In this document: piece by piece, positions 1 through 64,000 of the stretch | Numbering within the stretch: the stretch's first letter is position 1 | Layout of the letters: each line of letters starts with the position of its first letter | NCBI GenBank assembly: GCA_015179045.1 | Contig: WHUZ01000105.1 | Coordinates: forward strand, 1-64,000 | From: Kalaharituber pfeilii | Lineage: Eukaryota; Ascomycota; Pezizomycetes; Pezizales; Pezizaceae | Length of the DNA: 64,000 nt | Direction: 5' to 3' | Translations under genes and position numbers: made by a program | Notes under the pieces: model-generated | Databases searched by the model: none | The model's input: only the letters and a program-made list of their open reading frames with translations | What the model was told of the DNA's origin: nothing

Positions 1-1
1 C

Positions 2-1615
2 TTACACCGATACGTTCTGCCTATCAATGGCCGGCAATGGCCTATACCACTGCCGATGGGAGTTGAAATTGAAGAAATACGGAATGAGCTCCTTTCTTTC
101 AGCGCTACGTGTAACGCAGGCGACCATGTTTTTTGGGTTGGCTCTCCCCTTCCCAATGGTTTTGAGTATTGCTGGCTGGATGTGCTTTGCCTTCGGCAGG
201 CCTGGAAGACGCGTGAAGGAAATTTATTAGTGGAGCCACCTCAAACCGACTCACAGGGGTTTCCTTTGAACTGCACGCATCTCGAAAACCGACGACTTCA
301 GGAATGGAAGATTGATGTGCCGACAATTGGAATTGTTTTCAAGCGAGCCAAAAAGGTGCTGTTATATCTTAATGGGATTGGAAGACCGCTCAGCAGGGCT
401 CGAGCTGATTGGAAGAGCCCTACCCATTGGGTTAATCGAGCTTGGACATTGCAAGAATATATAATCACAGAACGAAACCGTTTCACAGCTCTTCCGATTG
501 TTATGGGTGTGAGAAATCCATCTGAAGAAAACTTTCCATCACTGTGCAAGAGTCTTGGAGTAGGAAGCCCTTTATCAACAGTTCTTTTCAATTTGTGTCT
601 GCTGTTCTCATTGCAATGCTAATTTATGCCATCTGGGCTTGGTTCCAAGTTTAATCCTATACCCGAAGCCGAGGTTTCTTTTCTCAATCCTAGCTTGAAC
701 GATTTCCGGAGCTTCCAGATTGCATTCGATGCCATGGCCCGTCGTGAGGCCTCGAATCCTGTCGATAAGGTTGCTGGGTTAGCTTTCATCTTTGGTTCTA
801 CATTGCTGCCCCGGATGCCTGTGTACCAGCCGCATGATGACCCTGAACAAGCGTGGGTACGCCTTTTATGTGCATTGACAAACGAGGGACGTTGGAAACT
901 TTATATGGAGCTTCAGCCGCACCAGTTCATCCCAACATGGAGCGTACTTATGGGTACCAGTGAGGACTCTTCAGCGTTTGTAACCTCTTCGAAATTCATG
1001 TTGCTGGGACCACGGGCTATACGCTGCAAAATAGATAGAGATCTGGAACTTGGAGCACGACGCATTATCGCCACCTCACACGGCATCCCGAAGAGGACGA
1101 CTAGCCCGAAGAGGACGACTAGCTCGAAGAGGACGACTAGCCCGAACAGGACGACTAGCTCGAAGACTAGGTACAATACCAGGCGGAAGAGGACGACTAA
1201 GTACAATACCAGCCCAATGAGGACGACTTCGTACAATATCAAAGGCACCGAGATTGCCCAATTCCGGGGGTATTGCTCAAATCTGAATCCGAATTTCAAC
1301 CTAGATGATGAATATTTCCTCATTATCAACCCTATTGAAATATACAAGCCCACTAAGTACTTCAATGGCCAGTTCAGGTGTTTCATTTGTGAACCGCGAC
1401 GGACGGCGGATGGCTGGGATGGGGTCTCATTTCGAAGGATTCATTGCGGTTTCATTTATGAGAAATCGATAGACTCCTCCACCAACTCCAAAAGGAGCGA
1501 CTGGGATTTGTCTGAGGTTAAACGGATTTGCGGAGACCTGATGGCAATGTGTTTGAGGCAGATACAAGCCAAATATGGAAGTCAACCGGTATATTCCGTG
1601 GTCTATAATGACTAG
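2..1615 (+). CDS. HET-domain (heterokaryon incompatibility) protein, 5' partial, two exons
   Basis: HET proteins control non-self recognition and cell death after hyphal fusion; here the family is inferred from motifs. The frame is open from the first bases of the window (PINGRQWPIPLP, then MGVEIEEIRNELL), so the start lies upstream. HET-type motifs are YCWLDVLCLRQ (about 168-200) and VNRAWTLQEYI (about 430-465); later NPVDKVAGLAFIF (about 755-795) is typical of this HET subgroup. One TAA at 620-622 interrupts the frame. A 90-bp intron at 560-649 removes it and keeps phase, giving ...KSLG|FNPIPEAE.... The second exon carries a minisatellite coding for KRTTS-like units and ends at TAG 1613-1615. 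If the intron is wrong, this is a pseudogene with one stop. The family call is fairly sure; the exact function is unknown. Confidence 0.72.
560..649 (+). other. Predicted intron in the HET gene
   Basis: It runs from GTAGGA to CCAAG, 90 bp, with a CTAAT branch-point-like site at about 619-623. Removing it joins two exons in the same frame and deletes the only in-frame stop. The donor is not the strongest fungal consensus (GTANGT), so the call is an inference. Confidence 0.6.
1086..1235 (+). repeat. In-frame coding minisatellite in the HET gene
   Basis: Units of about 18 bp built on GAAGAGGACGACTAG-like sequence encode PKRTTS, SKRTTS, PNRTTS and degenerate variants (RRKRTTKYN, PMRTTSYN). Unit length is a multiple of three, so copy-number change keeps the reading frame. 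The insert is strongly basic and Ser/Thr-rich. Confidence 0.75.
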
Positions 1616-1776
1616 CGCTCGGTCTCTTATTGTCTTATGTTTTTGTTTTCTTTTAAATATCATTACTCGTTGTTATTATCTTACTGAAATTATGTTGCCG
1701 TGTTGGACAGTCTATGTTACTTTTCTTCTTCTATTCGCCAAAGAAGCTTCTAGTGGGGGAGCGCCCTCAGCTTATA

Positions 1777-1815
<39 letters not shown>

Positions 1816-2285
1816 TCAGTACTCGCATACCGCCGCTGCCCTTTTTTGAATAAAATAAATTATCTTTTACCTTACTCGAATGTTATTTGGTTGGGAGAAG
1901 TTCAAATGGTACCGCAAGAAGAGGTCTGCGACAACAAGCAAGGAGAACAAATTGTGGAAAAGGGAGGAAATGAAGGTAGGTTTGGCGAGCAGAGTGTTTA
2001 CTTCTTCACTGTTCATGTTCTGCGAGCTGTTTTTTGCTTCCGCCATTGTTTATATTTACTTTGCTTCCCACGTTGCAATCGCAGATTGAGCGAGGCGGCA
2101 TGCGACAAAGCGTTGGAAAAAAGCCAAGACAATACCAGGGAAAAAAAAAAAAAAAACCTAATGCCATGTCATCAATGTACCTTGTAGATGATATCTCACG
2201 CAAATTGACTATACGTAACAGCGCACTGGTGCTACCAGGCTCATGGACAACAACTGTAATCGCTATACTTGAAATATCACAAGGA
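1616..2285. other. Intergenic DNA downstream of the HET gene
   Basis: Apart from a tail-only insertion at 1790-1836 I see no gene here. Short open frames over the T-tract and around 1880-2190 are low-complexity and have no recognisable motif. Confidence 0.6.
1790..1836 (-). mobile_element. Tail-only LINE insertion (about 25 nt of element plus poly(A))
   Basis: A T-tract is followed by ACATCAGTACTCGCATACCG, the reverse complement of the LINE tail end cut inside its terminal stem-loop. The flanks TGCCCTTTTTT at 1779-1789 and 1837-1847 form an 11-bp candidate target-site duplication. The duplication runs into the T-tract, so its exact edge is uncertain. Confidence 0.6.
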
Positions 2286-2349
2286 ATTTTTTTTTTTTTT
2301 TTTAAAATATCATTACTCGCGTGCCGCCTGATAGGCTATGGCGAGGTAT
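2286..2349 (-). mobile_element. LINE 3' tail fragment, antisense
   Basis: A T-tract is followed by ATCATTACTCGCGTGCCGCC and GATAGGCTATGGCGAGG, the complete reverse-complemented 3' stem-loop of the window's main LINE tail family (CTCGC/GCGAG type). It ends just before the target duplication of the next LINE at 2353. I found no convincing duplication for this piece. Confidence 0.7.
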
Positions 2350-2423
2350 GTTAAATACATTATGCGAGGAGTGGGAAGACATTATAGCCAGAGAGACAGA
2401 GGAGGGGTGGGCGAGTATATATA

Positions 2424-3281
2424 CTGTGGTTCACCACTTTCCCGGACACCCCACTTTCCCGGACACATTTACCACCAAAACTGCGCAACTTTCGCACTCA
2501 ATATCTCAACAACCACAACAGCATTTGTGAATGCACTTTGTGTAGCTATTAGACAAAGTGTAATTCTTGCTATCTAGCACCTTTTCTTCATCAAAAATTG
2601 GGGGTGCAAAGGGATTATGACTTGTCGCATTTACGTTGGAAGGCTTGGCATTTATTTGTATGGGATCTCCATACAAAATGTTCATCAGACCCGAATGTAG
2701 TCCTACTCTTCAACGCTAATTACAATAGCTATGATAGTATATGTCAAGAATCATCTGAAGAGGTATAGTAAGGTGCTGCATTTAGTTTACTTTCATTTGT
2801 TGAATTGCAGAGTTGGTGTACAACTATCTACTTTTGGGCGTTGTTCTCATACAAATGGTTTCTATGGGAAATATGAATATTGTGAATAATTTCACAACCA
2901 CTACAGTTATTACCTAACTACGTTGTTCATAGTTTCCGACTGAGTGATGCTATTGAATGTGAGTGTCTGAGTTTTTTTTTCATGAATTGATTGCAGGTGT
3001 AGCATGCAGAATTCGGGGGGGGTGACATTTGTATGGAGATCCCATACAAATAAATGCCAAGCCTTCCAACGTAAATGCGACAAGTCATAATCCCTTTGCA
3101 CCCCCAATTTTTGATGAAGAAAAGGTGCTAGATAGCAAGAATTACACTTTGTCTAATAGCTACACAAAGTGCATTCACAAATGCTGTTGTGGTTGTTGAG
3201 ATATTGAGTGCGAAAGTTGCGCAGTTTTGGTGGTAAATGTGTCCGGGAAAGTGGGGTGTCCGGGAAAGTGGTGAACCACAG
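2424..3281. mobile_element. TA-flanked long-TIR MITE (pogo/Tc1-mariner type), family M1 copy 1
   Basis: It is 858 bp with inverted termini CTGTGGTTCACCACTTTCCC, arms of about 255 bp (to about 2690 and from about 3025), and TA on both sides (2422-2423, 3282-3283). The motif CCACTTTCCCGGACA occurs twice in tandem at each end, likely transposase-binding sites (inference). There is no transposase ORF. It sits exactly in the RNase H IYTDGS codons of the host LINE: removing it and one TA restores the frame. A second copy lies at 38895-39750. Confidence 0.88.
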
Positions 3282-3429
3282 TACAGACGGGAGCAGGAGA
3301 GAGGGGCAGTTTTTCCAACGGGCCGGCCTGGACCGTGAAAATCTAGGCCTGGGCCGGTCCAGGCCGCCTGAATGTTTCAGGCCGGTCCAGGCCGGTCCAG
3401 GCCATTCAGGCCAGTCCAGAACAAAGAGT

Positions 3430-3840
3430 GAAAATAATGTCGCTATATACATGAGAGAATAAAAGATAGTGAAATAAATGCGCGCGGTATCTGAAAGAAT
3501 AATAGGTGGCGAAATAAATACACCTGGAAAGAATGGGAGATAGTGAAATAAACTCATGCGATATTTGACCTCAATCGGAGAGAAGAATAGACTGCGAAAT
3601 AAATACACATAGAAAGAATAATAGTTGTAAATAAATGGACGCGATATGTGACCTAAATTTGAAAAAGTAATAGCTGGGCGAAATGAACACACGCGGAAAG
3701 AATAATAGGTGGTGAATAAATACGCGCGATACGTGACCTCAATTTGAAAGAATAATAGGTGGGCAAAATAAATACACGTGGAAAGAATAATAGGTGGTGA
3801 GATGAATAGCCGGGTATGTGACCGCAGTCCCTACGCGTGG
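3430..3840. repeat. Degenerate tandem repeat inside the hAT element
   Basis: Repeated words GAAAGAATAATAGGTGG and GAAATAAATACACG alternate with GCGATATGTGACCTCAATTT, giving units of roughly 40 and 85-90 bp. There is no coding potential. Confidence 0.7.
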
Positions 3841-4478
3841 ATATTTGTCGGGGTTTAAATACTAAAAAAGTATACCTAAATGGTCTGGACCGGTCTGGAC
3901 CGCCTGGACCGGCCTGGACCGCCTGGACCGCCTGGACCGGCCTGGACCGCCTGAAACGGCCTGAATAGCATCAACCAATCAGTAACTGCATTTTGGCCTT
4001 TGATCATCGAGATCAGCATATATCCCTGAAATCATGACAACCAATTAGCAGCCGAAGCACTGCCTTGGCCACATATCTATAATTTTAGACCATATAATGT
4101 ACGTAATAGTTAACTGAATTGAGCAATTTCCATTATGATAGCTAGCAATAGGTGATCTTGCGACTGTGCGTATACATGTAAGATGGTCATGATAACCCTT
4201 AAATAGTTTTACAGAGTGTAGGTACTATAGGTGCGAAACTGAGAGGATGGAATTGAGAAGATATGGACTGCGAAAAGTGGAAGGAGAATGTAGTGCACTC
4301 TGCTATGGCAGGATATGTGAGTTAGATTCAGCGGGTGCCTACCTCTACATAGATGATTAGAATGAGAACACAGAACGCAGTTAAAACAGACAGCAAAGTG
4401 AACTGAAATCTCTAGTAAAATAATTCCCTTAGCACACAGGCTCAAAGTGGTGATGCTATTGAGTATTTACGTGAGTAT

Positions 4479-4509
4479 TTTTTTTTTTTGTTTTTACATC
4501 ATTAATCGC
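4479..4509 (-). mobile_element. Ultra-short tail-only LINE insertion (14 nt of element)
   Basis: The insertion is 31 bp: a T-tract with one G, then ACATCATTAATCGC, the reverse complement of the last 14 nt of the LINE. The 13-bp duplication TTTACGTGAGTAT at 4466-4478 and 4510-4522 is exact. It is the shortest reverse-transcription product in the window. Confidence 0.8.
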
Positions 4510-5378
4510 TTTACGTGAGTATGGCCTGAATCGGCCTGAATGGCCTGAACCGGCCTGAATGGCCTGAACCGGCCTGAATGGCCTGAATCGGCCTGCATGT
4601 TTCAGGCCGGTCCAGGCCGGTCCAGGCCGGCCCAGGCCATCAGAAGCTCCGCCGGGGCCGCCCCAGGCGGTTTCAGGCCTGCCAAGCCAGGCCGCCGATC
4701 AGACCAGGCCAGGCGGCCTGATCGGCGTTGGGAACACTGGAGAGGGGAAGACGGGAGCCGGAGTGCACCTGGGAGACAAGGACAGGTCCGTGTACTTGGG
4801 AAGGCAATGCACGGTGAACGACGCAGAGCTGATAGCAGTGGGAGAAGCCTTGAGGGGAGAGGGAGAGCTGCTGGTCATCACGGATTCCAGAGTCACTATA
4901 GTGAACTTGCAGAGGATAGCGAGAGGAGACCTGACACCAGAGGGGCCTGCCGAGTTCGTGAGGAGGCGGTGGGAGGAGAGGAGAGCCAGGGGGGAACATG
5001 ATGTTGCGGTGTTGTGGGTAAAGTCGCATGGAGGAGTCAGGGGCAACACCAGGGCAGACATGGCGGCGAAGGTTGCCAAGGCGTTGCAATATCAGGAGGA
5101 GGTGGTAACGGAGGCGGGGATTAGACAACAGGTCAAAGAGTGGAGAGCCGAGGAGAGAAAGAGATTGAAATTGTCGTACAGACCATTGGAGTATCTAGGG
5201 AGCAGGAGGAGGGTATCCACTCTCGCGGGGATCTTGGGAAACAAGGGGCTGCGACAGTGGAGACACCAGATAGGAAAAGAGACCTCTCCCGAGTGCAGGT
5301 GGAATACGAAAACTATGAGCACATTATGAGGGGGTGCGAAACGTGGAGGAAGAGACTACCGAGAGGAGAAGAGGGGCT

Positions 5379-5434
5379 TTTTTTTTTTTTTTTTTTAATA
5401 TCACATGACTCCGCTTGTAGCTGTTCGCCATGGC
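5379..5434 (-). mobile_element. Tail-only insertion of the second tail family
   Basis: It is 56 bp: a T-tract then ATCACATGACTCCGCTTG and AGCTGTTCGCCATGGC. Exact 15-bp duplication AGGAGAAGAGGGGCT at 5364-5378 and 5435-5449. The same 3' end (reverse complement) closes the second LINE clade at 34099-34161, so the source is that clade and not the main LINE family. Confidence 0.85.
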
Positions 5435-5757
5435 AGGAGAAGAGGGGCTAAGAGTACTGTCAAGAGATGAGGGGGGGGTGGGGGGGGAGATGACGCTGGC
5501 GGAGGTGTCATTACACGTGCGAGAGCACTTTTTCCTTTTAATCTTTAATTTTCTCTTTTTCTTGTACTTAAACCCTCGCCATAGCCTATACGGCGGTATG
5601 CGAGTAATGACATTAAAAAAAAAAAAAAAAAAAAAAAAATACATTATGCTGTCGCAGCGGGCGGATCGAACAGTGGTGATGTTGAAAATTTGGGACGCAT
5701 GATTACGGCAAGGAGTTTACTGCAGTGCCTGGGCACGGATGTCTCGAAATCCAGCTT

Positions 5758-6083
5758 TTTTTTTTTTTTTTTTTTTTTTTTCAGTGATCGCTTGCCACCC
5801 TGCATGCCGCCCTGTGGGCTATGGCGATATTAGGTACATAGGGAATAGTAGGAAACTAATGTGGACCTGACCTTCGTCGTGCCCTCGCCCATGAAGAAGT
5901 AAGTAACAACATTAACAGGATTGAAAAGACAAAGAAGAAAGTCGTCGATTTTCGTCATGTCCTCGCCCATGTCAGCATGTCCACCAGAGGGTCCCCCCCT
6001 CTTTCTGTCCTTGGGTGTTCCCACCTCTGCCTGACCCCCCGGCCATTCTCGTTTCCCAGCCCTGCGTCTCTCCCAGACATGTG
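5758..6083 (-). mobile_element. 5'-truncated LINE 3' end, antisense
   Basis: The T-tract at 5758-5780 is followed by a slightly expanded stem-loop (GCCGCCCTGTGGGCTATGGCG) and 3' UTR. Reading leftwards, ETQGWETRMAGG resembles the AWKKRLPGG segment near the C terminus of the LINE ORF2. TCCAGCTT at 5750-5757 and 6084-6091 is a possible 8-bp duplication. The right boundary is tentative. Confidence 0.5.
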
Positions 6084-6282
6084 TTTCCAGCTTCTGTTTG
6101 TTCGTCAGATAACCTCGCATACAGGCGACCAACTGCCGGCGCCGACAACAACCACCTCAGGACGAGCGTTTGGAAGCGACTCCACAACCACAACGTCCCC
6201 CCGCTGAAACCTACATAGATCGAAAGCTCTCAACGAGCTGAGTCTTTTGATCTAATTTTCTTTCCTAAATACCCGACACTGC

Positions 6283-6306
6283 AAATTTCCCCCAGGGGTG
6301 AAATTT
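6283..6306 (+). promoter_or_regulatory. 5' UTR hairpin of half-LINE copy 1
   Basis: AAATTTC-CCCC / GGGG-GAAATTT can pair around a short loop with one bulged T. The equivalent hairpins are TTTCCCC-CGA-GGGGAAA at 7618-7634 in copy 2 and GCG...CCCC-CGA-GGGG...CGC at 60326-60353 in copy 3. Outer stem bases differ between copies while pairing is kept. Confidence 0.55.
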
Positions 6307-6403
6307 CGAGGATCTTTCAGCTCACCACGGCCGTTGCCACGTACCACCCCGGCGCCAAGCACCAATAGACACCCACCGATAAGCAGACAACAGCCAATAA
6401 GAC

Positions 6404-7318
6404 ATGCCACGGAGGGGAGGATTCCCACCGCGACCCACCAGGCCCATCACAGTGCCCTGGGACGCCATGACTTGGGAGGGAAAAGAAACCTTTTTCAGGA
6501 CCCTCACCGAATACTACAAACACCTCTACTACGGGCCAAACACCACTGACGGGCCGGAGAAGGGAGCCTATCTCGGCATCACCTTTACGGACAACCTAAC
6601 ACGCCCCGAAATCTGCTTCGCACCACCCACACCACGGCCACCACAGCCACCGCAGCCACCGGGGCTCAGCCCCATCCGGCACATAGACATCGAGCCGGCA
6701 CCGCCACCGCCACAGCAGCCACTGGGGCTCAGCCCCGTCGTGTGCATAGACATCCCGGCGCTTGAGCCACCTCCAGCCCCGGCACCGCCACCACCAGCAT
6801 TGGGCTTCAGCCCCATCACGTGCTGCGAAACAACAGCACAAACACCTTCGACCAAAAAGACAAAGACGAAGAGGAGAAAGACAAAGAAAACGACAAAGAC
6901 ATCCTCCGCCCCGGTCGAAAAGCAGGCGGCTTCCCCAAGCCCCACACCACCCACACCAACCCCCGACCCAACCCCAACACCCGCCTCCCCCGCACCAGCA
7001 CCATCCCGCCCACGCAACCAGACAACTCGCACCAGCCGTCCCCCTCCCCGACCTACGCAAGGCATCGTCATACACGGCGTGGCCCTGAGGAAGGATTTGG
7101 AGAAGGTAAGGCAATGGCTGGAAGTAGACAACAAAGAATTGGACAAAGCCACCACGGGCATCAGATGGCTGCGAAGGAAGACTACCTTAGAGGAGGAAGG
7201 AAAGAAGGCAAGTTCGGTAGTAGTATACACAAAGACAAGGGTGGAAGTTGGGAAGGTCAGACTTGGGGGGAAGTGGCTGAGATCGGAGGAGTACGAGCCG
7301 AACAGAAGGAGGGGATAG
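6404..7318 (+). CDS. Half-LINE ORF1-like protein (304 aa), proline-rich with C-terminal RRM-like domain
   Basis: The start is taken at 6404 because all three copies place ATG after CAATAAGA-like sequence. Residues 1-60 are unique to this copy. Residues 65-140 are proline-rich and hold three GLSP/GFSP motifs (GLSPIRHIDIE, GLSPVVCIDI, GFSPITCCET). A basic KTKTKRRKTKK stretch and a Pro/Thr linker follow. The C-terminal 85 residues (IVIHGVALRKDLEKVRQWLE, GIRWLRRKTTLEEEGKKASS, VRLGGKWLRSEEYEPNRRRG) match the RNA-binding ORF1 domain of fungal Tad1-type LINEs. There is no CCHC knuckle. The probable role is to bind the element RNA; this is inferred. Confidence 0.75.
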   Translation: MPRRGGFPPRPTRPITVPWDAMTWEGKETFFRTLTEYYKHLYYGPNTTDGPEKGAYLGITFTDNLTRPEICFAPPTPRPPQPPQPPGLSPIRHIDIEPAPPPPQQPLGLSPVVCIDIPALEPPPAPAPPPPALGFSPITCCETTAQTPSTKKTKTKRRKTKKTTKTSSAPVEKQAASPSPTPPTPTPDPTPTPASPAPAPSRPRNQTTRTSRPPPRPTQGIVIHGVALRKDLEKVRQWLEVDNKELDKATTGIRWLRRKTTLEEEGKKASSVVVYTKTRVEVGKVRLGGKWLRSEEYEPNRRRG

Positions 7319-7380
7319 GGAGGCTCGCTCTCCGGTCCACACACATGTACTTAGTGCGAATTTTCCTTTTGTATTTAAAC

Positions 7381-7410
7381 ATCGTCATAGCCCATAGGGC
7401 GGCATACGAT
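7381..7410 (+). promoter_or_regulatory. 3' terminal stem-loop of half-LINE copy 1
   Basis: Outer stem ATCGT/ACGAT, inner hairpin GCCC-ATA-GGGC. The inner C of the usual CGCC is T here and its partner G is A, a compensatory pair change unique to this copy. Probably the RNA element recognised by the LINE reverse transcriptase. Confidence 0.65.
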
Positions 7411-7472
7411 TAATGAAATAAAAAAAAAAAAAAAAAAAAAAAGGCGACCAACTGCAGCCTATGTCTAGTTGA

Positions 7473-9285
7473 CAGTCAACAACCACCTCAGGACGAGCGT
7501 TTGGAAGCAACTCCACAACCACAACGTCCCCTCCGCTGAAACCTACATAGATCGAAAGCTCTCAGCACGCTGAGCATTTTGATCCCATTTTTATCCCCAA
7601 AAAACTGACACTGAAATTTTCCCCCGAGGGGAAAGTTTTCGGGGATTCTTCAGCTCACCACCCTCGTTGCCACCACAACAACTCGGCGCCAAGCCCCAAT
7701 AGACTGCCACGGACAGGGATAAGACAACCAATAAAAATGCCGAAAAACCAAAAGTCTAAAAAGCCAGCTCCCCTCCGCGCGCCGCCGTCAGCCCAAAAGA
7801 TGGAGGATAGCAAAGAGGAATGGGATAAGTTCGTGAAGGAGCTTTTGAGTAAAGACGGGTCGGACAAGACAAAAAAGGAGGAGAAGAAAAGACAACTCGA
7901 GTCAGAAACGACTCCACTTACACAGGCAAACCTCAGTAAGTTGAAGGCAGCAACTCCCCCACCGAAACCCGCTCTGGCCCCAAAGCCTCCGTCACCACAG
8001 CCACCACAGCCACCAAAGCCACAGGGGACGGAGCCGCCACAAGCCACTCTGGCCCAACAGCCTCCGCCACCACAGCCGCCACAGCCACAGCGAACAAAGC
8101 CACAGGTGCCGAGTTCCCAAAACGACGAAGAAATGTTACCGGACTACGACACAATACTAGACAAGCTGGAAGAGGTGGACTTAGACATGGGAATAATCCT
8201 GGCTGTCAGATTCGCACGTTCCTGGGGAGAAGACATCACCCCGATAGAAGGGTGCACCCTCGCCGTGGAATTTTTAGACAACAAATACGAGAAGATCCGT
8301 TATACAAGCGGAGCTCCTCACGACCCATTCCCCCCGCACGGAAAACCACCGGCGACACCGAAACTGAATTTTAGCCCCGTCACGAGCATCCAGTTGGAGC
8401 CGTCGCCACCCCCACCACAGACACTGGGGTTCAGCCCTATCACGTCAATCGAGACAGAGCCGGTCCCAGAGCCGGCGCCGGGTACACCGAACACCCCGTC
8501 AACGAAGAAGAGGAAAGGCAAACAGCCGTCGCAGACAACACCGTACCAGATAAAGAGACAGCTGAACGGGAAAGAAGCCAGGAAAATCGCCTCCTCTCCT
8601 TCGATCGACAAACAGGGGGCTCCCCTGGGAGCCACCCCCACCACCACACCATCTATCGACGACCACAACACAAGGGACACGGTCCCACCGTCGGCCAAAA
8701 CCCCCTCACCAAAACCTAAAACCCCGACCCCCGAGCCTCCCAAGACCTCCGAGGCCCCCAAGACACCAGAGAAGACAACCCCACCGAAGAAGACCAAAAC
8801 ACCCACCGGAAAGACTGCCAAACAACCCGATCCAACATCGAGTCCCGACGCCACCACCTCGAAACACGGCGTCGTTGTCCACGGAATTGCCCTCAGAAAA
8901 GAACTGGGGAAGGTTCGACGATGGCTGGAAGATGGGAATCCGGATCTGGGAAATACGGTTGGAATAAGGTGGTTGAGAAAGAAGACGCTGTTGGTGGAGG
9001 AGGGGAAGAAGACAAGTTCAATCGTGGTGTACCTTGAGGGAAAGACCAGCGTGGAGAAGGTGAGACTGGGCGGGAAATGGTTGAGGGTCAGCACATACGA
9101 ATCGGACAGAGGGCGGAAGTGAAGGGAGACCCTTTTGTATGGACACCCGCAACATGTATAAGTACCGCGGGCACTACTTGCAGTTAGGCATAGTTACTCT
9201 TGTTTTCTTTTCTTCTAATAAATACCTCGCCATAGCCCATAGGGCGGCATGCGAGTAATGAAATTAAAAAAAAAAAAAAAAAAAA
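7473..9285 (+). mobile_element. Complete ORF1-only non-autonomous LINE (half-LINE), copy 2
   Basis: Exact 13-bp duplication TATGTCTAGTTGA (7460-7472, 9286-9298). The left duplication starts only 4 bp after the right duplication of copy 1, so two half-LINEs inserted next to each other in the same orientation. It has the same 5' UTR blocks as copy 1, one intact ORF (7737-9122), the stem-loop at 9226-9255 (CTCGC/GCGAG) and poly(A). Confidence 0.88.
7737..9122 (+). CDS. Half-LINE ORF1-like protein (461 aa)
   Basis: Lysine-rich N terminus (MPKNQKSKKPAP), charged segment, then proline-rich repeats. A middle region (about residues 135-195, ending FLDNKYEKIRYTSGAP) is absent from copy 1. NFSPVTSIQLE and GFSPITSIETE are the shared short motifs. 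TPYQIKRQLNGKEARKIASS matches NYQLKRQLSDEEAKKIAASG of copy 3. The C-terminal domain is VVVHGIALRKELGKVRRWLE, GIRWLRKKTLLVEEGKKTSS and VRLGGKWLRVSTYESDRGRK. The frame is fully open although neighbouring LINEs are broken, which suggests selection or very recent insertion. Confidence 0.77.
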   Translation: MPKNQKSKKPAPLRAPPSAQKMEDSKEEWDKFVKELLSKDGSDKTKKEEKKRQLESETTPLTQANLSKLKAATPPPKPALAPKPPSPQPPQPPKPQGTEPPQATLAQQPPPPQPPQPQRTKPQVPSSQNDEEMLPDYDTILDKLEEVDLDMGIILAVRFARSWGEDITPIEGCTLAVEFLDNKYEKIRYTSGAPHDPFPPHGKPPATPKLNFSPVTSIQLEPSPPPPQTLGFSPITSIETEPVPEPAPGTPNTPSTKKRKGKQPSQTTPYQIKRQLNGKEARKIASSPSIDKQGAPLGATPTTTPSIDDHNTRDTVPPSAKTPSPKPKTPTPEPPKTSEAPKTPEKTTPPKKTKTPTGKTAKQPDPTSSPDATTSKHGVVVHGIALRKELGKVRRWLEDGNPDLGNTVGIRWLRKKTLLVEEGKKTSSIVVYLEGKTSVEKVRLGGKWLRVSTYESDRGRK

Positions 9286-9298
9286 TATGTCTAGTTGA

Positions 9299-9904
9299 GA
9301 AACTACCTGCATATCCTACGTCCACGACGTACCTACCGCACGTTCCGCCCTCGGACTAGCCACATCTATGCTGGCGAACCATTCTGAGACCGGGTTGCCC
9401 TCCATGGAGCCCCTCTTACTTCATCCCTCTTCTGCTCTAGGTCCTCCCAACACTGCCAGACGCTACCTGCGCATGAAGCTTCTTCTTGGGCCGCTCCATC
9501 TCGACCTCCGCTGCCACCGGAAGAAAGTCAGCATGTGCTTATAGTTTCGACGAACCACGGATTCGGGGGATCTACCATCGGTTCAAGACTTGCTTGCCAT
9601 CCGTAACATGCCTTCTGTCAGTACCCGGGGAATTATTGTGGACTGGTTTCTAGATATCATTGAGCGCAACGAGCAACGAAAGTATGATACAGGGTTCAGG
9701 AGTTAAGACCATCACAGCCCAGAAACGCTACATACAGATAGTGACACAAAACAGATGTTCGGGCCCATCTTGGTACCAGGACTTGGGCTGCTTGTACCAA
9801 CAGCTCTGACTGTTGAAGAAGCTGAATTCGTCATCATCTGAAAGTGTGAGACGGATCAGTAATGAAGATCGGACTCATTCGCAGCAAGGAACTGAGAGAT
9901 CTCA
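9299..9904. other. Unassigned DNA between half-LINE copy 2 and the Mutator-like element
   Basis: I see no convincing ORF, repeat tail or LTR terminus. It is the original target DNA of the two half-LINEs and of the element that follows. Confidence 0.5.
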
Positions 9905-9913
9905 CGTACCTGC

Positions 9914-11829
9914 CGGAACCTCTCCGGCCAGGCAGATTCTGCCTGCCGCTCCCGGACCTCATCAGACGATAAACTTTACGCCATGACACTGTGACACAGG
10001 TACCAACATTGTGGGGTAGGTATGATCAATTGTTGGTATAGGCATATGGCAAGACAAGTTTTACAGTCAGAAAACCTTTTTTTTCCCCTATTTTCATGAC
10101 GCCACTGAGATTTTTCCCCCTGTTCATGTTTCGGATAATCAACTAATACTATTTTATTTAGTCTATTCATAATATTACATATCATGACATTTCAATGTAA
10201 TAAGGCATTGATTCTAGTGAAATATGCGACCTTTGAACTTCAATGTAGTCGTATATTGAAATATAATACAATATATCTTGTCGCATATATTATATATAGC
10301 TGGTTGCATATTTTATATATATTCTGGTTATATATTTTACATTCTAGTTGCATATTTTATTTCAAGTTCATCATACGAGAATATTACATAGAACTACAAT
10401 ATTAGAATGGATTAAATAAAGTTCTTATTGCATTATTAAAGTTCAATATAATATTCTGATAGCATATTTTATTGCGAACTTGAAAAAAATATGTGACTAG
10501 AAATTATATATTGAATATGCAACGATATTGAAGGTTCAATAGTTGCATATTTCACTTAGAATCAAGGATTTATTGCATTGGTGTACAATGCTATGTAATA
10601 TTATGAATAGACTAAATAATATAGTATTAGTTGATCATCGGAAACTTGAACAGGGGAAAAACCTCAGTGGCGTCATGAAAACAGGGGAAAAAAAAGGTTT
10701 TCTCTTTTCTCGCTTTACAGTGGACTAGTGACGTAAGTGCGTACCGTGCCCACTGGCTACCAAATGTCGGCCCATGCTGTGATCTACTAGTTTGAATGCA
10801 TGATTACTCAGTTAAGTAAAAAATGAAAAATGGAAAAATAGATCTGAATTAATGCGCAGATAAAGAAACAAAAATGAAATTTTGGGTTTCCTGTAGTACC
10901 TCACTCTGTCATATTACTTGCTCATCAGTTCGGTCACTGCTGGTAGGCTTCATCTTGCCCTGTCTCGTGCTCGTAGGATCTTACATTTGGAGCACACTAC
11001 TCCAGATGGACAAGAGCTTATTCATTTGCAGTGCAGAGCATTTTGAGGGTATGCAATTAAGGTTCACGTATATGTAGTAAAAGCTTTAAGATATCCTGCA
11101 AAGCCTGACAATTTTGAAACTGCTGGATAAGCTACGCCGCTTTACAGGCTTGAATTCTTTGCTAAAAAGATTGGCATGATATTGCTCTGTTTAAATAATT
11201 TTGTTCCGCATAGAAGCTACAATCCTATGGTAGAGACAAAAAAAAAATAGGTTACCTCACTAGAATATGTGAAGTTGAGAATCCAGCTGGTGCCGTTTGG
11301 CCATGGGTAAATATTCCAGCCGTTCGCAATGATCACAATCTGGCAGCTTGAGACATTGATAGTGTAGGTTTGGTTGATGTAGTTAATAGCCATCTAGGAT
11401 GAATTAAAGTGATTGGAATTGTCTGCAATTTAAACAATGGTCCAAGCTTGTTGTGATATGGAAACGTGTATTGGTACAGTAAGTAATACTACTCGTTACC
11501 AGCATTTGTTGCTGTAATAGCATGCGTTGGTTGAAAGGCTGCGGCTACATTGCTATTTACCCAGGCCCCCAAGAGAAACGCTGCTGTTTTCCCTACAAAA
11601 CTGTCCTCTCAACAGAGAAGATACCCTGTTGCCACACCAGGTCACTAACCTCTCGCACGGACTATGCCCAGCCTCTAGTTTGCATCACTAAATGCTGGTA
11701 ACAAGTACCAACATTTGATCTACCTGCACCACAATGTTAGTACCTGTGTCACAGTGTCATGGCGTAAAGTTTATCGTCTGATGAGGTCCGAGAGCGGCAG
11801 GCAGAATCTGCCTGTCCGGAGAGGTTCCG
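9914..11829. mobile_element. Mutator-like TIR element, non-autonomous
   Basis: It is 1,916 bp. The 9-bp duplication CGTACCTGC (9905-9913, 11830-11838) and inverted termini CGGAACCTCTCCGG, continuing as arms of about 130 bp through AGGCAGATTCTGCCTG and GATAAACTTTACGCCATGAC, fit MULE-type elements. Neither strand encodes a transposase. A second inverted-repeat structure sits inside. Confidence 0.7.
10054..10725. mobile_element. Nested inverted-repeat structure inside the Mutator-like element
   Basis: Arms of about 190 bp (GAAAACCTTTTTTTTCCCC..., GATAATCAACTAATACTAT) are inverted at about 10070-10245 and 10530-10715 around a very AT-rich centre. TTTACAGT occurs in the same orientation just outside both arms and may be an 8-bp duplication. 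Exact ends are uncertain. Confidence 0.5.
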
Positions 11830-11838
11830 CGTACCTGC

Positions 11839-12030
11839 AAACCGTAAAGGCACCATGGAGGAGTTGGTTCAAGAAATTGGGAAGGCAGCGGAGGGCGGCA
11901 AATGGTGCTGGAGATGAGAGGGACAGAGCATCCAGACATGGGAGGAAATAAAGAGATTGCCGAAGGAGAGCACACAAGCTCCTTGAGCTTGTCTGAGTGG
12001 TGGTGGAGGCGCTAGGAGGAGGGAAGGCAA
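11839..12030. other. Unassigned DNA left of LINE A
   Basis: A short open frame is present (APWRSWFKKLGRQRRAANG), but I recognise no domain and see no splice context. Confidence 0.4.
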
Positions 12031-12165
12031 TTTTTTTTTTTTTTTTTTTTTTTTATTTCATTACTCGCGTGCCGCCTGATAGGCTACGGCGAGGTGTTAG
12101 GTACATAAAGAACAAATAGTAACTGATAAATCATAAAGAGACGTAGAGTGTGTGAAACAAAGAAA

Positions 12166-15100
12166 CTAGCTTGCTGCCCAGTCCAACACCTCAACCAGTT
12201 TCATCCCCTCCTTCTCCCCCTCTTTCTTTTTCCCCTTCTCCCCCCCCTTTGGCATCATTATCCCCGCCTCGCCTCCCGGTAATCTCTTCTTCCACGCCTC
12301 ACAGTCTTTCGTTATGTGTCTGTAATTCTCGAGGGCTTTTCCACACCACCTGCACTCCGGTGACTCTTCTTTTCCTATCTGGTATCTCCATTGTCTCAGT
12401 CCTTTGTCCCCCATTATGCCTGCGAGTGTGGACACCCTCCTTCTGGTCCCCAGGTATTCCAGTGGTCTGTACGTCAGTTGTAGCCTCTTCCTCTCCTCCC
12501 CTCTCCTGCTCTTTGCCTCTTGTCGGATGCCGGCCTCCGACACTGTCTCGTCCTGGTATTGTAACGCCGTGGCTACTTTGGCTGCCCTGTCCGCCGCGGT
12601 GTTACCCACTATCCCTTCATGTGCTTTAACCCACAGGAGCGCCAGGTCTCGGTCCCCTCTCGACGTCCTCTCCTCCCACCTTCTCCTCACCAGCTCCGCT
12701 GCACCCTCCGGCGTAAGGTCCCCCCTGGCTATCCCCTTCATCCTCGTCACCGTGGTCCTGGAGTCTGTGATAATTAGCAGCTCCCCCTCTCTCCGCATTG
12801 CCTCCCCAACCGCTATCAGCTCAGCATCATTGACCGTGCATCTTTCTCCCAGGTATATTGATGTGTCTTTCCCGGTCTGATGCACTCCAGTGCCCGTCTT
12901 GTCCTCCATTCTACTTCCATCTGTGTAAATGCTCGTCCACCCTTCATCTTCCTCCTTGGCTATTAGCCTCTCCCACTCCTCCCTACCTAAGTCAGATGGA
13001 TGTATCGGGTGTACATAGAGAGGAAGGGGGTCTTTATGCCCCAGCGACCCCCTCAGGTATCTGGTATCTGGCTGTGGTCTTCTGACTGGCTCTTCTTCAA
13101 ACCTCAGTGTTCGGGCTTCTACCCTGTCTGCCTCTCCATACACGAACGTCTCGACAGATTCCAGGTTAGTTAGCCCTTCCACCACGTCCCGTCTCGTCCC
13201 CCATGGGGCCCCCGTTATTTCTCTCGCCACAACGTATTGCCACTTCTCCAGCAATCTAAGCTTTCGTTCTGGGGGGGCGCCTTTTGCGTACCTCGCCCAT
13301 GCCCAGCAGCCCCAAGTAGCAATGTTCCTGGCTATGGCTGTGTACAACTGTCTCCTTTTAGCTGGGGGTACTCCGTTCAGTCTGGCTGCTACTCTCCACG
13401 CTGCTTTGCCTAGGTGTAACCGCCGATTAAAATGATCATCGAATTTCAACTCCCAATCGATGTACAGTTCTCCTAGCCTGTAACTCTCCCTTGAACCCGA
13501 TGATGATGGTTTCTGCTTTCTGTGGATCCAGTTCAAAGCCTTCCTCTGACGCTTCCATGGTCAGCTTCTCACGGTGTTCCCTTATGTCCCTCTTCAGCCC
13601 TCGGATGGACTTGTTTGATATCACACTGTGGAAATCATCCACATAGGACCTATTGAACTCTCGGCTTTCGGCCTTCTCCGCCACTGGTGCTATCGCCACT
13701 AGAAAGATAACCGGGGATAAGGGTGAGCCCTGGGGCGTTCCATCTGTCATTATACTTTCTCCTCTGGTTTTCCCATCCCATGTAAGCTGAAACTTCGTAG
13801 GTTGCAGAAACCCCTCAACAAATGCTGCTAAGTTCTTGTCTTCGGCCTCCAATCTCTGAACTACCTTCTCCCTTCGCAGGTGGTTGAATGCCGACTTGAT
13901 ATCATCCCCTACTATTGCCGTCCATTCCCCATTATCAAGGCGTTTATCCACCTCTTTTAGCACCTGTCTTTGTAGGTCCTCCATCCCCCGTTTAGGTCTA
14001 CTCCCCAGCTGAGTCTTACTGAATAGACGGTCCCTTCTCTGTATGATATTGGCTATTACCTTCTGTCCTAACTTAGCTACGGTATTCAGTAGCGTAATTG
14101 GTCTCCACCCTGCTGGGTCATCTCTTGGTCTTCCTTTCTTGTGAATCATAGTGACACTGAAGCCTCGTGCGAAATCATATTTCCCATTGACATAGTTTAC
14201 AATCTCCTCTCTGACTGCTTCTCCTAGTGTCGTCCCTTTCAGTAATTTCAGGATCCCATACTGTATCCCATCCGGGCCCGGTGCGGATCTGGATTTCGTC
14301 TTCGCCAGTGCCCTATCTATGGCTTGTCTTGCTTCTTTTTTGTCCATTAGTAGTCCGACTGGCTTCAGCCGTTGCCTTGTCTCAGCTATCTCTGTAGTGA
14401 CGAAGTTCCGTTTGATAAGTGCTTCCATAACCTCCTTGTCCGTACCTGGGATGTCCATAAGCTCCTGCTGTCTGAATGGGTCCCTTGCCAACTGAAATAT
14501 GTCCCACGGCGACGTTACTCGATCTTCTTCCATGTACCTTTCCCAGAATGCTCTCTTCTTCTCTCTGATAATGTCTCTCAACAGCCTCCTGGCCCTCGTC
14601 TTTTCTTCTCTGCTCCCTTTTCGTAGTATATACTTAACCATCTTCCTTGCCTCCTTCACCTCCTTATCGAACCACCGCTTTGACCGGTCCATAATGTGTA
14701 CGTCCTTAGTGAATGCTCTGCCTAGTCTGACTAGTAGTTCATATGCATTTGTATCTTCCTTCAGAGGCTTGTCCCCCCACTCCTGCACAAACTCCTCCCA
14801 CATCTCCCAGTCGGTGACCTTCAGAGTCTTATATATTGTCTCCTGTGTCTTGAGTCTCCCATATATCATTGCATGGTCCCCTCCCGCTATCCACGATATG
14901 CTCCTAGTCTCCCATTCCCCTCTCCGCGCGAACACCAAGTCCAACAGTGCTGTCCTCTCCACACCTTCTACTCTTCTCGTCCATGTCACCGTTCCCTTCT
15001 CGATCTGCTGATCCAACCCGTGGGCCCTCATGGTGTCCCTCAGGATCGTTCCCCTCTGGTTTCTCTTGTCACTCCACTCGTCGTGATGGCTATTGCAATC

Positions 15101-15454
15101 TCCAATCACTATGTCTGAGTCTGCTATCTCCTCTAGCTCTTCTGTCATGTTAGTGTCAGCATTCCATTATACTCCTGTAATCTTTCTTCCTCTGATATAA
15201 ACACTTATGTGTCGGTCTCCTCCTTGTACCCTAATGTCTTCGATTACGTCTCTCCTCGCATATGCTGAAATCTTTCCATTCTCCCCTGGTGAGTGGATTG
15301 TTGTGTATGATGGATGAAAAGTAGTCCCCCCTCTTGGTGCTCTCCAACTCTCCCCTACAAATATTATGTCTGCTCTCCTATCTGCCCCCTCCTGAAGCGT
15401 CAGGTCCGTCCCCTCGATGGACCTCCCTACATTCTGGTATAGTATGTTAATCAT
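12166..15454 (-). pseudogene. LINE A ORF2: AP endonuclease, reverse transcriptase, RNase H, zinc knuckle
   Basis: The ATG at 15454 overlaps the ORF1 stop as ATGA. In order: AP endonuclease (ILYQNVGR, DIIFVGESW, VIGDCNSHHDEWSD, GGDHAMI), reverse transcriptase (SAPGPDGIQYGILKLL, GDDIKSAFNHL, DGTPQGSPLSPVIF, SYVDDFHSV), RNase H (IYTDGSRMED, VNDAELIAVGEAM, IITDSRTT, LWVKAHEGIVGNTAADRAA) and CRWCGKALENYRHITKDC, a C-x2-C-x8-H-x4-C knuckle. Two breaks are visible: a TAA at about 15163 where copy D has Tyr (GVYWN), and one frameshift at about 13440-13530. All catalytic motifs survive. Confidence 0.88.
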
Positions 15455-17550
15455 TGACGGGCCTCTGTCCTCTCTGGTGCCCTATGGGGACGACGAGGGG
15501 GGAGTCTTGGTGGTGGAATTCTCTCGCTCCTTTGCCTTGGTCTTTCGCACTCCGGGTGGTGCCCTCCTTTTCTTCCGCAGGACTGGCACATCTGATTAAA
15601 CCCCCCATTCAGGTTCTGGACCTCCTCTGTCTCGTTCCTCCTTGGTGATCGCTGTAGCCACTCTGGAAGGCTCCTTTGCTTTGGTACCCACTCGATTACC
15701 TGCCCGACCTGGAAGTGGTGGCAGTATCCCTCCGAATCTGTGTACCTGTACCTCCTAGCCTTGCCTACCTTTTCTCTCCCTAAGTCTTGTCGCAAGTAAC
15801 ATTTGATGACCTCCCCTCTGAATTTCAGTCCGTACTTTAGGACCTGTACCACGTTGTCTGATACAAATATTGACATCGCACTATTCCCTTTTCTCGGTGC
15901 TACCACTTGGTGGGTGAGTCTCCTGACATTCCGGTTTGCGATCTCCCCGGGGTTGGCCTCCCGTAACTCCCAGTCTACTCTCGATAACCCTTCCCTATCT
16001 CCTATATCAAATGTTACTAACTCTACCAGCCGGCTGTCCCAATCTACTCTCAGCTCTGGGTCCTCCCGCATCAAGGCCTTCTTCAGCATCTCCAGGCTCC
16101 TTGGTCCCTCCTTCGGTCCCACGTCTGATGAGAAGTATCCTCTCCTTAGGGAAGTTCTGGTCCAAGATAATCCTACGTATCATGTATGAAGTTCCTAGCC
16201 CCATGTTCCTATTAACTCTAGTCCTCAATGCTTCCATTTCCCCATTCCCCTGTTCAACTCTCCCCCACTTCTCCCTCCAGTTTCTACAGTTGTAGATCCT
16301 CGCTTGCCACAGCTGGTGTCTGGGTATCACCTCTGGCGCTCCTGTCCCTGTTGGTGCATCCCTAGATGCTTTAGGAGTTGACTTTCTTGGTCCCTTAGGT
16401 ATGACTATGCTCTCTCCCAACCGTCCTTGTCTAGCTGCCCGTTGCGCGTAGGATTCGTTTACCGTTGCGGTATTCTTGTTCGATCCCTGCTGGTTAGTGG
16501 GTATTGGCATTGCTGTCGCAGTATTCTTGTTCGGTCCCTGGTGGTCAGTATGTTTCATCGTCTGTGCCGGTACATCTGGCATGCCATTGTGTCCTCTTGT
16601 CTCTCTTCCTCTTATATCACTTTCCTTTGCTTTACCCTTCTCTCCTGTCCCGGACATGGGCATATCTTTCCTAAGCCTTTTCTGCTTTGCTGCATAGGCA
16701 TGCTGACTCCCATGGATTGTATTGTCAGTAAACTGTACATCCTCCATTCTTTCGCATGTTGCATGTTCTGAGGTCGTTAGAGTAGCCGGTTCCGGTACTC
16801 TACCTGCTACATTCTCATTCAACTCCTCTGGCCATTCTGGGAAGTCAGCCGTCCAGTCCATCTCATTCTGTGTCTCTTCTATAATATTGAGCAATTCCTC
16901 CATCACCTCCTTTGTCTTCTCTGCACAATTTCCTTTTGCCTGATCACTACTACTACCTCCGTACCCTGGTTCTTCTCTTTTTTCTGTCTTCGAATCTGGT
17001 GTGGAGCTGTCTATAGTAATGGGAGTATCCTCCTTTGAAGCGTCCTGAGCCTGACCTCTCTTCTCCAATTCTGCTAACTTCATCTCCATCTTTCTCCAGT
17101 GCTCTCTCATTTCGTCTCTGATATTGTGTACAATACTCTCCATCTGCCACACAATACCAGTCGTAGCGTTTCGGTCCTCTACCATGCTGTTTATCTTGTC
17201 TGCCATGTCCTTCTTCCCCCAGTACCATGCTTTCTCTTCTGCTAGTGCTGGATCCCAATCTAGCTCTCCATACTCCTCTTCTATTCCTCTGACTGCCTCC
17301 ACCAATCCCCACATCGTCCTTACCAACTTGGTTCTCGCATATCTATCCATCATTGCCCTGGATCCAAGCTCTTTCTCAAGTGCCACTCCTTGGCTCGCCC
17401 ATTCTCTGGCTTGAGCTCTCCTTAATCTCATTGTCTCTTCATCCATCTGTGACTCCATATTCCTTCTTCTCCATTCTAGAATGTCCTCCCAGTCCGCTGG
17501 AGAGTGTGACTCTGACTGTCTTCTGTCGGCTGTATCTATTTTGTGGGCTG
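15451..17550 (-). pseudogene. LINE A ORF1 (gag-like), 5' truncated
   Basis: Coiled, charged N-terminal part (MDEETMRLRRAQAREWASQG onward), a low-complexity linker, then the conserved domain (WQARIYNCRNW, LVELVTFDIG, FVSDNVVQVLKYGLKFRGE, RYRYTDSEGYCHHFQVGQVI) and a zinc knuckle CQSCGRKGGHHPEC. A frameshift lies at about 16010-16120. It ends at TGA 15451-15453, overlapping the ORF2 start by ATGA. The domain order equals ORF1 of LINE D. Confidence 0.8.
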
Positions 17551-18440
17551 TTTTTTTTTTTTTTTTTTTATTTCATTAATCGCATGCCGCCCTATGGGCT
17601 ATGGCGATGTTTAGTTACAGTGGTATGATGGAAAAATGATAATGAAAGAGTAAAGAAAAATCGATAATGAAAGAGTAAAGAAAATTGAACCGTCCTATTC
17701 CTCCCCCGCCCATTCCAATATTTCCGCCATGTTTGTGTCCTTATCTAACTGTCTTATCACGTCTGCTCCTCTTGCGGTTTTCCTGTTCCATGCCGAGCAG
17801 CTACTCTTTATGTGATCCCAGGTCTCCGGCGCTTCGCCGCACCATCTGCACTCCGGGGAGGTGGCCTTTCCAATCCTGAATCTCCATTCCTTCAGTCCCT
17901 TATTGCCCAATATCCCTGCCATTGTGGCCAGATACCGGCGTTTGTCGACCTTTTGGAGTGGGCGGTAGTTCAGTCCGGCTTGGTTTCTTTCGGCAGCTCT
18001 GGATGCTTTGTATTCTTGTCTTATTCCTGGCTCTGTCACTATCTCGTCTTCGCTTCGCAAGGCAGTGCCAACTTTCGCCGCTTGGTCCGCCCCGTGTTGC
18101 CTTGTATTCCTTTATGGCTCTTGACCCACATGATCGCAAGGTCTAGATCACCCCTGGCTGCCCTTTCTTCCCAACGTCTCCTCACCTCGCTGGCGGCTCC
18201 GTCGGGTGTGGGGTCGCCTCTCGCTATCTTTTGTAGTTTTGCGATCGCCGTCTGTGAGTCGGTGATTACCATCAGCTCGCCTGGCACTTGTAGGGCCTTG
18301 CTTATCGCTATGAGCTCTCCATCGTTTACCGTGCTTCTCTTCCCCAGGTAGTAAGACTGTGCAGTGGATCGATGGTATACTCCCGCTCCCGTTGTGTCCT
18401 CTATCCTGCTCCCGTCCAGCCATATGTCGTATTTGTGAGC
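17551..18440 (-). mobile_element. LINE B: 5'-truncated LINE 3' end, antisense
   Basis: T-tract 17551-17569 and stem-loop of the ATCGC/GCGAT type. ORF2 remnants in three frames: WLDGSRIEDTTGAG, VNDGELIAISKALQ, VITDSQTAIAKLQK, IMWVKSHKGIQGN, ILGNKGLKEWRFRIG and CRWCGEAPETWDHIKSSC, ending ILEWAGEE. It is truncated just before the first RNase H aspartate. A degenerate CACAAAATA / CACAAATA match at both ends may be its duplication, which would mean it inserted into LINE A. Confidence 0.8.
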
Positions 18441-18715
18441 GCCCAGTTGTGTACGTCACTCACTCAGAAGATGGGCTGGTCTCGAACATGTCGACAACAG
18501 AGCGCAGTCCCATCCTGTAGTAGCAAGTACATTTACAAAACTATGACTTCGTGGGAAATCAATAATTTTGAATTATGTTCAATTCTGTGAAGTGAGGACA
18601 AGAAAGGTACACTTCTCAGCCTCACATAGACTGCGGCTTACTAGAATATGAATATAGATATACATGAAATGGGTCGTTGGAACGGTGTAAATATTTGTGG
18701 AATTACACTCCGTTA
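18441..18715. other. Unassigned spacer between LINE B and LINE C
   Basis: No ORF or repeat was recognised. It may belong to the DNA that was the target of LINE B. Confidence 0.4.
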
Positions 18716-19605
18716 TTTTTTTTTTATTTTTTTTTTTTTAAAAAAATCATTACTCGCATGCCGCCTGAAAGGCTATGGCGAGGTTTAAGTAAGTACATAT
18801 AGTTGAGAACATAGGAAATATTAAAATAACATTGGCATGATAACTCCACTAGTCCTGCCCCACCCATGTCAAGATTTCCGTCAAAAGGTCCCCTTCCTCC
18901 CCCTCTTCCTTCCCCTTTGTCTTCGGCGGCGTTTTCAGGTCCTCTAGTCCTCCAGGTATTCTCTTCTTCCATGCCGAGCAGGCCGTCGTGATGTGGCTCA
19001 GGTTTTCCGGTGCCCGTCCGCACCATTGACACTCGGGCGAGTCTGCCTTCCCTATCTTGTACCTCCATTCCCTGAGCCCCTTGTTTCCTAGTATGCCTGC
19101 CAAGATGGCCGTCAGATGTCTTCTCCCTAGCCTTTGTAGTGGTGGATACGCGAGCTTCAGGCGATCTCTCTCCTCTGCTCTGTAGGCTCTCATTTGTTGT
19201 CGTATGCCCGCCTCGGTGATGATTTCGTCCTGGTATTGAAGGGCGGTGCCGACCTTCGCAGCCTTGTCTGCTTTGGTGTTGCGGCACTGTTGCCTGAAAT
19301 GCCGACGTGTTCTTTGATCCAAAGGATGACCAGGTCGTGATCTCCGTTTGCGGTTCTGGCTTCCCATTTCTCCCTGACCACTTGTGCTGAACCGTCGGGG
19401 GTTGGGTCCCCTCTGGCTATGCTTTGCAGTTTGGCTATTGCTGTCCTGGAGTCCGTGAGTATCAGAAGTTCCCCGGGGGTGTCCATCGTGTGGCTTATAG
19501 CTATCAGCTCGCCGTCATTCACCGTGCTCCTATGTCCGAGGTAGAAGGAGGAGTCTGTGTCTGTGTCCTGTTGTACTACCTCTGCACCTGTAATGCCGTC
19601 CATGC
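18716..19605 (-). mobile_element. LINE C, 3' part (antisense, interrupted by LINE D)
   Basis: T-tract and stem-loop (CTCGC/GCGAG, inner CCTTTCAGG). ORF2 remnants: MDGITGAEVV, VNDGELIAISHTM, ILTDSRTAIAKLQS, LWIKEHVGISGN, ILGNKGLREWRYKIG, CQWCGRAPENLSHITTAC, ILTWVGQD. A frameshift lies near 19270-19360. At 19605 the copy is cut by LINE D and resumes at 26413. Confidence 0.85.
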
Positions 19606-20130
19606 CACACCTCTACAACCTTCTCGGGCCACGTCTAACGTCACGTGACCGAGGCCGTATCTCCACCGCCAGACATCGCATTGATTAGCAGACAACAGCG
19701 AACTACGCCCCCCGGCCCGACGGGCACGGGGATCCCAGGAAACACGCGAGATTCTACGGATTAGACACTTTCCCCTCGAATATTCGTCAGAACACTCAAA
19801 AGAGCCGGACTTACACAGCACACACCTACCTTCCAACTTCAGCGCAGTCGCGGAAACCCTCGACGGCGGGGGCCCCCAAAAACCCCCTCGACGACAACCC
19901 ACACCTCGAATAACACACCCGACGTGGCCCAAAGAGACTCGCACGATCCGGACTACCTGGAAGGGATCGGACTAACAAGAACAGCCCCAGCCCCGAACGA
20001 ATAGAGAACAGCCCTCACATTCCGACACACCACACCCCATTCCTCAGATCACATATCACAATTGAGACCACGACCAATAGGCAACGGCGACCACACAACC
20101 ACCCAGCCACGCATACAGTTAGGTCACGAC

Positions 20131-23002
20131 ATGACAAAGGCAGCAGCCACCGACAGGGGCCGCCACCCCACCCGCACAAGCACTCGCCTCCGCAACCGCA
20201 CCCAATCCACGGCAAGACCAGAAACCCGGAAACGCACCGGGAAAACCAAAGTCAATGGACTAGACTTTCACTACATTCGAGACTGGAAATCTAACGCAGA
20301 CCTGACCTTCATACAGGAAGACAGCCAGTGGACCCTCCACAGATACCAGGACATATTCAAACACGCAGCGGAGACGGACCCAAAAGCCGGTCAGAGGCTG
20401 GAAAAGGCGACCAAAGATAGCCGCCGCAAGAGGAAGAATAGCCTTGGACAGAGACCTGAACACATCAATCCGGGTCATCAGCATTGAAGACATCCAACAT
20501 GGGAGAGTCTCCACACAGGAGATCATTCAATTCATCGAGGAGAGCGAAGCTATGGACCCCAGACCCCCAGAGGACCAAATCGAGGACACAATCACGGTAG
20601 GAGGCCAACATATCATTCTCCCCCTCCACGACTTAGTCATCCCAGGCACACCACCCTACGAGGACACCTCGAGCGAGAGCTCCGAAAGAACAGTCGTCCC
20701 AGTCCCTACGACAGTACCCGCGGACACCCCGAGCGAGAGCGCAGGAGGATCAGTTATCCCAGCTCCGACAGCATCCTCGGAACACGGGTACACCCCAGTC
20801 CCAGAAGAGATCCGAGTCCGGGGAAGGGAATGGTACAACAGACAGGACGAGATTGCAGACAGTCAGCCCTCCGGGCCACCCGACAGCAAGATACTCGAGA
20901 GACTTGAGACCCTTGGGGAGAGGATCGCCACATCCGAAAACATGATAATCGGGAGAATCGAGGCACTAGAGAATTCATTGAAGTCGACACATAAAGACCT
21001 TGACAAAGGAACCCAAGTGGCGCACACAATCACGAGACAGGAAATCTCCGGGATAGTTCGAAACGCGGTCGCCGAAGAACGATACAAGAGAGAGAAACGC
21101 CAGACCGTCTGGGAAAACATGGTCAACGAATCCATGGACAACGTCATCAAAATCCTCACCAGACTGGAACACAGGTTCCTTTTTATCCCAGCCTCACCCA
21201 ACGACGTCCACAACACGAAGAAGATCTTGCCCCCCCTACCCGGCGAAAGAAGGGAGGCGGCACAAGGGACCCCCCCGGAACAGGAGAAGGAATCTTCAAC
21301 AGGCCCCTCTCCCCCGACGGGGAGAAAACCAGACAATATGAAGGGAATCGTTTACGACAACAGCAGCTTAGGCGACAGCCACCACACACACCAAGCCCAA
21401 GACCCGAAGACACCACCCAGGCCTCCATCCCCCAACATGGACTGGGACTACGAGAAACAAGGCACAAGTAGCAGCAAGTACGCACACATAGCCGAGATGG
21501 AGAGGGGAGGAAAAGCAGGCACAGCCCCAGCCCTCCCGAGAAGCAACCCGCCCACCGGCAGGCCTCCCCCCGCCCTCCCCGCCATGGAAAAGTCAGGCAC
21601 AGCGGCAGCCACGCCCGAAGCCGATGCAGAGACACCACCCAAAGACCCGATGGACTACACGCTTCAGGACGAAGGGATGAGCGGGAGCCAGCACGCATTC
21701 CAAGCCAAGATGGAAAAGATGAAGAAAGACTCAGAAGGGTCTCACACGATCACGCCCCACCCCTCCCACAAGGTCACCCTACTGAAAAGACCACAAGCAC
21801 AAGCTCCAGCCACCCAGAAGGAAACGGTCACACCGGACAAGGAGACAAAGGAACAGGACAGCACACAGTCCACCGCCCCCCCGGAAAAAAAACGGGAAAA
21901 GAAGGAAAAGAAACCCCCAACGGGCCCCGAGGACGCTCGAACGGAACCTACGCACAGGTGGCAGCCAGCCAAAAAGAGAGAACGGAACACGAGACAGACG
22001 AGGGCCCCTCACACAACTCCAGAGAAGGGTCAAGCGCCGAAGGCCCAGAGAAGGTGAAGGCAGTAGAAGCCCAACCAAAACACGGCTCCCAAGGAGGGAA
22101 GAAACCCCAAGCGACCGAACCTCAGGCGACCCACAACCCCCGAGAGTCCAATCTCATCCCCAAAGAAAGACTTTGGCAAGCCAGGATTCACAACGAGGAC
22201 AACTGGAACAAGAAAGGGTGGGCACACCCCAGAGAAGGCAACTCAGAAATGGAAAAGGCCAAGAACAGAATCAACGCCATCCTAGGCAAGGATGCCCCAT
22301 ACCAGGTCCGAAGAGTCATCCTAGACCAATCTTTCCCAGAAGAAAGGATCCTCCTGATGACGGACACGGAGTACCGCCAAGGCCCCAGAGACCTCTCACA
22401 TTTGGAAAAGGCGGTCAAAAGATACAGCCCCGGAGCCAGAACGGATTGGGACAGCAGACTGGTAGAGTTGGTCACCTTCGACATCGGGATGCACGAAGAC
22501 CAAGGTAAAGTCGACCGGGACCTACGCATCGAGAACCCCGGGGAAATGTCATACCGAAAAGTCAGAAGACTACACAACCACCAAGTACCAGCCCGGGAAG
22601 GCAAACCCGCCTTTTCTATCTTCGTCTCGGACAACGTGGTACAAATACTCAAGAAAGGGCTACAATTCCGCGGCGAGAGAATCCGATGCCTGCTGAGAGC
22701 CGACTTGGGCAAGGAAAAAGCAGACAAAGCACGCAGGTACAGATACACAGACTCCGAAGGGTACTGCAACCACTTCCTGGTGGGACAAGTCATAGAATGG
22801 GTCCCGAAGCAAAAGTATCTCCCGGAATGGCTCAGAAGGTCCCCGAGAAAGGAACGAGGCAGAAGAGCCAGTCAACCTCAACGGCAGACCGTTCAGACAG
22901 ACTTGCCACGACTGCCGACAGAGAGGCGGCCACCTGCCAGGCTGCCAACTTCCAAACCGTCCCCGTAGGGCACCAGAGCCGGAGAACTCCCGCAATGATT
23001 AA
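20131..23002 (+). pseudogene. LINE D ORF1 (gag-like) with three frameshifts
   Basis: The start MTKAAATDRGRHPTR at 20131 follows GACATG. Frame changes lie near 20415, in 21958-22057 and near 22848. In order: basic N terminus, HYIRDWKSNADLTFIQEDSQ, a helical middle (about 20880-21180), a proline/charged linker, WQARIHNEDNWNKKG, LVELVTFDIGMHEDQG, FVSDNVVQILKKGLQFRGE, RYRYTDSEGYCNHFLVGQVI, and a zinc knuckle CHDCRQRGGHLPGC in the last frame. The ORF stops at TAA 23000-23002, within the ORF2 start region (ATGATTAA). The role is RNA binding and RNP assembly, by family knowledge. Confidence 0.8.
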
Positions 23003-26000
23003 AGTCATATACCAGAACGTGGGGAGGGGAATCGTGGGGACGGACATCACGCTACAAGAGGGAGCATCAAGGAAGGCGGATATTATATTCATCGGAGAAG
23101 GTTGGGTCGCACCAGGAGGAGGGACAACATTCCACCCGTCGTTCACCACAATCCACACGCCCACCAAGACGGGGGGTCTGGCAGCCTACGCCAGGAAAGA
23201 CATAGCCGCAGACATTCGGGTAGAAGGTCAGGACAGGCACGTTTCAGTCAACTACAGGGGAAGGAAGATCACCGGGGTTTACTGGAACAAGGACACAGAC
23301 ACAGAATCTGAGCTGGAAAAGATAGGGGCAGCAGACCTAGTCATAGGGGACTTCAACAGCCAGCACCGGGAATGGTCAGACAAACAGGACACCAGAGGGA
23401 CAGCATTACACGGACACATGGAGGCACACGGACTCAGACAGCAATTACACAAGGGTACGATCACCTGGTCCAGACAGGTGAACGGTTCCCAGAGGAAGGC
23501 ACTCCTGGACCTGGTTTTCGCGAGAGAACAAGAATGGAGAACCAACGAGATCACGTGGATCGCCGGCTCCGACCATGCCATGATCATCGGCCAGCTCCTT
23601 GCCCCAAACCGGGGCACGATTCGGAAGATCAAGGTTACAGACTGGGAAAAGTGGGAGAGATACATCGAGGAACACGGAGAAGACGTCATAGTCCCAGGCA
23701 GTGCATACCTAACCCTCACCAGACTAGGACAGGAATTCACCAAGGACGCCCACATCATGGACAGATCCAAAAGGTGGTTCGACAAGGAGGTTAAGGAGGC
23801 CCGGAAAATGACGAAGTACATCCTCCGCAACCCCGGGAACAGCACCGCCGAAAAGAACCGGGCAAGAAGACTTCTCCGAAACATTATTCGGGACAAGAAA
23901 AAGACGTACTGGGAAAACTTCCTCCAGGAGAATCGGGTAGAGTCCCCCTGGGACATCTTCCGCCTAGCTCGAGACCCATTTCGATCTCGCCCCCTTATGG
24001 GCATCGAAGGACCGGACGACCAGATCGCAGAGATTCTTATCCGGCACAACATCATCACCGAACCCCCGGAGGATGAGACACCACGAAGAACCAGAGGCAT
24101 CACGCTCGACAAGACACTCGCCAGGGCAGAAATAGAGAAAGCCCTCACCAGCGCCAAATCCAAATCGGCTCCGGGCCCCGACGGCATCCAGTACGGAGTC
24201 CTGAAACTCCTGAGGAAGACAACCCTCTGGGAAGCCCTCAGGGAGGAGATCGTGGAATACCTAAATGGGAACCACGGGTTCGCCAAAGGCTTTAACATGG
24301 TCATGATCCTCAAGAAAGGGAAGCCCCGAGATCAACCCGGGAGCTGGCGTCCCATCACGCTTCTAAACACAGTCGCCAAGCTGGGACAGAAGGTCATGGC
24401 CAAAGCTATACAGAGGAAGGACGAACTGTTCAGGGAATCACAACTGGGCAGCCGACCCTTCCGGGGAAGCGAGGATCTCCAGAGACAGGTTCTGAAAGAG
24501 GTCGACATACGGCTCAAAAAGAGGGAATGGACGGCACTGGTAGGAGACGACATTAAAGCAGCATTCAACCACCTGAGACGGGACAAAGTAGTCTCAAGGC
24601 TGGAACGCCTGGACCCAAACATAGCCAGCTTCGTTCAAGGGTTCCTCCAACCCACACAATTCTCCATATCCTGGGACGGGAAGGCACGCGGGACGGGAAC
24701 GATGACGGACGGGGCCCCGCAGGGGTCACCTCTCTCCCCGGTCCTGTTTCTGGTGGCGGTCGCACCAGTCGCGGAGAAAGCCGAAAAAAGCCAGTTCACG
24801 CGCTCCTACGTCGATGACTTCCACAGTGTGATCTCCAGCAGCTCGATGAGACAACTACGAAAAGACATAGACACTCACCGCAGGACACTGGCCCAAGAAG
24901 CATCCAAGGAAGGCTTCGAGCTGGACCCTCGGAAAGTAGAGACGCTGATCATAGGTACCCAAGGACCGAGTTATCGATTGGTTGGGCTGTCGGTCGATTG
25001 GGAACTGAAATACGAGGAACACTTCCGGAAAAGGCTGAACCTAGGGAAGGCGGCCTGGGGCATCGCACGGAGACTACATAAAATCCCCCCGAGCAAGAGA
25101 CGACAGTTATACACCAGCATAGCGAGAAACATCGCAACATACGGCTGCTGGGCCTGGCAGGACTTCGCCAAGGGAGCACCAGTCCAGAAGAAACTCAGAC
25201 AACTGGAAAAATGGCAATACTGTATCGCCAGAGACATCATAGGCGCCCCCTGGGGTACCAGAAGGGACACGGTAGAGGGAATAGTCAACCTAGAATCGAT
25301 CCAAACCTTCGCAAACGGGGAAAGAGATCGCGTCGAGGCCCGATCCCTGAGGTTCCCCGACGAACCTCTCCTAGACCCTTCCGCAGACACCATATACCTA
25401 AGAGGCGATCTCTCCCACCGGACCCCCATCCCCCTACATATCTTCCCCACACTCCCTAGCGACACGAGCCGGGAGAGATGGGAGGAAGTCATTCAAGCCG
25501 AAGAAGAGGAAGGTTGGAAAGGGGTCTACACGGACGGAAGCCGCATAGACAACCTCACCGGGGCGGGAACACACTCTCGCGGACAGGAAGAGTACATATA
25601 CCTCGGCAGATGCAACACCGTCAACGACGGAGAAATGATCGCAATTGGCAAGGCCCTCAACACCGAAGGGGAACTCATGATCCTAACCGACTCGCGCACA
25701 GCAATTCCAGACTACAAAAGATAGCCAACGGCGACCCAAACGCCGAAGGCTCATCCATGGCAGTTCGACAGGCATGGGAAGAGAGGACCAGACGCGGCGA
25801 CCTAGACACAGCTGTCATGTGGGTCAAGAGCCACATAGGGATAGTGGGGAACTCCAAGGCGGACAAGGCAGCCAGGACGAGCACAGCCATCCAGTACGAA
25901 GACGAAATGGTCACGGAGGCGGGTATAAGACAAGAAGCCAAAAGACTCAGAGCAGAAGAACGCAATCGTCTGGGACTATCATACAGACCCCTCCAGACAA

Positions 26001-26254
26001 TCGACAACCGAAAAAGATTATCCACCCTGGCAGGGATCCTCGGGAACAAGGGCCTCAAGGAGTGGAGACACCGCATAGGCCAAGCCGATTCACCGGAGTG
26101 TCGATGGTGCGGGAGAGCCCTGGAAAACCTGACGCACATATCCAACGATTGCGCCCCTTGGCTCAGGAGGATGAGAGGAGGGGCTGAAAGCCTCACACAT
26201 CCGGACAAAGACATCAACATGGCGGAGATATTGGACTGGGCGGGGAAAGAGTAA
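22995..26254 (+). pseudogene. LINE D ORF2: AP endonuclease, reverse transcriptase, RNase H, zinc knuckle (one frameshift)
   Basis: ATG 22995. Endonuclease: MIKVIYQNVGRG, ADIIFIGEGW, VIGDFNSQHREWSD, AGSDHAMI. Reverse transcriptase: SAPGPDGIQYGVLKLL, WRPITLLNTVAKLGQKV, VGDDIKAAFNHL, DGAPQGSPLSPVLF, RSYVDDFHSVI. RNase H: VYTDGSRIDNLTGAG, VNDGEMIAIGKAL, ILTDSRTA, MWVKSHIGIVGNSKADKAA. Zinc knuckle: CRWCGRALENLTHISNDC. It ends ILDWAGKE. Total is about 1,086 codons. One base appears to be missing near 25703, so the frame from the RNase H active site onward is shifted. Apart from that, ORF2 is intact. Confidence 0.9.
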
Positions 26255-26336
26255 ACTTGGGACTTAGAGCGGGCGGGGATATCTCAGTTTTTCATATTAT
26301 TCTTTTCATTCTCATTTCACATTATGTATCTAAAAC

Positions 26337-26366
26337 ATCGCCATAGCCTTCGAGGCGGCATGCGAT
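26337..26366 (+). promoter_or_regulatory. LINE D 3' terminal RNA stem-loop
   Basis: Outer stem ATCGC/GCGAT encloses the inner hairpin GCCT-TCG-AGGC, followed by TAATGAAAT and poly(A). Sense copies of the same structure: 5575-5604, 7381-7410, 9226-9255, 29899-29928, 41012-41041, 42201-42230, 49964-49993, 57667-57696, 61592-61621. Antisense copies lie next to T-tracts at about 2306, 12058, 17571, 18748, 36437, 37325, 38822, 41562, 50401 and 62023. The first pair of the stem is C-G or A-T, changing together. Probable reverse-transcriptase recognition element. Confidence 0.75.
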
Positions 26367-26412
26367 TAATGAAATAAAAAAAAAAAAAAAAAAAAAAAAA
26401 TGCCGTCCATGC

Positions 26413-27290
26413 GGCTGCCATCTGTGTATATGCTAATCTAGCCTTCGTCCTCTTCTCTACCAATATGTTTTCCCATTCATTTGACGTCAGATCGCGTGGG
26501 TGGAAAGAGTGGATGTGTATGGGAAGGGGATCTCGGTGGATGAGTGACCCTCTCAGGTATTGTGTGTCTGGCTGAGGTTTCTGGAGAGGTTCACATTCGA
26601 AGCGTAGAGTGCGGGCTTCTACTCTGTCCTGCTCACCAGCCACAAATGTTTGGATACTCTCCAGATTGGTAATGCCTTCAACGATATCTCGCCTGGTGAC
26701 CCAGGGTGCTCCGGAGATGTCCCTGGCCACCGTGTACTGCCATCTTTCTAGTTGTCTCATTTTGTGTTCGGATGGGGAGCCTTTGGCATAACCCACCCAG
26801 GCCCAGCTTCCATATGTGGCGATGTTTCTGGCTATGCTGGTATACAGTTGTCTTCTCTTGGCTGGGGGGAGTTGTGTTAGGCGAGTCGCTACCCTCCAGG
26901 CTGCTTTCCCTAGGTTGAGGCGTTTTCCGAAATGGTCATTGAATTTCATCTCCCAGTCGACTTGTAGTCCGACCAGTCGGTAGCTCGGGCTCTTGACGCC
27001 TATGATGAGTGTTTCAGCCTTTTTAGGAACCAACTCGAAGCCCTCTTGGTTGGCTTCTGCTTCCCGCTTTTGTCGGTGCGTGATAATATTTCTTCTTAGT
27101 TGTCTCATGGACCTGTGAGATATCACGCAGGGAAAGTCATCGACATCTGACCAGGTGAATTGTCGCTCCTCAGCCTTTTCCGCCACCGGGGCTACTCCTA
27201 CTAGGAATAGTACTGGAGATAGGGGTGAGCCTTGGGGAGTTCCATCTGTCATCCTTCCCATGCCCCTGACCTTCCCGTCCCATGTTACTG
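26413..27290 (-). mobile_element. LINE C, 5' part (antisense), truncated in reverse transcriptase
   Basis: Reading leftwards: VTWDGK, MTDGTPQGSPLSPVLF, a polymerase box, SYRLVGLQVDWEMKFNDHFG, RRQLYTSIARNIATYG, QLERWQYTVARDISGAPW and the start of RNase H. In that start, TAG replaces the usual Trp of EGW(A/K)SIYTDGS at about 26440. The frame joins MDGITGAEVV at 19603 across LINE D. The right end is a 5' truncation near 27290. Confidence 0.85.
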
Positions 27291-28380
27291 TATTTTATGG
27301 TGAAGCGGGTCATGACGTAGAAGTGGGTTATATATTTTTATAGAATTGAAAATTAAATTTATTCTCTCTATGCTCTTAATACCTTCATATTACTACTTTC
27401 TCCACTTGCTCAAGGTAGTTCAATGGCGCGAGAGTGGGGTATTGGAGTGGTGAGACATGTGGGGTGGTAGTGGTCTGTGTGCTGGAGTGGGTAGGGGCCA
27501 ATGGGTAGGTTACCGAGAAAGCTGGAATTCTGACCATAATTATACCCAGAATGTCTTTCTATGCAATTTTTAACCCGGTAGAGGTTCAATTCCATAAAGG
27601 CAATAATCTAGCATAATTACAGCATGCTGTGGAAATTCTAGCAGAAGTTACATGCCTGGAACTAGAGGTAGAAGTTAGCCGAGCAGGTAATAAGGAGGAG
27701 TTTCAGGTATTTTAGCCATTGTGCATCCAATAATTTAGTGAAGCTTTAGCAATTGAGGATATGTATTTATGACATCTGTAATAAGTTTTTTACATCTTCA
27801 CCACTTGGATTTTTGTATTATGTTATGTAGGTATACTCCCTATGTTGTGTGGAAATTAAAACTGGGAAGCCGGGTATTATGCACTTGTTAAATCCTTTAC
27901 TACTGCCAACTACATTAACTATATAATAGCTATTTGGCCAAATAATCCTGGTCAGTGGAATATATCTGAGTTAGTAAGCGAGCTATTTTCTATTAATATA
28001 AAAAGACATATAACTAGTAACCTTGGTAGCTTATATAAGACTGGAGGTTGTAACTGCAGAAAATTACTATCTACCAGTTTTTAAACCAAAAGGGCAATTG
28101 ATAAGTATGAACTACTGCTCACTAGCTGCCAGTATAGTATCTCACAACTTTATATATTGCATGTGCATAATGTCGCATATGCTATATACCTGCTCTTGTG
28201 TACTGCTCTATATCATCTATCGAGGAGTCATAAGCAACTCTGTGTCAGGTCATATATGTGCTGCTGATTATTGCAATACTTACAAACTGTCATCTATTAC
28301 ATATTCATTATTATATGTGCAATCTGCAGCATTATTCATATCTCTATACTATTGCTCATCTACATCAGCAAAAAGTGGGT
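27291..28380. other. AT-rich, gene-free stretch
   Basis: No ORF with recognisable motifs, tail or LTR terminus. The base composition is clearly lower in GC than that of the flanking LINEs. Confidence 0.5.
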
Positions 28381-29190
28381 CGCTCCACAACGCGGCACCC
28401 AGCGTCACAACGCACAGTTTGCGCCCTGAGCGCCCCGAGCGCCCCATGCATTTCTGACCTCATCGTCTCACGACGGCCGCGCCCTGCGCATTTCTGGCCT
28501 CATGACTTCGTTATGCCTTTGCCACTCTCGCGCCCCATGAAATCGGTTTTTTGCCCATGGCACTACAAAAGGTAGTTTGCGCCCGTTTACGCCCTCAGCG
28601 CTCATAACGCAAGTAATCCTGCTGCCGGCGCCACGACGTGCTCAACGTGCTCAAAATGTCCTCCATTGCGCCCACAACGCAAGTAATCCTGCTGCCGGCG
28701 TCGCGACGTGCTCAACGTACTCAAAATGTCCCACAATGCAAGTAATGCTACTGCCGGGCTCAATGTACCAAGTGTGTCCTACATTTTATGTGCGTGCACT
28801 CAACATGCTCCATGTGCCCAATATGCCCTCCTTCTCATATGAGCACTCAACGTGCTCAACACACTCAATGTGCCAAATGTGTCCTACATCTCATGTGCGT
28901 GCACTCAACATGCTCCACATGCTCCACATGCTCAATGTGCCTACATCTCATGCGCGCGCACTCAACATGCTCAATGTGCTTATTGTGCCCAATATGCCCT
29001 ACATCTCATGTGTGCACTCAACGTGCTCAACATGCTCAATGTGCCCAATATGCCCTACATCTCATGTGCGCACTCAACGTGCTCAACATGCTCAACATGC
29101 TTGACGTGCTCAACATGCTTAACGTGCTTAACGTGCTCAACATGCTTAACGTGCTCAACATACTCAATGTGTTCTACAATTCCATATCTC
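28380..29190. repeat. Minisatellite region (GCGCC words, then 9-bp CTCAACRTG array)
   Basis: 28380-28760 holds scattered GCGCCC/CCTCATGAC words and a duplicated block around GCAAGTAATCCTGCTGCCGG (28610 and 28680). 28780-29185 is an array of 9-bp CTCAACATG / CTCAACGTG units interrupted by CCCTACATCTCATGTGCG blocks. Long open frames here only reflect the 9-bp period. Confidence 0.75.
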
Positions 29191-29623
29191 ATGCGTGCGC
29201 CCAAGATGGTCCATTAACTCGATTAGGCAATATCGCAGCATGCCTGAACTGCCCTGGTTAGTACATTACGGTCAAGTTTACGGTGTTGAAAAGGGGCGGA
29301 GTCCGCTACCATCACCGATGGGGTAATGATGTGCCCACCGGTAATGATGCGCGCTCTTGGCACTCCTCCTCACGCATTTTCCCATCGTATTACTTATTGC
29401 AGGCATACAACATATATTAAAATTACATACTACAAGGCTAATTCCATATCGCTAAATCAGAATATTTCATCAGAATCATGAAAAAATCAAAAGGTCAAGA
29501 TCTCTGAATAAATCTGTCATCCTCCATCCGAAAAAAGACCTCCTTGCAAATGACCTATCTAATATTATCCAAAATTAAGATATTATTAAAGAGACCTATC
29601 AATTCTTATTCATTGTATATCAG

Positions 29624-30415
29624 TGTCACAGCCCACCTACGCACGCATCGATATCATCCTTTTCCGCAGCCGACCAGTCAAGCCGAGCCGACGACCAGCT
29701 CGGTCGTGGTGTATTTGGAGGAGGAGAAAGACATAGACAGAGTCAGGTTAGGTGGGAGGCTTTTGAGGACCACTCAATACGAGCCGGACAGGCGGAGGAA
29801 GTAGGCTGTATTGACCACCCGCATCATGCACGAGAATCGCGGGCTCCACATGTATTTAGTTGAGGCTTTTCTTTTACTAACTTTCTTTAATAAAGACCCT
29901 CGCCATAGCCCGTTGGGCGGCACGCGAGTATTGATATAAAAAAAAAAAAAAAAAAAAAAGCCGAGCCGACGTGCCAAGCCGGAAGGTGAGACATTACTAA
30001 TAGCCGACTCGGAAAGGCTTGACAAGCCGTCCCAGTCCGGTTGATTAGCCCTCTGACAGCTCATTGATATGCCTTCCAATATTAGCATCACTATTGCCGT
30101 TCTTGCATTCCGGATTCTCTTTCTCATATCGTTATAGTCCTGTATTCCCTTTCTATGTCAATTCCCCAGCATATAAGGCCCCAAGCCCGCCTCTGTAGAT
30201 AGCTCTTCTTCTCCTTGTCCGTTGTCTTGTTAATCAATAGACCCGTCTGGTTTCTCCTACTCCTCCGCCGCTGCCCTTGCTATAGTCCGTGATCCCTAGC
30301 CACCGAACCGCCGCCGCCGTAGTCCTCGACCCATAGCCGCCGAACCGCCGCCGATACCCAAGCTGACCGTACCCCTTGGCAAGACCTCCGCCCAAGCCCA
30401 GCCACCGACGTTACA
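29624..30415 (+). mobile_element. Candidate solo LTR, with a half-LINE fragment inserted
   Basis: Termini TGTCACAGCC and CGACGTTACA, near-duplication ATCAG (29619-29623) / TTCAG (30416-30420), and an internal CATATAAGGCCCC TATA-like box near 30170 followed by pyrimidine-rich sequence, as in fungal gypsy LTRs. The duplication is imperfect and there is no second LTR to compare, so this is tentative. Confidence 0.4.
29694..29957 (+). mobile_element. 5'-truncated half-LINE fragment
   Basis: Duplication AAGCCGAGCCGACG (29680-29693, 29958-29971). It keeps the last 37 codons of the ORF1-like domain (SSVVVYLEEEKDIDRVRLGG, then RLLRTTQYEPDRRRK), a stop, the 3' UTR, the stem-loop 29899-29928 (CTCGC/GCGAG, inner GCCC-GTT-GGGC) and poly(A). 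It proves a fourth insertion of half-LINE type or of an ORF1-bearing relative. Confidence 0.82.
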
Positions 30416-30589
30416 TTCAGGTTGCTATTTAAGAGGATCTTTAATGGTTATTAGGAATTGAAATCAAACAAACAAAGAGAACAATCGAACTTTCATAGGA
30501 ATCTTATATTAATAATATACTTAAACATTTCAGTATGTCTCAATATCGACATGTTTCAACCCCCACAGCCCAAAAAACAATCTCTACAG

Positions 30590-30860
30590 AGCTTCTCTGA
30601 ATGATAAACCTCATCAACAGCAACTTAATCAGGAAATAATTAGTTCTCTGATATATCTTGTTACCTGTACTTGACCTGATTTAGCTCAATCTATTTCCTT
30701 TCTCTCTTAATTTTCTTCTCATCCTCTTCAATGTTATCATACTGCTGCTAAACGAGTTTTTCACTATATTTCTGCTATATGCAACTACTCTCTTATATAT
30801 CTAAAAGATTCTTTTCCTCTTATTTTACATGGTTTTAGACTTTTAGTAACTCTGATTATA
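30590..30860 (+). pseudogene. Ty1/copia pol remnant (end of reverse transcriptase)
   Basis: Frame +: LNQEIISSLIYLVTCT*PDL, AQSISFLS*FSSHP, TAAKRVFHYISA, YSLIYLKDS. This is the conserved copia block G-S-L-x-Y-L-x-x-x-T-R-P-D ... L-S-Q-F ... A-x-K-R-x-x-R-Y-L. Both stops can be explained by C-to-T changes (CGA to TGA in TRPD, CAA to TAA in SQF). The right side is cut by a MITE at 30861, and I cannot follow the gene beyond it. Confidence 0.7.
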
Positions 30861-31651
30861 CTGTGTTTCACCACATCTCGACGCACACCACAATTCGACG
30901 CACTTTCCCACCAAAACTAGCCACGCAGAAGAGCGTGTACCTCAACCACTAGAGCAGAATTTTGTAAGCACTATTTAGAGACACTAAATAAATACTTGCT
31001 CTTCATGTTTCGCACCTCTGCTCGCTCACAGAACGCATTCTCAAGGAATTATTGCACAGCGAAATTTGTAACAATGTCTTGGCATTTATTTGTATGGGAT
31101 TCTCATACAATATTTCAGCGGACTGAACATACTACTCTTTTTTAGCACTATCACACCAATGGCCATAGTCTTGTGATTAAAGGGTCTCTCCTAGCTGTAT
31201 ATTGACTCACTTGACTTTATTCAGTCCATTTTGATATATTGCATAGTTGGCATGCTGATATATATTTTCAGGTCCTCTTCCGATACTATTCATATGCAAT
31301 ATTTCTATGAGAATGAAAATATTTTGAACAACTCAATGATTACTTCCAGGATTTTGTTGATACCATTCCTGTATATCTCCATAGGGATAAATTACTCAAA
31401 TAAAGTGTTTAAATGTTTCTATTGAATTAATTGCAGGTGCAGTGGGTAGATTTCCATATCTGCAATTTTACCGCAAAAATATATGCCAAGACTGATGTGC
31501 AAATGTGCAGAGATATAAAAAAGGCGCATAGAAAAGTAGGTTCTGTTCGTGAAAATATACAGGTTCTCATTCGCTCAGTTTTGGTGGGAAAGTGCGTCGA
31601 ATTGTGGTGTGCGTCGAATTGTGGTGTGCGTCGAGATGTGGTGAAACACAG
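30861..31651. mobile_element. TA-flanked long-TIR MITE, family M2
   Basis: It is 791 bp, TA at 30859-30860 and 31652-31653. Termini CTGTGTTTCACCACATCTCG. Subterminal units ACCACAWYTCGACGCAC are tandem (two on the left, three on the right). Internal words such as CTTGGCATTTATTTGTATGG are shared with family M1, so the two families are related. It interrupts a copia remnant. Confidence 0.82.
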
Positions 31652-31653
31652 TA

Positions 31654-32057
31654 CACGTTCTGTTATTGTTTTATTGGCTTAATTCTTTCTTATCTTCGTT
31701 TCACATGTCGTTTACATAGATGGTTGCTATGCTTATCTCGTATATTGTAATTCTTTCATTTATTTCTCGTTTATGAGTTACGGAATTACTTCGGATATCA
31801 CATTCAGCTGGGATTTCTTTCGAACTCGCATATAGCTTATGTTACTTCGTCTTTTCTTTACGAATCTGTACAAGTTTGTTGCCTATATCTACGGCTACCA
31901 TTTGGGTATAGTCGTCTCGCTTTCTGTGTATATAGTCTGCGGAAACCCGCACCCACTTAATACCATAGAGTCGCTCAACTCCTCTCCTCGTTGCCTTCCT
32001 CCGTGCCTCCACTCCATTGATGCCTCCATTTACACCATTATCTTTCCTCTATAGCAC
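31654..32057. other. Unassigned AT-rich DNA right of MITE M2
   Basis: It could be the downstream part of the copia remnant, but I recognise no integrase, RNase H or LTR feature. Confidence 0.35.
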
Positions 32058-32109
32058 TTGCCCCGCTATCCTTATTCTTCCGCTACGCATCGTATTACCC
32101 TCTCGTGGG

Positions 32110-34161
32110 TCACGTTGTTAGAGAGGAGGGTCAGGGGGGTAGCAACAGGAGTGGAAGTAGAGGCTCCATCATATGTGGATGATATAGCTGTAACGGTCCT
32201 AGACTGGCATGGCTATTGGGATATGGGGAGGCTGAGAAAGAAGGTAAAAAAGGAGGTGAAGGAGGTGGCAGAGGAGGATCAGATCCCACTGGAAGAGTCA
32301 AAGTAGGAGATGATAACGTTTGGCGTAGGAAAGAGGCAGAAGAAGGAGGGGGAGTTTCTGAAATGGCTGGGGGTCATCTTTGATGAGAATTTGACCTTCA
32401 CGGCACACTGGAAAAACAGAGTCAGCAGAGCAAGAAGGTTGACCGGAGTACTAGTGAGGTTGGGAAATAGGGATTGGGGAATAAGCCCGAGGAGCTGGAG
32501 ACAGATTTATACGGGCATGATTAGAGCAGTGGCCATGTGGGGTAGTGAGATAGGTTGGAGAGGACAGAAGGAATGGAGAAGAGAAATGGAGAGAGTACAG
32601 CTGCAAGCATTAAAGAATGCAGCTGGAGGGGGGAGAGGCACAGGGGTAGAGGGGGTGAACGCAGTGTACGAAGTGGAGGGGGTGGAGGTGATCCTGGATG
32701 TAGCACAGGCAAGGGCGATGGTTCGGGAAGTGGAGGTGCCATCGGAGCTTGCAGAACTATGCACAGGAGATTTCAGGAGAGGGAAGGAGGAGGAGGAGGA
32801 GGGGATGAGGAACTGGAAGGACTGGGGGGTACAGTGGGCCCTGGAAGAGGGGGATGGATATGAAAGCGTTTTGGACCGCTGGCAGAGACAGTGGCCAAGG
32901 TTTTCGGAGGAGGGCGAGGAGACCTCATGGGGAGGAGAGTGTGAGAAGGTGAAAGTGGAGTGCGCAGAGAGGCTAGGTAGAAAGGGGGAGGAAGAGAAGA
33001 GTGGGAGACCTCAGTAGAGGAGGTGGGAAGAGAAAGGACAATTCTCTTCTCAGACGGCAGCAAGATCGAGGACAGCAAGGTGGGGGCAGGGGTATGGGGG
33101 AGGTCGGCAGTGGTAGCGGAGGTGGTGGGAAGAACGGCGACGGGTTTCGGTGGGGAGGTGAGGGGAGTGAGAAGAGCACTGGAGAGTGCACTGGAGGAGG
33201 TACCGGTTCTGATCTGTCTAGATTCCGAAGCTGCTATCATGGCGATTCAGAAGGCAGGCAGGCAGGGAGGGAAAGGGAAAGACGGAGGATGTGGAGAAGG
33301 GTGGTGAATGCAGTGGCGAGGAGAAAGAAGAAGGGGGGGGATGCGAAAGTGTTGTGGATAAAAGCTCATATCGGAATCGCAGGCAACGAGAAGGCGGATG
33401 AGTGGGCAAAGAAGGGGACGGGGATGCAGGGTAAGGAGGTGGCCACTGGAAGTGGAATGCACCAGAGGGTGAAAGCGTGGAGGAAGGAGAGGAGAGAAGT
33501 GGAGGGCTTTGGAAAGGGGAAGGTTATGGAGTGGAATAGGACAGCGGTGTCCAACTTCACTGCCATGCGCCTAGAGAGAGGAAGATGTGGAGTGTGGTTA
33601 AAGAGGATAGGAGCGGCGGAATCGGAGAAGTGCAGCTGCGGGGAGGTCCAGACGGGGGAGCACCTAGCCTTCCAGTGCAGTTAGCAGAGGTTTCGCCCAG
33701 AAGGCTTCAGAGAATGGGGGGATGTGGAGAAGAACTGGAAAAGGACGGCAGAGAATGGGAAGGAGTGGGATGAGTTGGAAAGGTTCTTTTCTGGGATCAA
33801 GTTTTAGGAGCGCGCCGTGCGATAATTTTCGTTCCGGTTTGCGAGGGTGTGGAGGGTTTTTAGTGCGCCGCGCGATTTGCCGACCCGGGAGAAAGTTTGC
33901 GGGTTCCGAGGGTGTGGAGGAAACTGCGAAGGTGTGGAGAAGAGGGGAGGGGGGAGAGGGGAAGATATATAGTGGAGCCTCCCTGAGGCAGAAACCGGAA
34001 GGACCGTCCGGAGGTTTCTGGAATCAGGTTCTAGAAGTAGATAGAAATTTCTTTGTTTGTTAAGCCTGTCTCCGGGCTTTGAGGGCTTGCCTAGGGACCC
34101 TGCCATGGCTTGGCGCTGTAAGCGGGGTTATGTGATTTTTTTAAAAAAAAAAAAAAAAAAA
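32110..34161 (+). mobile_element. LINE of a second clade, 5' truncated in reverse transcriptase
   Basis: It starts within the palm (SYVDDIAVTV), continues LKWLGVIFDENLTFTAHWKN and the thumb region, then RNase H (FSDGSKIEDSKVGAGVWG, ICLDSEAAIMAIQ, LWIKAHIGIAGNEKADEWAK) and the knuckle CSCGEVQTGEHLAFQC. The 3' end is CCTGCCATGGC...AGCGGGG...ATGTGAT plus poly(A), the second tail family. Stops at 32304 and 33015 and two frameshifts within 33020-33310 show decay. No clear duplication. Codons are AG-rich, unlike LINE D. Confidence 0.8.
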
Positions 34162-34393
34162 AGAACTGTTGATCAGTATGCTTCCAGGCTGCCAGTTGAC
34201 ACTGCCGGAATTACCCTTCATATTCTGTGGCCTGAGCTGAGACCTCACTGGCATGACACGCTGAAAATAACAGAGTGTCCTTTGATGCAACAAGTGCGGC
34301 AGAGTAGATGGCCTGAGAAGTACTACAGACTCCTATCAACAGACCCCGTTCCATGCCGCAAGATGCAGCAGAGTAAGCTCAACGTTACAGATA

Positions 34394-36399
34394 CTGTGTT
34401 CTGCCGGGATATTACGCACAACCGGGATATTGTGCACTTTCGGAACATGCGAATTTTTGCAATAGTGGCTGCAATTCATGTGCGAGTATTATGAAAGTTT
34501 AGGATGATGTTTTTAACATATCCTGAAATATATCCTATGCCCCAGATTGCATCTATCGGAGGACAGCATGGTGTACTGTACTGAGATATACCAAATTAGA
34601 CAATAAGGCACCTCTGTTTATAAAATTAGACATAGACCAGCTAGAGTATTGATATACTTAATTACACATCATTATATACCCATAATTATATATACCAAGT
34701 TTGGTACTGATATAGGTATTGTAGCAGAAGTGCTGACTAAAAATATTCAGAAATAGTAGCAATTTAGTAGTAATAGAAGCAGGCAGACTAATAGGAGATA
34801 CAATAGACTTGAATATGAGTAGAGAGGGTTCTTACAGCTAAAGCATATGGTAAAGATTTATTTTTAGTACTTATAAGACTCTATATTATAGTTTAAAGTA
34901 TAAAGAATACTATACTATATTCTATATTAGATTAAATATTATATTAGATATAATATAATATATAGTTTGTTATATAAGATGTATAAGAACCTACAATAGA
35001 CTTATATATACTATATATTTATTTATAATATATAAAGAATATTAAAACTGTTTAGAAATAAGAAAAAAGTAAAAAATTCTTAAGATATAAAATAAAATAG
35101 AGATATTAGGGGTTGTCGACGAACAACTGGGAATGGCTACCAGAAGGTACCAACCCTTGTAAAATTTATTAGTAAGTACTATGAATTACCACAAATATGC
35201 CTCTACACAATAAGACTCATACGTATCAACTTTCCTATGCCCTATCTAAATCGAAGAGCTGTAATACAACAAGAACTTAGAAGCAAAGCAACATAAAAGC
35301 TATTATGATACTTATGATTTTTAATTGACATATGATGAACCTGTTACGGAGGTGGTAAACGCAGAAAGTTACCGTCCGCCAGGTCAAAAAGACACTTGAC
35401 TAGCGATACTCGCTAGTCCTCTGCGTAGCTCATATAGTACTCATTATGCGACTGCAGCGCCTTTCCGGCTGTCGTATGTCGCTTACGTCGCATATGCGCA
35501 TTTCGTATGCGCTTGCATTTTTCGCTTTTCACGCGCTCCACCGGCCGCCCACACTACGGTCGCGGTGAACCCGTAACAGAACCTATAAAGAATTTGCATC
35601 GGTTACAAGTACTTGTTAGTTTAACTTATCAGTTTTTGAGTACAAGTTGCATTTTCTTCCAAAAAAAAACCGACTTACCCAACAAGTCAGTTTTTTCTAT
35701 ATTAAAAAACTTGGACCAATAAGTTGAAACAGATATAAGTTGAAAATTTTATATTTCACCATATAAATAATTTCTGTCCAAGTTGGTTTTTGGCTCTATT
35801 TTCAACTTGTTGGAGCAAGTTGGTGTTAGTCCAAAGTGAAAACTGGTACCGAAAAACCGACTTGTAGCAACTTGAACTGATGCAAATACTAATAACTCCA
35901 ATGATTATATAAGGTTTTGAGACTGTTAAAAATAAATCTTTACTATATGCTTTAGCTGTAAGAACCCTTTTTACTCATATTTAAGCTTATTATATCCCCT
36001 ATTAGCCTGCCTGCTTTCATAACTACTAAATTGCTACTATTTTGGAATATTTTTAGTTAGCACTTCTGCTACAATACTCATACCAGCACCAAACTTGGTA
36101 TATATAATCATGGGCATATACTGATGTATAATTAAGCACATCAGCACTCTAGCTGGTCTGTATCTAATTTTATAAACAGAGGTTCCCTATTGCCTAATTA
36201 GGTATGTCTCAGTATACTACAGTATGTTATCCTCAGATGGATGCAAACTGAGGTGCCAAAACTACTCTCCCATGTATAATTGAGATGTACCTAAATTTCT
36301 GATGTAATTGAACCACTCAGTAATTTGTAATAGTCTTATTTTCACTTACCCGGGGTTGCGCAATATCCCGGTTATGCGCAATATCCCGGTAGAACACAG
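34394..36399. mobile_element. TA-flanked AT-rich TIR element, family M3
   Basis: It is 2,006 bp, TA at 34392-34393 and 36400-36401. Termini CTGTGTTCTGCCGGGATATT / CTGTGTTCTACCGGGATATT; the unit CCGGGATATTRCGCA is doubled at each end, the same architecture as families M1 and M2. Inverted arms extend to about 34880 and from about 35910. The centre is very AT-rich and includes a solo LTR (35342-35578). No transposase. Confidence 0.8.
35342..35578. mobile_element. Solo LTR (237 bp)
   Basis: Termini TGTTACGG and CCGTAACA, perfectly inverted, with an exact 5-bp duplication GAACC at 35337-35341 and 35579-35583. It is GC-richer than its AT-rich host element and therefore a younger insertion. It probably remains from a gypsy-type element after LTR recombination. 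Confidence 0.82.
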
Positions 36400-36420
36400 T
36401 ACGACAGTGCTGAATTCAAC

Positions 36421-36472
36421 TTTTTTTTTTTTTATTTCATTACTCGCGTGCCGCCCCTGGGGCTATGGCGAG
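36421..36472 (-). mobile_element. Tail-only LINE insertion (39 nt of element)
   Basis: Thirteen T, then ATTTCATTACTCGCGTGCCG and the rest of the stem-loop (inner GCCCC-AGG-GGC on the element strand). Exact 14-bp duplication GTGCTGAATTCAAC at 36407-36420 and 36473-36486. Confidence 0.88.
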
Positions 36473-36830
36473 GTGCTGAATTCAACAGGTATTGCAGGCC
36501 TCCCTCACCATATATGGCAGAATGAGCTCAATTTAACAGGTATGGCAGGTGCCACGCGACGGCAGGATATGAGATGCATTTCACAGGTATGGAGGCCTCC
36601 CTCGACGGTGCGAGAGGTGGCAGAATGAGCCGACTTTGACATGTAGGGCAGGTCCTACTCGAGTGCAGGAGATGTGGCAACATGAACTGAATTTAACAGG
36701 TTCGACAGCTCCAATGCGACGGTGCGAGATGTGGCAGATTGAACCGAATTTGAGAGATACGGCAGGTCCTACATGACGGCGCGAGATGTGGTAGAATGAG
36801 CTCACTTTACAGGTATTGCAGGTCGTTCGA
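36473..36830. repeat. Degenerate tandem repeat, unit about 60-65 bp
   Basis: About six units contain GGCAGGTCCTACATGACGG, GTGCGAGATGTGGCAGAATG and GAATTTAACAGGTAT. There is no coding potential. Confidence 0.7.
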
Positions 36831-37039
36831 GCGTGTAATCTGCAGCGGGATGAAAACGTGCGGGAGCAGTAGTATTGCAGATAATGGCATGGAATGATGG
36901 AATGTTAAAAGGGCACCTGTATATAGACCAGGATAGCGAGTTATGAATGAATAAACAATTGATTGTCAAACATGATATGGCGCCGTAGAATAAAATATAT
37001 GCAATAAGCGCTATAGGCGCGGGTAGGCGACTACAATTT

Positions 37040-37301
37040 CAGGCCATATTTGAGGACGCTGGGTGTAGCAGTCTGTACTTGATAACGTAGGGTGTATCAG
37101 TCTGTAGTTGATAACGTAGAGGATATGAGGCCGCAGTTGAGGATACATGGTTAAGAAAGAGCTAAATTCCGGACGCCAGAGAAAATACTCAACGTTGGGG
37201 AGGACGGCCGACTTTGAAAGTCGTCCAGACGCAGCGCCCTGTCACTGGGATAGGCGGTTGACGTCCCATGGCGTTAGTGCGTCAGACGCATGTAACGCCT
37301 T
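37040..37301 (+). repeat. Unclassified interspersed repeat, copy 1 (continues at 38200-38240)
   Basis: Contains AGTCTGTAGTTGATAACGTAG-type short repeats, then TTGACGTCCCATGGCGTTAG and, after the LINE E insertion, TTGGGACGCAAACAATTT. A diverged copy with the same order of words lies at 50495-50870. Termini are not resolved. Confidence 0.6.
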
Positions 37302-38199
37302 TTTTTTTTTTTTTTTTTTTTATATCATTAATCGCTTGCCGCCCTATGGGCTATGGCGATGTCCTGTTACGGATTGCAACCGACCGTTTGCAAACCGTTG
37401 CACCAAAAGGTAGAACTACCGGTACCACCCGGTAGTGCGGTCGGTATATATAGGAGTATCCGTACGGGCCGGTCAGCGACTCGCTTACGTTTGCGCACGT
37501 GGTCAAGGATCTTGGCTCCCTTAGACGTCCACACGTACTAGTAATCAGCTTCCCTCTGCCGCCATGGCACGCCAAGCCGTGACATGTCCTAGGTACATGA
37601 AAGAAAAGGAAAAATGAGAAAAGTAAGATAGTCTTCACCGTCTCAGTCCCCGCTCTTGAATAGAGGAAATTCTCCGCCTGACTCACTCCTCGAGCATGTC
37701 TATCATCTCAACTCAACGGGTCCCTCTCCCCCTCCTTTCCCCGGGGGGGCCGCCTGACATGCTCCTCCCCTCCTGGCGAGACTCCCTATCCTTGCTCTAA
37801 CATGGTCTTCACAATTTTTCTTTATGGTTAGAATAGCTATAGCATTAGCATCACCGCCGCCTCCACACTCTGCACTCCTCCAGTAGATGTCTTGTGGTCT
37901 CTTCCTTCTCTCCACACCACCTGCATTCGGGGCCATCCCCTTCGCCTATGTGCCACCTCCACGCCCTCAGCCCCTTACCCCCCAGTAGGCCCGCCATATC
38001 CTATTGCCGAGCCTATCTAGCGGTTTGTATGTCAACCCCAGCCGGTTCCTCTCCTCAGCTCTCTCTCTCCTCCTCTTCTGTCTCTGTCCAGCCTCCGTCA
38101 CCATCTCCGGATTGTATTGCAAGGCGGTACCCGTGCTCGCTGCCTTGTCTGTCATCTCGTTACCGAGAATCCCCTTATGCGCTTTCACCCATAAAGCCA
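37302..38199 (-). mobile_element. LINE E: 5'-truncated LINE, antisense, with a solo LTR in its 3' UTR
   Basis: Duplication CATGTAACGCCTT (37289-37301, 38200-38212). T-tract and stem-loop (ATCGC/GCGAT). ORF2 remnants on the left-reading strand: ALWVKAHKGILGNEMTDKAA, QYNPEMVTEAGQ, LGLTYKPLDRLGN and a broken knuckle region. It is truncated between the RNase H third aspartate and the H motif. Confidence 0.85.
37365..37584. mobile_element. Solo LTR (220 bp) inside LINE E
   Basis: Termini TGTTACGGAT and AGCCGTGACA, exact 5-bp duplication TGTCC at 37360-37364 and 37585-37589. Removing it restores the common LINE 3' UTR sequence GGCGATGTCCTAGGTACAT. Its terminal bases resemble the solo LTR at 35342, but the bodies differ. 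Confidence 0.8.
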
Positions 38200-38240
38200 C
38201 ATGTAACGCCTTGGGACGCAAACAATTTTTTTGCTGATTA

Positions 38241-38768
38241 GTATATCTAGCCTTTAAGCAAGCTCTTCACCGAAGCAATTTTTTTTTAGTAACAAATGGG
38301 TTCCCATAAATAATGCTACTGTAGTAGAATTGTACCTAAGGAACTTGGAATAAATTCTGCTATAGTAAATTGTATAATTATAGTACTATCAAATGAAGGA
38401 GTTTCTATAAAGAAGGATACAGTCGCCAAAGGATATGATAGATAATTGATATAATTTTTTTTTTTAAAAAAAGGTTTACATTCAGTGCTGAGGTTGTTAC
38501 AGATAGCTAGAGTTTGGTTAATAGTTTGCAAGTAGATTGTTTGCATGTATTGTACTATATTCTGATAGGTTTGTTAGTGGTAACAGCTGGTTACGAGGCT
38601 AGGAGGTAGGGAATTTAAGGAGACCCACAGGCCGACAACTCTTGTAGAGCAGAAGGAGTATCTAAGTAAGGCACCTGTCACTTTACCTCAAAAGACTTGT
38701 AGTAGTGATTTCATCCATTTCAACTAAGGTGGTTGGAAAAGAGGAACTTGGTTTTTGTAATAATGTCT
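38241..38768. other. Unassigned AT-rich DNA
   Basis: Short T and A tracts (38277, 38456) but no stem-loop, ORF or repeat that I can assign. Confidence 0.45.
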
Positions 38769-38800
38769 GTACTCGCGTGCGGGCCCCAAGGGCTATGGCG

Positions 38801-38858
38801 TTTTTTTTTTTTTTTTTATTTCATTACTCGCGTGCCACCTTGTAGGCTATGCCGGGGG
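38801..38858 (-). mobile_element. Tail-only LINE insertion into an older tail fragment
   Basis: Sixteen T then ATTTCATTACTCGCGTGCCA and CTTGTAGGCTATGCCGG. Duplication AGGGCTATGGCG at 38789-38800 and 38859-38870. The duplicated target is itself part of an older LINE tail (TACTCGCGTGCGGGCCCCAA at about 38770), so one tail inserted into another. Confidence 0.75.
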
Positions 38859-38894
38859 AGGGCTATGGCGAGAAAGAGGGAATCGTTGGTTCTA

Positions 38895-39750
38895 CTGTAG
38901 TTCACCACTTTCCCGGACACCCCACTTTCCAGGACACATTTACCACCAAAACTGCGCAACTTTCGCACTCAATATCTCAACAACCACAACAGCATTTGTG
39001 AATGCGCTTTGTATAGCTATTAGACAAAGTGTAATTCTTGCTATCTAGCACTTTTTCTTCACCAAAAATTGTGGGTGCAAAGGGATTATGGCTTGTCGCA
39101 TTTTTGTTGGAAGGCTTGGCATTTATTTGTATGGGATCTCCATACAAAACGTTCATAAAACTTGAATATAGTCCTACTCTTCAACGCTAATTACAATAGC
39201 TATGATAGTATATGTCAAGAATCACCTGAAGAGTTATAGTAAGGTGCTGCATCTAGTTTACTTTCATTTGTTGAATTGTAGAGTTGGTGTACAACTATCT
39301 ACTTTTGGGTGTGTTTCTCATACAAATGGTTTCTATGGGAAATATGAATATTGTGAATAATTTCACAACCGCTACAGGTATTACTTAACTACGTTGCTCA
39401 TAGTTTCCAACTGAGTGATCCTATTGAATGTGAGTGTCTGAGTTTTTTTCATGAATTGATTGCATGTGTAGCATGCAGAATTCGGGGGTGGTGACATTTG
39501 TATGGAGATCCCATACAAATAAATGCCAAGCCTTCCAACAAAAATGCGACAAGCCATAATCCCTTTGCACCCACAATTTTTGATGAAGGGAAAGTGCTAG
39601 ATAGCAAGAATTACACTTTGTCTAATATCTACACAAAGCGCATTCACAAATGCTGTTGTGGTTGTTGAGATATTGAGTGCGAAAGTTGCGCAGTTTTGGT
39701 GGTAAATGTGTCCGGGAAAGTGGGGTGTCCGGGAAAGTGGTGAACTACAG
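38895..39750. mobile_element. TA-flanked long-TIR MITE, family M1 copy 2
   Basis: It is 856 bp, TA at 38893-38894 and 39751-39752, termini CTGTAGTTCACCACTTTCCC. Nearly collinear with 2424-3281 over its whole length, with scattered substitutions. Doubled CCACTTTCC(C/A)GGACA units at the ends. No transposase. Confidence 0.88.
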
Positions 39751-39799
39751 TATACATTTCTTGTTTTGGCTTTTAGGAGGCAAAGGTGAACATATACTA

Positions 39800-41069
39800 G
39801 AAAAGATAAGGGAGCTGGAGAAGTGGCAATACACAGTGGCACGAGGAATCACGCACGCACCTTGGGGAACGAGACGAGATGTGGTGGAGGGGCTGGCCAA
39901 TCTGGAGTCCGTAGAGAAATTCGTGAGATGGGAGTCTACCCGGGTGGAGGCGAGGGCGCTGAGTTATGAAGGGGAGAGATTGAGGGAGAGGGAGAGGGGA
40001 ACGGTATACTTGAGGGTTCATTAAAGCATGGGGGGGAATTACCGTTGGCAGTGATATCGACGTTACAAAGGGATGCGGAGCGGGAGGAGTGGGAGAGACA
40101 CATCGACGACGTCAAGGACGAAGGGTGTATACCAGTTTACACCGATGGGAGCATGATGGGGGGTACAGCGGGGGCGGGGTGGGTCCGGGAGGGGGGGTCG
40201 AAGTCGGTATACTTGGGAGAGAATGCCACGGTGAATGACGCGGAGTTGATGGCAATTAGGAGGCGATGGGGAGGGTGGAAGGAGAGCTACTTATATTAAC
40301 AGACTCAAAGCATGCTATCAAAAGAATGACCGAGGTAGCGAAGGGGGGACTCACCCATGACGGAGCGACGAACCGGCTGCGGGAGGCGTGGGAGAAGAGA
40401 GTCGAGCGAGGGGAGCTGGATTTGGCGGTTCTATGGGTCAAGGCTCATAGAGGCATTGCGGGGAACGAGGCGGCGGACGAGGCGGCGAGAGTGGGCACTG
40501 CGTTGCAGCGCGCCCAGAGATTGTTACGGAAGCCGGTATGAGACAAAGAGGAAGGAGGGAGAGGGCGGGGGAGAGAAACCGGTTGGACTTGGCATATAGA
40601 CCACTAGAGAGGTTTGGGCACCTGACAGGGAGATTGGCGGGATTGGTGGGGGGTAAGTGTCTACGTGCTTGGAGGTGGCAAATTGGGGAAGGGGATGGAC
40701 CAGAGTGCAGGTGGTGCGGGGAGGAGGAGGAGACGAGGAGACATCTGTTAGGACAGTGCAGAGTGTGGCGGCGGAGGTGGCCGGGGGGGGAAGATCACGT
40801 GAGGAGACCGCCGAGGGTCGAAGGGGAAGGGGGGGAAGATCCGCTGATGAGGTTGATGAAGATGCTCGGGGAGTGAAGGGGGGGAAGATCCGCTGGTGAG
40901 GTTGATGAAGATGCTCGGGAGTGACGTTACCTTTTCTTTTAGCTACATTTATGGTCGGTAGGGGGAAGGGGACTAATTCTTGTTACTATTCTCTCTATAA
41001 ATCCATAGCACATCGCCATAGCCCATAGGGCGGCCAGCGATTAATGATATAAAAAAAAAAAAAAAAAAA
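39800..41069 (+). mobile_element. LINE F: 5'-truncated LINE from the reverse-transcriptase thumb to the tail
   Basis: Duplication GAACATATACTA (39788-39799, 41070-41081). Remnants: IRELEKWQYTVARGITHAPW, GTRRDVVEGLANLESVEKFV, PVYTDGSMMGGTAGAGWV, VNDAELMAI, LILTDSKHAIKRM, LWVKAHRGIAGNEAADEAA, CRWCGEEEETRRHLLGQC. Several frameshifts, a stop near 40021 and a 38-bp duplication of GGGGGGAAGATCCGCTG-type sequence at about 40828-40915. Stem-loop at 41012-41041 (ATCGC/GCGAT). Confidence 0.86.
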
Positions 41070-41326
41070 GAACATATACTAAGCTTCATGCTTAGTAGGA
41101 AGCAGATATACAGTCTTATTGGATGAACTCTTATATGTTGTCAGCCCAATCTGTGTAGTCACAGGCTTACCTGTGGGTATGTTCTCGTCCGCCCTCGATT
41201 TCCGTCTTCTCGCGAATTGGTTGAGATTCGCGAGCAAGATAGCAATTTCTAGAGAGCTAAAGAGCGAAACAATGCTGAATAGAGAATCAATGGAGAAAGA
41301 AATGAAACTGGAACAAGCACTACTAG

Positions 41327-41526
41327 TAGTGAGCGGCACGAGCCGAGCCAGCGGGCCAGCTCGAGCTCAAATGAGCCAAGATCATGCTAGTGTTTTTCTT
41401 GACAGCTCGCTAAAATGCTTAGCCAGTGCAAGGTTTCATAAACTGTAAATACCTAATATAGTAATAATTAGAGACTTGGAGCTCATTCTGACCTACCAAC
41501 AACTTCGAAATGCACAATTTAGCTCA

Positions 41527-41558
<32 letters not shown>

Positions 41559-41770
41559 TTCATTACTCACATGCCGCCCTGTGGGCTATGGCGAGGTATA
41601 AGTTAACTAACTAGCTAAAAAAGCTCATAGTTGTGAGAAAGATGAAAATTTAGCTTACTTTAGTTTAGTTTGTCAATATTATGTATATAATCAATCCAGG
41701 CTCGAGCTCATGCCAGGCCAGCTCGAGCTCACCCTCCAGCTCGGCTCGAGCTAGCTCGTGCCGCTCACTA
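41327..41770. mobile_element. hAT-type MITE, family H2 copy 1, with a tail-only LINE insertion
   Basis: Termini TAGTGAGCGGCACGAGC, exactly inverted at both ends, with 8-bp duplication ACTACTAG (41319-41326, 41771-41778). The body is about 355 bp without the insertion. Subterminal GAGCTCGAGC-type words are repeated. The second copy is at 50041-50491. Confidence 0.85.
41533..41621 (-). mobile_element. Short LINE tail insertion (about 65 nt of element)
   Basis: A T-tract then AATTCATTACTCACATGCCG and GGCTATGGCGAGGTATAAGT. AGCTCATAGT at 41521-41530 and 41622-41631 is the duplication. The outer stem has GTGAG instead of GCGAG on the element strand. Confidence 0.78.
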
Positions 41771-41778
41771 ACTACTAG

Positions 41779-42266
41779 TAGAAATATGTACTGGTGACAA
41801 GCACGGAAAGAAAGGTTGAACTTAGAAATCTCCACAAACATAACCCCCAACAATATCTCCGCTACATCACCCTGGCCAACGTCATCGGAGGCAAAGGACT
41901 ACAACACTGGAAATACAAAATAGGCACCGCCGACAATCCAGAATACCAGTAGTGTAGTGAAGACTACGAGAATCCCGAACACGTTCAAACACAGTGTAGA
42001 GCATAGAGACAGAAATACCCAAGGGAGATGGACGGACGGACTATGCAGACCCGACGGTGACAAGGACAAGGACACAGTGACAGAGATCTTGGACTGGGCA
42101 AGGGACTCCGGGGTGGGCGCACCCTGAAATGGACTCATACATTTCCTGTTACTTGTCTTTATTTCCTAACGCATATACTTCTTTTCACATGTACTTAAAC
42201 CTCGCCATAGCCCGTAGGGCGGCACGCGAGTAATGACATTACAAAAAAAAAAAAAAAAAAAAAAAA
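41779..42266 (+). mobile_element. LINE G: LINE 3' end (C-terminal ORF2 plus tail)
   Basis: NVIGGKGLQHWKYKIGTADN, then EYQ* in place of the ECRW Trp, then HVQTQC, the last half of the knuckle, and VTEILDWARDSG. Stem-loop 42201-42230 (CTCGC/GCGAG) and poly(A). It is truncated shortly before this region and I could not place the duplication. Possibly the hAT MITE to the left inserted at its edge. Confidence 0.72.
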
Positions 42267-42301
42267 TCTGAACACAAGGAAGAATTTTGAAAGACTAGCA
42301 C

Positions 42302-45300
42302 CTAAGTTTCGATCTTACTCAGTTTTCGTTTGCGGCCATGCGAATATGGGGGCTGCGCGTTGGATTGCCCGATCCGATCACGGATTAATTGAGCTACGGT
42401 ATGGTGTCCTTTTTCAATTGCCAATGATAGTGGTGTTGTGCCCTTTTTATCGGCCAGATTGATATCTATATCACTTCGGTTGAGGAGTAAGCGGACTTGG
42501 TACTTGGAGGACGAGGAAATTGCAAGGTGGAGTGGTGTTTCGCCATTGTGATTTGGTAGATTGACATCTATATCGCTGTGGCTGAGTAGTAAACGGACGT
42601 TGAAGATGGAGCGCAGGGAAATTGCAAGGTGGAGTGGTGTTTCCCCATTGTCATTGGTTAGATTGACATCTATATCGCCGCGGTTGAGTAGTAAGTGGAT
42701 AGAGTCCTCATCATGGCCTTCAATCGCCAAGTGGAGTGGTGTTTTGCCAGCCTTGTCGGCTAGATTAATACCTATATCACTTCGGTCAAGTAGTAAGGGG
42801 ACTGTGTCCCAAGCATGCCATTGAATTGCACGTAGAAGTGGTGTTATGCCATTCTCGTTGGCTAGATTGATATTTATATCACTTCGGTCGAGTAGCAAGC
42901 GGAGTATGTCCTGGCGACCCCATCCAGCCGCATAGTGCAGTGCTGTTTGTCCATCTTTATCGGCCAGATTGATAGCTATATCTCTTCGATCAAGTAGTAA
43001 GCGAACTATGTCTGCGCGATTACATTGAACTGCATGATGGAGTGGTGTTGTGCCACTTTCATCGGCTAGATGGATATCGACAATGCTTCGGTCAAGTAGT
43101 AAGCGGACTATGCTCTCGTGACATTTTTCAACTGCACAGTAGAGTAGTATTTTGCTGCTTTCATCGGCCGGATTGATGTCTATATCACTTCGGTTGAGTA
43201 GTAAGCGGATTATACCATTGTGGCCACTTGAAACTGCATAGTAGAGTAGTGTTTTGCCATCCTTATCAGTCAAATTGATATCTATTTCGCTTCGATCGAG
43301 TAGTAAGCGGACAGTGTCCTCATGACCGTTTTTAACTGCCCAGTAGAGTGGTGTTTTGCCATCCTCATCGGCCAGGTTGAGATCTATATCACTTCGGTCG
43401 AGTAGTAAGCGGGCTATGCCACTGTGGCCTCTTGAAACTGCATGGTAAAATAGTGTTTTGTCGGCCAGATTGATATCTATATCGCTTCGGTTGAGTAGTA
43501 AGCAGACTATGTTCTCATAACCCTTTTCAACTGCCCAGTAGAGTGGTGTTTTGCCACTTTCATCGGCCAGATGGATATCGACAATGCTTCGGTCAAGTAG
43601 TAAGCGGACTATGCTCTCGTGACATTTTTCAACTGCACAGTAGAGTGGTATTTTGCCCTTTTCATTGGCCGGATTGATGTCTATATCACCTCGGTCGAGT
43701 AGTAAGCGGACTATGCCATTGTGGCCCTTGAAACTGCATGGTAGAGTAGTGTTTTGCCATCCTTATCAGTCAAATTGATATCCATTTCGCTACGGTCGAG
43801 TAGTAAGCGGACTATACCCTCGTGGCCCTCTGAAACTGGACGGTAGAGAGGTGTTTCGCCGTCCTTATTAATCAGATTGATACCTATATCACTTCGGTCG
43901 AGTAGCAAGCGGACTATGCCCTCGAGACGCAATACAGGTGCATCGTCAGATCGTCTTGTGCCATTCCTTTCAACTGCATGGTAGAGTGGTGTTTTGTGGT
44001 CCTTATCGCCCAAATTGATATCTATATCGCTTCGGCCAAGTAGCAAGCGGACTATGTCCTCGTGACCTCGGTCAACTGCACAGTGGAGTGGTGTTGTCCC
44101 CTTTTTACTTGCCAGATTGATATCAATATCGCTTCGGTCGAGCAATAAGCTAACTATGCCCTTGCGGCCACAGGAAACTGCACAGCAGAGCGGTGTTTCG
44201 CCGTCCTCGTTGGTCAGATTGATATCAATATCACTTCGGTCGAGCAGTAAGCTAACTATGCCCTTGCGGCCAGAGGAAACTGCACAGTAGAGCAGTGTTT
44301 CGCCGTCCTCGTTGGTCAGATTGATATCTACATCGCTTCGGTCGAGCAGTACGCGGACTGCGTGCTCGTTTCCGCATCGAACTGCACGGTAGAGTAGTGT
44401 TACGCCATGCTTATTGCCCAGGCTGATATCTATATTGCTTCGGTCGAGTAGTATGCGGATTATGTCCTCGTTTCCCCATGCAAATGCTTGATAGAGTGGC
44501 GTTTCGCCGTTCTTGTCGGTCAGATTGATATCTACGCCGCTTCGGTCGAGCACTAAGCGGACTATGTCCTCTCTTCTCCATTGAACTGCACTGTAAAGTA
44601 GTCTTACGGCATACTTATGGCTCAGATTGATATCTATATCGCTTCGGTCGAGTAGTAAGCAGGATATGTCCTCGCCTCCCCTTTCAACTGCATTGTAGAA
44701 TGGTGTTGTGCCCTCTTTATTAGCCAGATTGATATCTATATCACTTCGGTCGAGTAGTAAGCGGACTATGCCCTTGCAGCCTGTCGAAATTGCACGGAAG
44801 AGTGGTGTTTCGCCGTTCTTGTCAGTCAGATTGATCTCTATATCGCTGCGGTCGAGCAGTAAGCGGACTATGACCTCGTGGACAGGTATGCTATCCTCGA
44901 TGGCAGCATGAAGTGGCGTACGGCTCCACACGGATTTAAGATTGACATCTATGTCCTCATGCTCAAGAAGTAGACGGACTATTGCCACATGGCCCTTTTC
45001 AACTGCCCGATGAAGTGGTGAATCACCGAAAACATTCTGTGCATTAACATCAACGCCTGCTTGGTGGAGCAAGATCTGGACAATGGCCGCATGGCCGCTC
45101 GCGGCAGCACAACCTAATGCTGTGCTCCACAGCAGCACTCATCGTTGGGATTCGAATATTCAAGCAATTTGTAGATGATGCTCTCGATGCCGAAAGAAGC
45201 AGCAACGTGAAGGCCTTTGAGGCCGCAATGGCGCTCAGATTCCCAATGGTCAGAACACATGAGCACTTGGATGCCCAGAGCGGGTTCCAATCGTCTCTGA

Positions 45301-47592
45301 AGCAGAGTAATAGCAAGATCACGAGTGATGTTATCGCATTGCCTTCTTGCGTGGTGGACCCATTCATAGGCTGCATAATTCAACAAGGCATATCCCCGGT
45401 TTATATGGCCATCCATCACGTTGTCAATGTCACAAGCATATTGGCCTTCCCGCCAAGCTTGCGAGCGCTTCATGGCTTCATCCGAATACTCCGTATCCTC
45501 AAAAGCTTCAATGGCGAGAGCAGGAAAACTCAGATATGTCAGACATGTTCGTGCAATCAGGTTATGGCCACATGGAAAGTATTCTTTCTCGTACAAGTTG
45601 AAATACTCCTGGAGAGTATAATGCACAAGACGAACGGTTGATGTCTCGTTGTCCACTGTCACTAACCCACAGCAGCAGTGTAGTAAGGTGCTTTTAGATG
45701 GAAAGTTGTCAGGGTCCAGTTTTTTAGCTCCATCCTCAATTGAGAGTGCATGTTGGAGTTCTCTCACTTCCAACGCCCGCTCAGCTAGGTATATCCACAT
45801 AAGCACTTTCATGCCTAGTTCATATCGACGTGGTGATTCCCGCATCCTCTCTATGGTTTCGTTGTATGCTGCATAAAGATCTGGCAGCAAGTTGGAAAGA
45901 GCAGCCCGCCTCATGGCTATCGTTTGTTCATTCAGGATCATGTCGATATGTAGTGCTGCTATTAAGAACCTATGCAAGAAATGTTATCCATTGAGTCATA
46001 CATAATTATAAAGGGTGGCCTACATTCCCGCTGCTTTCTTTGGTAATATCTTCAATATTTCTCTTCTCAACTGGTCATTCATAGCATCTTGATTTTCAGA
46101 TTGAATTTTGTGTACTAGGTATGCCCGAATATCCTCTTCGTGTGCTACAATTGTTAATGTTTTCATTGCAATATGTAGATGGCGGTTGACCTCCTCTTGA
46201 ACATGTGGTCTGGCAGTGAAGAAAATGCGCAGGTTTGTTTTCAAGTGCATGATATCATCGATCACCTGGAGAAAGTCAGTTCTTGTCTTGTCTTGCAACT
46301 CATCGAATGCATCAATCAAGATGAATGTACTGCCAAGCTCTTGTAGAAAACTTTTCATCAGGTTGATGCTGGTCCTACGATCCAGCCTTATCTGAGATTC
46401 TTGAGCAGTTTTGTAAGTGCTTCGGACAACCTCAGGCAGCTGGATTCCTGCGTGTGTATATTGTAATGCGAGCTGCTTTACGAAGCTGCCAAGAATGTGC
46501 ACCAGATTTTGTTCCTTCTTGTCTCGATAGTCGCAATATAGAAAGGTGATTCCTATTAATGGCTGTCTCTCAGAAAAGGTGGTAGAGATGTAATCGATGA
46601 CAAGTGAGCTTCGCAGGGCCGGTATTAGCCTGAATATAGTAAGTGCGCAATTAGGAAGTTTTATGGTATACGTACGCAATCACCGTTTTGCCAGCACCTG
46701 GCTCGCCAAAGCAGCCTAGAACTTGGCTTGACTGATGTTGGTTTGTTTTATCCTCTATCCATAACCGAAATTGCTCACTCTGCAAGAGCCAGTTTCCTGT
46801 GTCCTTGACCCGGCTTGCTTGGACTGCTTGATGTCTTTTGTGCGGTTCGAGTGGTGATAACCAAGTGAGCAACTTCTCCATGTTTTCAGCTGAGGGCTAG
46901 AGGTCAGCAGGATGTATCTTAAGCCACAAGGAACTTAGGCAGTGGATCCCATACCATCCATGTTATCAATTTTAGGCAGCAGGCCCAAAAGTGTATCTAG
47001 GGTCGCCCTCGTTTCTGCCATGTCGGCTGGCACGTTGCTGGGCGGTAATGTAAGGTTGTCCATCCATTGTTGTTGGCCGGAGAGTGTCGCAATCACCTCT
47101 GTTGACGTTTTCGAAAGCAGTTCACTATTTAAATTGTGTGTCAGTTGGAATCACTCAAATTTAAATTGGAATGAAACTATAATACCAATTCGCAATAGTA
47201 AGTGAGAACTGGAGTGTCTGAGTACAGTGATGCAAGATTGCGGCAAGATCCATGCACTTTTGCTTGTGGAAAGGCCATCTGAAGCGGTCTGTAACACCCG
47301 GCTTTTTGAACTTCACCAGTGTAGCGTGCAAACGCGAAATTTCACCTGTGCAGTAGTCAATGACGCGGCGTAGAACCGAGGTCTTATGGAAGACTTGTTT
47401 GACTTCCCACCGGCCCAGAAACTTGAGCAGCTGCTTCAGAACGTCGCTCAGAGCTGTAATCTCTTCTAGCAGGGTCTGGGCGTCCGTTGGCGCCGAACTA
47501 CACTGCCTGATATAATCCGATAAGATCTTGCCGATATCGAGTGCAATTGCGAGAGATCCTGTAATACTAACTGCGAGTGTGAAGGGGTCCAT
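42302..47592 (-). CDS. NOD-like receptor: N-terminal fungal helical domain, NACHT, about 28 ankyrin repeats; five exons, two frameshifts
   Basis: Fungal NLRs sense non-self or cell state and can trigger cell death; this is family knowledge. Exons: 47592-47186, 47124-46955, 46889-46676, 46629-46024, 45969-42302. The introns (61, 65, 46, 54 bp) all have GT...AG and keep phase. Exon 1: MDPFTLAVSITGSLAIALD, a Fungal_N/SesB-like start. NACHT: Walker A GEPGAGKT, Walker B FILIDAFDEL, ARPHVQEEV, then AAGMFLIAALHID. A winged-helix-like region reaches LHYTLQEYF-type sequence. From about 45120 to 42380 run 33-residue ankyrin repeats (TPLYHAV..GHEDIVRLLLDR and SDIDINLADK). Breaks: frame shifts at about 45118 and 43715. 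Total about 1,690 codons. Either a recent pseudogene or assembly indels in repeats. Confidence 0.82.
42380..45120 (-). repeat. Highly uniform ankyrin repeat array (99-bp units)
   Basis: Roughly 28 units of 99 bp share long identical words (CTTCGGTCGAGTAGTAAGCGG on the plus strand). One unit lacks three codons (LADKTLFYHAV near 43470). The near-identity at DNA level suggests recent expansion or homogenisation within the array rather than old, independently evolving repeats. Confidence 0.85.
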
Positions 47593-48045
47593 CGAAGCGG
47601 TAGGTAAATTAATGGAGGAGGAAATGCGGAAAAAGACTTTAGCAGAATGCTCCGGAGGTTTTACACCGGAGTTCATGCTGGTAATAAAGACATATCTTGC
47701 CAGTGAATCGTCATCACCACTATTTCTCACTCGGCCAACACATCATGCGGCATCAGGTACGCATTCCGCATAGGAGTGTCCTGCGATGTGCGGTTTGCAC
47801 AGCCGCTCTTAATGACCCATTTCGTGCATGCAGAGGAAAAGGCAGCGAAGCAGGACCCGGTTGGAACAGGGCGCAGCAGAATGCGTGGAAAGCAGATACA
47901 TGAGTAGGGGTTTCAGCTGAGCTGTGCGAACATCAGTGACTTCTCCGCAAGGCACTGCAGAGAGACGCTACATGTGGGGTGGATGTTGCAAACCAGGAGG
48001 ACGGCAACGTGCTGTAACAGGTTGGGGAGTTGGAGGGCGGAATTA
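47593..48045. other. Upstream region of the NLR gene
   Basis: No ORF with motif. It should hold the NLR promoter, but I see no clear TATA box or other site. Confidence 0.4.
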
Positions 48046-48190
48046 CGGGGTGTGTGCCTTGTGTGCCTTGTGCGCCTTGTGTGCCTTGTGCGCCATGTGT
48101 GCCTTGTGTGCCTTGTGCGCCATGTGTGCCTTGTGTGCCTTGTGCGCCATGTGTGCCTTGTGTGCCTTGTGTGCCTTGTGTGCCTTGTGG
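48046..48190 (+). repeat. 9-bp minisatellite TGTGCCTTG
   Basis: About sixteen units TGTGCCTTG / TGCGCCTTG / TGCGCCATG, with a higher-order 27-bp pattern in the middle. Open frames here (repeating CAL, CLV, CVP) only reflect the 9-bp period. Confidence 0.85.
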
Positions 48191-48199
48191 GGCATTCCG

Positions 48200-49500
48200 G
48201 CTGCGCGGTAGTCTGCCAAGCGCTTGTCTCTCTAAGAGAGCATGCAGAAGGGTGGTGGTGGTGAGTAGTCTAGGGGAACATTTGCGGGCTCGCGAACCAA
48301 CTACTCTATTCGCGAATAGATATATTAATCCCTGTATAAACTAGTTTATTCATGAACTTGTCCACTCGGAAACATACTTCCACAGCACAACTATCGTTAT
48401 GTACCCCTATGTGGCACTAGCTTTGGGTAAAGACTAACGTACTGCTACTACTCGTAATACGCTTAATCAGCCAGTTACTGTCAAGTCGCTCCGCAAGTTA
48501 CTGTGGGTGGATTCTTCGTCTAGAGAGTGGGGTGGTGTCTTTAGGTACAGGAGCTTCATCCCCCTTTTTATCTCTTCTCCCTCACATTTCCCTTTCCCTT
48601 CTAGGCAATTCCTATAACTTCCATTGCCAAGTCCACAGCTTCCATCACCTTCTCCCACCCTTCCTATAACTTCCATTGCCAAGTCCACAGCTTCCATCGC
48701 CAAGTCTTCGATCACCTTCTCCCACCCACATTACTGCCACCGACAAATTGTTCCTACTTGCAAAGCACTGACTATTAGAAAATCGCTACTTTCGCATATA
48801 CAAAAGTAGCATATACTGTAGAATATCAATAATTTTGTATGCTTCCCTTTAGATTTCTATATGTAAGAATGAAGATTTGTAATTATAAGTATATTTCTAT
48901 GGATACAAAGATTCTGGGAAAATTACTGGATATGCTCCAGGTATTTCTCTTGCATTGAGTAGACTTCTAGAATGCTATATTTACAGATAGGGGCTTCTAG
49001 ACTCCTCCGCTACATCTGGCGGGATTACCTTGACGCCAAGTATTGGTGGTATTACCCTATGGGTAGGGAATGGACCTCTGCAAAGTGCCATGTACCTGAC
49101 AGAGGTCAATTGCATTTCAGCTTCCTCAACTGTCCACTGCAACCAGACTACTACCACTGGCTGTTTTCCTTCATATAATCAGCGACTGTCTACTTGCCAC
49201 AGCCAGCTACGAGACTGGTATCTACATCTACACATGTTATCTCAACTCTGAAGTTCAAATGGCCTTTCCTTTCCTTCCCTGCTTGAAAAAATAAATAAAT
49301 ATCTTTCTACTACCAAGTGACCCAAAAATGTACATTTATGTCTGGTATGTGGGGGAAGCGGCAGAGGTTACTAGGTATTCGTGGCCAGACGGTGTTCCCG
49401 AGGCACACCATATGTTCCCCATAGGGCCCCTGCGTGACTTCAAATCGGAAACTGTAGTACAGAACACCCATATATCTTTCAACATAGCCAACTCTTAGCT
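48200..49500. other. Gene-poor DNA with one short direct duplication
   Basis: At 48608-48700 a block around ATAACTTCCATTGCCAAGTC is duplicated with a 53-bp period. 48990-49250 has weak open frames with no motif. I recognise no gene. Confidence 0.5.
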
Positions 49501-49513
49501 GCCGACATAACCT

Positions 49514-49545
49514 TTATCGCCATAGCCTATAGGGCGGCACGCGGG
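49514..49545 (+). mobile_element. LINE tail fragment without poly(A)
   Basis: TATCGCCATAGCCTATAGGG plus CGGCACGCGGG matches the main stem-loop, but there is no A-tract and no duplication. Decayed or recombined. Confidence 0.5.
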
Positions 49546-49559
49546 CCGGAGCAGTACTC

Positions 49560-49950
49560 ATCGTAGGGCCACATGCGTAGGATGAGGAAGAAAGTTACAT
49601 TCAAGAAGCGAGATATGTATAGGCTCAGTTGGAAGGTGAAGGTGGTCTATAAATTGTATGTAGATAGGACTGTGGAAGCAAGCAGCAACAGATATAAGCA
49701 AGCAGGACAGACATGGACACGCACAGACAAGACAATTGAAGACCCTTTCCTTGACATTTGATCATTGAGGCTACCCTTATGGCTTCGTTCCGCCAGCTCT
49801 AGATACCGGTACCCGTGCGAAACAGTGGATGCTGTTGAGCCGTCATCACACCGGCCCACTTGTCGTCTGCCTACAAGGGTAGTGTCGTTCCATACCAAAC
49901 ACCTTTCCCGTTCCATCCCGCCATGCACATTCAGCTGCCGCACAAATCTA
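49560..49950. other. Unassigned DNA
   Basis: No motif-bearing ORF, TIR or LTR seen. Confidence 0.4.
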
Positions 49951-49963
49951 ATGTGGGTCATGA

Positions 49964-50015
49964 ATCGCCATAGCCCATAGGGCGGCATGCGATTAATGAT
50001 ATATAAAAAAAAAAG
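49964..50015 (+). mobile_element. Tail-only LINE insertion (about 41 nt of element)
   Basis: ATCGCCATAGCCCATAGGGC to TAATGATATAT plus A10. Exact 12-bp duplication TGTGGGTCATGA at 49952-49963 and 50016-50027. The insertion starts precisely with the first base of the stem-loop. Confidence 0.87.
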
Positions 50016-50040
50016 TGTGGGTCATGAGCATGCTAGATAT

Positions 50041-50362
50041 TAGTGAGCGGCACGAGCCGAGCCAGCTCGAGCTCAAACGAGCCAAGATCATGTTAGTGTT
50101 TTTCTTGCCAGCTCGCTACAATGCTTAGCCAGTGCAAGGTTTCATAAACTGTAAATACCTAATATAATAATAATTAGAGACTTGGGGCTTATTCTGACCT
50201 ACCAACAACTTCGAAATGCACAATTTAGCTGATAGTAGTGAGAAAGATGAAAATTTAGCTTAGTTTAGTTTAGTTTGTCAATATTATATATATAATCAAA
50301 TCTAGGCTCGAGCCGAGCTCACTTACCCACGAGCTGGCTCGAGCTCACCCTCCAGCTCGGCT

Positions 50363-50396
<34 letters not shown>

Positions 50397-50491
50397 TTCA
50401 TTACTCGCGTACCGCCCTGTGGGCTATGGCGGGGTAGCTCGGCTTGAGCTCACCCTCCAGCTCGGCTCGAGCTAGCTCGTGCCGCTCACTA
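50041..50491. mobile_element. hAT-type MITE, family H2 copy 2
   Basis: Same inverted termini TAGTGAGCGGCACGAGC and collinear body as 41327-41770. The flanks (CTAGATAT / ACTTGAGG) do not match, so no duplication is preserved. It has its own LINE tail insertion at 50366-50435, at a different site from that in copy 1. Confidence 0.82.
50366..50435 (-). mobile_element. Tail-only LINE insertion (about 41 nt of element)
   Basis: A T-tract of about 29, then ATTTCATTACTCGCGTACCG and the rest of the stem-loop. Exact 12-bp duplication AGCTCGGCTTGA at 50354-50365 and 50436-50447. Confidence 0.87.
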
Positions 50492-50494
50492 ACT

Positions 50495-50870
50495 TGAGGA
50501 TGCGGTCCGTAATTGATAACGTAGAGCATATGAGTCTGTAGTTGATAACTGTTTATAACGTAGTAAATATAAGGCCATAGTTGAGAATGCAGTGAATATT
50601 AGGCCATAATTGAAGATACATAATCTTTTTTTTTAATCACGTAATCCCACATGCAGCTGTTCACCATGGCAGGGTAAAGATACATGATTGAAAAAGTACT
50701 AAACGCTGTGTGCTACCATAAATACTTACCTATTGAAGAGGCAAACCGACTCGGAGTGACATTCAGATGCTGTCCTCTGAAAGGTTCTGTCACCGTGACA
50801 TGCGGTTGATGTTCCATGGTGTCAATGCGTCTGATACCTTAGGACGCAGACAATCTTTTTTTGCCCATTC
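50495..50870 (+). repeat. Unclassified interspersed repeat, copy 2
   Basis: Same word order as copy 1 at 37040-37301: GTCTGTAGTTGATAAC, CATGCGGTTGATGTTCCATG, CAATGCGTCTGATACC, TTAGGACGCAGACAATC. Diverged, and carries a tail-only insertion of the second family. Confidence 0.55.
50626..50675 (-). mobile_element. Tail-only insertion of the second tail family
   Basis: T9 then AATCACGTAATCCCACATGC and AGCTGTTCACCATGGCAGGG. AAGATACAT at 50613-50621 and 50677-50685 is the duplication, with near-matching bases on both sides. Confidence 0.75.
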
Positions 50871-50979
50871 TTGGCATACAGTACAGTAGCGCCACCCGAC
50901 ATCGAATGCAGGCGAGGTTTCACCCGCCCAAGGGATACATACGTACGTCAAGCGGCTGCAAGGTTTGCGCACTGCGTTT

Positions 50980-51022
50980 TTTATATTTTAACTCACTACT
51001 CGTATCCCGCCCTGGGGCCTAG
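50980..51022 (-). mobile_element. Decayed LINE tail fragment
   Basis: TTTTTTATATTTTAACTCAC then ACTCGTATCCCGCCCTGGGG. Recognisable as a reverse-complemented main tail, but degraded. Confidence 0.5.
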
Positions 51023-51318
51023 AGGAGGACATGTACAAAGGAGATATCGGGGGCAGAATAAAGAAGCAAAAACCAAAAGAACACGTAGCAGCCATGACCT
51101 TCAGTAGTAAAGTTAGTCACAAACAAAGAAGGGCCCGAGCTCCACTGATATACAGTACGCTACCGGACCACCAGGTCCCACTTGCATATGAGCACCCTGA
51201 AGCCCCTACTATATCATTCTCTGCTTGTCTGTTATCCGGTCAATAGATCCGCCTGATGCTGTGCCCTATTTTCTCTATGCCCACAACTCTGGTATCAGTC
51301 CTTGTGTCAAAATCCGTA

Positions 51319-51374
51319 TATCCATAGCCCATAGGGCGGCACGCGATTAATGATACGAAAAGAAAAGAAAGAAA
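51319..51374 (+). mobile_element. Tail-only LINE insertion with degenerate A-tail
   Basis: TATCCATAGCCCATAGGGCG to GCGATTAATGATACG then a GAAAA-type tail. Exact 14-bp duplication TGTCAAAATCCGTA at 51305-51318 and 51375-51388. Confidence 0.83.
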
Positions 51375-51388
51375 TGTCAAAATCCGTA

Positions 51389-52330
51389 CTAGCACTCACC
51401 GTTACGCCGTGCCACCATCCAGAGCGTAAACTAACTGCCACACGAATGTCGCTTCAGTCCATGTGCACCATAGTCCGTAGCAGGACCTCACCTTGTCCTA
51501 TAACGATATTTCAACCCGAAGAACAGAAAGGAGAAGTAGTGTATAAGATGCTTGAGATATCATTATTCTCTTTTTCTATTTGCTACTGTCAATGATCCCA
51601 ACGTTCAGCAGCCAGCACCGATTGCTGACAATGTCCCTCTCCCAGAAAGCACCTACAGGGCACAGTAGCCCTGCAAAACATTTATATTCCATGCAGGTCC
51701 ACACGAGGAACTTGACTCCGAGGCTCCGCCTCGCATACCAGGGGACCCGCTGGAACATCGTCCAGGTAGCCACACAGTTGCACTATACATACTACATAAT
51801 GCTAACAATCTTGTATTACTCATCCTGAGTCCTCCCATTTCTTACAGTTCTACCACTCATTATCATACCTTATTCCGTTCTACTGATCATGATTGCTCAC
51901 ATATTTTTTCTCTTCAATTCCAGTAGTAGTCACCAATTCTTCTCTTTCCTACCTTCTCATAACCCGTTTCTACACACAATCTTTAAACTAATCCTCCGCT
52001 ATTCTACATGCAACGTTTGTCAACAATGCAAGGTTCGAACCTTGGAATAATTCACTCGGTGCATTCAGTGATTTAATTCCAGCATTATTCGTCCCGCGAA
52101 CTCCTAGCAGAGGGTCCAATGCGTTGAGTGGTCTTGCACTCACCCATCGTCACTCACTATGTTACTGTGATAATTACAATATTAACCCCACCTCACGCAT
52201 CCCCAATGGTGCCTTTTTCACGCTCCAGCTCAAACCCTTCATTCTCGTCAGCTCCTTCGAATCCACCTTATTCAGATCCTTTTCCTCCTCCCACCCGTCT
52301 TCCTACTCTTGCCCTTGCTTCTCCTGCTTG
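51389..52330. other. Unassigned DNA left of the acidic-protein gene
   Basis: No recognisable gene. The 3' UTR of the minus-strand gene is probably here. The GGTTCGAACC word near 52030 is not a tRNA. Confidence 0.4.
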
Positions 52331-52334
52331 TCTC

Positions 52335-54225
52335 CTCTTCATCCACCACCTCTTATTTCACCACCCTCCGATCCTCCACCCCTTTTTCCACCACCTCTTC
52401 ATCCACCACCTCTGCATCCTCCTCCGGTTCATCCTCCCACTCTTCATCCTCCTCTTCATCTTCCCACTCTTCATCCTCCTCTTCATCCTCCTCTTCATCC
52501 TCCTCCGGTTCATCCTCTCACTCCCCATCCTCCTCTTCATCCTCTTCATCCGAGTCCTCCTCAGGCACAATGGGAACCCACCATCTCCAAGTCCACTCAC
52601 GTTCACCCCGAGCTCCTTCTTCGTCGCCGACCGCAATGGTCCTGCGAGCTGGGACACGCACCCCAATCATCCCACCCCTCAGGTTCGTCATCTCGCATTC
52701 TTGTGCTTCCTCATATTCATCGACTGAGGCATCCTCATACTCATCCTCGTCCACGTCCGAGTCCCAAACCGGGGTCGTAGCAGCGCATGAGGCAATGACT
52801 CTACCCCCGTAAAGGTGGTGCCAACGGTCGTAAAAATACACCGGCTGGTCTTCCCCTCCGGTCACCACCAGTACCTCCTTTGGCCCCAGGGGCCCACCCT
52901 CTTTAGCCTTCACCAAAGTCGCCTTCATCCTCGGCCTCATCAAGAACCTCCTCCCCTGCACATACTGCACCCTGACAGACATCTCCACCGTTCTCGGCAC
53001 CCCCGACTTCTCCACTTCATTCTCATGCATCGTCCAGACAACTTTGTTCCGCAAAGGCGGCCGCAGGACCCCATGAATCACCCATGCGGACGTAGTCGGC
53101 GTCGTAGTAGTGGTTACATACGACGTCAAGGGATTCGGAAATGGTATGCGCGCCCCCGGCAGCAGGTGTTCTATCCCCGCTGTTGCTTGAAGAGTAAATT
53201 TGGTCGTTCGCATCGTTGTGCTGGGTGTGCCAGTTACATGTCTGGGTTCAAAGGTAAGAATTATTGGGCCAGTGACCGGGTCTGAATCCAGCAAAGATGG
53301 ATCATCTGGCGCATCTTCAAACTCAAGCTCCAGCGTCGCCTGGTTAAATCTAAGCTTCTTCTTCCGTCGCCTGCTCTTCTGTCCCCCCTCCTCCAGTCCC
53401 ACATCCCCGCCCCCCTGGGCTGGAAATTTACTTCCAGCTCCACCAAACACGTTCTAAACCATCTTTCGTTGCCGGTCGGCTCCTTCATCCTCCACTTCGT
53501 AAAATGAACAAGCTTGATCCTCACCTCGAAATATGACTCCTTAAATTCGGCCGCTGCCACGAGCTCGCGCGGGATATGGAGCTCATGCGGTTGGTTGGTT
53601 AGTGGGGGGTTGCACAACTTGCACCGGTATCGGAGGTCGGGAATTTAGCACTCTTGCTTTTCGGGAAAAGTTCTCTGAAGGAGCCGCCGTCTAACGTGCC
53701 AGTGCGCTCGGTCCGGATGGAAGTACCAGCACCAGGTGGGGGTGCAGGTTCACCTTCGAAGAGGAGCGGGTATTTAAGTATGACACCATCGAAGTCCGAG
53801 TCCGCATCGCTGCCGGAGTACTCGGAGTCGGAGTCAGAGCCTGTATCAAAGTCGGCAAAACCCTCAAGGGCGTTTTCAGTCGCGGGTGCTACTTGCTCCG
53901 GCTGAATAGCTATCGGTGTACTAATAGTACCAGATGGGGGATCCGGGACGGCTACAGAATCACGGGCGCTCTTATCATTTCCTGCATTGACACTCTGCTC
54001 ATTGCCCCACCATGCGGAGCAATAGATAAAGCGTCATTGGTACCTTTCCCCAATGGTTCTGATGATCCCGATAACCCATCTCCGATCCGTTGCGGCAGTT
54101 GTTGGTCAACTTCCTCCCCGCCATCAACATTCGTGAACAGTGAGGTTCCATTTATTTCCGCCAGTAATTTTTTCTCTCACTTCAACAGCCAATTATTCTT
54201 TGGGTTTACTTTACTCTTCGTCTTC
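52335..54225 (-). CDS. Unrecognised multi-exon gene with a long acidic C-terminal repeat; start unresolved
   Basis: Exon 3 (53453-52518) encodes NVFGGAGSKFPAQ, a basic SRRRKKKLRF stretch and a beta-rich region (GPIILTFEPRHVTGTPST, WVIHGVLRPPLRNKVVW, QPVYFYDRWHHLYGG), then EEDSDEEDEEEDGE and TGA. Exon 2 (53553-53525, AEFKESYFE) and the end of exon 1 (ADFDTGSDSDSEYSGSDADS...KFPTSDTG, to 53625) join in phase through two 71-bp introns (53624-53554, 53524-53454). Further upstream a frame change near 53990 and the lack of an ATG leave the 5' end open. After the TGA the same frame continues for about 60 acidic codons to 52335. I do not recognise the family; no function is proposed. Confidence 0.5.
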
Positions 54226-54231
54226 TTTTAG

Positions 54232-55640
54232 CTCTGGAGAGATTTCGTTTTCCCTGTTTTTCTTCCTTTCTCAAAAATTGTATAGCAATTTCTTTCTTGC
54301 GTCAATCCCTCGCTAACGTTCCAGTAAGTGGACACTCGTTCTCATTAACGACGTTAGGAAACTAAGGTATACTAGTCCTCTCAACTTCCTTTCCTGTTTC
54401 TATATGCGCCTGCATTCCAGCTCAAATCACTTCATCTCAAAATTCCGAGCGGCCAATAAATCCCCGATTCGCCAAAAAATGTGTGATATGCGGAGCAGGT
54501 GGTTGCGGGGACTTGTGTTAATTGCCACCAGGCCACTCGTCCCAGTTTTTTTGTGTCGTTGAAGATTCTCGAATTTCGTCTAGGGAGTTGCAAACAACAA
54601 GTGACCGAGCGAAACGATGGGGTCGGGATGGAGATTTTGATTGAAGCCCTGACGGAAGTTGAAGTATACCTTACGCAACAACAGAACTACTAGTAGTTAT
54701 GCAAAGAGTACATAATTAACCAAGCGATGCAAGCGGGGAAGGGGCGGTGGGGGAGGGCGGGGCTTTATGACTTTTTTATCTCCTGGGATACGCCTGGTTA
54801 GAAGCAGCTGCGCAGCCGAGCGACCCCCCCAGCAAGAAACTTGGCAGGTAAGCCAAAAATGCCCGATTTAAAAGGATTGGGAATGCCTGATGTTTATTTA
54901 TGAGGTCTCTTACTTTTCTATATTTAATTGCTACCTAAGGATGTAGTTGTGATTTTATCGAAGTACAGAGTACGGCGCAAAAGGGTCCGCTCAGCTGCAC
55001 GTCTCAACATTCCAATGGGCAAGTGAGGCTCAAGCTGTACACAGTGCCTAGAAGAAAGTCTTCCGCACTGTGCAATATCAGGAAAGCGAGACTGGCATCT
55101 TACCGTAGGGGTAGAGTAACGATGGGCGTAAGAGTAACATGGTCTGGTTACACAATCCTTCCCCGCTTCTCAAATGCCTCACACAGCGCACCATATAACC
55201 AATATATAATTATAAAGTGTAGTGCTCGACTCTTGCTGATCAGAAGAACATCGTCCCGGTAGTATGCAAGTTCGTTACCAAAAGTAAAATTCGGCACTTC
55301 ATTGCGAATAACTTTTATCACCAGGGACAGTGAACCAGGGATTTCCTTCTTTTTTATCCTTATCCGGATTCTTCTGTACTCGAGGTCTCAAAGTCTGAAT
55401 ACTGACTGGAAATTCGGATATATCTGTTGCGCCTGCGAGGAGGGCCAAGAATTTTGTGACGTTGAAGGCTACAGGGGCATCGGCTTTGTCATCCTCCTAC
55501 TCCAAGCCCATGTCAGGAGTACACTGGGAGCGGTTGACCGTTAGTTATCTTAGTTGCGGACGGGGGTAGTTGGAGTGTTACAGCAACGATGAATATAGTA
55601 CTGTAGCAAATAAGGCGGCTGAAATTTTTCATGGTCTTCG
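54232..55640. other. Gene-poor DNA
   Basis: Open frames at 54499-54693, 55023-55262 and 55302-55544 lack recognisable motifs. I see no TIR, LTR or tail. Confidence 0.45.
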
Positions 55641-55642
55641 TA

Positions 55643-56347
55643 CAGTCTACCCTTGCTATAACGAAAACCAAAAATCTGGCACTTTTTTTTCGTTATAGCA
55701 AGGTTTCGTTATAGAATATTGTGGCAAGATTAGTCATGTCCTTGGCAGCTGAATTTAGAAGCCCGAGTACCTCAGGAGTTTATGGCAAGAGCTTTTAACT
55801 CTGTGATTTTCCTCCTTATGGAAATAACCGGAGTAGGAAAAAATGAGAGTACAAAATTGAGAGTACAGAAGTATTGATCAGGCACTATGCAGATGCAAAA
55901 ATCAATCATGTTGTTGAAGCAAAATTACCTACAAAGCCGAACCTCAGGCTAGCAAAGCAGCAACTATGCAAAGGGAAGACTGGAGCTGCAAAAACAAAAG
56001 GAAACCCTAGACGCAGTTCGAAAGCATTTCACAATGAATCCGGTACGAGTCAATCCAAGCACACCCTTTTTTGTGGAATTGGGCCAAAACTAACTAGAGA
56101 GTTTCTAGTTGTGCAATTGGGTGGTTCTTAATTAGTCATGCCTTCCACTAGCCATTTTTCGTTATAGAAAGAATTATTTGTATGCAGACAGAAACAACTT
56201 TCACTCAGACTAATTTTCGTTTCGTTATTTGGTGGATTTTCGTTATAGCAGGAGCTGTTTGAGTGCGAACGGAATAGTAGCTCCGTTCAATTTTCGGTAT
56301 AGCAAGGTTTTCGCTATAGCGAGTTTCGTTATAGCAAGGGCAGACTG
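55643..56347. mobile_element. pogo-like MITE (TA-flanked)
   Basis: It is 705 bp, TA at 55641-55642 and 56348-56349, termini CAGTCTACCCTTGCTATAAC / CAGTCTGCCCTTGCTATAAC. CGTTATAGCAAGG-type words recur inside both ends (55692-55715, 56157, 56238, 56297-56335), so the subterminal sites are multiple. CAGT plus TA duplication fits the pogo/Tigger/Fot group. A short + frame inside (55874-56131) has no recognised domain. Confidence 0.82.
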
Positions 56348-56349
56348 TA

Positions 56350-57390
56350 CTTGGCATTGGCTATACCGTGTGAAGAGCAATGGACGAAGGGCTTGTACAT
56401 ACAGGTATAAAAGCGACCCCGTACATGAGCGCAAGATTCTCATCGATAGTATAATTCTTCACACCCTTAACACGCCTGTAATGGATGTATGTACACCCTC
56501 AATTGATGGATGGATGCATGCCAAGGGATATGTAGTGCTTTATTAGATCGGAGTGTCGTACCGTACATTGAGCCATCGATCGCTGCGTAATGCTGATCTA
56601 CCTTTCATAACACATACACATATGCCAGCTAGCATAGGCTCGTTGCTATTAAAAAAAAGCAACATCACCAGAATACTGTATGTAGAACCTGTAGAGTACC
56701 AGTCAGCGTTGGCAAGAGGAGTAATGGAACACTATTGGGATAAGTTACCATTTGCAAGGAACGCACACAGCCGGGATCTTGCGCAGTTTCCGGATGTGAC
56801 AACAAAAAATCAGACCCGTGACTGCAAATCACCCTCAAGTGGGCTTAAATTGCAGAGCATGGGCGAATAGGTAAAAGTAATCTGTGCACATTTGCTAGGC
56901 CTATTTGCAGCATATAAGTGATGTTCCATTTGGTATATACAAAATCCTATGCTCCGCATACTTTGAGCTGCCATGTCTCAATGATCCTACCCTAAGATGT
57001 TATTTATCCCAAACCTATTTCTAGAAAGATTAGGACGTTCGGTGGCACTCGGACTAATATGGAGAGAACAGTACTGTCATATGCAAGCATACATCTCCGC
57101 TTATGCAAACGCATAGATATACTGGGCTATTATGCACTGTAAAATCATTGTGTGCAGACACTCTCAAGCTATATAATAGAAACACATAGATAATAGGGCA
57201 TTTTCTGAACTTCTGGCTACAGGACAAACTTGGTTTTTGCATTCCAATTAAATGGGCAATGTTACTTTATGCCCATGCCCCGTCCCTCAATTCCGCTACA
57301 TCCTCCTACTATACCGGACCTTCTAATGCGATGTTAAGGTACGTATTCAAGTGAAATATCACCTCAAATAAAAAACACACGTTCACAGAC
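56350..57390. other. Gene-poor DNA
   Basis: No feature recognised. Confidence 0.4.
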
Positions 57391-57403
57391 AATCAATATA
57401 TGA

Positions 57404-57725
57404 AAACTGGAAGACTCCCCCCTACATTGAAAAAGACACACTCATTGGAGAGGGCAAGAAGACCAGCTCCGTCGTGGTCTACTTGGAGGACCCTCAAGAC
57501 ATTGACAGGGTGCGACTTGGAGGGAGATGGCTCAAGGCGAGCCAGTACGAGGCGGAGAGAGGAAGGAGATAAGACAGACTGCTGGCCGTTTTCCCCGCAA
57601 CACACATACAGACCCGCGGGCCCCATGTATTTAAGTTTAGTTAGTTACTTTCCTTTTAAATAAAACCTCGCCTTAGCCCGTAGGGCGGCATGCGAGTAAT
57701 GAAATAAAAAAAAAAAAAAAAAAAA
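57404..57725 (+). mobile_element. 5'-truncated half-LINE fragment
   Basis: Exact duplication AATCAATATATGA (57391-57403, 57726-57738). It keeps the end of the ORF1-like domain (GEGKKTSSVVVYLEDPQDID, RVRLGGRWLKASQYEAERGR), stop, 3' UTR, stem-loop 57667-57696 and poly(A). This is the fifth element carrying this C-terminal domain directly before a LINE tail. Confidence 0.85.
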
Positions 57726-57738
57726 AATCAATATATGA

Positions 57739-58079
57739 GTAACCAAGGAGTAGATTAGCTCTTGCCTTACATCCATGCAAATATCCGAGATGAAACTCTT
57801 ATAACTGATGCCCCGCTGCTGAAGACCTCAATTCACTCCGTTATGCTCCAGAGCCATTCAACTCACTACTACTTGTATCTAGCTGCCCATTTACACGACG
57901 GACCACTATCTACAAGGGTGTAATTGGTTAGACAACCGCGGAATTCTATTTATTTGCTTCTTCCCCCTCCACCCTGTTGTTTTCAAGAAGTCAAGTTGAA
58001 AGTTTCACTTTACGTTGGCCTCTTTTTCCCTTTCTGATACTTACATGTCTTCCACATCTCCACCGCTTACTACTAGCCT
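57739..58079. other. Unassigned DNA
   Basis: No feature recognised. Confidence 0.4.
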
Positions 58080-58541
58080 GCCGAGGTGCGTAACCCCGCT
58101 TGCAGCTGTTCGCCATGGCAGGGTCCCTGGACCGAAGTCCTTATGGCCCGGAGACAGGCACCTGTGCAACTACCTACACATTCGACCCCTTGTAAAAAGA
58201 CACAAAGATACCACTACTTCGGTGATGCGGAGGAAACCCAAAGCGAGAGCCCAATGTCCCATGAGAACAATCAAGCACGAATACCCAAATATCCCCCCAG
58301 ACAATCAAGCAGTCATGTCCATCTCCTCCACATCCCTCTCCTTCCCCTTTCCGTCCACCTTTGAAGTTCTGTCCCAGTCATACAGGCACGAGTGGTGCCA
58401 TTTGCCTGATAACCGTATCTTCGCTGGTGTTTGACTATCTGATTCTACCTCCCCCTCTAGGTAGATAACAATCGAGCTAGTCTTCTTTCCCTCCCTCCTT
58501 TCTTTATTCACCAACCATCTTGCCGCGACAATCCTCCCCAT
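58080..58541 (-). mobile_element. Decayed ORF1-type fragment ending in the second tail family
   Basis: On the minus strand: WLVNKERREGKKTSSIVIYL and KIRLSGKWHHSCLYDWDRT, the Tad1-type ORF1 RNA-binding domain, stop near 58305, then at 58128-58085 CCTGCCATGGCGAACAGCTG and AAGCGGGGTTACG. No poly(A) remains. It suggests that the second LINE clade also had ORF1-tail elements, or an ORF2-deleted copy. Confidence 0.55.
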
Positions 58542-59028
58542 CCACGGGTTCGCCTAATTTGAGACATTTACGGTCACTGAAGAGATCGCAAGGAATATTA
58601 TAATTGCCACTCTGATGTAGAAAGTGGTGTATCCCAGTCTGTCGATGTGTTTAACGTCATTGCATCACCAATGCTTTTATTGCTGCTTACGGCACTCGAT
58701 CGTATGAAGAGCTCCAGCGCTATCCTCCCCTTTATCGCCGGTGGAGGGATTTTTTTCTTTTGGGGCAAGCGAAGACGTGGGTAGAGGGCCACAGGAGCGG
58801 GAGGTTGGCAGATTACTGGAGACATTGCTTTGGTGAAACCCGCGTAGTGGGCAAAGAAAGTGATAGGGCTACAATGTGGTGTATCTGTCGAGCTTGAGAA
58901 GACTGATATTTTCCTAAGAACCTTGTAGCTGTTTTGTCAATACAAACAGAGAGAATTCGTCAACCCTCTGCTAGAGCACTTCAGACACAACAATATATAA
59001 CGGGATATTGTATAGCGAGCTGGGTGTT
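58542..59028. other. Unassigned DNA
   Basis: No feature recognised. A short minus-strand open frame (58598-58825) has no motif. Confidence 0.4.
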
Positions 59029-59859
59029 ACGGCTAAGGCAAGACTTACGGGATACCGACCCGAGAAGCACCGCCAGTTCCGTATAAGTCGTGTGCTGAAC
59101 ATGTAGCTGATCACTACTAGGCAACGCATGGAACACTATGGGCCCGAGACACGGCGGTCGCCTATAGAAGTGTGTCAAGCAGTAAGTCATACAGACTAGC
59201 AACTGCACATGGTTTACAAACTAAGATGCGTACATGCATTAGTCGCTACTGACCTTCCTAATGTATGTTTCTACTACGTCTCCTTATCTACATGTCTTAT
59301 CTATATTCATCATGTCATTGTCATATCATGTTGATGGTCAGGAAGTCTATATAAACGGGCCGAATAGATAGCTAGAAGAAATCAAGACACTAGCGGTGTT
59401 CTAAGTTGAACTCTCACTTAATGCTCTCGCATAACCTTTTGCCGTCCGCTTCGCTGCCTTCGTGAACCCGGACTCGCCTCAGTGCCACTCTCGCGAGCCC
59501 AGCGACGCCTACGCTAACACTGGGTAAATAGCTCCACGCTAAAAGGTGACCTCTGACAAGCATTTCGGGATGTCGGTACAATGTATACGGGTAAAAAGGA
59601 TGCGACCTGAGTGCGTATTGCAGTCTCAAAAGTGTATATAAGTGGTGTTCATGGCTGTGTGTTCTCCTTTCCTTTTCTCTGTACGCAACCTCTTGTATTT
59701 AGTTTCTACTAAGTAGAGTGGTTATCTGCTGTGCCGACCCGCTGAACTGCTGTGAACCGCCTTACCGCTGCGAACTGCTGAACCGTCGCCTGCCGCCTCC
59801 TGCCTGCCTGCGCTCCGTAGATCGCCGTCATCCACGGGCCCTAGACCACGACTGCCGTT
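59029..59859 (+). mobile_element. Possible solo LTR (weak)
   Basis: TGTTACGGCT at the left and TGCCGTTACA at the right are near-inverted TG..CA termini, with a GTATATAAGTGG box at about 59634 followed by pyrimidine-rich sequence. The flanks CTGGG / CAATA do not match, so this may be chance. Confidence 0.3.
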
Positions 59860-60160
59860 ACACAATAACAAAAGGAAAAGGAGGCAGCAAAGAAAGCGAA
59901 GGAAGCTCTACAAAAGGGCAAAAAAGCAGCACAAGCCCAACGGGTTGCTGGTCGTCAAGAAAGCCATTGATTCCCATGTGTGATATGATTCTTCTCTATT
60001 TGAGATCATTTTCTTTTGTCTTTTTGGCTCTCTAACATATGTTGCTTCTTGCTCTCTTGGATATCACTATAGGCTTTCATTTAATTGCAATAGCGTCTTT
60101 GGTCTTTCCCATACCATGTTAATCTTCGGTATATACACATTACTTAAGCTTCCTCATCGG
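59860..60160. other. Unassigned DNA
   Basis: A short lysine/alanine-rich frame (KEKEAAKKAKEALQKGKKAA, near 59875-59960) could be a transposase C-terminal remnant, but this is not supported by other motifs. Confidence 0.3.
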
Positions 60161-60177
60161 GTACTAGTCACTTCTTG

Positions 60178-61648
60178 GATGGCCAGCCTTCATCCGACGG
60201 TGTAACAATCTCTCCGACCGCATAAGCGCCTCATCAACGTCCTACCCGCTGAAACCTACATAGATCGAAAGCTCTCGGTGAGCTGAGCACTTTGATCTAA
60301 TTTTCTTTCTCAAATACCCAACACTGCGGTTTTCCCCCGAGGGGTTAAATCGCGAGGAATCCTCAGCTCGACACCCCGTTGCCAGCACACCAACCAAATC
60401 CCTGTCTCTGCCAAGACGCCACCCACACACTCAATAAGATGTCGAAGACTGCGCCATTCTACGTAAGGGAATGGCAGGGGACTCTCGCACAGTTGGGAGC
60501 CGCCAGAATCACTCCGATCAAAGTCTTCCAGGCGTTATGGAGGCATGAGAGGAGGCAGGCATATATTGATGAGGGCGCCACACTAATAATCACGGGGCTC
60601 AGGGGCAATGAAATGACCGTCTGGGCCTTGGATAAAGGGGACCCACTCCCCGCCGGGTTTGCAGACGCGTTCTTGCCGGCGGAGCGACCGTCGCCACCGC
60701 CACCTCCACCACCACCACCACCGCCACCACCACCACCGCCACCGCCACCACCGCCACCGGTACTGGGATTCAGCCCCATCACGTGCGTGGAGACCCAACC
60801 GGAGGATCCAGCGCCACCACCACCACCACCACCACCGCCACCACCACCACAATCGCCATCTATCTTGGGGAAGCGAAAGGCGGTCCCACCCACCCCCAGT
60901 CGTAAGAGGAAGGGGAAGATGCCTGCGCCCGACTACAACTATCAATTGAAACGCCAACTCAGCGACGAGGAGGCGAAGAAGATTGCGGCGTCGGGTACGT
61001 CACAGCCACCACCAGCACCACCATCTCAGCCACCAACGCCTCCTCCGCCATCGGGCAAAAGGGAGGCGCTTCCGAGTCAAGAGAAGGCTTTTCAGAGCCA
61101 CCAAGCACGCCGGCGGTCCGGCAATAAGGGACCCACCGCCACCACCACTCCACCGGCCAAAACCGATGCCAAAACAAGAGGTAAACACGGCATTGTGATA
61201 CACGGAATTGCCTTGCGGAAGGACCTGGGGAAGGTAAAGGCATGGCTGGAGGCCTCGAACCGGGATCTGGGAAAGATAGACGGTATTCGCTGGCTAAGGA
61301 GGAAGACAATCTTGGTGGAGGAAGGCAAGAAGACGAGCTCGGTGGTGGTATTCTTGGGGAAGGAGGTGGAAGTGGAAAGGGTGAGGTTGAGCGGAAGATG
61401 GTTGAAGGCGGTCCGTTATGAGCCGGAGAGGGGAAGGGTGTAGGGGATCATATCGGACTCCACCCGCGCTATTGAAGAAGTCTGCGGGCATTACATGTAG
61501 TTAGAACTGATAGGGGGGTTTAGGATTGGTGCTTTTAGGCGGGAATGTTTCTGTCGTGGTTTTTAACTTTCTCTTTATTTTTTAGCACAACATCGCCATA
61601 GCCCTTAGGGCGGCCTGCGATTAATGATAAAAAAAAAAAAAAAAAAAA
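60178..61648 (+). mobile_element. Complete ORF1-only non-autonomous LINE (half-LINE), copy 3
   Basis: Exact 13-bp duplication TAGTCACTTCTTG (60165-60177, 61649-61661). 5' UTR with CCGCTGAAACCTACATAGAT-type block and hairpins shared with copies 1 and 2, one intact ORF (60439-61443), stem-loop 61592-61621 (ATCGC/GCGAT, inner GCCC-TTA-GGGC) and poly(A). The first 60 bp differ from copies 1 and 2, so it is a distinct subfamily. Confidence 0.88.
60439..61443 (+). CDS. Half-LINE ORF1-like protein (334 aa), polyproline-rich with RRM-like C terminus
   Basis: An upstream in-frame ATG (60379) exists, but 60439 has the CAATAAGATG context used by the other copies. Residues 1-75 form a compact charged domain (PFYVREWQGTLAQLG, RITPIKVFQALWRHERRQAY). 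Two long polyproline runs flank VLGFSPITCVETQPED, the motif shared with copies 1 and 2. Next NYQLKRQLSDEEAKKIAASG, a linker, and the C-terminal domain (GIVIHGIALRKDLGKVKAWL, IRWLRRKTILVEEGKKTSSV, RVRLSGRWLKAVRYEPERGR). No zinc knuckle. Probably an RNA-binding or RNP protein acting for the element (inference). Confidence 0.76.
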   Translation: MSKTAPFYVREWQGTLAQLGAARITPIKVFQALWRHERRQAYIDEGATLIITGLRGNEMTVWALDKGDPLPAGFADAFLPAERPSPPPPPPPPPPPPPPPPPPPPPPVLGFSPITCVETQPEDPAPPPPPPPPPPPPQSPSILGKRKAVPPTPSRKRKGKMPAPDYNYQLKRQLSDEEAKKIAASGTSQPPPAPPSQPPTPPPPSGKREALPSQEKAFQSHQARRRSGNKGPTATTTPPAKTDAKTRGKHGIVIHGIALRKDLGKVKAWLEASNRDLGKIDGIRWLRRKTILVEEGKKTSSVVVFLGKEVEVERVRLSGRWLKAVRYEPERGRV

Positions 61649-61879
61649 TAGTCACTTCTTGATGAAAACAACATGCCGCTTTACTATTATTGCCAAGCAC
61701 AGGCATCGGATTTTGGTCATGCTGACAACACCAGGCTGAGTGGAAACGTGGTGTTGTGAATTGCCTTTATTTCCTTCCCTCATTTTTTGCTGTTCTAAGT
61801 TGCTAGAAAGGATTTATAAAAATAGTACATTGAAGGCAGGATGCATACATAGAAGGGCCTTCGCCAAGTATCCAATTTC

Positions 61880-61937
61880 TAGTCTCATGCCAAGCCCCTG
61901 CGCTCGGAGAGTGCCCTAGGGGCTTGGCATGAGACTA
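61880..61937. repeat. Perfect 20-bp inverted repeat with 18-bp loop
   Basis: TAGTCTCATGCCAAGCCCCT at 61880-61899 and its exact reverse complement at 61918-61937. The flanks TCCAATTTC (61871-61879) and TCCAACTTC (61938-61946) agree at 8 of 9 positions, so it may be a 58-bp fold-back insertion with a 9-bp duplication. Confidence 0.7.
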
Positions 61938-61997
61938 TCCAACTTCGGCATACACTGCCGCATCCTTCGGAAAGTCAGGTGACGTCAATGCGGCCGG

Positions 61998-62497
61998 TTT
62001 TTTTTTTTTTTTTTTTTTTTATTTCATTACTCGCGTGCCGCCTGATAGGCTACGGCGAGGTGTTAGGTACATAAAGAACAAATAGTAACTGATAAATCAT
62101 AAAGAGACGTAGAGTGTGTGAAACAAAGAAACTAGCTCGCTGCCCAGTCCAACACCTCAACCAGTTTCATCCCCTCCTTCTCCCCCTCTTTCTTCTTCCC
62201 CTTCTCCCCCCCCTTTGGCATCTTCATCCCCGCCTCGCCTCCCGGTAATCTCTTCTTCCACGCCTCACAGTCTTTCGTTATGTGTCTGTAATTCTCGAGG
62301 GCTTTTCCACACCACCTGCACTCCGGTGACTCTTCTTTTCCTATCTGGTATCTCCATTGTCTCAGTCCTTTGTCCCCCATTATGCCTGCGAGTGTGGACA
62401 CCCTCCTTCTGGTCCCCAGGTATTCCAGTGGTCTGTACATCAGTTGTAGTCTCTTTCTCTCCTCCCCTCTCCTGCTCTTTGCCTCTTGTCGGATGCC
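61998..62497 (-). mobile_element. 5'-truncated LINE 3' end, near-identical to LINE A
   Basis: T-tract, stem-loop (CTCGC/GCGAG), and the last about 125 codons of ORF2 (QEAKSRRGEERKRLQL, ILG-type GIMGDKGLRQWRYQIG, CRWCGKALENYRHITKDC, VEVLDWAAS). Only a few substitutions separate it from 12031-12530. GCCGGT at both ends is a possible short duplication. Confidence 0.85.
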
Positions 62498-63011
62498 AGC
62501 CGGTGAAATAATCTGTGGCCGAGTTATTTGAGACAATAGATTGATACTGTTGAGCTTTGGGTAGAAAGAGATGATTGTTATTCCTTCGTAGAGAGAGTAG
62601 CCAAAGTAATACACCTATATACATAGAGCATGAGGTTGCTCTCGGGCCCTTACCACCCTTTATCACGGACCTCTCTGATATCCGACACCTCCGACACTCC
62701 GACATTACTGTAGATCTCTAACACACCCCCTCAACCGAAATGCTCTAGCCAAACACAAGACGTAATACAGAACTGTTGACCTCGATAAAAACCTTTCCAG
62801 TGCGAAAACCCTGTGGGACAAAAACGCATCGTGGTAGGGAAAAAGAGTGTTCAACACAGACAAGACAGACAAGACAGACAAGACAGACAGAAAGACAAAC
62901 AGCTCCACTCAACTAGAGTGGACTCATCACCTCACTGAGGTGGGACTTACTACTTGACCCAAGTAGGCGACTTGTTCAACTAGAACAGTCTCATCACTTC
63001 ACAGAAGTGGG

Positions 63012-63211
63012 ACGTATGTACTACCCGACCCGAGTAGACAGGCTCAACTAGAGCACACTGCTTCGCTCAACTAGAGCATGTGCAGACACATCATCACTTC
63101 ACTGAAGTGGAACGTATGTACTACCCGACCCGAGTAGACAGGCTCAACTAGAGCACACTGCTTCGCTCAACTAGAGCATGTGCAGACACATCATCACTTC
63201 ACTGAAGTGGA
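63012..63211. repeat. Tandem 100-bp repeat inside the TRIM
   Basis: Two nearly identical 100-bp units starting ACGTATGTACTACCCGACCC and containing CTCAACTAGAGCA and CATCACTTCACTGAAGTGG. A weaker third version precedes them (about 62930-63010). CAAGACAGA units repeat at about 62855-62890. Confidence 0.8.
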
Positions 63212-63353
63212 AACATAGACATTGTATAGGAGGAAAGGAGGACGTAAAAGGAGTAGGTAGGAACAGGAGTACGACAGAGGAATTCTGAGTGCGACGACGA
63301 CTGCGACTGTAATGGTAATGCGACTTGAATGCGGCTTGGCTATATGGCACTAT

Positions 63354-63367
63354 CCGGGCTCATAACC
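63354..63367 (-). promoter_or_regulatory. Primer-binding site complementary to the initiator tRNA-Met anticodon arm
   Basis: Minus-strand GGTTATGAGCCCGG directly follows the LTR. Its complement CCGGGCTCATAACC contains the CAT anticodon in the stem-loop form of initiator tRNA-Met. Priming by an internal half-tRNA, not the tRNA 3' end, is known for Drosophila copia and related elements. Confidence 0.78.
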
Positions 63368-63686
63368 TGTTGAGCTTTGGGTAGAAAGAGATGATTGTTA
63401 TTCCTTCGTAGAGAGAGTAGCCAAAGTAATACACCTATATACATAGAGCATGAGGTTGCTCTCGGGCCCTTACCACCCTTTATCACGGACCTCTCTGATA
63501 TCCGACACCTCCGACACTCCGACATTACTGTAGATCTCTAACAGATACTTACAGGAATGAGCACCACAAGGAATCATGCTTGACGTGAGCCAATTATGGA
63601 GAATTAACAATACTACCGCCGGTTGACTTTATCACGTTTATGTTTGGTAAGTCGGCCTTGTCCGAGCGCTTGGCATGCGGGTCTGA

Positions 63687-64000
63687 ACTACCGACCTCTG
63701 CAAATCGCGGACCGAAGGCGATACCTCTCAACGCTGGCGGGGATCTTAGGAAATAAGGGACTGAAAGAATGGAGATACCACATAGGGAAAGCCGAATCAC
63801 CGGAATGCCGATGGTGTGGGGAGGCCCCAGAGAATTGGGAACACGTACGGCAAGACTGCAAGGCATGGGCTAGGAAATGCGGGGGGGCGGAAGGAATAAG
63901 ACAGATTGACAAGGGGAGGAACGTGCGGGGAATTTTAGAGTGGGCAGGAGGGGAGTAACTCTGGAGCGGGCGGCGTGAATTTCGTATGAATTTCGTTATG
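63687..64000 (+). mobile_element. LINE H: C-terminal ORF2 fragment, tail outside the window
   Basis: GLNYRPLQIADRRRYLSTLA, GILGNKGLKEWRYHIGKAES, CRWCGEAPENWEHVRQDC and ILEWAGGE, stop at 63956-63958, then 3' UTR running off the window. Closest in sequence to LINE B. The part upstream of 63687 is unrelated, so it is truncated there. Confidence 0.78.

Follow-up and report, generated by a model that had tools for sequence, protein, structure and literature searches.

How does a retroelement persist in a fungal genome when it encodes an ORF1-type protein and no enzyme to copy itself? The question is raised by a 64-kb stretch of Kalaharituber pfeilii DNA (64,000 nucleotides, hereafter the window), in which a first-pass annotation described three complete ORF1-only LINEs, or half-LINEs (A, B, and C), and two truncated copies. 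All five were recovered at the positions given in Table 1, every target site duplication (TSD) being identical on both sides and both truncated copies ending in the same C-terminal domain as the complete ones. The three ORFs are uninterrupted, with a single terminal stop in each, and their lengths can be compared with 500 single-base shuffles per element, in which the longest ORF averaged 81 to 87 aa with maxima of 238 to 263. As the annotation had also claimed, A, B, and C have 5'UTR blocks in common (pairwise blastn identity, 78 to 83%), and no endonuclease or reverse transcriptase (RT) was matched by Pfam in the three proteins at E values up to 1. The first ~57 nt of C are unlike the 5' end of the family.

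Table 1. Half-LINE and LINE D features in the window
Feature	Position	Strand	Remarks
Half-LINE A, complete	6137..7442	+	Exact 13-bp TSD 6124-6136 / 7443-7455, GGCGACCAACTGC
Conserved 5'UTR of A	6144..6403	+	
ORF1 of A	6404..7318	+	304 codons
RRM-like domain of A, C-terminal	7058..7315	+	Fold via model of C
LINE-type 3' tail stem-loop of A	7381..7410	+	Followed by poly(A)
Half-LINE B, complete	7473..9285	+	Exact 13-bp TSD 7460-7472 / 9286-9298, TATGTCTAGTTGA
ORF1 of B	7737..9122	+	461 codons
RRM-like domain of B, C-terminal	8862..9119	+	
LINE-type 3' tail stem-loop of B	9226..9255	+	
LINE D, full length	19606..26398	+	TSD 19592-19605 / 26399-26412; candidate member of enzyme-donor superfamily
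LINE D ORF2	22686..25724	+	Endonuclease, RT, RNase H start (RNase H under Pfam cutoff)
Half-LINE, 5'-truncated	29694..29957	+	Exact 14-bp TSD
Half-LINE, 5'-truncated	57404..57725	+	Exact 13-bp TSD
Half-LINE C, complete	60178..61648	+	Exact 13-bp TSD 60165-60177 / 61649-61661, TAGTCACTTCTTG
ORF1 of C	60439..61443	+	334 codons
N-terminal module of C	60472..60690	+	Predicted helices 13-19, 26-36; strands 48-55, 58-64; low confidence
RRM-like domain of C, C-terminal	61183..61440	+	Residues 251-330, block means pLDDT 90-95
LINE-type 3' tail stem-loop of C	61592..61621	+	

Each ORF encodes an N-terminal module, a linker that is rich in proline and carries the motifs LGFSPIT and KRKGK, and a C-terminal RRM-like domain whose predicted structure has the RRM fold of RRM-type ORF1 proteins such as LINE-1 ORF1p. 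The differing N termini look like diverged forms of one short domain. Neither a CCHC domain nor the Pfam L1 ORF1 family was matched in the three proteins, the latter at E values up to 1 in a type of search that distant kinship may escape. Homologues found by a short-word protein search came exclusively from K. pfeilii (19/19 and 41/41), dozens of them annotated as hypothetical proteins; there were no Blumeria proteins among them in this search, which reaches just proteins with common short words. In the 5'UTR, a CCCC/GGGG-centered hairpin was present in 23 of 26 distinct sequences by exact core search, with altered cores in the remaining 3, and RNAalifold gave a weak consensus (−9.6 kcal/mol) on 64 5'UTRs. 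An Rfam scan of the window returned zero families at the gathering score; as for a ribozyme or other known RNA, the three matches within 6130 to 9300 (E values of 1.9 to 2.8) fell far under gathering and were taken as chance.

The 5'UTR block occurs at 388 sites in the K. pfeilii genome (control, 0), scattered over many contigs among the first 100, and LINE-type 3' tails number 6832 (control, 0). On this evidence the genome carries hundreds of short half-LINEs encoding just a putative RNA-binding protein. Scoring covered 120 of 2441 half-LINE candidates. The RRM-domain rows number 90; element A appears three times among them and C twice, leaving 87 distinct copies. The tail begins 70 to 471 nt past the stop codon in 86/90 rows (83/87 distinct copies; every repeated row is tailed), so near that ORF2 cannot fit; in the other 4 no tail was detected. 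A copy with ORF2 downstream, which the first-pass annotation proposed looking for, was not found among these rows. The 5'UTR block is absent in 25 of the 86 tailed rows, as in truncated copies. Conversely, 30 loci found by 5'UTR included 11 with a full intact ORF and 25 with an RRM-domain match, and at least 29 had some half-LINE coding match among the best four per locus. Two candidates for an autonomous copy or partner were rejected: a 1004-aa open frame (L003) is interpreted as a half-LINE truncated at its 5' end that shares its reading frame with the apparent ORF1 of another LINE, and an annotated 770-aa protein (P0027) comes from a gene model that combines a HET-like protein with the RRM domain and has no RT match.

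Exact TSDs of at least 11 bp flank 43 distinct half-LINE insertions, one of which (L033) sits in repeated sequence. At the 38 insertions with a placeable consensus 5' end, 0 to 45 additional 5' bases were found (median, 4.5). In a set that pools LINEs with half-LINEs, the latter truncated or, in a few cases, complete, and all with TSDs of at least 12 bp, C or T precedes the TSD in 24/25 insertions. Groups of near-identical half-LINEs with different TSDs diverge by 0.3 to 1.3%, and one group by 1.7 to 2.3%.

The half-LINE RRM-domain frame is under purifying selection. A ratio near 1 in the shared domain had been named at the outset as the result that would count against a protein-coding family, and dN/dS was instead 0.14 to 0.19 over dS 0.05 to 1.5 (0.144 at dS 0.2 to 0.4 and 0.137 at dS 0.4 to 0.7). 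These values come from 71 distinct sequences of the 90 rows, with identical, cut, and stop-bearing rows removed, and dS was saturated in 1121/2485 pairs. The ratio was 0.46 in the bin from 0.02 to 0.05 (9 pairs) and 1.6 among pairs with dS below 0.02. A control subset found mainly via the 5'UTR (21 loci plus element B; dS saturated in 133/231 pairs) gave 0.13 to 0.18, and 1.26 below dS 0.05 (2 pairs). In a frame control, pN/pS was 1.13 and 1.45 out of frame versus 0.27 in frame.

The half-LINE 3'UTR is short and, as in the LINEs of this genome, closes with the tail stem-loop followed by poly(A). Of 21 tails in the window, 9 belong to LINEs with RNase H or ORF2 matches. The outermost stem pair is C-G or A-T in 52/52 distinct half-LINE and 8/8 distinct LINE tails, and breaks are few (in half-LINEs, pairs 4-27 and 5-26 in one tail each and pair 10-20 in two; in LINEs, pair 13-17 in one). 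At one insertion (L008), a LINE-type tail fragment is lodged between the TSD and the 5' end of the element, and it most resembles the tails carried by two of the window's LINEs (95% of 39 nt). Because of this covarying stem and this 5' junction, half-LINEs can be tied to the local LINE machinery, and we infer that they borrow the copying enzyme of longer LINEs via the common tail.

A candidate donor, LINE D, has the same tail stem, an unrelated 5'UTR, and an ORF2 that matches RVT_1 at 6e-22. The half-LINE 5'UTR and ORF1 are not those of LINE D, the profile match to ORF1 being weak; structure prediction of LINE D ORF1 from two sequences reached a mean pLDDT of 40. Among the 45 of 2540 LINE ORF2 candidates scored, copies stop-free over most of their length exist outside the window (for example, C307 and C332; 99% identity, residues 49 to 1008 and 91 to 1008, respectively).

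The best explanation, which we regard as highly probable, is that half-LINEs are a non-autonomous LINE family of K. pfeilii with its own conserved 5'UTR, a selected ORF1, and a LINE tail, probably moved by borrowed LINE ORF2 protein. The non-autonomous lineage with its own ORF1 protein proposed in the first-pass annotation is supported by the lack of any ORF2-bearing copy among those scored, by constraint on the RRM domain, and by a 5'UTR and ORF1 that are not those of LINE D. Half-LINE RNA would be translated, and the ORF1 protein would bind its own RNA, serving as chaperone and importer. An ORF2 protein from the LINE D superfamily would then recognize the common tail, nick the target, and copy the RNA by target-primed reverse transcription. 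The ORF1 protein is probably cis-acting; if it works chiefly on its own RNA, ORF1 would be kept under selection even in a parasite.

An unlikely alternative is that the copies are internal deletions of a full-length LINE with the same 5'UTR and ORF1, still or recently in the genome, in the manner of HAL1, described as an ORF1-only L1 derivative that arose several times in mammals (PMC5753468). The resemblance of half-LINE to LINE tails fits such an origin, and a mother element could escape the fraction of candidates scored (45/2540 and 120/2441). However, LINE D matches neither the 5'UTR nor, beyond the weak profile match, ORF1; ORF1 leads directly to the tail in 86/90 rows; and saturated silent sites in the RRM domain make the ORF1-only lineages seem old.

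Far less probable is a bipartite mutualism in which half-LINE ORF1 protein works in trans for LINEs that give ORF2 protein in return. Both LINE D copies examined have an interrupted ORF1, at differing positions, as such an exchange would allow. Yet between two LINE D copies that are 99% identical over ~3.26 kb, there are 3 substitutions as well as five indels of 1 bp and a single 21-bp gap, an indel excess that points to assembly errors as a possible cause of some broken LINE frames. Moreover, in one pair, LINE D and the LINE at 12032 to 17458, pN/pS is 0.26/0.86 in the ORF1 RRM part and 0.24/0.80 in ORF2, an equal constraint suggesting that LINEs retain their own ORF1. A third rival is a family of host genes, or a domesticated protein, in which the repeats are incidental. 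The dozens of hypothetical-protein annotations and the HET-like fusion model might speak for it, but as the main explanation it is refuted by a separate TSD at each of the 43 insertions; the tail and poly(A) that close 86/90 rows, including the 25 without a 5'UTR block, also argue against it.

The family has a further property, new in the present analysis: half-LINEs look like mosaics of exchangeable parts, because the tree of their 5'UTRs and that of their RRM domains are in almost total disagreement. For 25 elements (near-identical copies and L056 removed), the two trees have 1/22 splits in common, with a Mantel r of −0.05 compared to 0.68 between RRM halves. Log-likelihood losses were 306 and 610 for 5'UTR versus RRM and 20 to 51 for half versus half, and the nearest neighbor was identical in 3/25 and 9/25 elements, respectively. 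The first RRM alignment was gappy, and the tree test was rerun with codon rows, in which identical or matching sequence of another copy or retrieval stood in for L004, L072, A, and C; full-length ORFs were chosen by an ATG 140 to 235 nt downstream of the 5'UTR block, the frames of L056 and L089 being odd. RT template jumps between copackaged half-LINE RNAs could reshuffle the 5'UTR, N-terminal module, and RRM in this way. More tentatively, and at somewhat less than even odds, half-LINEs may recombine like a segmented virus population, with several RNAs copacked by ORF1 protein, the borrowed LINE RT switching template, and free reassortment among the 5'UTR, an N-terminal module that evolves fast, and the conserved RRM.

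To our knowledge, ORF1-only LINEs are known only from mammals and Drosophila, and no such family was reported for fungi in the titles and abstract beginnings of the top literature matches listed. The 3' tail common to both partners of LINE/SINE pairs is a recognition signal, and half-LINEs likewise have a tail in common with partner LINEs; SINEs encode no protein, whereas half-LINEs hold coding sequence under selection (dN/dS of ~0.14 at dS 0.2 to 0.7). Autonomous LINEs differ in having the endonuclease and RT for which the 70- to 471-nt stop-to-tail interval of half-LINEs leaves no room. The nearest known systems are HAL1 and HeT-A. Mammalian HAL1 (half-L1) is described as ORF1-only, with poly(A) and TSDs, and reliant on full-length LINE RT and endonuclease (PMC5322556, PMC5753468). 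Half-LINEs, too, are ORF1-only and have poly(A) and TSDs, and the covarying tail and the L008 junction speak indirectly for a similar reliance on LINE ORF2 protein, but HAL1 derives from L1, whereas half-LINEs are fungal and strongly mosaic in appearance, with their own 5'UTR, a divergent ORF1 protein, and a structured LINE tail. Drosophila HeT-A, a non-LTR element, is presented as having Gag but no pol and as presumably relying on the RT of a different element (PMC5537684). Half-LINEs, too, encode a single ORF1/Gag-type protein without pol. HeT-A goes onto telomere ends, forming arrays at chromosome ends with no nick and no TSD, whereas half-LINEs are dispersed on many contigs and carry TSDs. 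In Blumeria, EKA genes, related to ORF1 of the Satine and Kryze LINEs, are described as very numerous ORF1-derived copies, some turned effectors, from two-ORF source LINEs whose ORF1 has a CCHC domain (PMC4641428). Half-LINEs are similarly abundant in a fungal genome, but the A, B, and C proteins lack a CCHC match. A non-autonomous Blumeria retrotransposon is likewise described as enzyme-less, encoding a peptide with an effector role (PMC6022598). It resembles half-LINEs as an enzyme-less fungal retroelement with coding capacity. Its product, reportedly named ROPIP1, is an effector peptide, whereas half-LINEs encode a selected ORF1-type putative RNA-binding protein.

In K. pfeilii, then, an enzyme-less element retains a putative RNA-binding protein under strong selection, and many dozens of copies permit codon-level tests within a single genome. 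It becomes testable whether ORF1 protein is cis-acting and how it benefits a parasite of LINE RT. The half-LINE mosaics suggest frequent exchange of parts among retroelement RNAs. If half-LINEs do recombine like a segmented virus population, an enzyme-less element could outpace host silencing and swap LINE partners, and continued selection on ORF1 would be accounted for.

Half-LINEs, the ORF1-only, nonautonomous elements of the desert truffle Kalaharituber pfeilii, have a common structure, have spread across the genome under selection on ORF1, share their tail with LINEs, and consist of modules whose histories conflict. For the five copies in the window, the ends, target site duplications (TSDs), and frames claimed by the first-pass annotation were all exact on rechecking. 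Numerous LINE remnants surround them, and of 21 tails with poly(A) in the window, 5 are at half-LINE ends, 9 come after a match to LINE ORF2 or RNase H, and the remaining 7 lack an assigned body. In the 78.03-Mb assembly (360 contigs), a 16-base 5' UTR block occurred at 388 sites with at most one mismatch (reversed control, 0), and scoring 120 of 2441 candidates gave at least 156 half-LINE protein matches. A protein search with ORF1 of copy C and a 20-sequence profile search returned 19 and 41 matches, respectively, every one a K. pfeilii hypothetical protein. A HET-like gene model, P0027 (BDZ91DRAFT_809209, 770 aa), with a Pfam HET match just under the cutoff, ends in a half-LINE RRM domain; the joint is either a gene-model artifact or an exonized element.

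Positions of elements and fragments (G000, genome assembly)
Feature	Position	Type
A	window 6137-7442	complete half-LINE
B	window 7473-9285	complete half-LINE
C	window 60178-61648	complete half-LINE
	window 29694-29957	truncated half-LINE
	window 57404-57725	truncated half-LINE
LINE D	window 19606-26398	full-length LINE
LINE D copy pair	window 19606-22868; G000:C307:142000-145300	99% identical
L003	G000:C29:123632-124420	5'-truncated half-LINE
L008 fragment	L008:972-1013	LINE-type tail fragment
Best window matches to L008 fragment	ending at 12032 and 61998	LINE tails

A complete half-LINE begins with a 5' junction of 0 to 45 variable bases and a conserved 5' UTR containing a CCCC/GGGG hairpin, with the ORF mostly starting 150 to 220 nt past the 5' UTR block. 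The ORF comprises an N-terminal module of ~60 residues, motifs (LGFSPIT repeats, KRKGK, and YxIKRQLSDEEAKKIA), a proline-rich linker, and an RRM-like C-terminal domain, followed by the stop. The N-terminal module has a recurring pattern, judged by eye, and is highly divergent (mean pN of 0.49 versus 0.19 for the RRM domain); a low-confidence model predicts two helices and then a hairpin. The three window ORF1 proteins gave no Pfam match to a zinc knuckle. Ninety RRM-domain sequences were collected from loci L001 to L090 and the window (A three times and C twice, leaving 87 distinct copies). The domain was stop-free in 87 of the 90, a set biased toward open frames because protein matches helped to select it, and an intact full ORF was present in 11 of 30 loci found by the 5' UTR alone. 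Both 5' UTR and tail were present in 61 of the 90. The tail stem, then poly(A), lay 70 to 199 nt past the stop in 83 of 86 tail-bearing sequences, and the absence of ORF2 reported for the window copies held more widely, with the tail at most 471 nt past the stop in 86 of 90. L003 is in frame with the apparent ORF1 of another LINE, forming a single open frame of 1004 aa, and L016, a near-identical half-LINE copy, contains in its 5' part a match to the LINE D 3' coding end plus a second tail, either a nested insertion or a chimera. The LINE D copy pair differs by five 1-bp indels against 3 substitutions; the indels are possibly assembly errors, so frames called broken should be read with caution.

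The proposal that half-LINEs supply their own protein withstood scrutiny in the shared RRM domain, where Nei-Gojobori dN/dS was not near 1 but 0.14 to 0.18 at dS of 0.2 to 1.5 (0.14 at 0.2 to 0.4, 61 pairs; 0.14 at 0.4 to 0.7, 53 pairs; 0.15 to 0.18 at 0.7 to 1.5, 525 pairs). Ratios were higher at low dS (0.46 at 0.02 to 0.05, 9 pairs; 1.6 below 0.02, 32 pairs), as expected for young copies no longer evolving under selection. A subset found mainly by the 5' UTR gave 0.13 to 0.18 over dS of 0.05 to 1.5 (only 24 pairs), and when this alignment was read in shifted frames, pN/pS rose to 1.13 and 1.45, versus 0.27 in frame. Where the N-terminal module was alignable (amino acid identity of at least 40%), the ratio was mostly 0.2 to 0.5 (range, 0.15 to 1.01).

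Modules of the same element tell different histories. For example, A and L026 are 99.4% identical over 180 nt of 5' UTR before identity drops, their N-terminal modules are just 31% identical, and silent sites in their RRM domains are saturated. The N-terminal module of L032 shares 78 to 79% amino acid identity with those of L045 and L049, yet RRM dS is 1.9; L033 and L080 share 76%, yet RRM dS is 2.4. Across 25 elements, 5' UTR and RRM trees had 1 of 22 splits in common, each data set rejected the other's tree (log-likelihood losses, 306 and 610), distances were uncorrelated (Mantel r = -0.05, p = 0.76), and the nearest neighbor was identical for 3 of 25. As controls, contiguous RRM halves had 13 splits in common (losses of 20 to 26) and random halves had 9 (losses of 36 to 51), with r = 0.68 (p = 0.0002) and identical neighbors for 9 of 25. 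Random 5' UTR halves had 4 splits in common (losses of 37 and 62) and contiguous halves had 2 (losses of 62 and 216), with r = 0.16 (p = 0.15) and identical neighbors for 7 of 25. This conflict points to exchange, or short-alignment noise, inside the 5' UTR too, and counts against a simple two-module picture. As the cause of the mosaics, we prefer template switching, which would occur between RNAs, to gene conversion, a possible alternative; LINE-1 recombination with other RNAs has been described in mammals (PMC13174262).

Near-identical half-LINE groups with differing TSDs diverge by 0.3 to 1.3%, and one group by 1.7 to 2.3%. The outer pair of the tail stem covaries: 40 of the 52 distinct half-LINE tails have C-G there and 12 have A-T, and the 8 LINE tails divide equally, with 4 of each. 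The tail pattern occurred at 6832 sites genome-wide (control, 0), and loops varied among the 100 of these tails listed. Among half-LINEs, 41 of 42 have a C or T directly before the TSD, and among other tail-bearing insertions 24 of 25 do, a weak link to LINEs because A is excluded by construction (poly(A) ambiguity) and the second set is mixed, with only three LINEs by body. With the left TSD on one side of it and the 5' end of the half-LINE on the other, the L008 fragment entered in the same event as the half-LINE; it matches the two LINE tails at 95% of 39 nt and is more distant from half-LINE tails (82% to B). Extra nucleotides also occur at the 5' junctions of L060 (45) and L033 (41), and in all three loci the additional sequence possibly reflects template jumps or RNA joining.

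The 5' UTR of LINE D is unrelated to that of half-LINEs. A LINE ORF2 protein would mobilize half-LINEs in trans, while their own ORF1 protein may act in cis. Dependence of LINEs on the half-LINE protein is spoken against by the one LINE pair tested, in which the LINEs' own ORF1 RRM part was constrained equally to ORF2.

Half-LINEs probably work like HAL1 (PMC5322556, PMC5753468) and HeT-A (PMC5537684); however, they show no sign of L1 ancestry and are not telomeric, so the family is classed within neither. A literature search of best-ranked titles and abstract openings found no fungal ORF1-only LINE family. With thousands of LINE-type tails across 78 Mb, the truffle genome harbors a greatly expanded LINE superfamily.
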